Shown here piece by piece: positions 1-64,000 of a stretch of 64,000 nt of DNA (the first letter of the stretch is position 1; every line of letters starts with the position of its first letter). Position numbers and translations under genes: made by a program. Source of the stretch: Auriscalpium vulgare (lineage: Eukaryota > Basidiomycota > Agaricomycetes > Russulales > Auriscalpiaceae). Below the pieces are notes generated by a model. It ran no database searches, was not told the origin of the DNA, and worked only from the letters and a program-made list of their open reading frames with translations. The stretch is taken from contig JAHBBC010000006.1 in the NCBI GenBank assembly GCA_019915015.1, positions 248,001 to 312,000 on the forward strand. Reading direction: 5' to 3'.

Positions 1-282
1 TGCCTCCGCGTTTTGATCGCCGGGGCCCTCGCCCGCAGCGTCCCCGTCGTTCTCGGGTGCTGCGTCCGACACACCCGATGCCTCGCCGTCGTCGTTTTCG
101 TTGTCGCCCTCGGCGCCTTCAGTGCTGGAAGTCGCGCGCTCTTCGTCCGACGCCCCACCTTCCGACGATGCGAGGTGTCCTGGCATGGACTCCGCCCGCT
201 GACTAGTCGAGTACTCCGACGGGGCCGATCGGGGCGGTGCGCGTCGAGTGGGCTCTACGATAACCCTCGCCTTTGGTGCCAT
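1..282 (-). CDS. gag: Gypsy-1b Gag, N-terminal fragment
   Basis: The frame opens at an ATG at 282-280 and stays open to the window edge (94 codons). The product starts MAPKARVIVEPTRR and is nearly identical to the start of the full Gypsy-1a Gag at 38809. It is rich in Ser, Glu, Asp and Gly and shows no folded domain, as expected for the disordered N-terminus of a fungal Gypsy Gag. The start codon lies 28 nt downstream of the primer-binding site in element orientation. Confidence 0.85.
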   Translation of the reverse strand, partial: MAPKARVIVEPTRRAPPRSAPSEYSTSQRAESMPGHLASSEGGASDEERATSSTEGAEGDNENDDGEASGVSDAAPENDGDAAGEGPGDQNAEA

Positions 283-309
283 CGGGTTGCTGAGCGGTTG
301 ACACTAGCC

Positions 310-327
310 CCCTCGCGGTGGGCTCCA
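310..327 (-). promoter_or_regulatory. Primer-binding site of Gypsy-1b
   Basis: The plus strand reads ccctcgcggtgggctcca, which ends in CCA like a tRNA 3' end. The element strand is therefore complementary to a tRNA with that terminus. It lies 4 nt inside the LTR end. The same 18 nt occur at 38837-38854 and 42384-42401, next to the 5' LTRs of two different Gypsy families. I cannot name the tRNA. Confidence 0.8.
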
Positions 328-331
328 CAAA

Positions 332-1187
332 TGATGAGATGAACCCTGGGGGAGGCCCCGGGAACGTCGATAGAAATGGAGGGAGCGAGCAGCCAACCGC
401 TGGCCCAAGAGGTAGTGGGTCGGAGGAAGAAACCCAAGGTCGCGACCGTGCCCCGAACAACCCACCCAGGACCCCGCGGGTCCTGCCCTCGTCCGGCGTC
501 TCTCTCTCTCTCTCTCTCTCTCTCTGCTCCCGCTCGACCGTCGCACGTTGCGTCTCCTCCCACACTATTCGATGCGACCCTCCCATCTGTCACCGCTGGC
601 CCGTCCTAGTCGCAGCGTCGCCCTTGCCGTCCGACCGTCCGACCTGTGTCCCTGCGCTTGCACCGTCCGAGTAGCTATCCTAGAATATAAACGTCAGTCA
701 TAAAACCTACCACACTGTATCACTCCAGTCTGTGGTTGAGTCGGGGCAGCGTAGCCCGTAGTATCGCAAAGGTGGCGCGACCCGGATGTCGCTACGGTTT
801 CCTGGTTTAAGTCATCGTGTCGGCCCAGTGGTCTGGCTGTGTCGCGTCGTGCGATGCTCTCTGTGAAGCAGGAATGAAAGGTGTAGTCTCGGGTGTAGGC
901 CCAAGGTCCAAAAGTGTCCCTACAACAAGTCGAATCGCGTCTATATACCGCTGCTTCGTCAGCTCTTCCCACGCGTCTGCGCTCCTACGCGTCCTACCAA
1001 GTTCCGCGCCCGACCGTTCCGACTCCCTACCTCGGCTCTCCGTCTCCTCCCCAGACGCTCGCTCGCTTTGTGCTGTCCCGTGGTCGTGCCGGTGCCGCGA
1101 CGCCTGTGGGGCGTCTCGGGGGTGTGTGTCTTGGTGTAGCGGTGTGATTGGTCCGTTTCGGTGCCTGTAGCGCTGCGGGTCCCATCA
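332..1187 (-). repeat. 5' LTR of Gypsy-1b
   Basis: It begins TGATGAGATGAACC and ends GGGTCCCATCA on the plus strand, so it has the short terminal inverted repeat TGATG/CATCA. It is 856 bp long. The ends were fixed by comparing three copies (332, 19203, 38859) whose flanks all differ. A (TC)n tract at about 505-525 is longer than in the other two copies. Confidence 0.92.
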
Positions 1188-1284
1188 ACGCATCAACCGG
1201 CACTTTCAACTGTGTGCAGGTTTAAACGCGTCATGGTGCACAAACCCGGCTACTACAATACCCGGGCTGAATAATTATATTATT

Positions 1285-1371
1285 AAAAAGTCGCACAGAG
1301 GGAGAATTGAACCTACAACCTCTTGGTTCTTTATATCAACCAATAGTATTGACCACTACACTACAAGGCCA
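1285..1371 (-). other. tRNA-derived pol III promoter module in X1
   Basis: Read on the minus strand, this stretch starts TGGCCTTG. It contains an A-box-like TAGTGTAGTGG and, about 50 nt on, a perfect B-box GGTTCAATTC, and it ends in a T run. The stems do not close well enough for a functional tRNA, so I call it a SINE-like or tRNA-relic module. The related copy in X2 is at 15650-15736. Confidence 0.55.
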
Positions 1372-2560
1372 TTTAGCTTTGTAGGATATGTACAGTAGTT
1401 GTTGACCTTCTTTTCTCCTGCCCTACAAGACAGTTTGCTCTTTGCATCAATTTCTTTCCCCTTCTTTGGTACTTTGGGAAAAGATATATATATATAAAGC
1501 TACAATTATTGTGATTTGCAAAATGGATGAGAATCACTGAAAAAAAGAGTTCAGAGGTCTTCGACCCGTGGGCTGCGGCGCCACCAGGTGCCGTGGCTTC
1601 GCTCTTGACTCCAACGCTTACACATCGCCGCTGCTTCCCACAACATGTGACGCGTTGTCGCTGTCGTGCTGACGTGCCATGAGACATTGACAACATGTAT
1701 CTCAGCTTCTACTGCGCCTGTGGAGGTGGTTCTGGGCTCAATCGAGATAGTGATGTATACTATCATGACTGATTCACATATACATGCAATTCTATGGTGC
1801 TACTGTGGATAGAAATTACATACATGTGAAAATGAAATACAACTATTTTGCCGTGAAATACAGCATCAGATAAACTCTTGGGCATCTTAGGAATACATGA
1901 CATCCAAGCCCTTGATAGAGCCCGGAACCACCTTCATAGGCGTAGTGGAAGCCAAGATACACATTGTTGATGTTGTGTGGCACGTCAGCACAACGGTGAC
2001 GGCGCTGATACACATCGCTCCATGCTGCGAGGCGATCATTACAGAATTTTCGCACTTTCATCAAGTTGACAGACACACAATTCTGAAGATCGCAGCATCG
2101 CACAGCAGTGCTCCGACCACCTGATTAGTTCTTCCAACCGCTCGCAAGATTGGAGTCTTGCAGAGCAGTCACGCAATCGGAATCTTACCTTGAACTTGCC
2201 GGGAGTGGGCCGATGCTTAGCACGGCAATACGATTCCACATTGAATACTCTCCACTAATGGACAAAACAAATGTGAACATGAGAGTCCGAGTTGAATCCA
2301 GTAAGGATGAGCAATGACCCACAGCGCTTGACGACCTGCTACCTCCAGAATTGCGGGCGGAGGTGGGCAAGGAAAATATTGTTGGATATATCACGTGAGC
2401 AAGCTCAAGACCGTGTCGGCAACTTCCGGGTCCTATACAGTTCACACGAACCATATTTTGTATACATGTAGCTGGCTCTTAGCGTACACTGTTATCAGCC
2501 TATTCCCTCTCTCATCGTGCTTCGAGTGCATCGCACCCTCTTCTTGTAGATCATGTGGAC

Positions 2561-2609
2561 CATATTTGTTGGGGAAATTGGGTCCAACCCAATTTCCCCA
2601 ACAAATATG
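2561..2609. repeat. Perfect 49-nt palindrome (23-bp arms, 3-nt centre)
   Basis: The arms begin catatttgttgg and end ccaacaaatatg around the centre cca. Immediately right of it, overlapping by 3 nt, 2607-2622 and 2643-2658 form a second inverted repeat (atgacgtcactccggt, one mismatch). A decayed relative of the same arrangement is visible at about 3027-3115. It lies in the part of X1 not shared with X2. Confidence 0.85.
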
Positions 2610-3928
2610 ACGTCACTCCGGTCACTAAACTGTCGGTTTGTTACCGGAGTGATGTCATAAGTCACACTGTTGCTATGGTAATAACAACATGTACCTACAC
2701 ACGAGGAAATGCACTTATGAGGCATATGGATAACAGCCCAGTTGGGGTGTTGTTTAATGTGTGGATGTTGTCTGCAGTGTAAGAGTGTCAGAGTGAGCAG
2801 AGTACAGATGTTGCTGAAGGTGCGCTAGCACTATGTGATTATTGTCAAAAGATGTGAATACATAGTGATGACGGGCGACGTGGGTGACACGCTAGGGGTG
2901 GCATGCACCGTGAGCAGGTTGGGGCTCGGTCGGGGGGTGCAGTGGCAGGTATCACGCCATGCAGGGCGTGTGTAGCTGCACCCGTCGATGCTGGCACTGG
3001 TGGACGGCACTGCTAGATGCTAAACAATATTTGTTGCCAACACTTGAGCTCAAAAGCAATGACGTCATTTCGGCTTTTAAATGCACTTTAATACCCGGAA
3101 TGATGTCATCGTCTTTTCCTACCGACTGTGCACTGTTCGATGTTCAATCCTGGCAATATAATCACTGTGCGCGTTGTATGGTCTGAGTAAGTTTCATAGG
3201 CAACAATACATGTGTACAGTGTATCATCCCGTGAGGCCGGTGAGGGAGCTGAAAGCACGAGTGAACAAAGCGTGGGACTGAATTTCCAAAAAAGGCGACA
3301 CAGACTGTCGTTGCATGGGTCAAAAAAATGCTGGATGTAGATGACATAAGCAACGATTCAAAGGATCATAACACCACACTCGCGCCAGCGACGCTGTCGC
3401 ACGCAGCGCACACAGTCATCCGACCACTTGCTCGTTGTTCCAACTGCCACCATGTGACCTCGAGCACAGCACCTCCCACAGCTGTCACAATGCGTCGGAA
3501 TTCCATCAGACATGTTTACTGTTGAGATTGTCATCAGAATGTATGCACGATGCCACTCCAGTCACTGTGACATCTGTATTCCTCTGCAGTCGCACTATTG
3601 TCCTCTGACCATTGTTCACCTCAGTTCTTGTACTCACACTGCATCGTTCTGATCCCGATTGTTTTGTATTTTTAATAGCGTCCCGATTATTGCCTCAGGA
3701 TTCTGACCACCATTCCGGAGCATTCTTACCGGAAGAATAATCACAACGTCACAACATTGCAACACTCACCTCCGACCACCTAGTGCATCGGAGCATGCAG
3801 GATGTTGAGCTACCACCCAGTGATAGAGACAATCCCCAAGCCTAGACTGTCAGCAATTTTGCTTGGGTATATTTAATGGCCAAGCCCCTCTCCCCCCTGC
3901 CCCCTAAATGATTAAGAGTAATTGTACT

Positions 3929-3945
3929 GCCATGCTTGCACTGGC
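3929..3945 (+). other. 3'-terminal hairpin of X1
   Basis: The sequence gccatgcttgcactggc folds with GCCA/TGGC and an inner TGC/GCA around a small loop and one bulge. It ends 14 nt before the element terminus at 3959, where Helitrons carry their 3' hairpin. Confidence 0.7.
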
Positions 3946-3959
3946 CATTTCCCACCAAG

Positions 3960-4195
3960 TCTGTCGTGCAACCAGGCTGTGCGAGTCTGATGGAAATCTG
4001 ATGCGTCGTGACGGGCGTGGGAAATGCTGTGCTGGCGAGCGTGTGGCGACTGGGGGCGCGTGGTGCGAGCAGCGTGGGAGTCGGCGGGGCGTTCCGATCG
4101 TGGCGCAGGAAGGCCGAGGTCACGTGACCGAGGACTTGGTCGAAAATGCGAAAAGACAGTCGAGATCCCCTCCCAGCGCGGGACGGGGCTTGTCA
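3960..4195 (-). repeat. 3' LTR fragment of Gypsy-2
   Basis: These are 236 bp ending ggacggggcttgtca, matching the right end of the LTR at 42406-43703 without a visible difference. The rest of this LTR is displaced by X1, which begins at 3959 going left. The LTR is bounded internally by a purine tract on the minus strand. Confidence 0.88.
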
Positions 4196-4232
4196 CCTCC
4201 TCCTCACTGAGAACCTGACCGTCCACGGTCAG
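4196..4232 (-). promoter_or_regulatory. Hairpin plus polypurine tract of Gypsy-2
   Basis: On the element (minus) strand a 7-bp stem, CTGACCG/CGGTCAG with loop TGGA (4215-4232), is followed by a 5-nt spacer, CAGT, and then GAGGAGGAGG directly abutting the LTR start TGACAAGC. The purine run is the normal primer for plus-strand DNA synthesis. The hairpin is an addition shared with the other modules at 8540-8576, 20052-20089, 21731-21770 and 26035-26065. Confidence 0.8.
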
Positions 4233-4725
4233 TGTGTCGAGGCGATGCAGTCGTACGGGAGTAGTCGGAAAGCGAATTCAATGGCGGGGGAGTCGGAGGC
4301 GAATAGCGGGCATGTCGGAAGCGATTAGCGGAGTCGGTCGGGAACGGATGACTGCGACGGGCGAGGTCGGACGATAATATGAAAGTCGGAGGCGAACGTG
4401 CGAGTCTGGAGGGTCGTCGCAGGAAGAGTCGATACTGGATGAAGACGTAGGCGCCGTGGTGATGTCATGGGCTAGGCGCGGCGCGTCATGCAGCCGGGAA
4501 GGTATACTTGGCTACCAAAGGCGATCGCAGGTGAGGCGGAGACGTGGGGTCGGAGTCCGGTATTCGTCGGCACGTCGCAGGCAGCACAAGGGCGCGATCG
4601 AAAATTCTGCGAAGTCGAACGAATCGCTAGGAGACAATGGGGACGTCGGAATCCCATAAAAGGCGTGCGATCGCGAGTCGGAGGCTCCATCTTCCTGCCT
4701 TCCTACCACTGGCGCTCTCTTGCAA
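4233..4725. other. Promoter and leader region of the Gypsy-2 antisense gene
   Basis: This is a GC-rich, non-coding stretch between the polypurine module and the antisense gene. The TATA-like cataaaagg at 4655-4663 lies about 65 nt upstream of the ATG at 4726, and a pyrimidine-rich leader follows. I see no gene here on either strand. Confidence 0.5.
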
Positions 4726-6751
4726 ATGTCTGCCCCTACTCCTCGCCGCCTCTCCGACGACAGCGTCGTTCGACAACTCGAGCGCGTCCTCAACCAGTGG
4801 TCCGAGTACGCCAACGCAGCGCAACGACTCCAATGGGTCCGCGACATGGCCAAAGCTATCGTGAGTGCTTGTGCGACCCTTTCGCCTGACTTCCCGACTG
4901 ACTTTCCCGTCGTCAGACCTTCGCTCACTCGTATCCGAACGTCGAGGCGCGACTCGCGCAAATCATCGTGGACTTCCGGGCACTCTACCGGGCGCACGGC
5001 ACACCGGAGTGGAAGGAGCTGGCCCAGGAAGCCCTCTACGACGCGTCGGAGCTGGTTGAAGAGTCCGAGGTACGTGATCGTGTTCTTGGTTGATGCTTGC
5101 GACTGACTTCATCTTCTAGATTGACGACGACGAGTACTTCGCGAGAATGCTCGCCAGCGACGCCGCGCCGGACGCGTTTGTTGCGCCGCCCTCTCCCGCG
5201 CCCCTTCCTTTCCCACCACCTCACCAGCCGACTCCCGCCCGAGCAGTGTCGCTGGCTCCGATCGCGGTCGAGGAGGTTCCGGCGACGGAACCTTCCGAAG
5301 ACGGTGAGATCCACGAGTCGGGAGACGACGAGCTCGTCGAGGTCGTGCCGTCTGCCACGGAGACCGTCAGGCCGCGCAGACACAAGGGCGAATCGGACAG
5401 GGAGATGAGCATGCGGCTCCAGTTCGAGAAGGCGCGTGCCGACGCGCTTGTTACCCGTATCCAGCTCGGGGAGTTCAACTTCAAGGGCACGCCGGTAAGT
5501 CTTGATCGCATGTCGTTCCCGACCGCACGCTGACTCTTCCCTAGGCATGCGACTACTGTGCGAAGACCGGCTCGGACGGACGCCTCGATTGTCGCTACAA
5601 GGCAACCCTCAAGCCGTCGGGGTGGACTGTCGAGTGCGAGAAGTATCGGGAGGCGAAGAAGGGGTGCCGGTGGAGTGAAGAAAACGCGCGCGGTAAGCAG
5701 TCCACATCTATCGCATCTGCGACTTATCATTAACCTTCGATCGCAGCGGCTCTTCGTGCTCGCAAGGCGTCTGCTGCAACCAGTATCAAGGCAGAGGCCA
5801 TCGCGCATGTCGCAGGCCAGAAGCGGGCCGCATCGGCGACTCCCGATCATGAACGCAAAGACACCACCTTCAAGGCTCCGAAGATGGCGCATGAGACCGC
5901 GCGCAAGGAGACACGGGCGTCGGCACACGGTGAGTACTTCCTGCGACGCCCTCCGATCGTTGCTGACTCGTCCTTGAACCCTTTTTAGCTCCTCCGCGTT
6001 CCTTCGTCGGCAAGCCTCCGCCGCCTGTCGCCGCCGCCGTCCCCGCACTAGCCAACATGGACGTCGACGTGACTCAAGAGGCCGGACCGTCGCATCAAGT
6101 CGGAGGAGCGCGTCAAGCTGTGCCGCTAGAGTCGCAGACGCAACGGACGGTGCCAGGTAAGAGCGGCCAGCTCTTCTTGGCGAGTCCCGAGGCGACGACT
6201 GACGTGCCGCGCTCAGGATTGGAACGCGCAGGCTCGTGGGTGCAAGAGGTCGCGGAGTGGCAAACGCCGCCGGTCGACGTGTTCGAGGCAGAGGAGGAGC
6301 CGGTCGCAGGTGAGTTTTGTCTTGAACTTGTTCGGGGCTTCGCTAACCGTTTTTCCTAGGTCCGTCGCATCCAGCGACCGCCCGTCCGACCGCCAGCAAG
6401 GGCAAGGGCAAGGGCAAGGCGCTCCGGCAACACATTCTCCCTCCCGGTCCACGTCCACGCGACTTCATCGCGTTTCCGTCTTTCGCCTCTCTTCAAGACC
6501 TCGTCGCTGGGCGGATCGAGACGGTCTCGGGCACCAGGACTCCGGGGGGCATTACGCTCATCGTCAAGGAGGTGCGCAAGTCGCGCTCGGAGGAACTCGC
6601 CCAGATGTTCGCCCTCCGCGACTCATTCATCGACGGCTGGTGGCGCGACGTCCGCTTGATCAACGCGCCCCTCTGGAGGGCGTACGCGGCGGGGCAGGTC
6701 CCGAGGATCCTGCGCGAGGAGGACGAGTGGTACGAGGTGTTCGAAGAGTAG
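4726..6751 (+). CDS. Antisense spliced gene of Gypsy-2 (unknown function, cysteine cluster)
   Basis: I do not recognise the product. Eight exons join in frame: 4726-4860, 4917-5069, 5120-5494, 5545-5692, 5747-5929, 5989-6156, 6217-6309, 6360-6751 (548 residues). Every intron is GT-AG and 50-60 nt; the 6157-6216 intron is 60 nt and in frame, so retention is possible. The N-terminus looks helical. Residues about 223-265 carry a cluster, C-x2-C-x10-C-x14-C-x9-C, encoded mostly by one exon. A basic, Lys/Gly-rich stretch (KGKGKGK) precedes a C-terminal domain rich in Trp (DGWWRDVRLIN). It runs tail to tail with pol, between pol and the 3' LTR, opposite to the element. Gypsy-1a has a positional counterpart at 23536-25758. 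DNA or RNA binding through the Cys cluster is a guess. Confidence 0.75.
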
Positions 6752-7088
6752 GTGATAGTCGGAGATGTGAGGCGACGTAGTAGATACCCTGTAATTGTAT
6801 TGCGACTTGTTTTCTTGCGACTTGACGTGAATACGACTTTTCTTGCCTGCTCCGACTGTGTTGATGACTGCGCGGGGACTTCGACTTGACTCCGATTATG
6901 TAATGATAAAAGAATGTGGGCGTCCGACTAAGTCGAACTAATGACTTTTGTTTAAGCCTCAGTAATCCTTCATAGGCTAAGGCCCTTTATCTTGAGTGGG
7001 CCTGCGCTACAGCGATACGACGCGAGCGACTTGGTGATGGGGATGGAAAAGGAAAGGAATGTCGGAGGGATGATGCGATCGGAATACT
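6752..7088. other. Tail-to-tail spacer between antisense gene and pol
   Basis: This holds the presumed 3' ends of two convergent transcripts. It is AT-richer than its surroundings, and I see no coding potential and no clear purine tract. Confidence 0.5.
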
Positions 7089-10000
7089 CTACACTTGATC
7101 GGGGACTTCGTCTTCGTCGTCGGGTGCGTCGAGAAGGGGTGGCTCTTCGCCGTCGTCATTTCCATGTTGCGTCGAGGCTTCTAACTCGCGTAGTCGATGA
7201 GTGTCTATGTCGACGTCGGACAAGTGGAAGGGAATCTCCTTGCGAGCGAAGTAGGGGATGACTCGAAATGCGGCGATCGGACGGTCGAGTACAGAGCCGT
7301 CCAGCTCCGCGACGATGTATGCTCCTCCCCGATTGCGGGAGACGACGACTAGGGGTCCTAGGTAGCGCGGGCGCATCTTCCGATTGAGTGACTTCTCAAT
7401 CGCAGTGTGTCGGATGAGTACAAGAGCGCCTCGCTTGAAGTCGAAGTTCTTGATGACGTGTGAATGTTCCTTCTCGAACTTCCTAGCGTTCGCGAGTCGC
7501 TCAGCGTATACGTCCGATCGGAGAGCGGAGACTTGATCATGTCGTTTCTGCAGTGCGATTGCCCGTCGCGCGATGAGGTCTGTGGTCGAGAGAAGAGATT
7601 CGGGAGGGGGCTGGAGGTACGTCACTTCAGAGATGTCGAGGGGAATGATCGGGTGACATCCGGTGACAGCGAAGTATGGGGAGCAGCCCATGCGCTTCCG
7701 AACCGTGATACGTTCCGACCAGAACACCGAGAAAGCGCAGCGCGCCCACTGGTTCTGGTCACCATTCGCGGCCTTGTAGAGTGCTTGCCGAACGTCATAA
7801 TGAGCACGTTCGACGATTCCGTTAGCACGAGAGTTGTAGCCTGAGATGCGAATGTGGCGTATGTGGTATTTCTTCTCAAGATGAACCAGGGCTTTGACAA
7901 AAGGACCGCCATTGTCAGTGACGACCTCCGACAGGGAACCCCAGCAACAGAGGATGCTTTGGAAGATCCAGTCCGCGATCGCGACGGCGTTCTCCTTCTT
8001 GAGTAGGGAGAACTCCGGGTAGGTCGTAAGTGAGCAGCGACCTTGGACGATATAGCGGTATCCTCCTGAGACGGGCATGTGCAGTGTGTCGACGTAGATC
8101 TTTGCGAACAAGGGAGCGGGAGTTGCGACGGTCGGAGGGATGAGGATCTGTCGCTTCTGGCATTGTTGACAGAGGTGGCATGTGCGAACATACCACATAA
8201 CGTCCGATTCATAGGACGGCCACCAGAAGCGTTCTCCGACTAGAGATCGAGTCGCAAAGACTCCGCGATGTCCGACTTTGTCGTGGCAGTCGACTAGGAC
8301 TTGAATACGGCGCTTGGGGTGGGGGATGAGCTTGTGCGCGCCATCTCCTGACCGTCGATAGAGTCGATTGCCGGTGCTGAAGAATCGGAGCGCGTATCGG
8401 ACGAAAGTCGCAAATTCTTGGTCGGAAAGGTGATCTGGTTGCACGGGATCTTCTAACCATTCGCGAACATGGACTAGTCGCTCGTCGGCTTTGATCGCTG
8501 CGTCGCTGCGTGGGACTTCGTCGTACGATAGCTCGGGCTCCTCCTCCTCACTGAGATCTTGACCGTCCGCGGTCAATGCGAACACAGCGTTGAGTCCTGG
8601 GGCGGGGAGGGAGGGAGCTTGGTCGGGTTTGACTGTGGAGCTATGCGTGGGGACTGCGAGCAAAAACCCATACAGGTTGTCGAGCCAATCATCGTAGTCT
8701 TCGTCGGGGGGTTCCTCTGGATCGCCTGGTTGTCGGACGCGACGCGACAGTCCGTCGGGACCATGTGCGATGCCTGGGACGTGTCGCAGGAGGAACTTGA
8801 AGACGAGGATGCCGATGATCCAGCGATTGATGCTAGCCGTCGGAACCAAATCGGGGTTCTTGAGCATTCCTCCGATCGAGCTGGCATCGACTTCGACGAT
8901 GAAGTTCCGTAGTCCGATGAGATACATGCGAAGGGCGCGAAGCGATCGGAAGAGTCCATAGATCTCGAGCTTGGGCTGGGAGAAGCGTCGTTCGCGATCG
9001 TTGAGCGAGATCGATCCAAAACGGCTGTAGTAACGCTTCTTCGGGTTGTTCAGTTCCTCTTGGGCGAGAATGTAGCCGACGGCGATGTAGGATGTGTCGA
9101 CTGCAAGTACGACTGGTGCTTGCGACTCGTAATCGATCGCTCGAAGGGCGTCCGACTTGACCAGCGCGTTTTTGAGGTACTCTTGCGCCTTGTGCTGATC
9201 GGGACCGTACTCCCACTCCGTACCCTTCCGTGTGAGCTTGGTGAGAGGCCACGCATGCTTCACAAAGTCCTTGATGAATATCCTGCAGACTCCGACTGTG
9301 CCAAGGAAAGCGCGAACGTCGGAGAGATCCTTGAGGGGACCCCAGTTCGTGATGGCTGAGATTGTGGTCGGATCAGCGCGGCGACCTTCCGGAGTGCAGA
9401 GGTGGCGGAGGACGGTGAATTCTCGAGCGATGAGGATCGACTTGGGACCGGAGAAGGTACCGCCGGAGTAGCGCATGCGCTGGAGGATCCGATTGACGTT
9501 GGTGAGGTGCTCCCAGACGAAGCGACGAATGTCCTTGTTTTCCGGGATCATCTCGTAAGATCCATCGGAAAGTCGATAGTCGGACTTGGGGCCTTTGAGG
9601 GGGACATCGTCGATGAAGGGCACGGTGAAGGTCGGGATCTCATCCTGCAAAATGAACGTGACGTCGTCGTGGAATATGGGGACCGAGTTCGTCCACCCCA
9701 TCGGAAGGGTGACTAGACAAAGTGCTCCGTAAGGCGTCTGGAAGGTTGTGAAGTCGCGGGATCGGGGGTCGATGAGTCGCTCGTCGTATCCGACGTAGAG
9801 GTCGAGGATGCCACCGCAGGCGCGTCCTCCGAACTGTTCGGCGAGTTGTTCTTGGATCGGAGGGACACCGGAGTGTGCGACTGTGACGGCGTTGAGCGGC
9901 TCGAGCGAGTGGACTATGCGGAGACTTTTTCCGTCCTTCTTCGCAACACAGAACCATTTGGATCGATAGGAGGAGTTGGAGGGCTCGTAGACGCCTGCTG

Positions 10001-10842
10001 CGATCTTCTTCTTGATCATGGCGCAGACGTCGTTGTAGATGCCCGGAGGTATGGGGATGTTGCGATCGACCCATGGAACGTGTGCGACTACAGGAATCTG
10101 GATCGGAGGGAAGTATTCGGGTTTGAAGCTGCCGCGTTCGGTGTCGTCCCATGCGAAAGCCTCGTTCTGTTTTACGATGATGTCGTGCAAGAGGTCGCGC
10201 TCGGTCGGGGTGAGGAATTCGTAGCTGGGGTTCGCGTCCATCTTGTCGTGACGTTCTTGGGTGTATCGACCGGTGGGAACGAAGGGCGGGGGATGCGTCG
10301 ATAATGGTGGCATGGATGCGAGGGGGTCTCCGATGATGTTGCGCTCGATGCGAAACCCGTCAGGGAGCGTGCCAAGAATGGGGCGGACTTTGTCTGCGAC
10401 GGGCTTGTACTTCTTCTTGCCAAGAAAGATGTCGACTGGGTCCAGATCGGAAGGCGAAGGCGACGATGTGGACGAGTTCAAGAAAGTGGTCGGTGGTCGC
10501 GGGGAATGTCCAAGATATTGCTGAGTGTCGTCGTCAAGATGTGGGTGTCGATAGCGCGGTTTCTGAGTCGGAGATGGCTTGCGATCGGACGACGTATACT
10601 GGTGACCAAGATTTGATTCGGGAGTCGTACGTGATTTACAAGGCTCTGCGGGACATATTTTGTTCAAGAAAGACGGGGCTGCGTACTCTGGCAAATGCGT
10701 GCGGGCTTCGGAGGCGGTAACATAGGCAGCTTGAATCGCGGAGTCGTCGGAGGCGTCGATTGGGGTATATGCAATGATGCGCGCGTCGTCGCCATCGCCT
10801 TCGATGATCATGGCGATGGCTTCATCTTCACCTAGATCATCA
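7089..10842 (-). CDS. pol: Gypsy-2 Pol (reverse transcriptase, RNase H, integrase)
   Basis: One open frame with no stops runs from the REP-1A junction at 10842 to the stop at 7089. Its first in-frame ATG is at 10811, but the frame continues across the REP-1A insertion into 19152-19202 (IIGFARHAIAAPTF-DDL), so that ATG is not the natural start. Order: reverse transcriptase with TLPMGWTNSVPIFHDDV and the active-site FIDDV (the usual YVDD varied); RNase H (DTSYIAVGYILAQEE); an HHCC zinc-binding region (HDKVGHRG...CHLCQQC); integrase core with Asp in YVDTLHM, TDNGGPF and Glu in NGIVERAH; and a GPLVV-type C-terminal module. No chromodomain is visible. The ORF looks catalytically complete, though the element is broken. 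Confidence 0.93.
8540..8576 (-). promoter_or_regulatory. Second hairpin/purine module inside Gypsy-2 pol
   Basis: On the minus strand, stem TTGACCG/CGGTCAA with loop CGGA (8559-8576) is followed by a 5-nt spacer, CAGT and GAGGAGGAGG. About 35 nt match the true 3' module at 4196-4232. The outer stem pair is T-A here and C-G there, so pairing is kept. The stretch is translated as part of the acidic linker DLSEEEEPELSYDEV before the integrase. It may be a central purine tract or the origin of the 3' module. Confidence 0.55.
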
Positions 10843-11385
10843 CATGTTGAAGAGAGCCGTTGCTACGCACGGCAGGCGATTCCATCCAAGCATAGTTAAT
10901 AATGTTATGGTGAGTATATGATGTATTTGAAAATGTGACTATAAATACCAGCAACAAAGTAAAGATGCCTTGGGAATGCAAAATTCTCAGTCTTCCCTCA
11001 ATTATTTGTTCAGTTGTACATGAGGAAACAAAGAGGGAGCTATGGTTTATATATACTTACAAGTGATGTCTATTCATTTGGAGTTCAACAATTTTAGAGT
11101 TTGTTATTTGCAGAAGGAGTGGTGAAGGAAAGCATTTGTAGCAAACATGTGGCTTATAAGGATGGATGATATACTGACCTAAATCTACATGAACAATGAT
11201 CTGAGGTCAAATTTACTACATATGGCGTTAGTTCAGAAGCCAATAGAGCAGTCAATATTGAATTGTTAATGTATATGGCACCCAGGCCATGAACAAACAC
11301 GAGCAACAATATTGAATCTTTAATCTATGCTACACTCGAAAGTAATCAAACCCTAAGCCTACTGAGGCGAGCCACTTCTTGAATT
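10843..11385. other. Left arm of REP-1A (non-coding)
   Basis: This AT-rich stretch begins with the terminal hairpin gccgttgctacgcacggc (10856-10873) and the inner motif caggcgattcc. It repeats almost exactly at 28013-28557. I see no gene in it. Confidence 0.7.
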
Positions 11386-12078
11386 CACATAATACCACCA
11401 GGACAGATTTTTAATTCAAAGCACAGCGAAATACACTCAGCCCCATTTAAATTTACATCAAACCACCAGGCTAGAATTTCAGTTCAGATCACACCGGAAT
11501 GCACTCAGCCCCTGTTTAAATTCACATCGCACCACCGGGCTGGATTTTTAATTCAGATCACACCAAAATGCACTCAGCCCCTGTTTTAATTCACATCATG
11601 CCACCGGGCTGAATATTTAATTCAAAGCACAACAAAATGCACTCAGCCATGTTGATATTCATATCAGATGACCAGGGTGGATTTTTAATTCAGATCATAC
11701 CAAAATGCACTCAGCCCCTGTTTTAATTCACATCATGCCACCGGGCTGAATATTTAATTCAAAGCACAACAAAATGCACTCAGCCATGTTGATATTCATA
11801 TCAGACGAGTAGGGTGGATTTTTAATTCAGATCATACCAAAATGCACTCAGCCCCTGTTTTAATTCACATCATGCCACTGGGCTGAATATTTAATTCAAA
11901 GCACAACAAAATGCACTCAGCCATGTTGATATTCATATCAGACGAGTAGGGTGGATTTTTAGTTCCGATCACACCAAAATGCACTCAGCCCCTGTTTTAA
12001 TTCACATCATGCCACTGGGCAGAATATTTAATTCAAAGCATAACAAAATGCACAAAGCCCCTGTTTTCATTCACATCA
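11386..12078. repeat. 69-bp tandem array, left part in REP-1A
   Basis: The unit is about 69 bp, starting cagatcacaccaaaatgcac and including tcagcccctgttttaattca and a gccaccgggctgaata motif. Units differ by a few bases and by small indels. The array is cut by X2 at 12078/12079 and resumes at 16831. Confidence 0.85.
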
Positions 12079-13174
12079 CTTGGTGGGAAATGGCCAGCGC
12101 AAGCATGGCAGTACAATTACTCTTAATCATTTAGGGGGCAGGGGGGAGAGGGGCTTGGCCATTAAATATACCCAAGCAAAATTGCTGACAGTTTAGGCTT
12201 GGGGATTGTCTCTATCATTGGGTGGTAGCTCAATGTCCTGCATGCTCCGATGCACTAGGTGGTCGGAGGTGAGTGTTGCAATGTTGTGACGTTGTGATCA
12301 TTCTTCCGGTAAGAATGCTCCGGAATGGTGGTCCGATTCCTGAGGCAATAATCGGGACGCTAATGAAAATACAAAACAATCAGGATCAGAATGATGCAGT
12401 GCGAGTACAAGAACTGAGGTGGACAATGGTGCGACTGCAGAGGAATACAGATGTCACAGTAACTGGAGTGGCATTGTGCACACATTCTGATGACAATCTC
12501 AACAGTAAACATGTCTGATGGCATTCTGACGAGTTGTGACAGCTGTGGGAGATGTTGTGCTTGAGGTTGCGTGGTGGCCATTGGAATGATGAGAGCAGGT
12601 TGGACAACTATGTGCAGGTCGTGCCACTGGGTTGATGGTTCAAGGGTGCTGTCCAAGGTGCACTTTTGATCATGAAATGTTTTGCAAGACTGCAATGGTG
12701 AGAACTCTGGCTCCTACCTTGCAAACATTCGGAAAGACTACTTGAATGGTCTGAACGCTGCTGTTGCTGTGAAACACCTCAATTTCCCAAATTATTACGT
12801 GGCTGTCGACTTGACAAAAGGGCAAAAATTCCCCAATGATTGCCTGGCAGCATGTAACAAGGCGTATCAACCTATTGCTTAGCCCTATCATGTATTATAT
12901 ATATGATATCCTACAAAGAGTGAGCACTTGTAACCATTAAGATGATCTGGACACAGATGGTAGAGATGTATTGGCTATGTTTTCTCAACTCTATATATTG
13001 TGTTTGCATTATTGTGATTTGCAAAATGGATGAGAATCACTGAACAAAAAGAGTTCAAAGGTCCTCGACCCGTTGGCTGTGGCGCCACCGGGTGCCGCGG
13101 CTCCGCTCTTGACTCTGACACTTACATATAGCCGCCGCACTCTCGCTGCTGCTTCCCACAACATGTGACGTGTT

Positions 13175-14580
13175 GACGGGCACCCACAGGTAGTAGGGTG
13201 GTAAATGTGTGTGATACCAGATACCTAGAGCGCTGAGGAGGGTACCGTGATGATGTGTGTGTGCGAGTGGGTGTCAGGGTCCCGAAGATGATCGGATGCG
13301 TGTCTCCGACGTGGTGCGCAGGAGGTGTGTGCGGTCGGAAAGGTGGATCAGAGTGCACAAACGGTCGGAGAACTGTGCCGACGAGGGTCCGGAGGTGAGG
13401 ACACGTGGTGCGAGTGACTGTGAGAAACTGGACGCAGTGCGTACAACCGTCGACAAAGGTGTGCAGAGTGTGGCTCTAATGCGTGATGCGCGACGGCGTT
13501 GCGAGGTGATCGAAACAACAACAAGGGGTGCGGTCAACAACGCTGAACTGTTGCGATCGTGCGAACGGTCGGATGAGTAGAGGCACAGGTCGGAATGTCG
13601 GATCGAGTGGTGGGAGTAAGTGCGATCGAGGGTGCAACCGCGACAGGACAAATGGAAGCGAGGCTGGGATCTCTCATGTCCCAAGACGGTAGGAGCAACG
13701 ATGAGTCATGCAGGCAATGACGCAGAACCGTGTGGATGGTCAGAGGAGCGGGGGCGATGGGCGGAAGATAGGGATGAGTGGTGCAAGTACACCGATTCAT
13801 GTTGCGATCGCTGCGGGACGAGCGGAACACAATTGTGATCTCCGATGTCACAAGACACTCGGAGCGATGAAGTGTGAGGGCAACAGCGGATGCAATGATG
13901 ATGGAATAAGATGAGAGGGAGGAGAACAATGAGCTGAGTGCGTGAGACGACGACGAAGACAAAGGCAAAGGCAAAGGTGACAGAGCTTGCCTCGAGCTAA
14001 CTATACAATAGAGACGGAGATGCTGTGCTCCAAATGAGATCTGAACCATGGGGGGAACCGAATCTGTATTGCAGTATGGATGCGACCGCTATTTATATGT
14101 TTCGACTGCTGCAGTACAAGTCCGATCAAGAATGAAGTCGGAATAAAGGAAAATGGTCGGAACAAAAGCAAATGATGGTGTGCAAGTTGCACATGGTACA
14201 GACAATGGAGGAGAGTCAAGAGGCTGTATAGAACAATGTAGAGCAAGTGATCAGCGCTTATCAGGAGGACAGTGCAAGCACATGGAAAACAATCTGCGCT
14301 ATCAAGGAGTGCGGGAGAGACATCCTACAGAGTCGAACAAGACATTACAACTAGAAAAGGAGACAATGGAGGTGTGGCTGGCGAGTGGTAGAATACACTC
14401 CGATGTGTGAGGGGGCTGCAGGTAAGTGTTGCGATTTTGCGACTCGTCGAACGGTCGGAAGAATGCTCTGGTATTGCGTGTGCAATGGTCAGAGCGGTGG
14501 AGGGATAATCGGAGTGCTGGTCCGACCGCAGAACGATCGGGATCGAATATATGTAGCGCGAACTTGAGCACTGAGCTGGA
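13175..14580. repeat. Decayed Gypsy-2-like LTR within X2
   Basis: The order of short matches to the LTR at 42406-43703 is conserved: the early ggtagtaggg and tagagcgctg blocks, gtgtgtgcgag, ggaayaagatgag, and a ctatttata block near 14090. Many substitutions and indels separate them. The exact right end cannot be fixed by eye. It is either an old solo LTR or captured cargo, and X1 lacks it. Confidence 0.5.
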
Positions 14581-15649
14581 CAATGGTTGGAGGACAATGG
14601 CGCAACTGTGGGGGTACTCGGAAGTCGCAGAGACGTCGGAGAGATGTGGCGCACGTGCTGAAACAACGATCCCAAGAATCAAAATGTCTGATGGAATTCC
14701 GGTGCGTTATGACAGCTGTGGGAGATGCTGTGCTTGAGGTCGTGTGGCGGCAGTTGGAACAATGAGCAAGTGGTTGGATGACTGCGTGTGATGTGTGCAA
14801 CGGTGTTGCTGGCGCGAGTGTGGTGTCCAAGGTATGATTCCGATTGCGTGACTGCTCTGCAAGAGTCCAATCTTGCGAGCGGTCGGAAGAACTAATCGGG
14901 TGGTCGGAGCACTGCTGTGCGATGCTGCGATCTTCGGAATTGTGTGTCTGTTGACTTGATGAAAGTGTGAAAATTCTGTAATGATTGCCTCGCAGCATGG
15001 AGCAAGGTGTATCAGCGTCGTCACCATTGTGCTGACGCACCACACGACGTCGACAATGTGTGTCTTGGCTTCCACTACGCCTATGGAGGCGGTTCCGGGC
15101 TCAATCGAGGGCTTGGATGTCATGTATTTCTATGATGCCCAAGAGTTTTATCTGATGCTGTATTTCATGGCAAAAGAGTTATATTTCATTTTCACATGTA
15201 TGTAATTTCTATCCACAGTAGCACCATAGAATTGCATGTATATGTGAATCAGTCATGATAGGATATCTCGATTGAGCCCAGAACCGCCTCCACAGGCGCA
15301 GTAGAAGCTGAGATACACGTTGTCAATGTCGCGTGGCGCGTCAGCACGACAGCGACGACGCGCCACATGTTGTGGGAAGCAGCGGCGATGTGTAAGTGTT
15401 GGAGTCAAGAGCGAAGCCACGGCACCTGGTGGCGCCGCAGCCCACAGGTCGAGGACCTCTGAACTCTTTTTTTTTCAGTGATTCTCCTCCATTTTGCAAA
15501 TCACAATCATTGTAGCTTTATATATATATATATATATTGTCCCAAAGTACCAAAGAAGGGGAAAGAAATTGATGCAAAGAGCAAACTGTCTTGTAGGGCA
15601 GGAGAAGATAGAAGGTCAACAACTACTGCACATATCCTATAAAGCTAAA

Positions 15650-15736
15650 TGGCCTTGTAGTGTAGTGGTGAATACTATTGGTTGTTATATAAAGCCAAGA
15701 GGTTGTAGGTTCAATTCCCCCTCTGTGCGACTTTTT
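15650..15736 (+). other. tRNA-derived pol III promoter module in X2
   Basis: It starts tggccttg and has an A-box-like tagtgtagtgg (15658-15668), a perfect B-box ggttcaattc (15708-15717) and a T5 run at 15732-15736. Stems are too poor for a working tRNA. It is conserved with the inverted copy at 1285-1371, so it belongs to the X family and is not a chance match. Confidence 0.55.
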
Positions 15737-16830
15737 ATTAATATAAATATTCAGCCCGGGTATTGTAGTAGCCGGGTTTGTGCACCATGACGCGTTTAAA
15801 TATGCACACAGTCGAAAGTGCCGGTTGATGCGTCATGGTGCGTGTTTGGCCTACCCGTGGGAAAGTTTTACCTAAAATGGAAACTGTGCAGTATTGTTTG
15901 CTGGCTCGAGAACAATTGAAAACATGTTCATATTGTTGCTGGTTAGCTTGCAAAACGCAAAATACTTGCAGACATGAGTATCTTTGGAAGTGAGAAGGTG
16001 TTGAAAAGCATTGGGCAGGAGCTACTTAGCTAAAAATTGCTCAATTGCCGGGTAACCGGGTACTTTATCCCCGGGATTAGTAAGCAATGACTCATTGACC
16101 GGCAAAAATCCCAGTCTGCCTAATTCAACTGCGTCATTTTCCCACGCTTGTTGAGGAATTATTTTTCCCACGCTTGTTGAGGAATTATATTATTGGCTAT
16201 TCACATAATCAACATCCTTTCAACACTTCTGGTATATATAATGCATGGTAGTTAGCAACTAGAGCCCTCCCAATTGCCAACCTCACCATTGTCACCCCGT
16301 GGGAACATGTTACCAAAAAGGGAAGTTAGAAGGCCTTCTCTTCTGACTTGAGAACAATTGGTATCATGTGTATATCAATGCTAATTAGCTTGGAAAATGC
16401 AAAATACTCGCAGACAAGAGTGTCTTTTGCAGTGCAAAGGCGTGTAAATCACAGGGCAGGCAGGAGCTACTTAGCTAAGAATTACAGAATTAGGCAGATG
16501 GGACGACACGACTTGACTTTAGTCCAAGCTTTGGGACATATCTCCTAGAGCAATCTTTCTAATGCATGCATTTTGCCTGACTGATGAAGGAAATAAATGA
16601 TTAGGAGGAATCATAATGAAGAGTACTCGTCATGAGAACCATGCTAGTGCTATAGTTGAAGTGTGAGGATCCTGCAAGGTGCGGCAGGACCTGCTTAGCT
16701 AAGAATTACTGAAAAAGGCAGTTGGGACGACGCGACTTGACCGTGGGATCTATTTCCTAAAGCGACTTATAATGTGTTCACGTTTTGGCCTGACTTGGTT
16801 GAAGAAAGAAACGATTAAGAGTAATCGTAA

Positions 16831-18500
16831 TGCCACTGGGCTGATCAAAGCACACCAAAATGCACTCAGCCCCATTTAAATTTACATCAAACCACCAGGC
16901 TGGATTTTCAGTTCAGATCCCACCAGAATGCACCCAGCCCCTGTTTAAATTCACATCAAACCACCGGGCTGGATTTTTAATTCAGATCACACCAAAATAC
17001 GCTCAGCCCCTGTTTTAATTCACATCATGCCAATGGGCTGAATATTTAATTCAAAGCACAACAAAATGCACAAAGCCCCTATTTTCATTCACATCATGCC
17101 ACTGGGCTGAATATTTCATTCAAAGCACATCAAAATGCACTCAGCCCCATTTTAATTTACATCAAACCACCAGGCTGGATTCGGATCACACCGGAATACA
17201 CCCAGCCCCTGTTTAAATTCACATCACACTACCGGGCTGGATTTTTAATTCAGATCACACCAAAATGCACTCAGCCCCTGTTTTAATTCACATCATGCCA
17301 CCAGGCTGAATATTTAATTCAGATCACACCAAAATGCACTCAGCCCCTGTTTTAATTCACATCATGCCACCGGGCTAGATATTTAATTCAAAGCACAACA
17401 AAATGCACTCAGCCATGTTGATATTCATATCAGACGACCAGGGTGGATTTTTGATTCAGATCACACCAAAATGCACTCAGCCCCTTTTTTAATTCACATC
17501 ATGCCACCAGGCTGAATATTGAATTCAGATCACACCAAAATGCACTCAGCCCCTGTTGTAATTCACATCATGCCACCGGGCTAGATATTTAATTCAAAGC
17601 ACAACAAAATGCACTCAGCCATGTTGATATTCATATCAGACGACCAGGGTGGATTTTTGATTCAGATCACACCAAAATGCACTCAGCCCCTGTTTTAATT
17701 CACATCATCCCACTGGGCTGAATATTTAATTCAAAGCACAACAAAATGCACTCAGCCATGTTGATATTCATATCAGACGAGTAGGGTGGATTTTTAATTC
17801 AGATTATACCAAAATGCACTCAGCCCCGTTTATATTCACATCATGCCACCAGGTTGAATATTTAATTCGAAGCACAACAAATGCACTCAGCCCTCTTGAT
17901 ATTCATATCACACCAAACCAGAATGCACTCAGCCCCTGTTTTAATTAATATCACACCACCGGGCTGAATATTTCATTCAGATCACACTGAAATGCACTCA
18001 GCCCTGTTTAAATTCACATCAGATGACCAGGGTGGATTTTTAATTCAGCTCACATAGAAATGCACTCAGCCCTGTTGAAATCTGCATCACACCACTTGGA
18101 TGAAATTTCAATTGAGATCACAAAAAAATGCACTCAGCCTTGTATAAATTCACATCATGCCACACCAGAATGCTCTCAGCCCCTGTATTAATTCACATTA
18201 TGCCACCAGGCTGGATATTTAATTTGGATCACACCTAAATGCACTCAGCTCCTGTTTTAATCTATATCACACCACCAGGCTGGATTCTTAATCCATATCA
18301 CCAAAATGCTCCCAGCTCCTATTTTGTGTTATATCATACCACATTGCTGATTTTTAATTTAGGTTATACCAAAATGCACTCAGCCTCTGTTTGGATTTAT
18401 ATTAATTTATATCACACCGCAAGGTTGAATATTTGTTTCAGATCACCCTTCAGCCCCTGTTTGGATTTATATCATACAACAAGGTTCAATGTTTGATTCA
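16831..18500. repeat. 69-bp tandem array, right part in REP-1A
   Basis: This continues the array from 12078. Units become progressively more degenerate to the right (from about 17850). Short open frames here, such as 18239-18496, are translations of the repeat and not genes. Confidence 0.85.
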
Positions 18501-19151
18501 TATGCCACTAAAATGTTCTCAGTCTCAGTGCCTTCCTAGATTTATATTGACTATCTATGTTGACTATTCAATCAAATTCAAACCGGACTACACTTGGCCC
18601 CTGTTTCAATATATATTGCACCAGAGCCTCAATTTTTAATTTATATTGTCAGCCCCGCAGAGAGCAGAGGTGACAATACTGAATTCTTAATTCAAAAGCA
18701 TAGTCTCAATTTCATAAAGCAACACCTCACAGTGTGCTCATCCAAATATCATGAAAGCAAGAGATTATGTGACAAGGAATGCACAATCTTGCAACTAATG
18801 TTGATATGTTCACAATGTCATCACAATAATTTCAATGATTAAAACAGCAAGCAATCTTTTTAGTATTTAAAAAACATGAAGATAACAGCCTGAACATCAT
18901 AAACTAACTCCTCACGATCTGCTCATTCAAATTTCATGAAACAACCACCATTCGAAAGCTGTTCCTCGTACCTTCCCAATGGTACAAAGAAATCGCAAAT
19001 CCAACTCGTTTCCACGAAGATATAAGAGTAAAACTGTCGACCGGAAAAACTCGGGTGTGTGCCCGGGTGAAACCGTAAACTGTACTTTACTTCGGACTCC
19101 GACGGCATATTTTTCTGCTCGAAAGAACTGATTCCAAATATGGAATCAGAA
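18501..19151. other. Right arm of REP-1A (non-coding)
   Basis: It matches 31260-31910 almost base for base. It ends in the small palindrome tgattccaaatatggaatca, which is the 5' terminus of the element on the minus strand. No gene is seen. Confidence 0.7.
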
Positions 19152-19202
19152 AAGGTGGGAGCCGCTATGGCATGCCTTGCGAAACCGATGATGGCCTCGC
19201 GG
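19152..19202 (-). CDS. Gypsy-2 gag-pol junction fragment
   Basis: This 51-bp island of Gypsy-2 lies between REP-1A and Gypsy-1a. On the minus strand one frame continues the protease C-terminus (TFP-RGHHRFRKACHSGSHL, then a stop once REP-1A is removed). The frame one base downstream continues into pol (REAIIGFARHAIAAPTF-DDL). Gag and Pol therefore lie in different, overlapping frames, which suggests translational frameshifting. The last 4 bases (GCGG, 19199-19202) are the left target duplication of Gypsy-1a. Confidence 0.75.
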
Positions 19203-20051
19203 TGATGAGATGAACCCTGGGGGAGGCCCCGGGAACGTCGATAGAAATGGAGGGAGCGAGCAGCCAACCGCTGGCCCAAGAGGTAGTGGGTCGGAGGAAG
19301 AGACCCAAGATCGCGACCGCGCCCCGAACAAACCACCCAGGACCCCGCGGGTCCTGCCCTCGTCCTGCGTCCCTCTCCCTCTCTCTTTCTCTCCGCTCCC
19401 GTCCGACCGTCGCACGTGGCGTCTCCTCCCACACTATTCGGTGCGACCCTCCCATCTGTCGCCGCTGGCCCGTCCTAGTCGCGGAGTCGCCCTTGCCGTC
19501 CGACCGTCCGACCTGTGTCCCTGCGCTTGTCCCGTCCGAGTAGCTATCCTAGAATATAAATGTCAGTCATAAAACCTACCACACTGTATCACTCCAGTCT
19601 GTGGCCGAGTCGGGGCAGCGTAGCCCGTGGTATCGCAAAGGTAGCGCGACCCGGATGTCGCTACGGCTTCCTGGTTTAAGTCATCGTGTCGGGCTGGTCT
19701 GGCTGTGTCGCGGCGTGCGATGCTCTCTGTGAAGCAGGAATGAAAGGTGTAGTCTCGGGTGTAGGCCCAAGGTCCAAAAGTGTCTATACAAGAGTATGAA
19801 TCGCATCTATATACCGCTGCTTCGTCAGCTCTCCCACGGCCCGTGCACTCGCGCCCCGCTAAGCCTCGCCCCCCTCCACGGTACGCTTCCCCTACGCCGT
19901 CTGTTATCGCAGCTGTGTCGCCCTGCCTCCGGAGTATCGCATCGTGGTCGTGTGGTTGCCTCGACGCCCTATGGGCGTCTCGGGGGTGTGTATCGTTCTG
20001 TAGCGGTGCGATCGGCCCGTTTCGGTGCCTGTAGCGCGGCGGGTCCCATCA
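19203..20051 (-). repeat. 3' LTR of Gypsy-1a
   Basis: It begins TGATGAGATG and ends GTCCCATCA on the plus strand, 849 bp. Compared with the 5' LTR I see G versus A in tgtccctgcRcttg and T versus C in ataaaYgtcag, both transitions. Open frames inside it (for example 19247-19543) are not genes. Confidence 0.95.
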
Positions 20052-20089
20052 TCCTCCCCCCAACTGAGCTACCGACTGTCCTCAGTCGG
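20052..20089 (-). promoter_or_regulatory. Hairpin/PPT module 1, at the Gypsy-1a 3' LTR
   Basis: On the element strand, stem CCGACTG/CAGTCGG with loop AGGA (20072-20089) is followed by a 5-nt spacer (TAGCT), then CAGT and TGGGGGGAGGA abutting the LTR. The purine run is in the position of the plus-strand primer. Confidence 0.82.
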
Positions 20090-20214
20090 CAAATCCCCGG
20101 ATGGCTCCTCCAGATAAAGGCTCCCTCGCGCCGTCTCGATGAGTCGTCAGGTAGCGTCGCACCGCCCGTCCGACCCAACCAAACTCCCGACACAACCCCC
20201 CCCCACACACCATC

Positions 20215-21443
20215 ATGACCTGGTCTCCCCACACGTACCGTCGCGGTACTCTCTTGCTGTACCACCTGGGTCGGGCCCCCAGCGCGGACTTCCCACTCGC
20301 AGCAGCCGCCGAAGCAATCGAGTCGCGCGAGCGTTGGGGACAGGAGGTGTTGGCTGTCATCGTACGATTCCCCTCTTTTCCCGTCCCGTTGTCGCGCTAA
20401 CCGTCCGCTCCCATCGGCTGTAGGAATCCATCACCGATTCCGACCCCAGGCTGATCATCCCCCTCGCCGAGCGCATCCTCATGCCGATACTCGAGAACGC
20501 CATCCTCCTCGTACCCGAGGTCGAGGATCGCTTCCGCTCGTGGGCGGGGCGCTTTCTTCGTCCCGCCCCGCTCCCTACGACCGAGCTGCACCCGTGGACC
20601 TCCGTTGTTGATCGGGTCGACCTACTTGACGCCCCCAAGGTCCGGCTGACCGCGACGCTGGTTGAGGAGAACTTTTGGGTCGTGTTTCGCAAACGCGGGT
20701 GCTCGGTCGCGTCGTACTTGCGCGAGCTCGCCATTTTCCATGCCGCCATCCCCGATGACCGTCCCCTGGGCAACCAGACGTGGGTCGCGTACGTCGTCCG
20801 AGAGGCCTTGGAATGTTCCGCGCTCTCCATTCGCCACTCGCGTGGTGGGACCGCTTTCCTTCCCGACTACGTCGCCCGCGAGTCGACCGCTTGGCCCATT
20901 TCGCCCCCCACGCAGTACGGTCGCAACCTCGGCGGACTGGGTGCGCGTCTTTTAGCTCGTTTCGAGGCCGTGTACCGCGAGACCGTCGAGGAGCTCGCTG
21001 GGGCTACGGAGAACGTCGCCAATCTGCAAGCCCTTTGGGCCGACGCTCCCTACCTGTTAGCCATCGTTCGCGACCCCTGCCTCTCCCTCGAGCACGCAAC
21101 CCGACTCTTCCTGGAGTACGCAGTGACTGCGGCATATGTTCTGCGCCATTTCCCAGCCGCCCCGACCGAGCCCGACCTTTACACGAACAACCTCTTGGTG
21201 ACCTTTGTGCGCCATCGTGTATTGTCGGGGCTCCCCGCCTTGCCCGCCGGTGATGGTGTCGGCTTGGTTGACGACGATGCCGGCGGTGTCGATTCCGTCG
21301 AGCAGATGCAGGGCGATCCCGTGGACGCCGGGGGTGTCGGGGATAATGTCGCTGTGATGGAGCGTGTGGTGGTCGGCGATGTCGGCGCGATAGTGGATTA
21401 CCGCAGCGATAGTGATAGCGACATCGCGAGCAGTCGCGAGTAG
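20215..21443 (+). CDS. Antisense gene alpha of Gypsy-1a (unknown function)
   Basis: I do not recognise the product. Two exons, 20215-20361 and 20424-21443, join through a 62-nt GT-AG intron to give 388 residues. The first exon has exactly 49 codons and ends in phase 0, as in gene beta next door. Around the junction both proteins have a W-G-x-x-V motif (SRERWGQEVLAVI here, AREEWGRKVATLY in beta). The body is helical-looking and rich in Leu, Ala and Arg, and the tail is acidic. No signal peptide or membrane segment is evident. It lies between PPT modules 1 and 2, opposite to the element. Confidence 0.72.
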
Positions 21444-21730
21444 TGTACCCCTTCTGTAAATGGTCTCTCCGGCCGCCATGAATCGCACAGAACTGTGGCC
21501 CCTGATGTCTCATAGCAATGATCGTCGCGTTTCGCTGCGTGGGCGACTCATAGCGTCGCGCGGTCTCCGACCGTGTTCTGATGGATCGCGGATTCGGTTG
21601 CGCGTGGTCGGCTCTGACTTTGTCTTGTCCCGCTCCCTTCTGGCTACTTGTTCCTCGTGCACCCTGCGCAGGCTGGTCACCCGTCGCCGAGAAAATCCCT
21701 ATCTTTCTCCTCGTCGCTCGTGACTGGCCA
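21444..21730. other. Spacer after antisense gene alpha
   Basis: It holds the presumed 3' UTR of alpha. No other feature is seen before PPT module 2. Confidence 0.4.
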
Positions 21731-21770
21731 TCCTCCCCCCAACTGAAATCTGCGCCTGTCCTCAGACGCA
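21731..21770 (-). promoter_or_regulatory. Hairpin/PPT module 2, internal
   Basis: On the element strand an 8-bp stem TGCGTCTG/CAGGCGCA (one G-T pair) with loop AGGA (21751-21770) is followed by spacer GATTT, then CAGT and TGGGGGGAGGA. The purine part is identical to module 1, but the stem sequence differs while pairing is kept. It separates gene alpha from gene beta and has no LTR beside it. Confidence 0.72.
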
Positions 21771-21865
21771 CATTCTCCGGCCAAACCCCGGCATATCGGG
21801 TCGCGGCGGGTTTCCGACGGCCTACATAACGCGTGCGGTCGGTGCGTGCGACCCAGCCTCCGACC

Positions 21866-22975
21866 ATGTCGTCCAGTTTCACCCTTGAGGCGCGTGCTTT
21901 CGCCCTTGTCGGGCTACTCCTCACTCCGCCCGCGATTGACCTAGAGACCGCTCCCGTCGAGACCCTGGTTCAGGCTCGGGAGGAGTGGGGTCGCAAGGTT
22001 GCTACGCTCTACGTAAGTCCTCGCGCTGTCGTTGCGATCCCCGCTCACGTCCGTGTCGCGCTTATCCAGAATGAAGTGTATAACACTGCGAAGCCATCCG
22101 TCCTTTGCCTTGTCCAGGCAATTGTCAGCCCCGTCTTCGAGACGCTGTTCACCGTGTCCCCCGAGTCGCGCGCCGCGTTTGCTGAATGGGGTGGTAACCT
22201 CATCGGCGACATCGCGCCTCCGACGTCCGCTCCTCTCGACCCGACATTTTCGGTTCGCCCGATCGCTGGATTCACCTTCCCGAACAATCGCGACCACTCT
22301 CGCCAGCTCTCGCGCCTCTGCGAGGGCGCCCTGTGGGCCGCATTTGAGTCGGGCCGCACGTCCGTTCCCCAGTACCGTCGCAGCCTTGGTGAGCTCTGCT
22401 TGGCCGCTCATCCCACCGGTCGCGGAGCGGGCATCGACGCGACAGTCCACGCGGAGTTCATTGCCGGCATGAATGCTTGTGCTTCGGCTCTTCAGCGCCT
22501 GAACGGCGGGGAAGAGGCCCTCCTGTCCGAGGTCCATCGCCTCTCCTACTCGACCACCGGCATATCCCTCCCCGACCTCCTGCGTACCCTCGCGCACCCT
22601 CTGTCCGACACGCTCATCACCCACACCACCGAGACCGTGGCGACCTTGGCGTCGATCTACGGCACCATCGCGCAACTTGCGCGACCCGACGACCGCCGCG
22701 CGCGTGGTCGCTGGGGTCCGTATGCCGACGCCTTTGACTCCGCGGATGGGTTCTTGGAGGCCGCCGCTGCCGCGTATCTGCGCGACGCCTTGCAGTGGTC
22801 CACCACTATCGACAGTCTTCATGCGCGCACCGCCATTGAGAGCGCTATCCTCGCGTCGAACCTCCCCACCGAGTTATTGGCCGACGTCCACAGCGACCCG
22901 ACGATGTTCTTGGACGAGGTCGTGACGTTCCGCGCAGTCCCGATGGGTTGGCAAAACGCGCACCGTGGTCGTTGA
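21866..22975 (+). CDS. Antisense gene beta of Gypsy-1a (unknown function, alpha paralog)
   Basis: The ATG at 21866 opens a frame that stays open to 22975. A canonical 57-nt intron (22013-22069, GTAAGT...CCAG) lies in it in frame. Spliced, the protein has 350 residues, and retention would add 19. The 49-codon phase-0 first exon and the EEWG motif at its end match gene alpha, so the two look like diverged duplicates. The product is Ala/Leu-rich and helical-looking, without a recognisable domain. An in-frame ATG at 21833 would add 11 residues; I prefer 21866 for alignment with alpha. Confidence 0.7.
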   Translation: MSSSFTLEARAFALVGLLLTPPAIDLETAPVETLVQAREEWGRKVATLYVSPRAVVAIPAHVRVALIQNEVYNTAKPSVLCLVQAIVSPVFETLFTVSPESRAAFAEWGGNLIGDIAPPTSAPLDPTFSVRPIAGFTFPNNRDHSRQLSRLCEGALWAAFESGRTSVPQYRRSLGELCLAAHPTGRGAGIDATVHAEFIAGMNACASALQRLNGGEEALLSEVHRLSYSTTGISLPDLLRTLAHPLSDTLITHTTETVATLASIYGTIAQLARPDDRRARGRWGPYADAFDSADGFLEAAAAAYLRDALQWSTTIDSLHARTAIESAILASNLPTELLADVHSDPTMFLDEVVTFRAVPMGWQNAHRGR

Positions 22976-23535
22976 GGCGGGGGTGCGACTCGGGGACGCC
23001 TCAATCAGCAGGGACGTATCCCACGTGACGATCCTGCCACGCTGTAGCGTCGTCGCGCCGTCGGAGCGTCGGGAGATAAAGGGAAAGAAAGAGCCCGCGT
23101 TAGTGTAGTGCCTTGCGCCCGCATGTATGTCGTTGAATGCCTCCCAATGCGAGTATTGAACTTGCGACGCGTTACCCGCTTGTGCGACGCCAGTGTACCG
23201 TGGTCGCGCCCCGTGGGAGGGGCGGGCGCCAACGACTTGTGCGATTTCGCTCGCGCCAGCGACACGTGCCCGCCACGCGGCGTCGGAGCCGCGCGTGACG
23301 TCCCGCACCGGTCCGGGGCATATCGCGGGATCAAATCAACGATCGCTGATCAGATCGCGGATCGACCCGGCATCGTGGGCGCTCGGAGGCAAAACCAGCG
23401 CTCTGGCCAGGCCACGCGGCCGGTCGCTCCCACGCACGCGCCATTGTTCGTGCGCCTGTGGCGAAGTCGCCGTCGCCCTTCTTCCTTTTCCCCCTCTCAC
23501 TCGCTCCCTCACCCGCTCCCCCGATTCACCCTGCC
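22976..23535. other. Intergenic region between antisense genes beta and gamma
   Basis: A GC-rich stretch ends in a strong pyrimidine-rich leader (about 23470-23530) just before the gamma ATG. Open frames cross it but share no signature with anything I know. I take it as the promoter region. Confidence 0.45.
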
Positions 23536-25758
23536 ATGGACGCCGCAGCCATCGCCGATGCCACCGCCACTCGCGCCATGCTGGACCTCCAGCTGGGGTT
23601 GCTCGGGCCCATGGCTCGTGACGCCACCTCCGAGGCCCAGCTCGCTTTGCTGCGCCCGCAGGTCCGCCAGCTCCTGGTGCGTCCGCCCCCTTTCTAGCTC
23701 CTCGAGCATTGCTGACCCTACTCCGTCTTGCGGCTCTACAGCGTTCCTATTACGACGCTCGCGGTCGCGGCGTGACGTTCTCGGCCGTAGGAAACACGCG
23801 CGCGCTACGACGCGCTCGAAGAAGCCGTCCGTCCACCGCCCCTGTTCCTCGACGAGGCGGACGACGAGATGGAGGAGGGCGATCCGCCGGCTGGGGCTAC
23901 CCCCCCAGCGCCCCACGCCTCGCCACCCCCGGTTGCCACCTCGGCCATCCCCGCCGCGACGAATGTCGGTGAGGGAACGTCGGGGGACGAGGGCGCCCCG
24001 CTCGCTCGTTCCCGCCCCAAGGTGCGTACTCGACTTGTCGCCGGTGCCGCTGCCGCTAACTCCGTCCTTCCTGTCGCTCCTCAGGCTCGTCGCGTGCCCG
24101 CCAACCGCGCAGAGGTGGTGCTGCGGCGCTTAGTACCGCCTCCCTCACCTCCCTCCGCTCGGAGTCAGCGCCACGCCGCGCGCGCCGCTGCGCCGACCGT
24201 GCCCGCGTCCGCCAAAGTCGCCGGGAAGTGTCGTGCCTCACGATCGCCCATGCCCCTTTCGTCTCCTCGCACGCCGCCTCGCTCCCGTCCCACCCGCGGT
24301 CGCCCAGCCAAGAAGGGCCGTCCTACGCCTGCGCCCGTCGCGCCGAGCCCCTCCCGACACAGCTCCCCTTCGCCCTCGCCCGCTGCCGGCCTCGACGAAT
24401 CGCTGTCCGACGCGGTCGACAGCGATGGCGACGCGATGTATCACAAGTCGGTCGCCCGTCCCACGAATACCGAGCGGTACGCCGGCGAGCGTATCAAAGT
24501 GAGTCGCCTCCTTTCTCTTCGCGGGTACCCTCTACTAATCCCTCTCTCGCCTCTCCCAGACCTCTACCCGTTGCGTGCGTTGTGAAACGCACTTCAAGCA
24601 GGGGCCCAAGCGGTGCGAGTTCAAACCGCACCTGCCCCAGAAGTGCATTCGATGCCGCGCGCAGCGGAAGGCCTGTGGCGGCGCTGTGTTCGCCGACGGA
24701 TCGCGACCTCGCCCACCCCCTGCTCGCTCTAGCCGCGGGCGTCCTGGCCGTGCTCGGGCCGTCTCCCGTGCCCCTCGCTCGCGCTCGGCTCCACGCGCCG
24801 CGGTGATGTCGTCCACCGCCCGCCTGCTAGAGGATCTGCTCGCGTCCGGCGACTCGATCGGTGAGTTTTCCCTTGTCTCCCTCCTTATCTCTTTCGTCTA
24901 ACGTCCTTCGTTCCTTACCCAGATCCCCCGCGCCGTGCCCGCGACCTGCTGGCCGAGGTCTTGTCTTCCGTAGACGCGGACGCGGGCCGGTTTGAGTCGC
25001 TTCCGGCCGCCGCTCGCTTCCCCGAGGGCGCAGAGTCCATCGCTCTCGTCCAAGCGGAGCTGGACGCCAGTCGGACGACCCTCCTGTTGTGGCCATACCG
25101 CCACGACCGTCTTCTCCTCCGCTGGGCGCAGCTCACGCACCGGTATGGCGCCCGGGACACTTCCGACGTCCCTGCCTCCGTCGCCGGTCGTTCCCTTTCC
25201 CCTCCCGGCTCGCCCGTCGCTGGACCCAGCAGGTTGCATGGCCCCGACTCTCCGACCATCGCCACCCTCCCTCCTAGCTCCGTCGCCGGCTCGGCACCTG
25301 GTGCGGCATCCGCCAGCGACAATGAGGAGGACGAGCTGGAACCGGCTCGCCCCCCTTCTCCGTCATCGCGCGGGTCGCCCGTCCCCGCGGCCACTTCCTT
25401 GCGCACCTACGGTCGCCCGCGTGCCGTTCGTGCCACCTCGGCGTCCGACGAGGCGGAGGCCCTTCCCGCCGACAGCGGCGTCACCCTCGATCCCGTCGCT
25501 GGGCCGTCGAGTGTTGGCACTGCTGGTGGGGTGGAGGAGGACGACGATAGCGAGGTTGCGGCGGCCGCCGGCCCCGCGGCCGGAGGCGATGTCGAGGCGG
25601 AGGAAGAGAGTGATGAGGAGGAAGAGAGCGATGAGGAGGAAGAGAGCGATGAGGAGGAAGAGAGCGAGGACGGCGACGAGAGTGAGGACGGCGACGAGAG
25701 CGAGGACGGCGACGTGCCTGGCGCTGCTGTTGTGGAGGATATGGACATCGACGAGTAG
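23536..25758 (+). CDS. Antisense gene gamma of Gypsy-1a (unknown function, cysteine cluster, acidic tail)
   Basis: I do not recognise the product. In-frame exons: 23536-23676, 23791-24021, 24085-24498, 24560-24860, 24923-25758 (640 residues). The first intron is long (114 nt) in this model, and the 24022-24084 intron is in frame and could be retained. Residues about 266-300 hold C-x2-C-x10-C-x9-C-x2-C-x6-C; its first half (C-x2-C-x10-C) matches the Gypsy-2 antisense protein. A Ser/Pro/Arg-rich region precedes it, and the C-terminus is an acidic repeat. It is tail to tail with pol, as in Gypsy-2, so it is the positional counterpart of that gene. Confidence 0.72.
25597..25720 (+). repeat. Tandem repeats encoding the acidic tail of gamma
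   Basis: An 18-bp unit encoding SDEEEE is repeated about three times, followed by an 18-bp unit encoding SEDGDE repeated about three times. All units keep the frame. Confidence 0.8.
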
Positions 25759-26034
25759 GTTTGAATCCCGTACTGTTTTTCTGTTTTACTTCTGCTTCTC
25801 CCTCGCTCCTCTTGTACGATAGGTGTTCCCTTCTTGCTGCCTTGTCTTCCTCGCTATCTCGCGCCCTACAGCCGACGTGTTTTTCTTGTTTTTACCTACC
25901 TTGTTGCTAAAATAAAATAAAGTGTTCCCCCACCGCAAAAGGCAGAAGGAAATAATCGCTAGTGCGTTCTGTCAGCCATAGTATCGTGTCCGCGGTGTAT
26001 CTCCTTAGCCTACTCCATTACTTATTCGTACACT
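25759..26034. other. Tail-to-tail spacer between gamma and Gypsy-1a pol
   Basis: It is AT-richer, with an aaaataaaataaa stretch near 25910 that could serve as a polyadenylation region for gamma. No coding potential is seen. Confidence 0.45.
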
Positions 26035-26065
26035 CCCCCCGACTGAAACTGCTGCCCCCAGCAGT
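26035..26065 (-). promoter_or_regulatory. Hairpin/PPT module 3, just downstream of pol
   Basis: On the element strand, stem ACTGCTG/CAGCAGT with loop GGGG (26048-26065) is followed by TT, then CAGT and CGGGGGGAG. It lies about 13 nt after the pol stop codon. The spacer is shorter than in the other modules (2 nt, against 5). Confidence 0.65.
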
Positions 26066-26078
26066 GGCCACCTGCTCG

Positions 26079-27780
26079 TCAACCGACGCTGCCATTTTCG
26101 GCGGTATCGCTCGCTGCGTCCGACTCGTCGCTACCTGTGCTGCGTAATTCCTGTGCTCGCGCGTCGGCCTCAGTCCGCCCGAGAAGCTCGTTAAGTCTTC
26201 GGGTTGGGACGTCGATGAACTCCGGTAACGGCGGCAGCGCCATTCGCGGTCTCGCAAAGTACGGTATGACGCGAAACTCTGCGGTGGGCCTGTCGAAGAC
26301 CGCCCCGTGCATGTCGCACAGGACGTACGGTCCGCCGCGTCGACGCCCGATCACGATGAACGGCCCATCGTAGCGCGGCAGCATCTTGCGGTCGAGGGAT
26401 TTCTCGAACTGCGTGAACCTTACCAGTACGAGATCGCCGCGCTGGAAGTTATATGTCTTGATAGATGCCTCGTGATCTCTCTCAAATACCAGCGCGTCGT
26501 TCCGCCGCTTGTCGAACACCTTCGAGTGGAGTGTGCGAAGCTGTGATCGACGTTTTTGTAGCGCAACGGCCCGACGGGCGATTAAATCCGTGGTCGATAG
26601 GATAGAGTCGGGCGGTGGCAGAAGGTAAGTTGCTTCGACAATGTCGAGTGGCATCAATGCCTGCGTGCCCGTCGCCGCAAAATAGGGGGAGCAGCCCATC
26701 CGCCTGCGCGTTGTGATTCTGTCCGCCCAGAACACCGAGTGCGCGACCGTAGCCCATTTGCTCGCGTCGCCGTCGGCCGCCTTATACAATGCCTGCCGAA
26801 CGTCGAAATGCGATCGCTCCACGATCCCGTTCGAGCGCGAGTTGTATCCCGAGATGCGAATGTGCTGGACGCCGTAATCTTCTTTGAGGTGCTTCATCGC
26901 CGCCAGGTACGGCGTCCCATTATCTGTCACAATCTCTCGGAGCGCACCCCAGCGGCACAGGACGTCCTCAAATATCCATCGAGCGAGTGACTTGGCGTTT
27001 TCCTGCCGTAGCATACGCCACTCGGGGAAGTGCGAGACTGAGCATCTGCCTTGGACGATGTACTTAAAGCCCCTCGAGGCCGGCATGTGCATAGTGTCCG
27101 CGTACATTTTGGAGAACAAGGGCGCCGGCGTCGTGACCGTGGGGGGAATGAGTACGTGCTTGACCTGTCGCACCTGGCAAATATGGCATGATCGTACAAA
27201 CCATGCGACGTCGCGATCCATGTACGGCCACCAGAAGCGTTCGAGGAGAAACATCTTGGTCGGGTACGCGCCGCGATGTCCGACATCGTCGTGACAGGCC
27301 TTCAGAGCCCCTATGCGGCGTTCCGGGGGTAGGACGAGTTGGTGGCGGCCCTGCGGCTCCTTGCGAAAGAGACTCGTGCCGTCAAGGAAGAACTCGGTGC
27401 AGTACCGCAGGAACGTCGCGTACTCTTGGTCGGAAAAGCCATCCGGCCGCTGGAGCGTGTTGTGCCATTCCCGAACTCGCACAATTCGTTCGTCGGCTTG
27501 CTGCGCCTTGATGTCGCGGTCGACGGCGTCGTAAGACAGCTCCGTCGGGGCGGCCTGGGTGACGAACGTCGCGATCGCGGCCCTTGGGTGGTCGCGTGGG
27601 TCCCCCGACCGTGGCCTTGTACTGCGCGGTACGTATGCGTTCACGAGGTGAATGAATCCATACATCGCGTCGACCCAGTCCTCGAACCCGTCGTGCTCGT
27701 TTTCTGCCACGTCGCCCGGTTGGCGCCTTCGTCGTGACATTCCGTCAGGCCCATGAAACAGGCCGGGCACGTGAACGAGG
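26079..27780 (-). CDS. pol: Gypsy-1a Pol, C-terminal part (integrase)
   Basis: The frame enters from the Z insertion at 27780 and ends at 26079. It begins LVHVPGLFHGPDG, which continues FHFVLV from the other side of Z once the duplicated 7 bp are removed. Visible are the HHCC region (HDDVGHRG...CHICQVRQ), the integrase core with Asp in YADTMHM, Asp in TDNGTPY and Glu in NGIVERSH, and a C-terminal RYDGPFIV module. There is no chromodomain. The tail is acidic. No frameshift or stop is seen, so only Z breaks this ORF. Confidence 0.92.
27774..27780. repeat. Target duplication of Z, left
   Basis: AACGAGG here and at 33660-33666. It is 7 bp, or 8 bp with one mismatch. Confidence 0.75.
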
Positions 27781-28557
27781 CAACACTGGGGAGTAGTTTA
27801 GTGCACTATGTCCCTACAGTTGTAACAAGTGGGTGGTGTCATAGGCAGGTAGGATAGTGAAGTGCAAGTATAGGGCAGTATAGTGCACTATAGTGCATAT
27901 ATCAGTACTATAGTGTCCTTGGATGCACTATAGTAGTAGCATGACTATAAGGACCATTGTATGTTTGCACCAATATAATGGGCTTTGAAAATGGTATAAA
28001 TAATGGTGTAGACATGTTGAAGAGAGCCGTTGCTACGCACGGCAGGCGATTCCATCCAAGCATAGTTAATAATGTTATGGTGAGTATATGATGTATTTGA
28101 AAATGTGACTATAAATACCAGCAACAAAGTAAAGATGCCTTGGGAATGCAAAATTCTCAGTCTTCCCTCAATTATTTGTTCAGTTGTACATGAGGAAACA
28201 AAGAGGGAGCTATGGTTTATATATACTTACAAGTGATGTCTATTCATTTGGAGTTCAACAATTTTAGAGTTTGTTATTTGCAGAAGGAGTGGTGAAGGAA
28301 AGCATTTGTAGCAAACATGTGGCTTATAAGGATGGATGATATACTGACCTAAATCTACATGAACAATGATCTGAGGTCAAATTTACTACATATGGCGTTA
28401 GTTCAGAAGCCAATAGAGCAGTCAATATTGAATTGTTAATGTATATGGCACCCAGGCCATGAACAAACACAAGCAACAATATTGAATCTTTAATCTATGC
28501 TACACTCGAAAGTAATCAAACCCTAAGCCTACTGAGGCGAGCCACTTCTTGAATTCA

Positions 28558-31260
28558 CATAATACCACCAGGACAGATTTTTAATTCAAAGCACAGCGAA
28601 ATGCACTCAGCCCCATTTAAATTTACATCAAACCACCAGGCTAGAATTTCAGTTCAGATCACACCGGAATGCACTCAGCCCCTGTTTAAATTCACATCGC
28701 ACCACCGGGCTGGATTTTTAATTCAGATCACACCAAAATGCACTCAGCCCCTGTTTTAATTCACATCATGCCACCGGGCTGAATATTTAATTCAAAGCAC
28801 AACAAAATGCACTCAGCCATGTTGATATTCATATCAGACGAGTAGGGTGGATTTTTAATTCAGATCATACCAAAATGCACTCAGCCCCTGTTTTAATTCA
28901 CATCATGCCACCGGGCTGAATATTTAATTCAAAGCACAACAAAATGCACTCAGCCATGTTGATATTCATATCAGATGACCAGGGTGGATTTTTAATTCAG
29001 ATCATACCAAAATGCACTCAGCCCCTGTTTTAATTCACATCATGCCACCGGGCTGAATATTTAATTCAAAGCACAACAAAATGCACTCAGCCATGTTGAT
29101 ATTCATATCAGACGACCAGGGTGGATTTTTAATTCAGATCATACCAAAATGCACTCAGCCATGTTGATATTCATATCAGACTACCAGGGTGGATTTTGAT
29201 TCAGATCACACCAAAATGCACTCAGCCCCTGTTTTAATTCACATAATCCCACTGGGCTGAATATTTAATTCAAAGCACAACAAAATGCACTCAGCCATGT
29301 TGATATTCATATCAGACGAGTAGGGTGGATTTTTAATTCAGATCATACCAAAATACGCTCAGCCCCTGTTTTAATTCACATCATGCCAATGGGCTGAATA
29401 TTTAATTCAAAGCACAACAAAATGCACTCAGCCATGTTGATATTCATATCAGACGAGTAGGGTGGATTTTTAATTCAGATCATACCAAAATGCACTCAGC
29501 CCCTGTTTTAATTCACATCATGCCACCGGGCTGAATATTTAATTCAAAGCACAACAAAATGCACTCAGCCATGTTGATATTCATATCAGACGACCAGGGT
29601 GGATTTTTGATTCAGATCACACCAAAATGCACTCAGCCCCTTTTTTAATTCACATCATGCCACCAGGCTGAATATTGAATTCAGATCACACCAAAATGCA
29701 CTCAGCCCCTGTTTTAATTCACATCATGCCACCGGGCTAGATATTTAATTCAAAGCACAACAAAATGCACTCAGCCCTCTTGATATTCATATCAGACGAC
29801 CAGGGTGGATTTTTGATTCAGATCACACCAAAATGCACTCAGCCATGTTGATATTCATATCAGACGACCAGGGTGGATTTTTGATTCAGATCACACCAAA
29901 ATGCACTCAGCCCCTTTTTAATTCACATCATGCCACCAGGCTGAATATTTAATTCAAAGCATAACAAAATGCACAAAGCCCCTGTTTTCATTTACATCAT
30001 GCCACTGGGCTGATCAAAGCACACCAAAATGCACTCAGCCCCATTTAAATTTACATCAAACCACCAGGCTGGATTTTCAGTTCAGATCCCACCAGAATGC
30101 ACCCAGCCCCTGTTTAAATTCACATCAAACCACCGGGCTGGATTTTTAATTCAGATCACACCAAAATACGCTCAGCCCCTGTTTTAATTCACATCATGCC
30201 AATGGGCTGAATATTTAATTCAAAGCACAACAAAATGCACAAAGCCCCTATTTTCATTCACATCATGCCACTGGGCTGAATATTTCATTCAAAGCACATC
30301 AAAATGCACTCAGCCCCATTTTAATTTACATCAAACCACCAGGCTGGATTCGGATCACACCGGAATACACCCAGCCCCTGTTTAAATTCACATCACACCA
30401 CCGGGCTGGATTTTTAATTCAGATCACACCAAAATGCACTCAGCCCCTGTTTTAATTCACATCATGCCACCAGGCTGAATATTGAATTCAGATCACACCA
30501 AAATGCACTCAGCCCCTGTTTTAATTCACATCATGCCACCAGGCTGAATATTGAATTCAGATCACACCAAAATGCACTCAGCCCCTGTTTTAATTCACAT
30601 CATGCCACCGGGCTAGATATTTAATTCAAAGCACAACAAATGCACTCAGCCCTCTTGATATTCATATCACACCAAACCAGAATGCACTCAGCCCCTGTTT
30701 TAATTAATATCACACCACCGGGCTGAATATTTCATTCAGATCACACTGAAATGCACTCAGCCCTGTTTAAATTCACATCAGATGACCAGGGTGGATTTTT
30801 AATTCAGCTCACATAGAAATGCACTCAGCCCTGTTGAAATCTGCATCACACCACTTGGATGGATTTTTAATTGAGATCACAAAAAAATGCACTCAGCCTT
30901 GTATAAATTCACATCATGCCACACCAGAATGCTCTCAGCCCCTGTATTAATTCACATTATGCCACCAGGCTGGATATTTAATTTGGATCACACCTAAATG
31001 CACTCAGCTCCTGTTTTAATCTATATCACACCACCAGGCTGGATTCTTAATCCATATCACCAAAATGCTCCCAGCTCCTATTTTGTGTTATATCATACCA
31101 CATTGCTGATTTTTAATTTTGGTTATACCAAAATGCACTCAGCCTCTGTTTGGATTTATATTAATTTATATCACACCGCAAGGTTGAATATTTGTTTCAG
31201 ATCACCCTTCAGCCCCTGTTTGGATTCATATCATACAACAAGGTTCAATGTTTGATTCAT
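28558..31260. repeat. 69-bp tandem array of REP-1B
   Basis: About 2.7 kb of the unit that starts cagatcacaccaaaatgcac, roughly 38 units. Block order differs from REP-1A, with local duplications of 2-3 unit blocks, as expected from unequal exchange or slippage. Units degenerate towards the right. Confidence 0.85.
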
Positions 31261-31910
31261 ATGCCACTAAAATGTTCTCAGTCTCAGCGCCTTCCTAGAT
31301 TTATATTGACTATCTATGTTGACTATTCAATCAAATTCAAACCGGACTACACTTGGCCCCTGTTTCAATATATATTGCACCAGAGCCTCAATTTTTAATT
31401 TATATTGTCAGCCCCGCAGAGAGCAGAGGTGACAATACTGAATTCTTAATTCAAAAGCATAGTCTCAATTTCATAAAGCAACACCTCACAGTGTGCTCAT
31501 CCAAATATCATGAAAGCAAGAGATTATGTGACAAGGAATGCAAAATCTTGCAACTAATGTTGATATGTTCACAATGTCATCACAATAATTTCAATGATTA
31601 AAACAGCAAGCGATCTTTTTAGTATTTAAAAAACATGAAGATAACAGCCTGAACATCATAAACTAACTCCTCACGATCTGCTCATTCAAATTTCATGAAA
31701 CAACCACCATTCGAAAGCTGTTCCTCGTACCTTCCCAATGGTACAAAGCAATCGCAAATCCAACTCGTTTCCACGAAGATATAAGAGTAAAACTGTCGAC
31801 CGGAAAAACTCGGGTGTGTGCCCGGGTGAAACCGTAAACTGTACTTTACTTCGGACTCCGACGGCATATTTTTCTGCTCGAAAGAACTGATTCCAAATAT
31901 GGAATCAGAA
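31261..31910. other. Right arm of REP-1B (non-coding)
   Basis: It is the counterpart of 18501-19151 with few differences. No gene is seen. Confidence 0.65.
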
Positions 31911-32340
31911 TGCACAGGTGGAACTGCTATATAGAGGTAATTTAGCAGAATATATCTGGTTAATGGTAGAGAGCTGTAGGGCAATCACTGGCCAATGGAT
32001 CCCATGGGTTTATGTACTATAGTGAATCCATAATATATTACAGAAATGCTGGGATATATGCACCTTCTCTCCATTCAAATGAGCTCTATAAATTCGGATA
32101 ATATTACAGCATGTGGCTTAGTAGAGTGCATATGTGACCTGAATTTACCAGAATATAGGGGGTCAGTTCTGAGGAGTTGTGCAGTGCGCACTGTATCAGA
32201 TATTCATCTACTGTAGTGATGTTATACTCTTGAAAGCTTTATTAATTTGTTATGGGATGACTGGGCATTCATAAATCATGACAAAAACGGTGAGCATATG
32301 TACTACACATGCCACTGCTGTCTGAATTTATCATAATATC

Positions 32341-32999
32341 TGAAGCCATTGGTGAGCCACACCAAGGCATATAGATTTGTGCACTATAGTGGTGATCTAA
32401 TTGGTTGGCCACAAAAGCATATGATGTGTCCAATAGCTCTCCAGTACTTGGTCAATATAATCCACAGATATTATAGAGCATTCACAGACCATGCCCCACC
32501 CAATGCTCAAAATATGGGAATTCTATCTAGAGTTGGCAGAAAGTGCTGTACTTCCACTCTCATACAGCCTGTGATGTCTGAGTTATCCTTGTCCCAGGGT
32601 GATCCAGTTTATGATCAGGCATATGGATATAAATGGCTATGTCTTTTACAGAGGATGAGCTTGACCTCAAGTAAGCTTCATGGATCATGGCTCATTGAAA
32701 AATAAACAATCATTCCAGTTCACACATATGCTTGGATAGATGGGACAGGGACATATGGATCATTTAGGCTGTATCAAAGGATCAGAAGTATGGTACTATA
32801 TACCAATTGCATGCAAGAACACAAAACTTTCAGGGATGGAAGGGGCATGGTGTAATAGTGCTCTGGAATATCTAGGGATTTGTTTCCCCAAGTATTGAGG
32901 AGCTATTCAGTGCTGAAAAAGTTTGAGGATAGAAGCAAGCTAAATAACACTATAGTGTATAAGTATATATGCATTGGTGCGGCTTGCCATTAGTCTTAA
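32341..32999. other. Core of Z between its inverted repeats
   Basis: About 660 bp, AT-rich. The longest open frame (32349-32705, 118 codons) has no recognisable domain, and I do not call it a gene. Confidence 0.5.
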
Positions 33000-33659
33000 A
33001 TATTATGATAAATTCAGACAGCAGTGGCATGCGTGGTACATATGCTCACCTTTTTTGTCATGATTTATGAATGCCCAGTCATCCCATAACAAATTAAGAA
33101 AGCTTTAAAGAGTATAATATCACTGTAGTAGATGAATATCTGATACAGTGTGCACTGCACAACTCCTCAGAAATGTCCCCCTGTATTCTGGTAAATTCAG
33201 ATCACATATGCACTCTACTAAGCCACATGCTGTAATATTATCCGAATTTATGGAGCTCATTTGAATGGAGAGAAGGTGCATATATCCCAGCATTTCTGTA
33301 ATATATTATGGATTCACTATAGTACATAAACCCATGGGATCCATTGGCCAGTGATTGCCCTACAGCTCTCTACCATTAACCAGATATATTCTGCTAAATT
33401 ACCTCTATATAGCAGTTCCACCTGTGCATCTACACCATTATTTATACCATTTTCAAAGCCCATTATATTGGTGCAAACATACAATGGTCCTTATAGTCAT
33501 GCTACTACTATAGTGCATCCAAGGACACTATAGTACTGATATATGCACTATAGTGCACTATACTGCCCTATACTTGCACTTCACTATCCTACCTGCCTAT
33601 GACACCACCCACTTGTTACAACTGTAGGGACATAGTGAATAAACTAAGCCCCACAGCCC

Positions 33660-35632
33660 AACGAGGACGAAATGGAACATTAGAATGGCGATGATCCACC
33701 TATTCATGCTGGCCGAGGGTTCAATATCAGGGTTGTCGAGCATGCCCTTAATGTAGCGTGCGTCGACTTCCACGACCATGTTCCGCACCCCGATGAGATA
33801 TATCTTTAGCGCGCGCAGCGCCCGAAACAGGCCGTATAATTCTAACTTTGGTTGCGAAAAACGCGCCTCGCGATCGTTCAACGCGATGGACCCAAACCGT
33901 GCGTACCGACGCTTCTTGCGACTCTTCGGATCGTTGGCGTCAGCCTGGCACAGCAAGAACCCGACCGCAATAGGAGACGTATCGACCGCGAGGATAACCG
34001 GTTCACCCGACTGATAGTCGATCGGTTTCAGGGCTGGCGACTCCAGCAACGCGCTCTTGAGATCTTCCATGGCTGCTAATTGCTCCGCTCCAAATTCGAA
34101 CGGCACATCTTTCCTCGTAAGGTGCGTGAGCGCATGCGCGCGATGCGCAAAATGGTGGATGAAGATCCTGAGCACCCCGACCGTCCCGAGGAACGCCCGT
34201 ACATCGGACAGGTCTTGACATGGCCCCCAGTTCACAATCTTAGCGACGCGTTGCTCATCGGGGATCCGTCCGTCCCTTGTGCAGCGATGTCCGACCACGA
34301 CGATTTCTGGTGCGCACAAAATAGTCTTCCAGCCCGAAAACGTCCCGCCCGAATACCCCATGCGCTGCACAACGCGGTTGAGATTCTGGAAGTGTTCCCA
34401 TACAAATCGGCGGATGCCCCCGTTGTCGGCGATTGTCTCGTACTTCCCCTGGTCATCCTTGTATTCGCTCGCGGGGCCCTTGACCGGTACGTCGTCAATA
34501 AACGGTATCGTGACGTGGGGAATTTCCGGCCTTAGGATATGTGTGACGTCGTCGTGGAAGATAGGCACTGAATTTGTCCAGCCCATCGGTAGCGTTACCA
34601 ACCGTAGCGCGCCGTAGGGGGTCTGGAACGTAGTGAGGTCGCGCGACGCTGGGTCCAACGCTCGCTCGTCGTATCCGACGTACAGATCCAGCATCGCGCC
34701 GCAGGCCCGCCCCGCGAATTGCTCGGCCAGTTGGTCGGTAAACGGAGGCACACCGGAATGAGCTATCGTGACTGCGTTTAACGGCTCCAGGCTGTGCACT
34801 ATGCGCAGGCTCGTTCCATCCTTTTTGACGACGCAGAACCACCGCGACCTATACGACGAGTTGGATGGCTCGTAGACGTTCGCGGCCAACTTCCGACTGA
34901 TTTGTTCCATGACTTGGTCGTAGATTCCCGGCGGGATCGGTATGTTGCGTTGTACCCATGGCGTGTGCGGCACAACGGGTATCGTGACCGGCGGAAAGAA
35001 ATCTTCGCGGAAGTGGCCCCGCTCGCTGTCGTCCCACGCGAACGCACCGTTGTGCTCGCACATAAAATGGTGCATCAGCTTGCGTTCCTCCTTCCACAAA
35101 AAGTTTCCCTCATGAACTACGTCGAATTGGTCGCGGCGCTCCTCGGTGTAACGCCCTGTCGGCCGAAAGTCGGGGGGCTTCGTCGGCAACTTGGGTAGTG
35201 TCGCTAGCGGGTCGCCTCGTATGTCGCGTATGATTCTGAACTGTCCAGGCAAGTCGGCGAGTACTGGCTTCACCTTTAGATGGGCGGGCTTATACATTTT
35301 CTTGGTCGCTGCGAAAACCGCGCGTGCCCGCGCGCTGCTAGGCAACGACTTACAGTCGCGAAATTCCTGTTCGCCCGCGAACGAGGGCACCCCGGCTGGG
35401 GCGAGAAAGAAGACGGGCGCCGATGGAACGTCTAAGGTCGCGTCCGTCGGCCGATGAAATATTGGAGGGGTAGATTCTGGGAGATCGCAAAACGATAAAT
35501 AGGTTGCTCGTAATTCTTCCGGCGAACTAGAGGAGTCGAAGGGGACCACGGCTTCCACGGAAATAGGATCGGCGGCGTCGCCCGTGAACTCGAGGACGAG
35601 CGCCACTTCCGCCTGGTCGTCCAACGACGCCT
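33660..35632 (-). CDS. pol: Gypsy-1a Pol, N-terminal part (reverse transcriptase, RNase H)
   Basis: The frame runs from next to the gag stop to the Z insertion at 33660. It has no ATG near its start (the first residues read LDDQAEVALVLEF from a TTG) and is in a different frame from gag, so expression probably needs frameshifting or reinitiation. Reverse transcriptase motifs are visible: RSRWFCVVKKDG, TLPMGWTNSVPIFHDDV and the active-site FIDDV. RNase H follows (AVDTSPIAVGFLL, DREARFSQPKLELYGL). The reading stops making sense at FHFVLV, where Z begins. Together with 26079-27780 it makes a complete pol. It is clearly homologous to Gypsy-2 Pol throughout. Confidence 0.9.
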
Positions 35633-38600
35633 CTAGAGCCGAAAATCCCTGCGCTCGCCGGCGCTCTGAACGATGCGACGCGAGCCTCGCTCTACTGTCG
35701 GGACGGTCGCCGTCGCTCGAGTGTTGGGATCGGTGATCGTGATGGTCTGTCGCTCATCGACAAAGTTGCGGACTATACTCCCAGTGAGGACGTCGAAAGG
35801 CCTCCCTAGCAGGATGTCGTAGGCCGGAGAACGTATGACGTGTATCTGCACGTAGAGCGTAATGTCGCCTAGCTTTAGCGCTACGTTGCGGGCTAGTCCG
35901 AGGGATTTGTCAATCGAGCCGTTGGCGGAAAGCATGTCCAGTGTGATCGCGGGATCGTATGCCAGGCCGAGAAAATGACAAACGTCTTCGGACATGGAGA
36001 TGACCTGCGACCCTGGATCCAGGATGGCCTCAATGTGCGCTTGGTTATCCACCAAGGGCAGGACCGCTCGCAATGCCGATGACTCCTTTGCGACCACCAG
36101 CGGGGCCGGTTTCTCGGCCGAGGCACTCATCAACGTCAGCATCGGGTCGGAGAGCACCAGCGACCCGCGAGGCGGCACCGCTGGCTGGCTCTGTATGGCC
36201 TGCAAGAACGACGACGGCATGTGCGAGGTGTATCCCCGCGCTCGATCTCTCTCCTGCTCGCGCTCTTCCTCGTACAAGTCGCCTGGTAAGTCCGACCACT
36301 CCTTGGTAGGCTCTTCGCCTTCCGCTACGGCCGTGTGCAGGACCGCTACTGGGGAGTCCCCGCTGGACAATACCGGGGCCGCTATGCGTCGCGGGGTGAT
36401 AGCGTATCGCAACTGGGAGCGTACTTCTGGCGCCAACGACAGTAACTCGCTCTGCGTCAGAGTGACGGAAGTCCCCATCGCGCGGCCGTAGACTTCCTTC
36501 GCGACTTCTTCACTATGGATGGGCGTGTCCTTGGTATAGGCGGCGACTGGTTTCGTCCCTTTGTCTGGTCGGGACGCGTCCCCGATGGGTATGTAGGTTG
36601 CGTCGGGTACGGAGGCAAAAGGATGGATGGGTTCCGGCTCTATCTCGTCGGGGTCCTTCTCGACTGTCGGTTCGCCCTCGCTCGCTTCCCTCGCTTCTTC
36701 CGCATCCTCTGGATCTTCGGGCACCGCGAACGTAACCTTCGACCGTTTTGCCGTGAATTTCGACGGGGATATCACCACCTCAGGGACTAGCTTCCTGGAT
36801 CGCACTCTCTCCCCGGGCAGCGGACCGATTGGTGGTGGTAACTCTCCGTTGCGAATCGCAGCCTCCCTTCGGGCCCGGCCGGCGTTCCTCTGCTCCTTCA
36901 TGAGTGTTAGCACCGCCATCTCTTGACGCAACTCCTCGAGTCGCTCGTCGTCCGTCAACGGCGGGATTAACTGGATGAGCCCGGCGACGGGCTGGTCGCG
37001 TGCAGGTCGGAGTGGGTAGTCGGTGACAGCGATGGGGCCTGTCGATGCCAACATCATTGTCTCCGTCGCGTTGCCCGCGACTCTGGCCGCGACGTCGGCG
37101 CGCAGCCCGGACGGATCCGTGCGATAATATTCGTCCACCCTCGCTTGAATCGGGCCTGGTCCGAATGGCACTGGCCTGCCGCTCTTGAGTACCACCTGGT
37201 TCATCTCGTTGCGTACCACCCGCCCCGTCGCTATGTAGTCTTGCAGGACGAGGCATTCGCGGATGAAGTGCTCGGGACCGTTGCAGAACGAGCACCTGGC
37301 GCCATCCTGTCCCGGGGCCGGGCGAGGACGATCGAAACGAGCGGCCGACGCCATCATCGGGCCCGGTGGCCCGCGTGCCGACGGCTGCGGGCCTGCGTTA
37401 CTCATCCCCATCGCATCGGCTCTCCCCGCGCTATACGCTTTCGCGATCTGCTCGGCCGCCTTCTCCATCAGAGCGGCAAACTGCTCGACCTTGATCGCGG
37501 GTTCCTCCGCCTTGACGGCCACAGGTTGGGACAAGTCGGCCAGACCCGCGGGGACGCTGAGCCCTGCCGATCGCGGGGTGCTCGACGTGCCGTGCAGCAC
37601 GTACCGCGCCGCTTCCACTATTTGGTCCATCGGGTACGGGCCGTCGCGATCGTGGTCGGGATACTTCAGCTGCAGCCGCTGCTCTATCCTATCTTGCAGC
37701 CCCTTCTGAAATCCACGCAAGAAAGTGTAGTCGCGGTCGCGCTCGGAGATCCGCTGCCGCCCTATAAGAAACTGGGAGATCGCGTAGAAACCGCGATAGT
37801 ATTCCCCAACGTCGCCGATGGTCGTGATGCCTCGGCGGGCTGTCTCGGCGACGAGCTGATCGAGGTCGCCCATCGTGTATTTGCGCTCCTCGTCCGCTCC
37901 GGGGTATAGCGCTATGATCGCGGTCACGAACTCTTCGAACGTCGCATTGCCCGCGTACTGGGGTCGGCTTTGCCACTGGTCTGCTGTAAGGACGTCCAGG
38001 TATCGCGTGGCGTGCTCCTTCTTCTCCTGGTCCTGGCCGTCCTCGATACCCGCCCGCGTGAACAAGTGCCTCAATTCCGCGAAATAGCGTTGCAGCTCGC
38101 GCGGCTTAAGATTGTCGAACTTAGGAGCTTGGCGGTCGCCACGGGTAGGCATCGGAGTGGCCATGGTCGTGCGACGGGGTAAACGCAATAACGGAGTACT
38201 GGATTGCGATGTGGGAGAAACTGGTCGGGAAACCTGTGCGGCCGCTCCACGCCCGTCTCCTGATAAACCTCCGTGCGTTCCGACGTTTCCGCGGTCGGAA
38301 GCCACGCGGTCGCTGTCGGGAGGCACCTGTGCCTCGTCTCGGTCCTCATCAATCAGCGCAGCCACTTCGGGCTCCGATTCCGACGGGGTAAGCTCCGGCG
38401 ACGACCATTGTCGCATCGCTCCGCCAGTCAGCAACTCGATCGACGCTTCGTTGACGTCCAGGAGCTCCTGATGGAGGGACCGTCTACCCTCCCAACCGTG
38501 CTCCGACTCTTCCGATTGGACAGGGCCTGCCTCCGCGTTTTGATCGCCGGTAGCCTCGCCCGCAGCATCCCCGTCGTTCTCGGGTGCTGCGTCCGACACA

Positions 38601-38809
38601 CCCGATGCCTCGCCGTCGTCGTTTTCGTTGTCGCCCTCGGCGCCTTCAGCGCTGGAAGTCGCGCGCTCTTCGTCCGACGCCCCACCTTCCGACGATGCGA
38701 GGTGTCCTGGCATGGACTCCGCCCGCTGACTAGTCGAGTACTCCGACGGGGCCGATCGGGGCGGTGCGCGTCGAGTGGGCTCTACGATAACCCTCGCCTT
38801 TGGTGCCAT
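35633..38809 (-). CDS. gag: Gypsy-1a Gag with C-terminal aspartic protease
   Basis: One open frame of 1058 residues starts MAPKARVIVEP. The first third is acidic and disordered. A capsid-like helical part follows (KFDNLKPRELQRYFAELRHL onwards). A CCHC nucleocapsid knuckle is visible as C-x2-C-x4-H-x4-C in CSFCNGPEHFIREC. The C-terminus is a retropepsin-type protease, with the catalytic motif varied to LDPGSQ and an ILLGRPF motif later. It lacks the usual DTG/DSG triad wording but keeps the Asp and Gly. The frame is intact. Confidence 0.88.
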   Translation of the reverse strand: MAPKARVIVEPTRRAPPRSAPSEYSTSQRAESMPGHLASSEGGASDEERATSSAEGAEGDNENDDGEASGVSDAAPENDGDAAGEATGDQNAEAGPVQSEESEHGWEGRRSLHQELLDVNEASIELLTGGAMRQWSSPELTPSESEPEVAALIDEDRDEAQVPPDSDRVASDRGNVGTHGGLSGDGRGAAAQVSRPVSPTSQSSTPLLRLPRRTTMATPMPTRGDRQAPKFDNLKPRELQRYFAELRHLFTRAGIEDGQDQEKKEHATRYLDVLTADQWQSRPQYAGNATFEEFVTAIIALYPGADEERKYTMGDLDQLVAETARRGITTIGDVGEYYRGFYAISQFLIGRQRISERDRDYTFLRGFQKGLQDRIEQRLQLKYPDHDRDGPYPMDQIVEAARYVLHGTSSTPRSAGLSVPAGLADLSQPVAVKAEEPAIKVEQFAALMEKAAEQIAKAYSAGRADAMGMSNAGPQPSARGPPGPMMASAARFDRPRPAPGQDGARCSFCNGPEHFIRECLVLQDYIATGRVVRNEMNQVVLKSGRPVPFGPGPIQARVDEYYRTDPSGLRADVAARVAGNATETMMLASTGPIAVTDYPLRPARDQPVAGLIQLIPPLTDDERLEELRQEMAVLTLMKEQRNAGRARREAAIRNGELPPPIGPLPGERVRSRKLVPEVVISPSKFTAKRSKVTFAVPEDPEDAEEAREASEGEPTVEKDPDEIEPEPIHPFASVPDATYIPIGDASRPDKGTKPVAAYTKDTPIHSEEVAKEVYGRAMGTSVTLTQSELLSLAPEVRSQLRYAITPRRIAAPVLSSGDSPVAVLHTAVAEGEEPTKEWSDLPGDLYEEEREQERDRARGYTSHMPSSFLQAIQSQPAVPPRGSLVLSDPMLTLMSASAEKPAPLVVAKESSALRAVLPLVDNQAHIEAILDPGSQVISMSEDVCHFLGLAYDPAITLDMLSANGSIDKSLGLARNVALKLGDITLYVQIHVIRSPAYDILLGRPFDVLTGSIVRNFVDERQTITITDPNTRATATVPTVERGSRRIVQSAGERRDFRL

Positions 38810-38836
38810 TGGGTTGCTGAGCGGTTGACACTAGCC

Positions 38837-38854
38837 CCCTCGCGGTGGGCTCCA
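38837..38854 (-). promoter_or_regulatory. Primer-binding site of Gypsy-1a
   Basis: The 18 nt ccctcgcggtgggctcca on the plus strand, 4 nt from the LTR start at 38859. Identical to the sites at 310-327 and 42384-42401. Confidence 0.82.
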
Positions 38855-38858
38855 CAAA

Positions 38859-39707
38859 TGATGAGATGAACCCTGGGGGAGGCCCCGGGAACGTCGATAG
38901 AAATGGAGGGAGCGAGCAGCCAACCGCTGGCCCAAGAGGTAGTGGGTCGGAGGAAGAGACCCAAGATCGCGACCGCGCCCCGAACAAACCACCCAGGACC
39001 CCGCGGGTCCTGCCCTCGTCCTGCGTCCCTCTCCCTCTCTCTTTCTCTCCGCTCCCGTCCGACCGTCGCACGTGGCGTCTCCTCCCACACTATTCGGTGC
39101 GACCCTCCCATCTGTCGCCGCTGGCCCGTCCTAGTCGCGGAGTCGCCCTTGCCGTCCGACCGTCCGACCTGTGTCCCTGCACTTGTCCCGTCCGAGTAGC
39201 TATCCTAGAATATAAACGTCAGTCATAAAACCTACCACACTGTATCACTCCAGTCTGTGGCCGAGTCGGGGCAGCGTAGCCCGTGGTATCGCAAAGGTAG
39301 CGCGACCCGGATGTCGCTACGGCTTCCTGGTTTAAGTCATCGTGTCGGGCTGGTCTGGCTGTGTCGCGGCGTGCGATGCTCTCTGTGAAGCAGGAATGAA
39401 AGGTGTAGTCTCGGGTGTAGGCCCAAGGTCCAAAAGTGTCTATACAAGAGTATGAATCGCATCTATATACCGCTGCTTCGTCAGCTCTCCCACGGCCCGT
39501 GCACTCGCGCCCCGCTAAGCCTCGCCCCCCTCCACGGTACGCTTCCCCTACGCCGTCTGTTATCGCAGCTGTGTCGCCCTGCCTCCGGAGTATCGCATCG
39601 TGGTCGTGTGGTTGCCTCGACGCCCTATGGGCGTCTCGGGGGTGTGTATCGTTCTGTAGCGGTGCGATCGGCCCGTTTCGGTGCCTGTAGCGCGGCGGGT
39701 CCCATCA
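38859..39707 (-). repeat. 5' LTR of Gypsy-1a
   Basis: 849 bp, TGATGAGATG to GTCCCATCA on the plus strand, with two transitions relative to the 3' LTR. The right flank GCGG (39708-39711) equals the left flank of the 3' LTR. Confidence 0.95.
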
Positions 39708-42453
39708 GCGGGAAGGTCGGGATCGTCAAGATGTCGTCGGAGTTTGGGTTGCGGATGGTGACCGTCTGATCCTCGTCGCGGTAGTTGCGGACGATGCTCT
39801 CGGTGAGCACGTCGAAGGGGCGACCGAGGAGAATGTTGTAGGCGACGTCGCGGACAACGTGCACCTGCAGGTAGAGGGTCATGTTCCCGAACTTGATCGG
39901 AACGTTGCGTGCCATGCCCAATGAGCTGGAGACCTGCCGATTGGCGCTCTGAAGTCGGATCTTCACGTTGGGGGAGTAGGCGAGCTCCAGGAAATGGGCG
40001 ACCTCCTCGGACATCGCGATAGCTTGCGAGCCGGGGTCCAGCAGACACTCGATCGTGGCGCGACCGGCGACGAGACCGTCAATCGATCGGAGAGCGTGCG
40101 AGTCGCGAGCGACTGTGAGCATGTCGGGGTCGGGGCACTCGCCGGGGCCGAGATCGTTGAGGTACATCTCGATGGGGTCGGACATGTACAGGACGCACTC
40201 CTTCGATTCGTTCGACCAGAGCTGCTCCTTGGAGGCCTTTCGGGGATCGGGGGCGTAGTTGGAGAAGACGCGCTCCTCAGCCTGCCTTATCGCGGCGGCC
40301 GGTGACACGAGCTCCTCGTCGGGGACTTCCTCCACTGTGACGCGATGATAGTTCGTGGTCGCGACGGGTGCTGCTGCTGCCTCGTTGACTGCGCGACGTG
40401 GGGTGACTGCGTCGCGGTACTTGGCGCGGACCTCGGGAGCGAGCGACAAAAGCTCCTCAGGCGTGATGACTATCTGCGAGTCCTTCATCGCGCGGGTGAA
40501 AACTTGCTCAGCGATCTCCGATCGATGGACCGGAGGCAGGTTGCGATAGTTGGGCTCGCGAGTCGCCTTGGGCGGGTCGGCTGGCACTGTCTTGGGCTTC
40601 ACCGGCGCATCGGTCGCATCGCGTGCACCTCGAAAGGGATGCGCTGGTGCGGGCGCCGACTGATCGGAGGACTTGGCTGGTTGATCGGAAGCCGTCGGAG
40701 CGGCCGCAGCCTGCTTGGGCTTAGCACGGCGCGTGATCTCCACACCATCAAAGACTTGCGCGTTGGTCGAGGCAGCCCTTTCTCCGCGCAGCTGAGCTAG
40801 CTCTGCCTCGAGCGTGGCGATGCGATCGGAAGTCGAGAGGGTGAAGACTTGGAGGGGCTCCTCCGGGATTACGCCGACGAACAGCTGTGCGGCAGCCCCT
40901 GGCTGCTCCGCTGCCTTGCGACGATGCCACTCTCTAACCCGATCGCGAAGAAAGTCGCCTGTGATGCGACTGGGCACGAAGGTACCGTTGGGCAAGGTAA
41001 CCTTTCCGTCCGCGTTCCGAGCGACTATGCCTGCCCGAATATCTTCTTCGACTGCGGGGCACGCTGAGATGCGATGATCGGAAGCTCCATCGTACAGGCA
41101 TCGACCTGCCAGGCGCTGCATGTTCGCGTTGGGGACAGCCGCTGGGGCGACTGCAACTGCCGGAACTGCGACTGCGACTGGTGCCGCCGCAGCCTGTTGA
41201 GTCACGCCTGGGAGTGCGCCTCCCTGCATCAGCGTTCGGACGAACGATGCGATGATGTCCTCGGCCTTAATTGCGGGCAGAGGGGTCTGCGACTGTGGAG
41301 CTGGGGCTGGCGGGTTTGCGACGATGGTCGGAGCAGTCGTAGAGGTAGCGGTGGTGGCTCCTCGGATGTCCCTCGAGACCGACTGAAGCGCGAAGCGAGC
41401 AGCGCTATTGACGTCGGCGACTTCGTAGCTGTCGCCTGGGACCACATCGGGCTTCTTGACTTGCAGTCGCGCCTCGATGCGCGGCCAAAGGTAGTCGGGG
41501 ATCCCACGCGGAAAGTCGCTCTTCTGCTGCATGTCGGAGTACCGATGATGCTGGATGAGGAATCCTGAGATCGTGATGAACGATCGGTAGTAGGCAGCAA
41601 AGTCGTCGAGCGTGACCATGTACGTGCGACGCGTGTCGGAGATGAGCGATTCGAGGTCGGAAGTGGAGTAGGTGCGATCCTCATCGGCGGTGGGGTAGAG
41701 TGCCTTGATCTCGGCCTTGAACACGTCGTACGTGCCCGTGAAGCCTGGCAGGGCCTCGAAACAATCGGCGACCTCGATCGGGACATAGCGTTGTACCCAA
41801 TCTTTCTTCTGCTGGTCGGTGAGACCAGACTGCGCCGCAAGTGTCTCGAGGTCGGAAAAGAATCGCCTGATGGATCGCGGATTTTCTTCATCAAAAACGG
41901 GGGCGGTCTTCGAACCGCGGGGGGGCATAGGAGTAGCCATCGGAAGCGGTGCGACGGGTGGTACGGCAGCTATGGTTGTTGCGGGAGGGGGGATATAGGC
42001 AATCGGAGCTGTGACAGGTCCGACGTTGGGAGTCGGAGAGGGTGGAGTGATCGGAGTCGGAGGGTGCGATGGACGTGAAGGAGTCGATGGGGTCAAAGGT
42101 GTGAGAGCAGGCGACGGTGTTCGGAACCCGCCTGGGATGTGTGGGTGGTCGAGTAGCTCGAACGACTCGCTTCCGGAGGTACTCGGAAGGTGATTGTGAG
42201 TCGCGTCCGGGCTGGGGACTTCGTCGAAGAGATCTCCGACAAGCGTGGGGGATCCGGGGATAGCAGGTGGGGGTACGACGAAGCTTCGTCGGACTTCGTC
42301 GGCGAGAGCGGAGGAACAGGTGTGGCGTCGATTGGAGAAGGGGGAAGGCGCTGGCGCTTGCTTCGGAGGAATCCTGACTGAAACCCTCGCGGTGGGCTCC
42401 AAAAGTGATGGACACAACCAGGTAGTAGGGCGGAATGCGTAACGTAGCACCAA
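39708..42453 (-). CDS. gag: Gypsy-2 Gag with C-terminal aspartic protease (interrupted)
   Basis: The open frame extends from within the LTR (42453) to the Gypsy-1a insertion and continues at 19202. The first ATG after the primer-binding site is at 41940 (MATPMPPRGSK), but about 140 codons upstream are also open and Gag-like, so the start is uncertain. A capsid-like region is followed by a knuckle that reads CLYDGASDHRISAC, in which the second Cys is replaced by Asp. The protease has LDPGSQ and ILLGRPF as in Gypsy-1. After removal of Gypsy-1a it ends ...TFPRGHHRF. The last codons of the apparent ORF down to 39625 are LTR sequence of Gypsy-1a and not part of this gene. Confidence 0.85.
42384..42401 (-). 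promoter_or_regulatory. Primer-binding site of Gypsy-2
   Basis: The same 18 nt as in Gypsy-1, here separated from the LTR start at 42406 by 4 nt (aaag). Confidence 0.82.
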
Positions 42454-43703
42454 TCCCTAGAGCGCTGCAGAGATGTCGGTGTGTGTGCGAGCGAGCGTCA
42501 GGAGTCCCGGAGTAAGCGACGACCGTCTCCGATCAATCGTACTGCGATCCGATCGAGAGCGCAGCAGCGACGAGGCGATCGATCGACTCTCCGACCGATC
42601 GGAAAGCACGACTTCGACGTACGACGTCGGAAGGCTGTGACGCGACTGCGATCGAGGACTCGGGCAAAGGGGCAACAACGATGGAACAAGATGAGGGCGA
42701 TAAGACGGGAAGCGAGAACAAAGGCTAAGGCGACGACTGAGGCTGAGGCGCGAGAGCAGTCAACCGATGTTGACCGCTATACGATACGACGAGGGCGAGA
42801 GTGCACGACTTGTGCTCGGTGCGATGAGGGGGGAACGTAACTTGCATTTCGCAGAGTATCCGACGACTATTTATACGGTGCGACGAGTACAGTGCGTGTC
42901 CGATCGAGTAAGTACGGGAACATCGGAAAAGACAAAGAAAACAAGATAGCGGCGTCATATGAAATAGTACGAACAATGAGTCGAGGTCATGCGCCGGTCA
43001 GACGACGAGGAGCGAGGCGGGGAACGGTGTCGAGCGAGCGATCAGCGCTGTCAAAGGACAAAGGAAACGGCGCGGGAAACGATCCGCTCTGTCGTCGACT
43101 GTGGGAAACAGCGTCGGGGAGCGCGGGAATAGACCAGGAGCACCATATCGAGCACGATAGCAGCGGTCCGATGACGAGGACACGAGGATGCGCCTTCCGA
43201 TTGCGAACGTTCGGAAAGCAACGCTTCCGGCGCGCGTCGCGACTGGGTCACGTGTCGATCGCAAGTCGCGTCGTGACTGCGGGGGCGTAGCGCAGGTCGT
43301 AAGGCGCTAGGGCGCATCGGAGGGAAGCGGGCCGAGTCGGTAGCGCTGAATCGGAGGACGTCGGGGTAGTCGGACTCGTGTGGCGGACAATGGGCGAACG
43401 GACAATGTGCGACTGAGGCGGTACTCGGATGGCGTGAGAGCTCCGGAGTTGCGTAGCGCCGAACGTGTCTGTCGTGCAACCAGGCTGTGCGAGTCTGATG
43501 GAAATCTGATGCGTCGTGACGGGCGTGGGAAATGCTGTGCTGGCGAGCGTGTGGCGACTGGGGGCGCGTGGTGCGAGCAGCGTGGGAGTCGGCGGGGCGT
43601 TCCGATCGTGGCGCAGGAAGGCCGAGGTCACGTGACCGAGGACTTGGTCGAAAATGCGAAAAGACAGTCGAGATCCCCTCCCAGCGCGGGACGGGGCTTG
43701 TCA
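42406..43703 (-). repeat. 5' LTR of Gypsy-2
   Basis: 1298 bp from tgatggacac to ggacggggcttgtca on the plus strand. A TATAAATA box lies on the element strand at 42875-42868. The right end is fixed by the junction with the 3' LTR copy at 4195 and by the Copia frame resuming at 43704. Confidence 0.88.
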
Positions 43704-45022
43704 ACGCGTGCGGGAAAAAAGGGCACATGAAAGCAGACTGCCGCTCGAGCAAACGTGACAACGGGACGGGCAGGCAGAACGGCGGAGGGGGGAACACAGC
43801 GCAGGCAAACACGGCGCAGGAAGCGCCGAAGAAAGAAGAATACGCCTTCGCATCAGAGAACTCGCTTACCAATCGCGCCGGACCGCCGCTCTGGCTCGCC
43901 GACTCGGCAGCCACGTCACACATCGTGCGAGAGCGCTCGCATTTTTCCTCTTACAGAGATACGCCCGGGGACATTGTTCGGGGCGTAGGGAATCACTCCA
44001 TCGCGGCCCTTGGCCGCGGTGACGTGCCAGTCACTTTTCAAGTTGAAGGAAAGTCGGTGCAGGGCGTCTTGCGGGACGCGATACACGCACCACTCGCTGT
44101 AGCAAACCTGGTCTCAATCCCACGCATCACCAAAAACAGCATGCAGGTGACGTTCGAAAACGATTACCTAATGATCCGAACGCGCGCGGGAACGAATATC
44201 GCTAAAGGGAGAAAAGTCGGTCGTATGTACATCATGGACCTGAAGCCCGGCTCGGGCGCTTTTCCCGAAATGGCGCTGGCATCCGGCAATGCCCGAAGTT
44301 GGGACTCCTGGCACAGAATCTTTGGCCACCTCAATATGGGTTCGATAAAAATGCTAAAATCGAAAAATATGGTGGAGGGGATGAATGTCGATGAAGGGAG
44401 CGCGCCGGAAGAGCAATGCACAGCGTGCATCCAGGCTAAACAGCATGTCACACCATTTCCAAAAGAATCTGATACGAAGATCGCGGAGATCGGTGACCTC
44501 ACCGTTTCAGACTTATGGGGACCGGCCCGAACGCGCGGAATCCGAGGCGAATTCTATTACGTGTCATTCACAGACGGAAAGTCGCGCCGCTCGATGGTTC
44601 ATTTTCTCAAAGGGAAAACTGGCGTACTCGAAAAGCTGAAGTACTACAAGAGCTACATCGAGACGCAGGCGGGACGCAAGATGAAGCGTTTTCGCATCGA
44701 CAATGGGCGCGAGTATCTCAACGAGGGAATTTTGAAATTCCTCTTAGAGAACGGCATCAAATTGGAACTCACGGCACCCCACTCTTCCGCACAGAATGGA
44801 ATTGCGGAACGACTCAACCGAACGTTGGTCGAGCACGCGCGCGCAATGCTATTGGCGCACGATTTACCCAAGTACCTATGGCCCGAAGCAGTAGCCTACG
44901 CAACGTACCTGAAAAACCGGTCTCCCACGCGCGCCTTACCCGATGGGAAAACACCCGATGAGATCTTCTGGGGGAAGAAACCGGATGTATCGTTGTTACG
45001 AGAATTCGGCACGCGTTGCTGG
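43704..45022 (+). CDS. Copia polyprotein, part A (nucleocapsid, protease, integrase)
   Basis: The frame begins with the knuckle end CGKKGHMKADCR. The protease motif reads LADSAATSHIV, with Ala where DSGA-type proteases have Gly. Integrase follows: an HHCC region (WHRIFGHLNMG...CTACIQAKQ), a core with Asp in DLWGPA, Asp in RIDNGREY and Glu in QNGIAERLNRT. The real sequence stops at GTRCW (45022); the next residues encoded (RTPVTHARG) are the end of the DNA transposon. The apparent upstream ORF from 43532 is LTR, not Copia. Confidence 0.9.
45015..45022. repeat. 8-bp target duplication of the DNA transposon, left
   Basis: GTTGCTGG here and at 51885-51892. Collapsing the two restores the Copia frame GTRCW-VLQQDG. 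Confidence 0.92.
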
Positions 45023-45380
45023 AGGACCCCCGTAACTCACGCCAGGGGTATGATTTTCGCACGGTAGCTAGACGGCGCTTTGCGCCGGAAGCTCTGAGGG
45101 GTCTGAGGTAGCTGGGGGCTAGAATTTGGGGCAAAAGTATGATCCTGATGGTGGTAGTTAGGGGCGCGGTGAACCGATGTCTGATCACAGAGGTAGTTGG
45201 ACTAAGTACTGGCGGCAGAAGATTTTGACCCCATAATTACCGGTATAATTCGTACAAGTTGAGACATTAGGTAGAAATTTACGTGGCCTGCTGCGTACGA
45301 CATTCTACGACAACGCCTCGGACCGAACCTGCTTCTTCTGTGCAGCGCATCACCCTCGCAGCCATCCCGGCATCGTGCCA
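45023..45380. other. 5' non-coding end of the DNA transposon
   Basis: It holds the left inverted repeat and a presumed promoter. No ORF of note. Confidence 0.5.
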
Positions 45381-48300
45381 ATGGATGAGTCCATCACAAT
45401 CTACAACGACGATGAAATACCTATGTTCCGTCCCGAATTATGGATCTCGCAAGGCAAAAGCTATCCCCAGAACCCACCGCCGGAGCTGCTGGCCTACATC
45501 GAGCAGCTCCTCAGGATTCCCAACGCTCCCGAGACTTCTTTGCTCCCCAGCGGCACCGAGGATGTTCATTCCTTCGTATCTACACCACTCCCTCGTCGCG
45601 ATCAGCAGCTCATACACCCCTCAACCAAAGCTGTTTTTAGCCATGACGTGGCAGTCTTCCCCATAACCACACTTACAAAATCACGAAGCCTTCCTACGGA
45701 TGCCTTCGTGGACAAGCTTGCTGCACTCGCACCGCAGGCCATCCTGGATGGCGCACAATCAATCATGGACCCACGATATGCAAGTGGTGCATCCCCGCTG
45801 TGGATGATCACTTACTGGCAACGGATGCGTACGGTCCTCCTGGCACAGGAGACGTGGACGGCGAGCGTGCGGTGGCTGCTACAAGTCGCTGACGGTTCTA
45901 TGGAAAGCGAACGCACTGTTGCTCTTATCCACTCGCTTCCCTGGCGCCAGCAACTCATGATACCCGGTGCCGCCACATTTACGACAACATCAGCCCTTGC
46001 TCCGCTGTTATCAGACGGCCTTCTCACCGACACCATCGTTGACATGATGCTCATGTGGTTGAGAAGCCGCGTTCGGAGCACGCCAGGAATTGCCAACAAC
46101 TTCGAGATCGCCGGACACGAGTTCTGGAATGCAATTTCAAAGATCACAGTAATAGAAGACCTGTTCCCCGACTCACCTCGTTACCTCAAGAGAATTGAAG
46201 ACGATCTGCGCACCCATAGGAAGGTACTCCTCTTCCCTGTTTTCCTCGCCAAATACAAGCATTTTGTTGTCGTGAAGATCGACGGTCAAGCGGAAACAAT
46301 ATCCTATGGTGAGTACGTTACTATGTCGCCAATGGGAATGCAATCTTACCATTCCTGTGAAACAAGGCGACGGCCTTTACCATCAGGGACTGCGCCTGCC
46401 TAAAGACATCGAGAAGAAATTGCTCTGGTGGACGCGTGTCAAATTCGGCATTGAGTACAAGTGGGAGGGACAGTCGCTTACGACAGCGAGACAGACAGAT
46501 CACGTATCGTGTGGCGTGATCGCCGTGAATGCGGTCGCACACGAAACACTGGGCTGGCAGCTTTGGGATGATTCAAGGCGCCACGTCGAACGGTTGGCGT
46601 GGTTCGAGAGGCTCGCTGCCGACCATATTCAATCGGTACGCTATATTTTGCTCATTAGCGACATGAGGACGACGATACTCAGGTGCTCTGCGCAGGTATC
46701 AAGTCATCAGCGACGGTCTGATGCTGTGACAGGCGGCGCCGGACGCGATGAGCCTGTTGCGCATCATATCCCTCGCGGGATGGCCCACCTTCTAAATCCT
46801 CAAGCTTCCGAACCCGGCGAGTCGACCAGAGATGCTGAATGTCTACTTGAAGGATTCAGTCCAGAGGTGGAAGAAAAGCAGATGGGGCGACGCGGAGACA
46901 TGGACGAAGGCAGCAAATACGATCCGTCAATTCCACCTCTGTCAATGCCACCTTCTCCTACATCATCATATTCAGTACTTGCATCTGCTAGTGGCTATGA
47001 CAGCGACTGCGACGACATACCTATGCCCGATACCACCGATACCAGCTGCGCATACGGCCGGTCGTTGCTCTCTCCATCCACTGTCGACGATGATCTCCCA
47101 CCAGTTCCGCGTGGTGGAATGCTGGACCAGGATGGGCCTGGCAGTATCACAGAATGGAGAAGCCATTTGGAAAATGGGACTTCTGATGCTGCGTCAATGT
47201 CGTCAAGAAGGGTGTCGTCGGTGGGAAGTGAGGCGGAGGATTGCGCATCCGATGGAAGTCGACTGTCAAGGGCATCTAAGAAGATCATCAGTTCCATTGG
47301 GACGACACTGAAGGCTGCGCGGGGCTTACTGAAAAGGCGGAGGAAAGGGAGCTCGAGCGCAGACGACAAGACGGCTGCGAGCGCGAGTGAAGCAACAAGC
47401 GCTCAATCTGACCACGACTCAGAGGCTCAGGCGCCTATCCATCCTGCAAAACGCACACGCACTGTCCCTGGGCCCATTCATCCGTTCTTCGCGCCCAAGG
47501 GAAAGAATAAGGATGTCATTGCTACCGTGTCTGCAAGCACCGCAAGCGCTGATGTTGGGCCATCGTCTGGAGCAATCAGCACGCGCCTGGCCAATTCCTT
47601 CGTCAAACGCGGTAGGGACGACAACTCAAAGGCGTATACCAAATTCAAGGAGAAAATCCTTGCGCTTGACGACATGGCCGAGTTCTGTCTAGACGATGTT
47701 CGGAAGGTCCGATGCTCTCGATGCAACAAGTACATGCTTATGACTGGGGCGTATCACACCAAGGCATTCAAACAGCACCAGAAAGTTTGCAAGGGCACAA
47801 TGCGATCACATACACTGGGCCACATCTGGGCATCAACCTCATCGACGCAGGCCCCCGCTCCGAGAATGATAGATCGTCCTTGTTTCGGACTTCGCGCAGC
47901 AAAATACGCTCGTGTGCGTCAATATTTGGAGCGCACACCATACGGCGGGGGCGGCGGGCCTTCCCTCGCCGATTTGGCGTTAGAGTTGTATTCGGCACCA
48001 GATTATCGTTCGTTGGATAAGGCCAGAAAGCAAGTAGTCGACACGGAGCAAGAGCATCGGTGGCAGTGGAAGAACTATCGGTCGCCTCCCCTTCATGTCC
48101 TTGCGACAGATTGTCTTCGCACTGTAAGGGTGCCGGAAGAGTCAACTGAGGATGTTACTTGTGTCAACTGCCTCGCTCTGCTGCATGTCCACGTATTCCA
48201 GAATGCGACTCGCAAGCCAGTCCCCGAGCCTAAGAATCGCCGCTTCACCCCCAATCATGCTCAGAAAGACGACATACAGGCCCTCCATCGATATGCTCTT

Positions 48301-51300
48301 ACTCATCCCGACCTTGCACCTCTTCTGGAGGCATACGAAGATGTCAGTAGCTTCAAGTTCATAGTATCCCCACGTTACAGCTTCTGATCATTGTCTGCAC
48401 AGAACCCTCATAGTGCATGCCTAGTCTTCGCAAGAGGCGTTATCGAGGGCAAGCATGGCAATTCCTTGTTTGTCGCCTTGATGAACGATCTCGTCAAGAA
48501 GAAAGATTTAGAAGAACGAGGTGTCCCTTTGAACGGCATGCGATATTCAGCCATGACATTGGAGTGGGCGCAAATTATCCACGTCTTAAGCCCGCGAGCA
48601 TATGAATCCATGATGAATGTGCTACCCGTACCCGCAGAACGGACACTCCAGTCAGTGTTTACAAGATTGCATTGATACAATTGACTGATAAATGACCCGA
48701 AGGAAACGTCGTGCGCACGAAGTGCAGTTTCCCATCGGCATCACAGAGGCAACATTTGAATTTATCTACGAACGGCTGAAATCATTGGACTACCTTGTGG
48801 GTCCCGTTGGCCTCGCATGTGATGATACGAAGCTGCTAGAGTCTTTGAGGCCTCACTGGGACCCAATACGAAAGTGCTACGTGCTTCTAGGGAGTCCTGG
48901 CGATCCCGTCGTCGTGAGCGACATCAACACACTCGATGCCCTCATCCGCACCAGGAAGATCGAGAAGGCTAAGAAGGTATGAGTTCTACGAATACTTCGG
49001 AGGCATGCAGCTCACCGACACATGCCAGATACGCGTATGGACCCTCCAGATCCCTCTTCCCGGCGTTCCGACTATCGTCGTTGCGGCGCTCCCTATCTCA
49101 GAGTCAAACTCGGCGGAGCAACTGTTCGTCCACCTGGAATTAATATTGAATGGCCTTCTCTCCCGCAAGATCAACGTTGTATCCTACGCCGCAGACGGCA
49201 CGGCTGTCGAGCGCTCCCTTCAACGTCTCCTGGTCGCTCACGCCGTTGCGTACATTGACTACACCCTCAGGCACCCTATTCGCTCACATCGTGACATCAA
49301 CCTCCACATTCCTCTCATCGGCGCAGGGCGACAGCCTGTCGCACTCATTCAAGATTCGAACCATGGGCGCAAGACGTACCGGAACAACGCATTCTCAGGT
49401 GCCCGGATACTTACTTTGGGCAGCTATACGACGTCGTACAGCCACTTCCGCCTTGCAGCAATTGAAGCAACAGGGACATTGTTTCGGAGGGATGTCGAGA
49501 AACTTGATCGACAAGACGACAATGCTGCGACCCGTCTCTTCTCCGGTCATACGCTAGCATGGTTCACCAACGAGCATCGTGAAATGGTCGGCTCGATTAT
49601 CTACCTCTTTGTGTTTGGAGAGCTCGTGGATGCATACCAGAATCGATCGATCCCAATTATCGAACGTGTTCGCATGGTGCTGCGTGCGCACTTCTTCATG
49701 GAAATGTGGACCGACTTCATGGACATCGCGGGCTACCGAAAAGCTCAACACTTCATATCTCCCGAGGCACGCGACATCACAAACTTCCTAGTCGTTGGTT
49801 TCCTTCAGTTGGTGATCATCTATCGGGACCACCTCGACGGCAGATACCCATTGCTGCCCTGGCTTCTATCAACCGAAGTCTGTGAGCATGTCTTCGGCAT
49901 TTGTCGACAGCTTGTGAAGGACTTCACCTTGCAAGACTTCTATCATATGATTCCGAAGCTCTCAGTCCGCTTGCGCGAGCATCTCTTCCTTGCAAAGACA
50001 TCTGAGGGCAAGGAAAGAGCGAATGGATACAATCATACCTATACCGACAATCGACATCTCGACCTCCATGCCCTCTCCACATTCCCTTCTGATCACGACA
50101 TTGAGCAAGCAACACAACAGGCCCATTCGGAGGCAGCGAATCTGTGGGACGCTCTCGTACTAGACCCGGATTTTCTGGACAAATTGCAGAATCAAGCTCA
50201 CCGTGTTCGCGCATTCCCATCGTTGTCGAGTTGGTATTCGCAGGAGGCTTGGGATGCAATCTATGGCCAGTCCGATTCCGAAGACGAGGGTCCTGAGATG
50301 GACGAAGACGAGCCCGAGATGCTCCAGATTGAAAATGGGTTGAAGAAGGCAGAGAATGCAGACGGAGTTGGTGCGGTCTTCGACCAGCAGTTGAACGATT
50401 TGACTTGCGCAGCAGCTGCCTTATGCGTCCAGAGCACTGTCGACATGTTCGTGTTTTGTCCTCCTCTCACCGCCGATAGATCTTACAGAGTCTAACCCTC
50501 ACATTACTAGACTGCAATTGCCTGAAGACACAGCGGATGCAACACGCAAAGACGCTGCACATATAGGGAAGATCCTCGCCCAGTCGCTCCCTGCTGTGTC
50601 CGACCCCGACGAGCGCAGGACCTTCCAGGACACAGTGATCTCTGCTGAATTCGATCTCGAACAGCTCGCAGTCATCCGCCGGTCGCATCATACCAGACAG
50701 GCTGAGAAAGGTGTCCGAACAAAGGCCTTCAAGTCCTCGGAAGATCTACCACCTTCCTCTGATAACGGTCCACCCGCCCAGTCAACGCTCTCCGAGAAAA
50801 AACGCCTTCTGCAGTTGGTCAAGGATGTTCTCAAGCGTCAAGAAGAGCGCGGTGTTACAGAGCGCGGTGTTACCACGGGCGCGGGTCGGTCGATGCGCTG
50901 GCGGCAGCCAGCTGCGGGCGGTCGAGACGGAGCAATCAACGGCGAAGAAGCTGTTGCTCCTGCACCAGGGACGGCTGCAAACGCGGCTGAGGTCGCTGCA
51001 AATGCATCGTATCAGGTGCGTCTGCTAGTGTTGTATGAGTGCACATACATGGTATTGACGTCCGCCAGGCTGAACGGAGGCGAGCAGCGATCTTCGCAAA
51101 GCATCACGTCCCCAAGGTCGCACACTCGGCCAATGTCACGCCGCTCAAACACCTCTACGCTGCTCACACTGGCATGCCGCCTTCTTATGGCTTGGTTCTT
51201 GTTGATGAGGCAATCTGCCTTGCAGAAGGTGCGTCGTAATCTTCAACATGACTCGGCATGCGCTGATGGCTGGTTAGTCCTGACCATGTACGAGAAGTCG

Positions 51301-51645
51301 GCCGGTAAGAACGGCAAACATGGTTGGGCTTCGGACACGTCTCGCATCACCGCTCTTTCTTACATCGCTGTGAGACTGTTCAAGCCGGTCCGACACAACC
51401 AATTCTCCCTCGCCGATCCTAGCAAGATCCCTCGGTTCGCCTTCCTGAAACCGTCCTACTTCCTGTATGCCCTCGACCATCCCCTCCAAACCTCGGGCTC
51501 AACACTAGCTTTGGTAAAATCTGATGGCGCGTGCTATGTCGCCCTCAAGCAGAACGTCGCGAATATCGCTCGTGCTATCAAGGAGCTTAGTGGGAGGGTC
51601 AAGGCGGGTCTTGAACAGGCGGGTGACGATGAACCAGATGAATAG
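45381..51645 (+). CDS. Ulp1-like protease / zinc finger / DDE transposase fusion
   Basis: Eight exons join in frame to 1958 residues: 45381-46308, 46367-48342, 48403-48650, 48703-48976, 49029-50446, 50511-51015, 51069-51228, 51278-51645. All introns are GT-AG, 49-64 nt. Residues about 285-375 resemble a Ulp1/C48 SUMO-protease fold: His in KHFVVVKID and the catalytic Cys in QTDHVSCGVIAV. A Ser-rich linker follows, then a BED-like finger near residue 757 (CSRCNKYMLMT...H...H...C). The transposase domain has candidate acidic residues in SYAADGTAVE (~1194), QDSNHGRKTYRNN (~1250) and STEVCEHVFGICR (~1424). The D-x-x-H-x-x-K-x-x-RN pattern recalls P-type transposases. The unbroken splicing suggests a recently active element. 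Family assignment is uncertain. Confidence 0.82.
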
Positions 51646-51892
51646 GTCAGTTTGACAGGCCTCTGCGCATCCGTAGTACATCCCCTCCTGCCTGCACGCA
51701 AAGCGGAGCTTTTTACAATAAACTACGATTTTTTTGAAGCTATGATCCTATCCGTGGTAGCTACGGACCCCAAACGGAGGTCTGAGGGGCGAATGGTAGC
51801 TGGAAGGGGTCGCGAGCCGCAAAAAAAAATGGTAGTTGACCCCGTTTGGCGGATCATACCCCTGGCATGAGTTACGGGGGTCCTGTTGCTGG

Positions 51893-53980
51893 GTACTGCA
51901 GCAGGATGGGCAGCAAGGAAAATTGGAATCAAAGTCGCGCGACATGTTATTTGTCGGCCTCTCGGACAATTCGCGTGCCTAGAGGTACTACAACCCACAA
52001 ACCCGGCAAGTTCAAACTTCAAGAAATATTATATCTGAAGAAGAAAAAACTATCACTATGGGCACTGGGGAAGAACACATACTCGAGGCCCCTGCGCGGC
52101 TCGAGGGGGAGAAAGACGCAGAGGCAGGAAAAAGCGAGCCGACTGCGGGGCAAGGGGGAGAAAGGGGAGAAACGGCGCCGCCGGCCGAAGCGCCCAAAGC
52201 GCCGACACCTTCGAAAATTCCGACGCCCCGAGCACCGAGCACGCGGATCGCGCAACACGCACCAACAAACTTTCGCCTGCTGAATAATCCAGCAGCACGC
52301 GGACCACGCGAATGGAAACATCACGTACCCACGGACCAGGCGCCCGTTGCAGTTGACAAAGCCGCAGAGGAAGAAGAGGACGAGCACGAGGAATATGTGC
52401 TCATGACGGGATCACTAGTAAACGACGATCCCGTGGATATCAAAGAAGCAATGACGCGGCCTGATTGGCCAAAATGGAAAGAAGCGATCGAACGGGAACT
52501 CGGACAGCTGGAAAAGCTAGGCACTTACGTCAAAGTCAAGCTTCCTGCAGATCGCTGTCCAGTTGGCTGCAAATGGGTGCTACGTACGAAACGCGACACG
52601 GATGGCAACATAATAAAATACAAAGCACGTCTGGTCGCACAGGGGTTCTCACAGATACCGGGAATCGATTTCTTCGAAACATATTCCCCTGTGGTACGAC
52701 TGGAGACTTTGCGAATGCTATTCGCGATCGGCGCCAAATATGATCTCGAGATTCACGTTGTTGACGTCGTCGGCGCTTATCTAAACGGCGAGCTCAAAGA
52801 AGAAATCTATATGAAACAGCCGCCGGGATACGACGACGGGACGGGACGAGTACTGCAGCTACTCAAATCTATTTACGGGCTCAAGCAAGCTGGCCGAGTC
52901 TGGAACGATCTACTCGACGCAATTTTTGCGGAGCTAGGGTTCACTCGACTGTTCTCGGACCAGTGTGTATACATCAGACAGCAAGGCAACGATCTGTGGA
53001 TCGTGGCAGTGCATGTTGATGATATGCCAATTCTAGCAACAGGCACGGAAGCTATGCGCACCATCAAAGAAGAGCTCAAATCGAAATTCGAGATCTCAGA
53101 TCTCGGCGAGATCCGACAAGTCGTCGGGCTCGAAGTCATTCGAGATCGCAAGCAAGGCACACTGAAGATCTCACAGAAATCATTCATTCGGCGCATACTC
53201 GAGCGCTTCGGGATGCCCAACGCGACACCAGTCGCAACACCTCTGGACCACAACGTGAAGCTCACGAAGGTTACGGAGATAGCGGAGACATCATTCCGAT
53301 CCAATTATCAATCGGCGATCGGATCTCTCATGTATCCTGCAATCGGCACTCGCCCTGACATTGCATTCGCAGTGCAATTCCTTAGTCAATTTAATTCTAA
53401 TCCGGGTCCCGAGCACTGGACAGCAGTCAAGCGCGTCATGCGCTACCTCAAAGGGACGGAGGACTTGGGAATCGTGTACGGCGGAGAAACCACGGAGAAG
53501 CGAGGCATAGTTACCAGCCTCGAGGCTTACTCGGATGCCGATTGGGGAGGAAATTTGGATGACAGGAGGTCAACTTCCGGTTACGTCTTCAAGATCGCGG
53601 GAGGCCCGATCTCTTGGAGTTCGAAGAAGCAACCGACAGTTGCCATATCCAGTATGGAAGCAGAGTACATGGCCCTGAGCCATGCGGCACGCGAAACGAT
53701 CTGGATTCGCAGATTCCTCAGGGAATTAGGCGCGCCCATGGACGAGCCGACGCAAATCAACGTCGATAACCAGGGCACCATCAAATTTTCGCAGAATCAG
53801 ACTTTTCACGCCCGGAGCAAGCATATCGACATCCGGCATCATTTCATTCGAGACTGTATTACTTCTAACGAAGTGTCAGTTGAATACTGCGCGACCCTCG
53901 ACAATCTCGCAGACGTATTTACAAAAGCACTACCTAAGCCGCATCACCAGGAACTTGTTCAGCACTTGGGAATGCGGTAA
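51893..53980 (+). CDS. Copia polyprotein, part B (reverse transcriptase, RNase H), with premature stop
   Basis: The frame continues part A as VLQQDGQQGKLESKSRDMLF. An in-frame TAG at 51980-51982 sits in NSRA-stop-RYYNPQTR, where a codon such as Trp would be expected, so this copy has a nonsense mutation as well as insertions. From 52058 onward the frame is open. Reverse transcriptase is clear: NGELKEEIYMKQPPGY, GLKQAGRVWN, and the active site HVDDMPI (usual YVDD varied). RNase H follows with SDADWGG, STSGYVF and SSMEAEYMAL. It ends 21 nt before the LTR. Confidence 0.9.
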
Positions 53981-53988
53981 TCGGGAGT

Positions 53989-54001
53989 CGAGGGGGAGTG
54001 T
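53989..54001 (+). promoter_or_regulatory. Polypurine tract of Copia
   Basis: The stretch cgagggggagtgt directly precedes the LTR start TGTAGTTAG at 54002. Confidence 0.7.
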
Positions 54002-54199
54002 TGTAGTTAGTGGGAGAAGCCACTCGGCGACTCCCGAACATACTAGATTAGATTACTAAGTACAGTAGATAAGCGAATTCCTAGTCATAGGAATATTCCA
54101 GTAGTCTTGTACTTAGGTATAAAGGCTCGCGTTCAGGAGTCGGAATAAAAAAAAAGTCTTATTCTCTATTTTACTCGCTCTCTACTTGTTTATTCTACA
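54002..54199 (+). repeat. 3' LTR of Copia
   Basis: 198 bp from TGTAGTTAGT to TTATTCTACA, with 5-bp ends TGTAG/CTACA. It contains a TATA-like ggtataaaggc block and an A-rich stretch. The flank ctcac (54200-54204) would be the target duplication; the partner is outside the window. Confidence 0.75.
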
Positions 54200-55433
54200 C
54201 TCACAGCTCAATCACGGCTAACCCTGCTGCTCGGTCCGTCTCCCACCGCACACCCCACCAATTTCCTCATGTCTGGGTTCAAGAACTTCGTGATCCTCGG
54301 TGTAGGCAACATTGGCTCATTCGTCGCTGCAGAGCTGCTCAAAGAAAAAGACTTCGGCATCGTCGCGGAGGTGCGCATCTTCACCCGACCGGTATGTACT
54401 CGGAGGCCCGACAGCGCGTCAGATCGTCCATGTAACTCTACCACGCAGGATTCTGCAAAGAAAGACGACGCCGCGCGGCTCGCCGCTGCGGGCGGGACCA
54501 TCGTCGGCGTCGACCCCGCCGACCCCGCCGCGCTGCAGTCGGTCCTCGCGGGGGCACATGTCGTGATATCCACGCTCCCCATCACCGCTGCATCGCTACA
54601 GATGACCGTTGTAAACGCGGCGCACAAGGCCGGCGTACAGCTATTTGTGCCGTCCGAGTTCAGGAACCCGCGCGACGTGGCTGACGATATCGCGCTGCCG
54701 TCAAGGGGTCGACGCTCGCAGGACTGCAGGAGATTGGGCTCCCGTATGTACTGTTCTACACGGGGCTATGGTACGATTTTTTGTCCACTCGGTGCGTGTT
54801 CGGCGTTCCTCTGTGCATTTTGAAGTAACTAGCTCTTAGAGAGCCATTGCTAAGCATGGCGGTACGATTCCTGACATATACCTCAAACTCGGACTAACGG
54901 ATGGATTATGGGCAGAGCGATAGATGGAATATACACAGGCAGTGTGCAAGCAATGATGAATAAGACAGACAACAACAAAAAAACAGGATTGCAATCCGAC
55001 TACAAGGTGGCGCTTGCGGGAGGAGCATGGCGCCGGTGTACAGCTGTCTGCCATGGTTGGCGGGCGGCGTGTGCATGTGCTGGGGGCAATGGCTAGGGCA
55101 CACTGGTCAGTGCCCTCTATCACGCGTGGCCCTGTGTGTGCGTTCCATGGCAGGCTGAATGCCTGCGCGCGACTTGCACGGGGCTGCTGGACCTCATAGC
55201 GTCCGGTAAAAAAATGTGCTGGATGTCAACAAGATGCTTTCTTCTGCTGCCGCCGCCGACAGCGCCTCTGTGTCAGTTACTCAGCGCCCACACCGTGTTG
55301 CACAGAACGTGCAGCTCCTCTTGAATCTCAAAGATGTTGCGGGGTCTCTGGATGGAGTTCAATGGCAGTGGAGCGCACGGCACCAGGATAGGTATAGGTG
55401 CCTTAGAGAGCATGAGCTGACCCCGAAGATGTG

Positions 55434-56546
55434 CTAGTCATGTGGGAACCCACCTTTCTTGAACTCCCTCCAGCCATCTCCCGCCACTTTGTGTTCATCC
55501 GTCTCAAGTCCCAGCGCCTCGCCCACTCTCACCAGCGTAGGGCGGGCCAGAAAGCTCGCTTCCTCCTTCTCCAGCCTGCTCAAACTCGGGTCGCCCAACT
55601 TTCCGCGGACGAGGCTACGTCCGCGCCGTTCCATCACGGGCGAGTTTGAGCGCATGCGGTACTGCATCCCGCCGAACAGCGAGTGCAACACCGACACGAG
55701 ACTGTAACGCGCTCTTGCGCGCATGTGCGTCATCCACGCTCGGCTCGTGCCCGTGTCCTGGAGATGGGAGGTGCGATGGTGCGGCGGATCTCTGGCGTAC
55801 GTGCGTGTGCGCAGACTTGGACTCGGACGAGGGCTCGTGGTCGTCCTCAGAGGAGGCTGCGGTGCCGTTGTAGGGGAAGCGTAAGCTCGACGCGGAGGAT
55901 GGCAGATTGAACGATGAGCGGGGCGCGCGGTGCGCGAGGGCGGGCATGACAGTGGCCGTGACAGTGGGCGTGAGACCGAGCGGGTCTCGTACTCGAGGCC
56001 AGGAGACGGAGGCAGATCGACGGTGCGGATGATGGGCGTGAACAGGAAGGAGGAGTGCGCGCTCGCCGGGCTCTGCGCGTATGCACGGTGCGGGCTATGC
56101 GATACGGGCAGGATGTTTGTCGGCGTGTGGACCTGGTTGTAGTCGTCGTGCATGCGCTCGGGGGAGAAAGGCGTCGGGGAGCGGGAGTGCACGCGCAGCG
56201 AAACAGCGTCGCGCTGAAAATTTGTGTGGTCTGCGCTCGTACGCCGCCGGGTTCGACCTCTGCCCCGCGGCTTTTCTGGCGTATGTGAAGCTGAGGTGAT
56301 GTCCTCGCGGCCGCGAGTCTCGTCATCTTGGTGATTGACATGTGCATTGGGGTGCTCAAACTCGTCGCCGTAGAATGACAGCCCAGGGCCGACGGAGACA
56401 GTCTGACGGAAGCCGGACGGCGTGGATTGCGCTTGGAATAATACCTGTGTTGCAGAGAAGACCTTCCTCTCCTCCAGCAACTCGGCCCGTCGTGTGCCTG
56501 CGCCTGATGTAAAGTGAGCTTTGTTCCCATTATGATTATGAATCAC
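55434..56546 (-). CDS. Unknown open frame carried by REP-3
   Basis: A 370-codon frame in the same orientation as the element. The middle is rich in Ser, Pro and Arg (low complexity). The C-terminal third (YSLVSVLHSLFGGMQYRM, then SRLEKEEASFLARPTLVRVG) looks like ordinary folded protein. I do not recognise it. It may be a host gene fragment captured by the element. No intron is needed. Confidence 0.4.
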   Translation of the reverse strand: MIHNHNGNKAHFTSGAGTRRAELLEERKVFSATQVLFQAQSTPSGFRQTVSVGPGLSFYGDEFEHPNAHVNHQDDETRGREDITSASHTPEKPRGRGRTRRRTSADHTNFQRDAVSLRVHSRSPTPFSPERMHDDYNQVHTPTNILPVSHSPHRAYAQSPASAHSSFLFTPIIRTVDLPPSPGLEYETRSVSRPLSRPLSCPPSRTARPAHRSICHPPRRAYASPTTAPQPPLRTTTSPRPSPSLRTRTYARDPPHHRTSHLQDTGTSRAWMTHMRARARYSLVSVLHSLFGGMQYRMRSNSPVMERRGRSLVRGKLGDPSLSRLEKEEASFLARPTLVRVGEALGLETDEHKVAGDGWREFKKGGFPHD

Positions 56547-58414
56547 ACACCCTCAGGGAAGCAGGTAAATTTTATGCCCTGCAGCCCAATCTCGATGCTC
56601 GAAATGTGGCCGGCGTGCCAGCAAAAGTGTGTTGACTGCGAGAAATACAGGCGTCAGATCGCAGCGAACGAACACAGAACGACGTTGCGCACCCTCTATC
56701 TCGTCCGCCACAGTCGGCGTGCCATTTCGAAATTTCACGATGGCTGCTGGTGTTGTCTCTGCTTGCAGTGTTCTCTCGCGTGCGCGACTCGACCTCTGTG
56801 GTGTTTGAGAGCTAACTGGAAGCGCTTCCTCGCTTGCGGGGACACCTGGCACCGCGCCTGCATTGTTTCTGCGTGGATGAGAATGATCCGGAGTTCTTGA
56901 GGGAGTGCACGACTACATACGGACCTGCAACGTCTGCTGCGCTTCGAGCATTCCACGCGTTTGCCGTTGAGTGGGCCGTGAGTCGGTCGGCTGAATGACG
57001 TCCGATGTGTTCGAGCAGCCTGAGTATTTTGCGTCCTCCGCGCACGTGCGGACGCTGGACGCACGTTGGCCACTCCCCACGCCCGCGTGTCGGATCTGCG
57101 TCGGATCTGCATGAATGAGAATGAGCTATGTGTGAGCAACAGCTCTCCAAAGACGGTCGGACTCACGTACCGGGTGGCTCCAAGAAGCTCTCAGGCATCG
57201 GACTAGCCTCTCGCCGCGCGCAGGGAGGCGCAACACATGAGGCCACACAACGGGCACCAGCCTGAGGCGCGGGGGCAGCGTTTGCGTCGGGGCAGGCCCC
57301 GTGCGCGCCGCCGTCCTGATGTCTTGCGGCTTTGTCTGCGGAAAGCGCCGCCTGCTCATGCTGGCGTGGGGGAAGGGAGGTCGTTCTGCAAAGAAACTCA
57401 TCAGCAATAAGTCAAGCAGATGGTGTGTCGCTCACCACAAAGCGGCACCGTCACCAGTGCGTGCAGGCGCAGGTCGGCGCGCCCCGTCGCTCTCAGCTGC
57501 GTATACGATCGAGAGATTTTGGCAGCTCAATCTGCAGCAAAATTTGTCAGAAACGCACCTTTGGTCTCTCGACGACAACTTGCCCCCGATGTGTCTCGCG
57601 TTGTGGCAAATTGCCAGCACCACACGGCCGCCCGACACTTGATCGAACGTCGGCGCAGGCAGGGTCTTCTTGCCGCGGGTGAGGCCATAGATTCGAGCAC
57701 CAAGAGATCTGCACACGATCGCATGAGTAAGTATTATGAGTTCATATGTAATTGAACATACATACCGCGGCCGCCTCCATGAACGGCAAGGCTTCAGAGA
57801 GACTCTTGAGGACAACGGCGGCGAAATTCACCAGCGAGCTGAAAGATTCACATATGTCAGCTCGGGCAGTTGCACGTACAAGCGAGCCAGACACGTACCT
57901 CTACCGCACCGCGCGGCAAAGCCTCGACCCGACTCGAAAACTGTCAGTGTCTGCAAAAGGTCCCTCCGTGCCGAGAGATTTTGCTAGCCAGTGAATCCAG
58001 GGCAGTCGTGTCGTTCTGACTTGCCACGCGCCGCTGCATTGCTAACACTGTTGAGGAGCTAATTGTACTAAAGCAAAGGCAAATGTAATCACGTACCTCA
58101 CAGTGCATCGATGATGGCTTGAAGGAAGTCCGACGCGCCGACTCAAACTAACCTCGGATGTCCATTCAACTGTAGCACGTTGGTGCACTGAAACTTATCG
58201 GAGAGACATTGAGCGCCGGTTCAAGATGAGCTTTGAGGTGGAGGTGCACTGGAATGGGGGACGTGGTGTGGGTGGTGGACAACAAGGCGCGAGGTCGGGC
58301 CGGCCGGACATACGCGACCGGAAGGCACCGGCAATCAAGACGGCGATCAAACCGGCACCCGGTGACCATGACCGAATAGATGCAGGCACGACCTCGAAAA
58401 ACCCCCTAGTAAAC
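56547..58414. other. REP-3 interior without a recognisable gene
   Basis: Only short frames without family features on either strand. Composition is mixed and resembles exonic host DNA in places; I cannot assign any piece. Confidence 0.4.
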
Positions 58415-58530
58415 AATTCAACTTCGTAAACTCAGGGAATCGTAATTCAACTTCGTAAACTCAGGGAATCGTAATTCAACTTCGTAAACTCAGGGAATCG
58501 TAATTCAACTTCGTAAACTCAGGGAATCGT
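58415..58530. repeat. Four tandem 29-bp copies of the REP-3 5' terminus
   Basis: The unit aattcaacttcgtaaactca plus gggaatcgt starts at 58415, 58444, 58473 and 58502. Each unit contains the terminal motif ggaatcgta(a), so the element has four successive potential 5' ends on the minus strand. Confidence 0.9.
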
Positions 58531-59035
58531 AACTGACACTGCACAAATGGATGCCAGGGCGCTGAATTTGGACATTGCGAGCGGGAAAGTGTCGATCGCG
58601 GGCGACGACAACGCGCCTATCCGCTGGACGACGCGGCGCGATGTTGCACGTTTCATCGCGTACAATTTTCCCCGGCTGCCCGCAGCGCAGCTGCAGAACG
58701 TTGTTTTCCGTCTTGATGGCGAGCGTAACGAGTGCGTGCTCGCGCCCTCTCCCTCCCTTCACCCTAGCCTGATCCTCTGTGCTAGTCCTTCAACGAAGTG
58801 TTTGCGCAGTATCGCGAGCTCTCGGGAAAGCCATTGGAGGTCACCTACATCCCAATGGAGGAGCTGGAGGGCGAGATTGCCCAAAGTGAGGGTAAACTGC
58901 TCGAGACGGTCTACTTGAAGTTGAAATAGACGTGGGCGGTGGGCCGGGCGTCGTTGGCGAGCCCGACAACAATCTTTACCTGGGTGGAATCCGGAGCCAG
59001 CAATCGAGGGAGTGAAGGTGGTGGCACCATTCTGA

Positions 59036-60217
59036 AACATGATTAGACCCGTGCGTTGTCAAACCTATTGTACAACATCCCCAGTAGCCACGGCCGAAAC
59101 GTGCCGCTGCCTAATAGCCTGACCTGCAGCGCTTGGCCCGCACAGGAATTGTGTCGGAAGTGCCACTGGAGTATCAACTTGCGCAGCAAGAGCCACCAAT
59201 CGCGCGCCCGGCCAACCATCCGTTGCATATCAGTGGAGATAATGCTGTGCTGTCAGAAGGCTCCTAGGAAACCGCACTGACTCAACCTCATAATGCGCTC
59301 AGACTCTCGGCGCGAGCGCGGCGGGATGTAGACACGGTCAACGCCAGGTGGCGCTGCGCAGTAGACCGTATGACACGAGCCGGCGGGAGGGCTCAGAAAA
59401 AGCAAGATGTCGATACTTTGAGCAAGACACGTCGACGACTCCCTGACCGTGTCATATTTATGTTTTGCGTAAGTCAGAAAAAAAACACGGCACCCGTTGG
59501 GCCTTGGCGGCAGGACGGACATTTCGACGTCATTGGAAAGTTCATCGGGAGAGTTCATCGGAGAAGCATGAGTCCTGTTCATCGGGTCATCGGGGAAGCA
59601 TCGAAGGCGATCAGTGCGGGCGGTGTCAGGTCGGATCGCAATGTAGCGTCACAAGAGGGGGTTAGGAGGCCCAGCATGCAGTTCGGAGCGCTGGAACGAT
59701 GTCGCGCAGCACAAGGATAGCTGTCAATGATAGTGGCACGATATGGCATACCGCGGTAGCCAATTTGAATGACCAGAGCACACGGAGTGACCCAGATGTC
59801 GATGAACGTGCTTGGACTCTGCCCCCCTTGGCGCGCCTCGGACCTCTCGGCCGCGACGAGGAAAACCTCACACGGTCACGTTGTCTTCAAACTCGTTTAG
59901 AAAACGCATTTTTTATTATTGCGTACTACTCAGGTACTTTAGCAGTGCCTACCAGGAGATTGTCTGCGGCAGTCTTCTTCCCCTCCTAGGCTGCCGTGTC
60001 AACGAGTTTGACTACATAGTGCCCATGGGTCGTCGCGGTCTCGGCAACTCAAGCTCCGGCCGCCGAATGCGGGGAACAAGCGCGCAAGATCGCGTGGCGA
60101 TTCCGCAGTGCGCACCGCATCGAACCTTGTGTCACCCGCCTTCTCAAGCTCGGCAACTGGCTATAAGTCTCCAATCCGTGCGAGCCTGGCGTCGATATCC
60201 CTTCAGACCTCACCGCC
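59036..60217. other. Intergenic region upstream of the stomatin gene
   Basis: About 1.2 kb with only short frames and no family signature. It contains the stomatin promoter and leader. I see no gene. Confidence 0.5.
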
Positions 60218-61535
60218 ATGTCTCACCCTGACGACAGGAAGGACCTCCCCTCGCCGTCTGCAAGCCACTCGTCTCGCGGCAATGTCGTCGACCACAACGC
60301 TCCTCATGGTGAGTGTATTTACTGACCAATGGCTGCCCAGGCGTTCATCTGCTTCGCCACAGTCACCGATGAACCGCTGAATGGGCGTGGGGTTCGTCCG
60401 TTGGACCCCTCAAAGCATGTCATCAAGGTGCAACCGTTGAAGAAGACGGAGATGCAGGTGCGTCAGTTTGACTCTGCTCACGGCGCTATGCTCACCGTAC
60501 AATGTAGCCTTCATATGCACAGGACTTGGGTCTTGGAGATGTGACCCATGGCGCATATGGCTCTATGCTACAGGCCCTCGGCTCATGCGTAGGTCTATGT
60601 GGTGCCGTTCCCTGCTGCCCATGCCCCAACCCATTCAAAGAGGTGTACCAAGGTACGCTGCGCCTCCCACGCTCATTCTATTCCTGTCAGCCCAGAGCTC
60701 ACACAGTGTCTTCTTTTCACTAGGCTCGGTCGGCCTCGTCTCACGCTTCGGACAGTTCTATAAATCGGTCGACCCAGGCCTGGTGCAAGTGAACGTGTGC
60801 ACAGAGTCTCTGCGGGTTGTCGATGTCAAAATACAAATCAGCCCTATTGGCCGCCAGACCGTGATCACACGCGACAATGTCAACGTCGAGATGTACGTGT
60901 TCTCGCGCATTGTTCAAATTCTGTCAATCTCACGTCCTGTCAGCGATTCCGTCATCTACTTCCAGATCGTCAGCCCGTACCGTGCCGCTTTCGGCATCAC
61001 GGACCTGCGGCAGGCCCTCATCGAGCGCGCGCAGACCACCCTACGGCACGTCGTCGGCGCGCGGGCGGTGCAGTCCGTCGTGACCGAGCGCGAGGCCATC
61101 GCGTTTGAGATCGCCGAGATCGTGGGCGACGTTGCGGACAAGTGGGGCGTTGCCATCGAGGGCATCCTCATCAAGGACATCATCTTCTCGCCCGAGGTGT
61201 CCGCGTCGCTGTCCAGCGCGGCGCAGCAGAAGCGCATTGGCGAGAGCAAGGTCATCGCCGCCCGCGCGGAGGTCGACGCCGCGCGCCTCATGCGCCAGGC
61301 TGCCGACATCCTCGCCTCGCCCGCTGCGATGCAGATCCGCCAGCTCGAGGCGCTGCAGACCATGGCCAAGACCGCGAACAGCAAGGTCGTGTTCGTGCCG
61401 ATGCAGCTGCAGAGCGACGTCGCGAGCCAGTTCCAGCAGACCCCGGGTGCGGGCCCATCAATCAGGCAGGAGAGTGGGGAGAGCTTTGGCTCAGCGGGCC
61501 AGGCGGGTCTGCTGACGAGCATGACCAATCTCTAG
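60218..61535 (+). CDS. Stomatin-family (SPFH/band 7) membrane-associated protein
   Basis: Five exons join in frame: 60218-60308, 60363-60457, 60508-60651, 60724-60892, 60944-61535 (363 residues). The product has a short N-terminal region, a Cys/Gly-rich hydrophobic hairpin (GSCVGLCGAVPCCPCPNPF) expected to insert into or be palmitoylated at a membrane, then the SPFH domain (GLVSRFGQFYKSVDPGL, VITRDNVNVEIDSVIYF, SPYRAAFGI, RAQTTLRHVVG). A helical tail follows with the family signature QKRIGESKVIAARAEVDAA and ASPAAMQIRQLE. Stomatins form oligomeric rings that organise membrane domains and modulate channels. The length is normal for fungi. The start at 60218 was chosen because its exon splices in frame to TDEPLNG and gives the usual Asp/Ser/Pro-rich N-terminus. 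Confidence 0.93.
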
Positions 61536-61818
61536 GCTTCTCCGCGTGTATGTGTAGCATTATCATTTCCCGGCTGCGCTATCTGTACTCGACCTACGTC
61601 TTTAATGATTGCCCCATGTCACATCTACCGCGGACTCGCGCCACACCTTGCGGCGAGTCTCTGTTGTACTTTTACGAGTCGCCCCGACATACTCATGCTA
61701 ATGATACCTGCGTTCCGATGATTGTGCCGTCCGGGTTGCGCGCTCATGTACAATCAACCGCGTACTTCTACGACATTTCAATGATTCAATACAATACCCT
61801 ACAAGATATAGCCAAGGC
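61536..61818. other. Convergent 3' spacer between stomatin and NmrA-like gene
   Basis: It holds the 3' ends of two convergent transcripts. No coding feature. Confidence 0.5.
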
Positions 61819-62865
61819 CTAGAATGGCGCCAACGCCTTCACACCCTCGATCGCAGGTGCGGGGTTCCATCCTGGATACAACCCGTTGTCCGGCGTGCCC
61901 ACAACACCACCGCCCGAGCCCCAGAGCTTCGCCAACTTCAGCGCGAACGCAGCGAAGAAGTTGTCCGTAGCCGCGATCTGGGCGTCAAGCTCGGGCAGCG
62001 GCGTATAAGTAACGGCGAGCGGTTTGCCAGAAAGCGTGCGGTACTCTTCAAAGACCTGGTTGAAGGTCTGGGAGGAAGTTAGCGCGGTGGCGGTGGATGA
62101 GTTTAGAGGGGACGCGCCTTGCGTTCGCCCTCCAGGCGGAAGGCGCGGTTCTGCAGCTGCGCGGCAGGCAGCCGGGGGAACGTGTACGCGATGAAGCGCG
62201 CGACGTCGCGCCGCGTCGTCCAGCTGATGGGTGCGTTGCCGTCGCCCGCGACCGTCACCTTCCCGCTCGCGATATCCAGACCAAGGAACCTGCGCACGCT
62301 CAGTTGCCATACATGGTCAGGGCAGCAAGGACGACGTACGAAATCCACACGAAGTCGGAGAGCGGGCCCGTGTAGAACAGCGCGTACGGGAGCCCGAGCT
62401 CTTTCAAGAGCGCGACGGTCTCCGCCTTGACGGGCGCCGGGCCGTCTGGGGCCGAGTCGCTGGGGTCGCCAAACTCGGACGGCGCGAACAGCTGCACGCC
62501 CGCCGCGTGGGCTGCCCGCGCGGCGAGGTTCTGCTGTGGGATGGCGCCGGCAGGCAGCGTCGAGATGACGACGTGGACACCAGTGAGTGCGGCGGTGAGC
62601 GCAGCGCTGTCGGCGTAGTCGACGGGGACGATGGTGGCACCGGCGAGGGCGAGCTTCGTCGCGTCGGCCTTCTTTGCGGAATCCTGATGACATCGAAAGT
62701 GGATGAGAGGGGTGTGTGCAGTGAGGAAAATTTATTACCCACCGGACGTGTGAAGATGAGGACGTCGTCGATCGTCCCGGCAGCTTTCTCTTTGAGTAGC
62801 TCTTCAGCGACGAAGGTGCCTATGTTGCCTGCGCCGAGAACGACGAACTTTTTGAATCCTGACAT
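61819..62865 (-). CDS. NmrA-like / isoflavone-reductase-type NAD(P)-binding protein
   Basis: Four exons on the minus strand, 62865-62743, 62683-62340, 62289-62118 and 62067-61819, give 295 residues. The last intron (62117-62068) uses a GC donor (AAG/GCGCGT) with a normal AG acceptor. The product begins with a Rossmann dinucleotide-binding loop (VVLGAGNIGTFVAEEL) and carries HVVISTLP and QLFAPSEFGDPSD, typical of the atypical short-chain NmrA/isoflavone reductase group. The catalytic Tyr-x3-Lys of classical SDRs is not obvious, although PAPVKAE supplies the Lys seen in this group. It could be an oxidoreductase or a redox sensor. A TATAAATA box lies at 62930-62923, about 60 nt upstream. Confidence 0.88.
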
Positions 62866-63711
62866 TGCGTGAAGTTGTTGATAGAGGGAGTGAGTGTTGG
62901 TGCATATAGGAGACGTTGTCCCTATTTATACGCACGAAGCTATAGGGCTCGGACATGGCATCGGGATGGCGGTCGGATGTGCAGTTGAACAGACCCAAAT
63001 GGCTGCCCGAGGGATCGCCGAGGTTGCCTCCTACGCGTCGCCGGTGCGCTAGTCATGCGACCTGTTGATTTGAATATTGACAATAGACAAATCTGCTTCA
63101 CCGATGGAGATGAAGCTGGGGCCGCAAAGTGTCGGGTTTGAGACATTGGCGACTATGCAGGCCGCGATATTCTATGATTAAAGGCGAAGCAGCCGTCGTG
63201 CTTGAAAACATAGGAGTGGACATCGCGTCCGGTTCGGGGGTCGATAGTAAGCACCCACCCATGAGCCTTCTGATTCGCGGTAGGCGACAAACGGCCAGAA
63301 AGAACGGATCCTGTATGTCAGCGCCTTCCCAAGCATTTTGCAGCGCAAGTGGGGCAAATCGGGGCAAACCGTCAGACTGCGCAAGACCAATCAAAGCCAA
63401 GACTGATATCGACGCAGTGAGAGACTACTCTAGCCCTGTCAGCTCCGGTTACCGTAGGCTGCCAGAGAGGCCGTCGATGATGGCGGATTTTCCGGCGCTA
63501 AGATATGCTCGCTAGTTCCAATGGTTCTGACTCCAGCGAGGTCGGCAAGGGTATATGGACGAGAACCGCGAGGGTGGGCTGCAGCCTTGCAGGCCTACCG
63601 CAGAGCGACTTCAAGGCAGCGAAGGATGAAGTTGAGAGCGAGGTCGCAATCGGCAGTAGCCGAGACGTTCTTTGCCGGGCTTGCCGACTCTTGACTTCGC
63701 CGCTCACCACC
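62866..63711. other. Divergent promoter region between NmrA-like and uS7m genes
   Basis: About 850 bp between two divergent starts. The minus-strand TATA box at 62930-62923 serves the NmrA-like gene. Open frames here (63129-63515 plus, 63098-63400 minus) have no recognisable domain and are not called. Confidence 0.5.
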
Positions 63712-64000
63712 ATGCTGTCGCCAATACGACATGCTGCACGTCGCTCAATCCTCGCATTATCACGGCCAATGGCGACTGCGACGGCCTCCACTTCATCGGC
63801 CGCCCCCACGGGTGCCATAGAGACGATGCTACCTGGCTTCGCCTCTGCCCCGCCAAAGCCAACTCTGCTGCGTGCCGCCCCTGGCCAGCCCATCCTGCTC
63901 GACATCCCCCCCGTCGAGGACCCGCTCCTCCAATACCTCGCGAACAAAATCCAAAAGCACGGCAAGCGGAAGCAGGCCGCGCGCATCGTGTCGCGCACGC
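63712..64000 (+). CDS. Mitochondrial small-subunit ribosomal protein uS7 (5' part)
   Basis: The frame starts at 63712 and runs off the window. The N-terminus MLSPIRHAARRSILALSRPM is Arg/Ser-rich without acidic residues, a typical mitochondrial presequence. After a Pro/Ala-rich region comes DPLLQYLANKIQKHGKRKQA, which matches the start of the uS7 fold (D-x-x-L...N-x-I...GK+...A). It would bind 16S-like rRNA in the head of the mitoribosomal small subunit. Identification rests on this short part only. Confidence 0.8.
   Translation, partial: MLSPIRHAARRSILALSRPMATATASTSSAAPTGAIETMLPGFASAPPKPTLLRAAPGQPILLDIPPVEDPLLQYLANKIQKHGKRKQAARIVSRT

Follow-up and report, generated by a model that had tools for sequence, protein, structure and literature searches.

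Spliced antisense genes between pol and the 3' LTR of Auriscalpium vulgare Gypsy elements, with divergent alleles of the pol-proximal gene on similar backbones

We analyzed a stretch of 64,000 nucleotides of the Auriscalpium vulgare genome (contig JAHBBC010000006.1; hereafter, the window), in which two LTR retrotransposons, Gypsy-2 and Gypsy-1a, carry multi-exon genes on the strand opposite to pol (Table 1). The window's Gypsy-2 copy is a fragment, reaching from an LTR remnant to position 10842, where the match to the element stops; LTRs and polypurine tract were mapped in other Gypsy-2 copies (C19b, C1, C10, and C19a), and in complete copies the tract abuts the LTR edge. Gypsy-1 elements are flanked on either side by paired LTR matches, and the window's copy, Gypsy-1a, seems to be interrupted between about 27.86 and 33.58 kb. 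Exact matches to the Gypsy-1a polypurine-tract motif number two in the window, against 0.04 expected.

Table 1. Elements and antisense genes in the window.
Feature	Position	Strand	Remarks
Gypsy-2 3' LTR, inner remnant	3961-4195	element transcribed on -	98.7% identical to LTR of complete copy C19b
Gypsy-2 polypurine tract	4196-4208	-	complement on + is CCTCCTCCTCACT; adjoins 3' LTR
Gypsy-2 antisense gene	4726-6751	+	548 aa; six-Cys cluster within exon 4; 8 exons: 4726-4860, 4917-5069, 5120-5494, 5545-5692, 5747-5929, 5989-6156, 6217-6309, 6360-6751
Gypsy-2 pol frame	7089-10862	-	tail to tail with antisense gene; RNase H, Integrase_H2C2
Gypsy-1a 3' LTR, inner part	19560-20049		pairs with 39218-39705
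Polypurine-tract complement motif	20050-20067	+	CATCCTCCCCCCAACTGA; LTR end, upstream of gene A
Gypsy-1 antisense gene A	20215-21443	+	388 aa; 2 exons: 20215-20361, 20424-21443
Polypurine-tract motif, exact second copy	21729-21746	+	upstream of gene B
Gypsy-1 antisense gene B	21866-22975	+	350 aa; 2 exons: 21866-22012, 22070-22975
Gypsy-1 antisense gene C	23536-25758	+	5 exons, 640 aa by alternative acceptor; multi-allelic
Gypsy-1a pol, 3' part (integrase)	26079-27797	-	tail to tail with gene C; Integrase_H2C2
Gypsy-1a 5' LTR, corresponding part	39218-39705		100% identical to 19562-20049 (488 of 490 bases searched)

The four spliced antisense genes proposed in the first-pass annotation were reproduced at the protein lengths given in Table 1, all of them inside LTR elements. 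The seven introns of the Gypsy-2 gene are 50-60 nt long and all GT-AG. The frame of the window's gene C depends on a downstream splice acceptor, as the acceptor homologous to that of other copies leads to an interrupted frame, and the stop of gene B lies earlier in the window than in copies L010 and L033. Judging by alignment (BLASTP E=5e-11, 25% over 187 aa), gene B is a distant tandem paralogue of gene A, the two sharing their intron position.

A genome search gave at least 24 near-full-length matches to the Gypsy-2 gene (the window and at least 23 others), such counts being lower bounds since the best ~40 candidates were scored per search. Across the window and 11 other copies, 83 of 84 introns still begin with GT and end with AG, and the frame is unbroken in 9/11 other copies, or 8/11 when a lost splice donor is counted. 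Indels in multiples of three make up 28/29 in exons versus 6/71 in introns, although the copies are related and the indels are not independent events. Across the antisense genes, dN/dS lies at 0.08-0.33 and is not neutral; for the Gypsy-2 gene, 15 pairs gave 0.09-0.30 (one-sided P against neutrality from 3e-8 to 2e-23), and between the window and L033, gene A has dS 0.05 and dN/dS 0.25, and gene B dS 0.88 and dN/dS 0.08. Judged by indel pattern, splice-site conservation, and dN/dS, which rule out chance ORFs in GC-rich DNA, the antisense genes are genuine coding genes under purifying selection. Coding on the sense strand of the same region was rejected as well: none of the four long opposite-strand frames followed persists in all copies, and two stay open only in the stretch covered or in a few copies. 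The interpretation in the first-pass annotation is partly supported: these genes are retained in place, under purifying selection, in multi-copy families whose other copies also carry them. The introns are found in copies with identical LTRs and have thus passed through recent reverse transcription, as had been proposed from their antisense orientation. The gene is broken in 2/11 other copies, and the LTRs of one of these are identical; not every recent copy therefore needs an intact gene in cis.

The pol-proximal proteins, i.e., those of the Gypsy-2 gene and gene C, combine a six-Cys cluster with basic stretches; gene C also has an acidic tail and GRP motifs, which we take to resemble AT-hooks. 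The cluster of gene C reads CX2CX10CX9CX2CX6C, the spacing common to both genes is CX2CX10C...CX2CX6C, and that across the antisense genes compared is CX2CX9-12CX9-14CX2CX6C, with 0 matches to the shared spacing in 50 shuffled windows. Of the Cys motif that had been claimed as common to the pol-proximal genes, the spacing stands; homology of the two clusters is not supported at the sequence level, as profile (HMM) searches found nothing significant whichever gene served as query, and hhalign gave a probability of 19% (E 0.0012, 42 columns). The cluster is conserved across Gypsy-2 classes (dN/dS 0.12-0.13), hence any specificity would have to sit elsewhere. A single Cys of the six is missing from 3/12 Gypsy-2 genes, including one in a copy with identical LTRs, and the window's gene has Tyr in place of the fifth. 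Fungal Zn2Cys6 transcription factors have the spacing CX2CX6CX5-12CX2CX6-8C. The six Cys ending in CX2CX6C recall them, but the first loop spans 9-12 residues here and 6 there, and with PF00172 giving no match, identity as such a factor was rejected. In Pfam, no family passed its threshold with the Gypsy-2 gene, with gene A or B, or with the A. vulgare relative of gene C, the gene C profile had no match in the PDB, and structure models were of low confidence (mean pLDDT 37 and 46), too weak for use.

The comparison with the retroviral envelope slot, made in the first-pass annotation, holds for position, between pol and the 3' LTR, and for nothing further. That these are envelope-like genes is extremely improbable, and identity as a retroviral envelope was rejected: they lie on the opposite strand, nothing in the Gypsy-2 gene or gene C resembles a transmembrane segment (19-residue hydropathy peaks at 1.46), and genes A and B have a single borderline hydrophobic stretch each (1.52 and 1.89).

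A homologue of the Gypsy-2 antisense gene is carried by Gypsy-3 and probably by Gypsy-4. In searches with the Gypsy-2 gene and genes A and C, each scoring at most about 8000 candidates, the only homologues found were uncharacterized A. vulgare proteins. The intron-bearing build resembles that of a host gene, as would be expected of captured host genes carried as passengers; this origin is nevertheless very unlikely, given that homologue spectrum and the finding that 11/11 other Gypsy-2 copies examined continue from the antisense gene into element sequence.

At least three classes of the Gypsy-2 antisense gene can be told apart, although pol is near 98% identical throughout. The window's pol is 97-98% identical to that of all nine copies having a 74%-identical gene (for one, over a 608-base piece only), and, over the first 2001 bases of the frame, it is 97-99% identical to that of the other Gypsy-2 copies compared; between C22 and C2b, dS is 0.857 for the gene versus 0.028 for pol (31-fold). 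Identity profiles, from which the window's values in bins 4601-5600 were left out because of a paralogous match there, bound the class III island by the LTR and pol ends. C19a, which represents class II almost alone outside the cassette, differs from class I by 8-14% across gag bins 8401-8801 and by 11% in an LTR bin. The pol tree pairs the window with C45, whereas the gene tree pairs C2b with C45 (support 100/100 each). Holding the two class III copies together on the pol tree was not rejected (p 0.087), nor was holding class II together (p 0.060), but a constraint uniting II with III was (p 0.004). C10, with 100% identical LTRs, switches class inside exon 3 and is, by this pattern, an intragenic recombinant.

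A similar island is found in Gypsy-1. Gene C is 68-74% identical to the window's in all 25 listed copies with a 98% A-B region and an adjacent gene C, a pairing that omits seven partial rows and C12, a 98% copy with gene C (74%) about 10 kb away. Between L034 and L035, dS is 0.886 for gene C versus 0.025 for pol, and in L010 and L034 identity falls from 96-97% to 72-75% in the 300-base bin that contains the start of gene C. Shuffling is seen here too: the gene C sequences of L033 and L036 are 99.5% alike, yet gene B of L033 is 79-85% identical to the window's and the L036 copy belongs to the 98% A-B group. The gene C classes apart from the window's, four in number, all occur with a single Gypsy-1 LTR type (97-100%). 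As read from these identities and trees, old alleles of the pol-proximal gene are put onto similar backbones by recombination. That this gene exists in several deeply diverged forms, although the elements carrying it are much alike, suggests that unusual selection may be acting.

A serious possibility is that the mosaicism is neutral, i.e., that the genes are real and owe their pattern only to recombination between a successful gag-pol/LTR lineage and older elements, with no selection for diversity. Pol, LTR, and gene B are mosaic as well, average dN/dS is ordinary and gives no sign of positive selection, and the Gypsy-3 gene varies little (95-100% identity across 14 full-length copies); nor was a co-varying cis target found, nothing standing out outside the cassette between Gypsy-2 classes I and III or within the 490 bases of Gypsy-1 LTR compared. 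Against neutrality, two families have their island at the pol-proximal gene, with boundaries near the start codon in Gypsy-1 and at the LTR and pol ends in Gypsy-2 class III; such islands need crossovers on both sides in several classes, and gene A stays at dS 0.05 between the window and L033. A high local mutation rate was rejected, since the homogeneous Gypsy-3 gene occupies the same slot. Escape from RNA silencing, in which antisense mRNA and sense RNA would form dsRNA and divergent sequence would evade the small RNAs of other copies, fits the high silent divergence between classes (dS 0.7-1.1 in most pairs). It is improbable, however, as gene A, equally antisense, matches the window's at 94-100% in both copies that were compared, and divergence is greater in introns, which mature antisense mRNA lacks, than in exons (62-64% versus 74-75% identity, class III against the window or C19b).

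We hypothesize that these are accessory retrotransposon genes opposite gag-pol, the pol-proximal one encoding a nuclear regulator whose types are kept diverse by selection, and give this reading a probability of about 0.48. Antisense transcription would start at a promoter located within or next to the 3' LTR, with splicing to follow, and the introns would persist because sense genomic RNA bears only their complement, which is not spliced there. The six-Cys cluster and basic stretches point to a nuclear nucleic-acid-binding protein that may regulate the element's own activity, as do, in gene C, the acidic tail and GRP motifs. Alleles may be kept apart if an element gains from a regulator, whether repressor or anti-silencer, that differs from that of the prevailing copies, and template switching between co-packaged RNAs is a likely route onto other backbones. 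A more specific version, in which the pol-proximal gene is an immunity or anti-silencing locus whose old types are under negative frequency-dependent selection and passed on by template switching, is conceivable but rather unlikely. Phages, which swap immunity regions, offer a parallel for the exchange of gene types between elements.

HTLV-1 HBZ is a spliced bZIP protein, and no bZIP match was found in Pfam for the fungal genes. According to PMC11963269, HBZ is antisense-encoded and nuclear; it is likewise the product of an antisense gene at a retroelement 3' end and acts as a nuclear regulator. Descriptions of antisense ORFs in LTR retrotransposons, with no known function, go back to 1997 (as cited in PMC7264820). 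Plant Ty3/Gypsy elements (Retand with TRP28, Grande with gene23, and RIRE2) carry them in the same slot between pol and the 3' LTR; their function is unknown, and a nuclear or DNA-binding role has been proposed (PMC11963269; PMC7264820). The elements described here resemble them in this arrangement but differ in having several exons (1-7 introns), as many as three genes on one element, and deeply split allelic classes while the backbones are similar; neither paper uses the word "intron" in its main text, and the antisense genes gave no Pfam match to the TRP28 domain (PF04195) at E<=1 (gene C via its A. vulgare relative). Boty of Botrytis cinerea and Sclerotinia sclerotiorum has, as cited in PMC7264820, an antisense ORF in this slot; it is a fungal element too, but of ascomycete hosts, and the likeness is one of position and orientation. 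VANC proteins of Arabidopsis VANDAL transposons are presented in PMC5735166 and PMC10398659 as anti-silencing factors that target co-diverging non-coding tandem repeats; they, too, are element-encoded and diversify between related copies, but the transposons are of another kind, and co-diverging repeats were not found in Gypsy-2 classes I and III or the Gypsy-1 LTR part, nor tandem repeats in the non-coding parts of both window elements.

Full-text searches of open-licence papers listed none that reports spliced antisense genes in basidiomycete Gypsy elements. An antisense ORF in this slot is of a known kind; what looks new is the multi-exon build, the presence of as many as three such genes on one element, and the age of the alleles relative to the young backbones that carry them. 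The first-pass annotation had not noticed how deeply the alleles of the pol-proximal gene diverge or that they are shuffled among similar elements. One genome offers many young copies with several gene types on similar backbones, so function can be tested by comparing types for cross-regulation. Antisense orientation lets a retroelement keep introns in a gene, and the history of such an accessory gene can depart sharply from that of gag-pol.

We recovered all four spliced antisense genes, one in Gypsy-2 and three (A, B, and C) in Gypsy-1a, on re-splicing at the lengths claimed in the first-pass annotation. On the antisense-gene strand, complete Gypsy-2 copies (C19b, C1, C10, and C19a) are arranged as 3' LTR, polypurine tract, antisense gene, pol, gag, and 5' LTR, with the antisense gene and pol tail to tail; C19b measures 12.03 kb and its 1,297-bp LTRs are 100% identical. 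The flanks of these four insertions (GCGG, GCGG, GCGA, and GCGC) suggest a 4-bp duplication, and GCGN beside the LTR ends at all four sites may reflect a target preference. The structure of Gypsy-1 was read from the window and paired LTR matches: the 490-base LTR part of Gypsy-1a recurs at 39218-39705 (100%), and the same part of the LTR at another locus, L010, gives paired matches approximately 13.5-13.7 kb apart around many other Gypsy-1 copies. Genes A and B, which match each other at 25% over 187 aa (BLASTP E 5e-11), are paralogues in tandem; in both, the intron follows residue 49. An identical 18-bp polypurine-tract motif precedes both genes, suggesting a duplicated unit with its start at the tract.

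Coding capacity was assessed in 12 Gypsy-2 genes (the window and 11 other copies), in which 83 of 84 introns have GT-AG ends and every one is 48-61 nt long. The frame is kept in nine of the 11 other copies, one of the remaining two having an exon 5 frameshift and the other a premature stop, and indels in multiples of three account for 28/29 in exons versus 6/71 in introns. In the Gypsy-2 gene, dN/dS is 0.09-0.17 when C19b is compared with the other class I copies, 0.23-0.30 between classes, and 0.28 for the window and C19a, which belong to one class; pol gives 0.05-0.19 over the 15 pairs also used for the gene. In Gypsy-1, the window and locus L033 give 0.25 for gene A and 0.08 for gene B, distinct gene C alleles 0.22-0.33, and pol 0.00-0.11.

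The antisense gene forms an island of divergence in Gypsy-2. Compared with C19b, pol/gag bins mostly show 95-100% identity (lowest 87, 92, and 94%) and LTR bins 88-100%, while antisense-gene bins reach only 60-72% in C2b and C45 (class III) and 74-81% in C19a and the window. Synonymous divergence (dS) in the gene and pol, respectively, is 0.857 and 0.028 for C22-C2b, 0.765 and 0.041 for C19b-C2b, and 0.346 and 0.103 for C19b-window; within one class (window-C19a) there is no gap (0.119 and 0.111). Near-full-length matches listed to the window's gene in the 51.6-Mb assembly holding the window comprise two at 93-94%, 12 at 83-85%, and nine at 74%, with one shorter match at 69%. Pol is 97-98% identical to that of the window in each of the nine 74%-class copies (eight across the full 2,001 bases, one across 608). 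Classes III and I differ in a segment that starts at the inner edge of the LTR and finishes near the end of pol, outside which their distance is near the within-class-I level (biggest excess 8.7 vs 5.8%, in an LTR bin), except in two bins where class III copies disagree among themselves.

Gypsy-1 repeats this picture, with gene C as the divergent pol-proximal gene. Genes A-B are 98% identical to the window's in 26 copies among the matches listed; gene C is adjacent in 25, and in all 25 it is only 68-74% identical (seven at 74%, one partial at 73%, three at 72%, three at 70%, and 11 at 68%). Seven further listed copies have A-B at 89-90%, with gene C of the 68% class in six and in pieces in the seventh. 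When gene C of locus L036 was the query, at least 18 copies, L036 included, matched full-length at 99-100%; copies of other classes matched at 65-68%, some incompletely, and C8:36138 at 70% (partial), while pol of L036 is matched at 95-96% or 92% by those classes and at 86% by the window. The dS of gene C and pol is 0.886 and 0.025 for L034-L035, and 0.977 and 0.074 for L034-L036. Identity drops in the bin where gene C starts; the preceding 300 bases are still 96% identical (L010, L034). Gene B also has two deep types (dS 0.88, window versus L033), beside which gene A is nearly constant (dS 0.05).

Recombinant copies occur in both families. C10, whose LTRs are identical, switches from class I to class II within exon 3, and C45 groups with the window in the pol tree (100/100) and with C2b in the gene tree (100/100). 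Gene C is 99.5% identical between L033 and L036, yet gene B of L033 is 79-85% identical to the window's and the L036 copy sits in the 98% A-B group. One Gypsy-1 LTR type (97-100% over 490 bases) adjoins gene A in all four non-window gene C classes, in at least 16 of 25 paired copies (seven of the 74%, and three each of the 72, 70, and 68% classes), and the window's LTR type is shared by 68%-class copies with the other gene B type; thus, LTR types and gene C classes have been shuffled freely.

A homologous antisense gene is present in Gypsy-3 (L038); it has the exact CX2CX10CX14CX2CX6C pattern, and its C-terminal region is similar as well (tblastn E to 1e-8). Gypsy-4 (L039) shows CX2CX9CX14CX2CX6C at the equivalent position, with weak similarity (best E 9e-4). 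Among the matches listed, the Gypsy-3 gene is 95-100% identical in 14 full-length copies and its pol end 97-100% in 16; the antisense gene is therefore hypervariable in two of three families examined. Among the candidates scored, the protein relatives found were all uncharacterised Auriscalpium vulgare proteins; one of them matches the spliced product of gene C from L034 at 94.5% identity along its full 595 residues, colinear over all exon joins.

All six gene C loci examined (five distinct alleles and one near-identical) encode a six-Cys cluster, and the gene C product also has an acidic tail and GRP motifs. No transmembrane-like segment was found in this product or in that of the Gypsy-2 gene, and searches of Pfam (antisense gene products, with gene C represented by its A. 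vulgare relative) and PDB (gene C) gave no match. Between Gypsy-2 classes, conservation is highest in the Cys cluster and C-terminal part, and replacement changes fall mostly in the N-terminal and linker parts, where class-specific recognition, if any, would therefore sit. A regulatory, DNA-binding role is proposed for the Retand antisense ORF product in PMC11963269. We tentatively propose, at slightly below even odds (about 0.48), that the pol-proximal product acts in the nucleus, binding nucleic acid and regulating the element, and that selection maintains its different types. The main rival is neutral mosaicism, in which diverse types persist without such selection, and it is favored by our finding no co-varying cis target between Gypsy-2 classes I and III or in the 490-base Gypsy-1 LTR part. 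Full-text searches of the open-licence literature turned up neither spliced antisense genes in basidiomycete elements nor old antisense-gene alleles on young backbones; this unusual evolutionary pattern deserves experiments.

Other features of the window
Feature	Position	Strand	Remarks
Satellite-like repeat arrays	11340-12119, 16838-18402, 28552-31161		69-bp unit (137-bp higher-order)
Tandem repeats, 10-bp unit	27861-27901 and 33540-33580		inverted orientation
Identical 300-bp pair (100%)	10842-11141 and 28012-28311		near breaks of Gypsy-2 and Gypsy-1a copies
Gypsy-1 LTR part, L010 type	691-1181 (within 332-1187)		100%
Inverted repeats	1188-3960 and 12078-15833		89-98%; flank Gypsy-2 fragment
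Copia-type element	43532-53980	+	integrase and RVT_2 domains
Further gag-protease frame, 942 aa	39625-42453	-	aspartyl protease; just past Gypsy-1a 5' LTR
Perfect 29-bp tandem repeat	58415-58532		4.1 copies
SPFH/Band 7 domain frame	60468-61535	+	probably host gene

The 10-bp-unit repeats, which sit about where Gypsy-1a pol stops and an RNase H frame resumes (33597-35624), are possibly the ends of an inserted DNA transposon of approximately 5.7 kb carrying the satellite array, and the 300-bp pair perhaps marks a similar insertion in each of the two Gypsy copies. Repeats spaced about 70 bp apart also occur in the Gypsy-2 copy C10. The L010-type LTR part is probably the 5' LTR of a neighbouring copy starting outside the window, at C6:233135.
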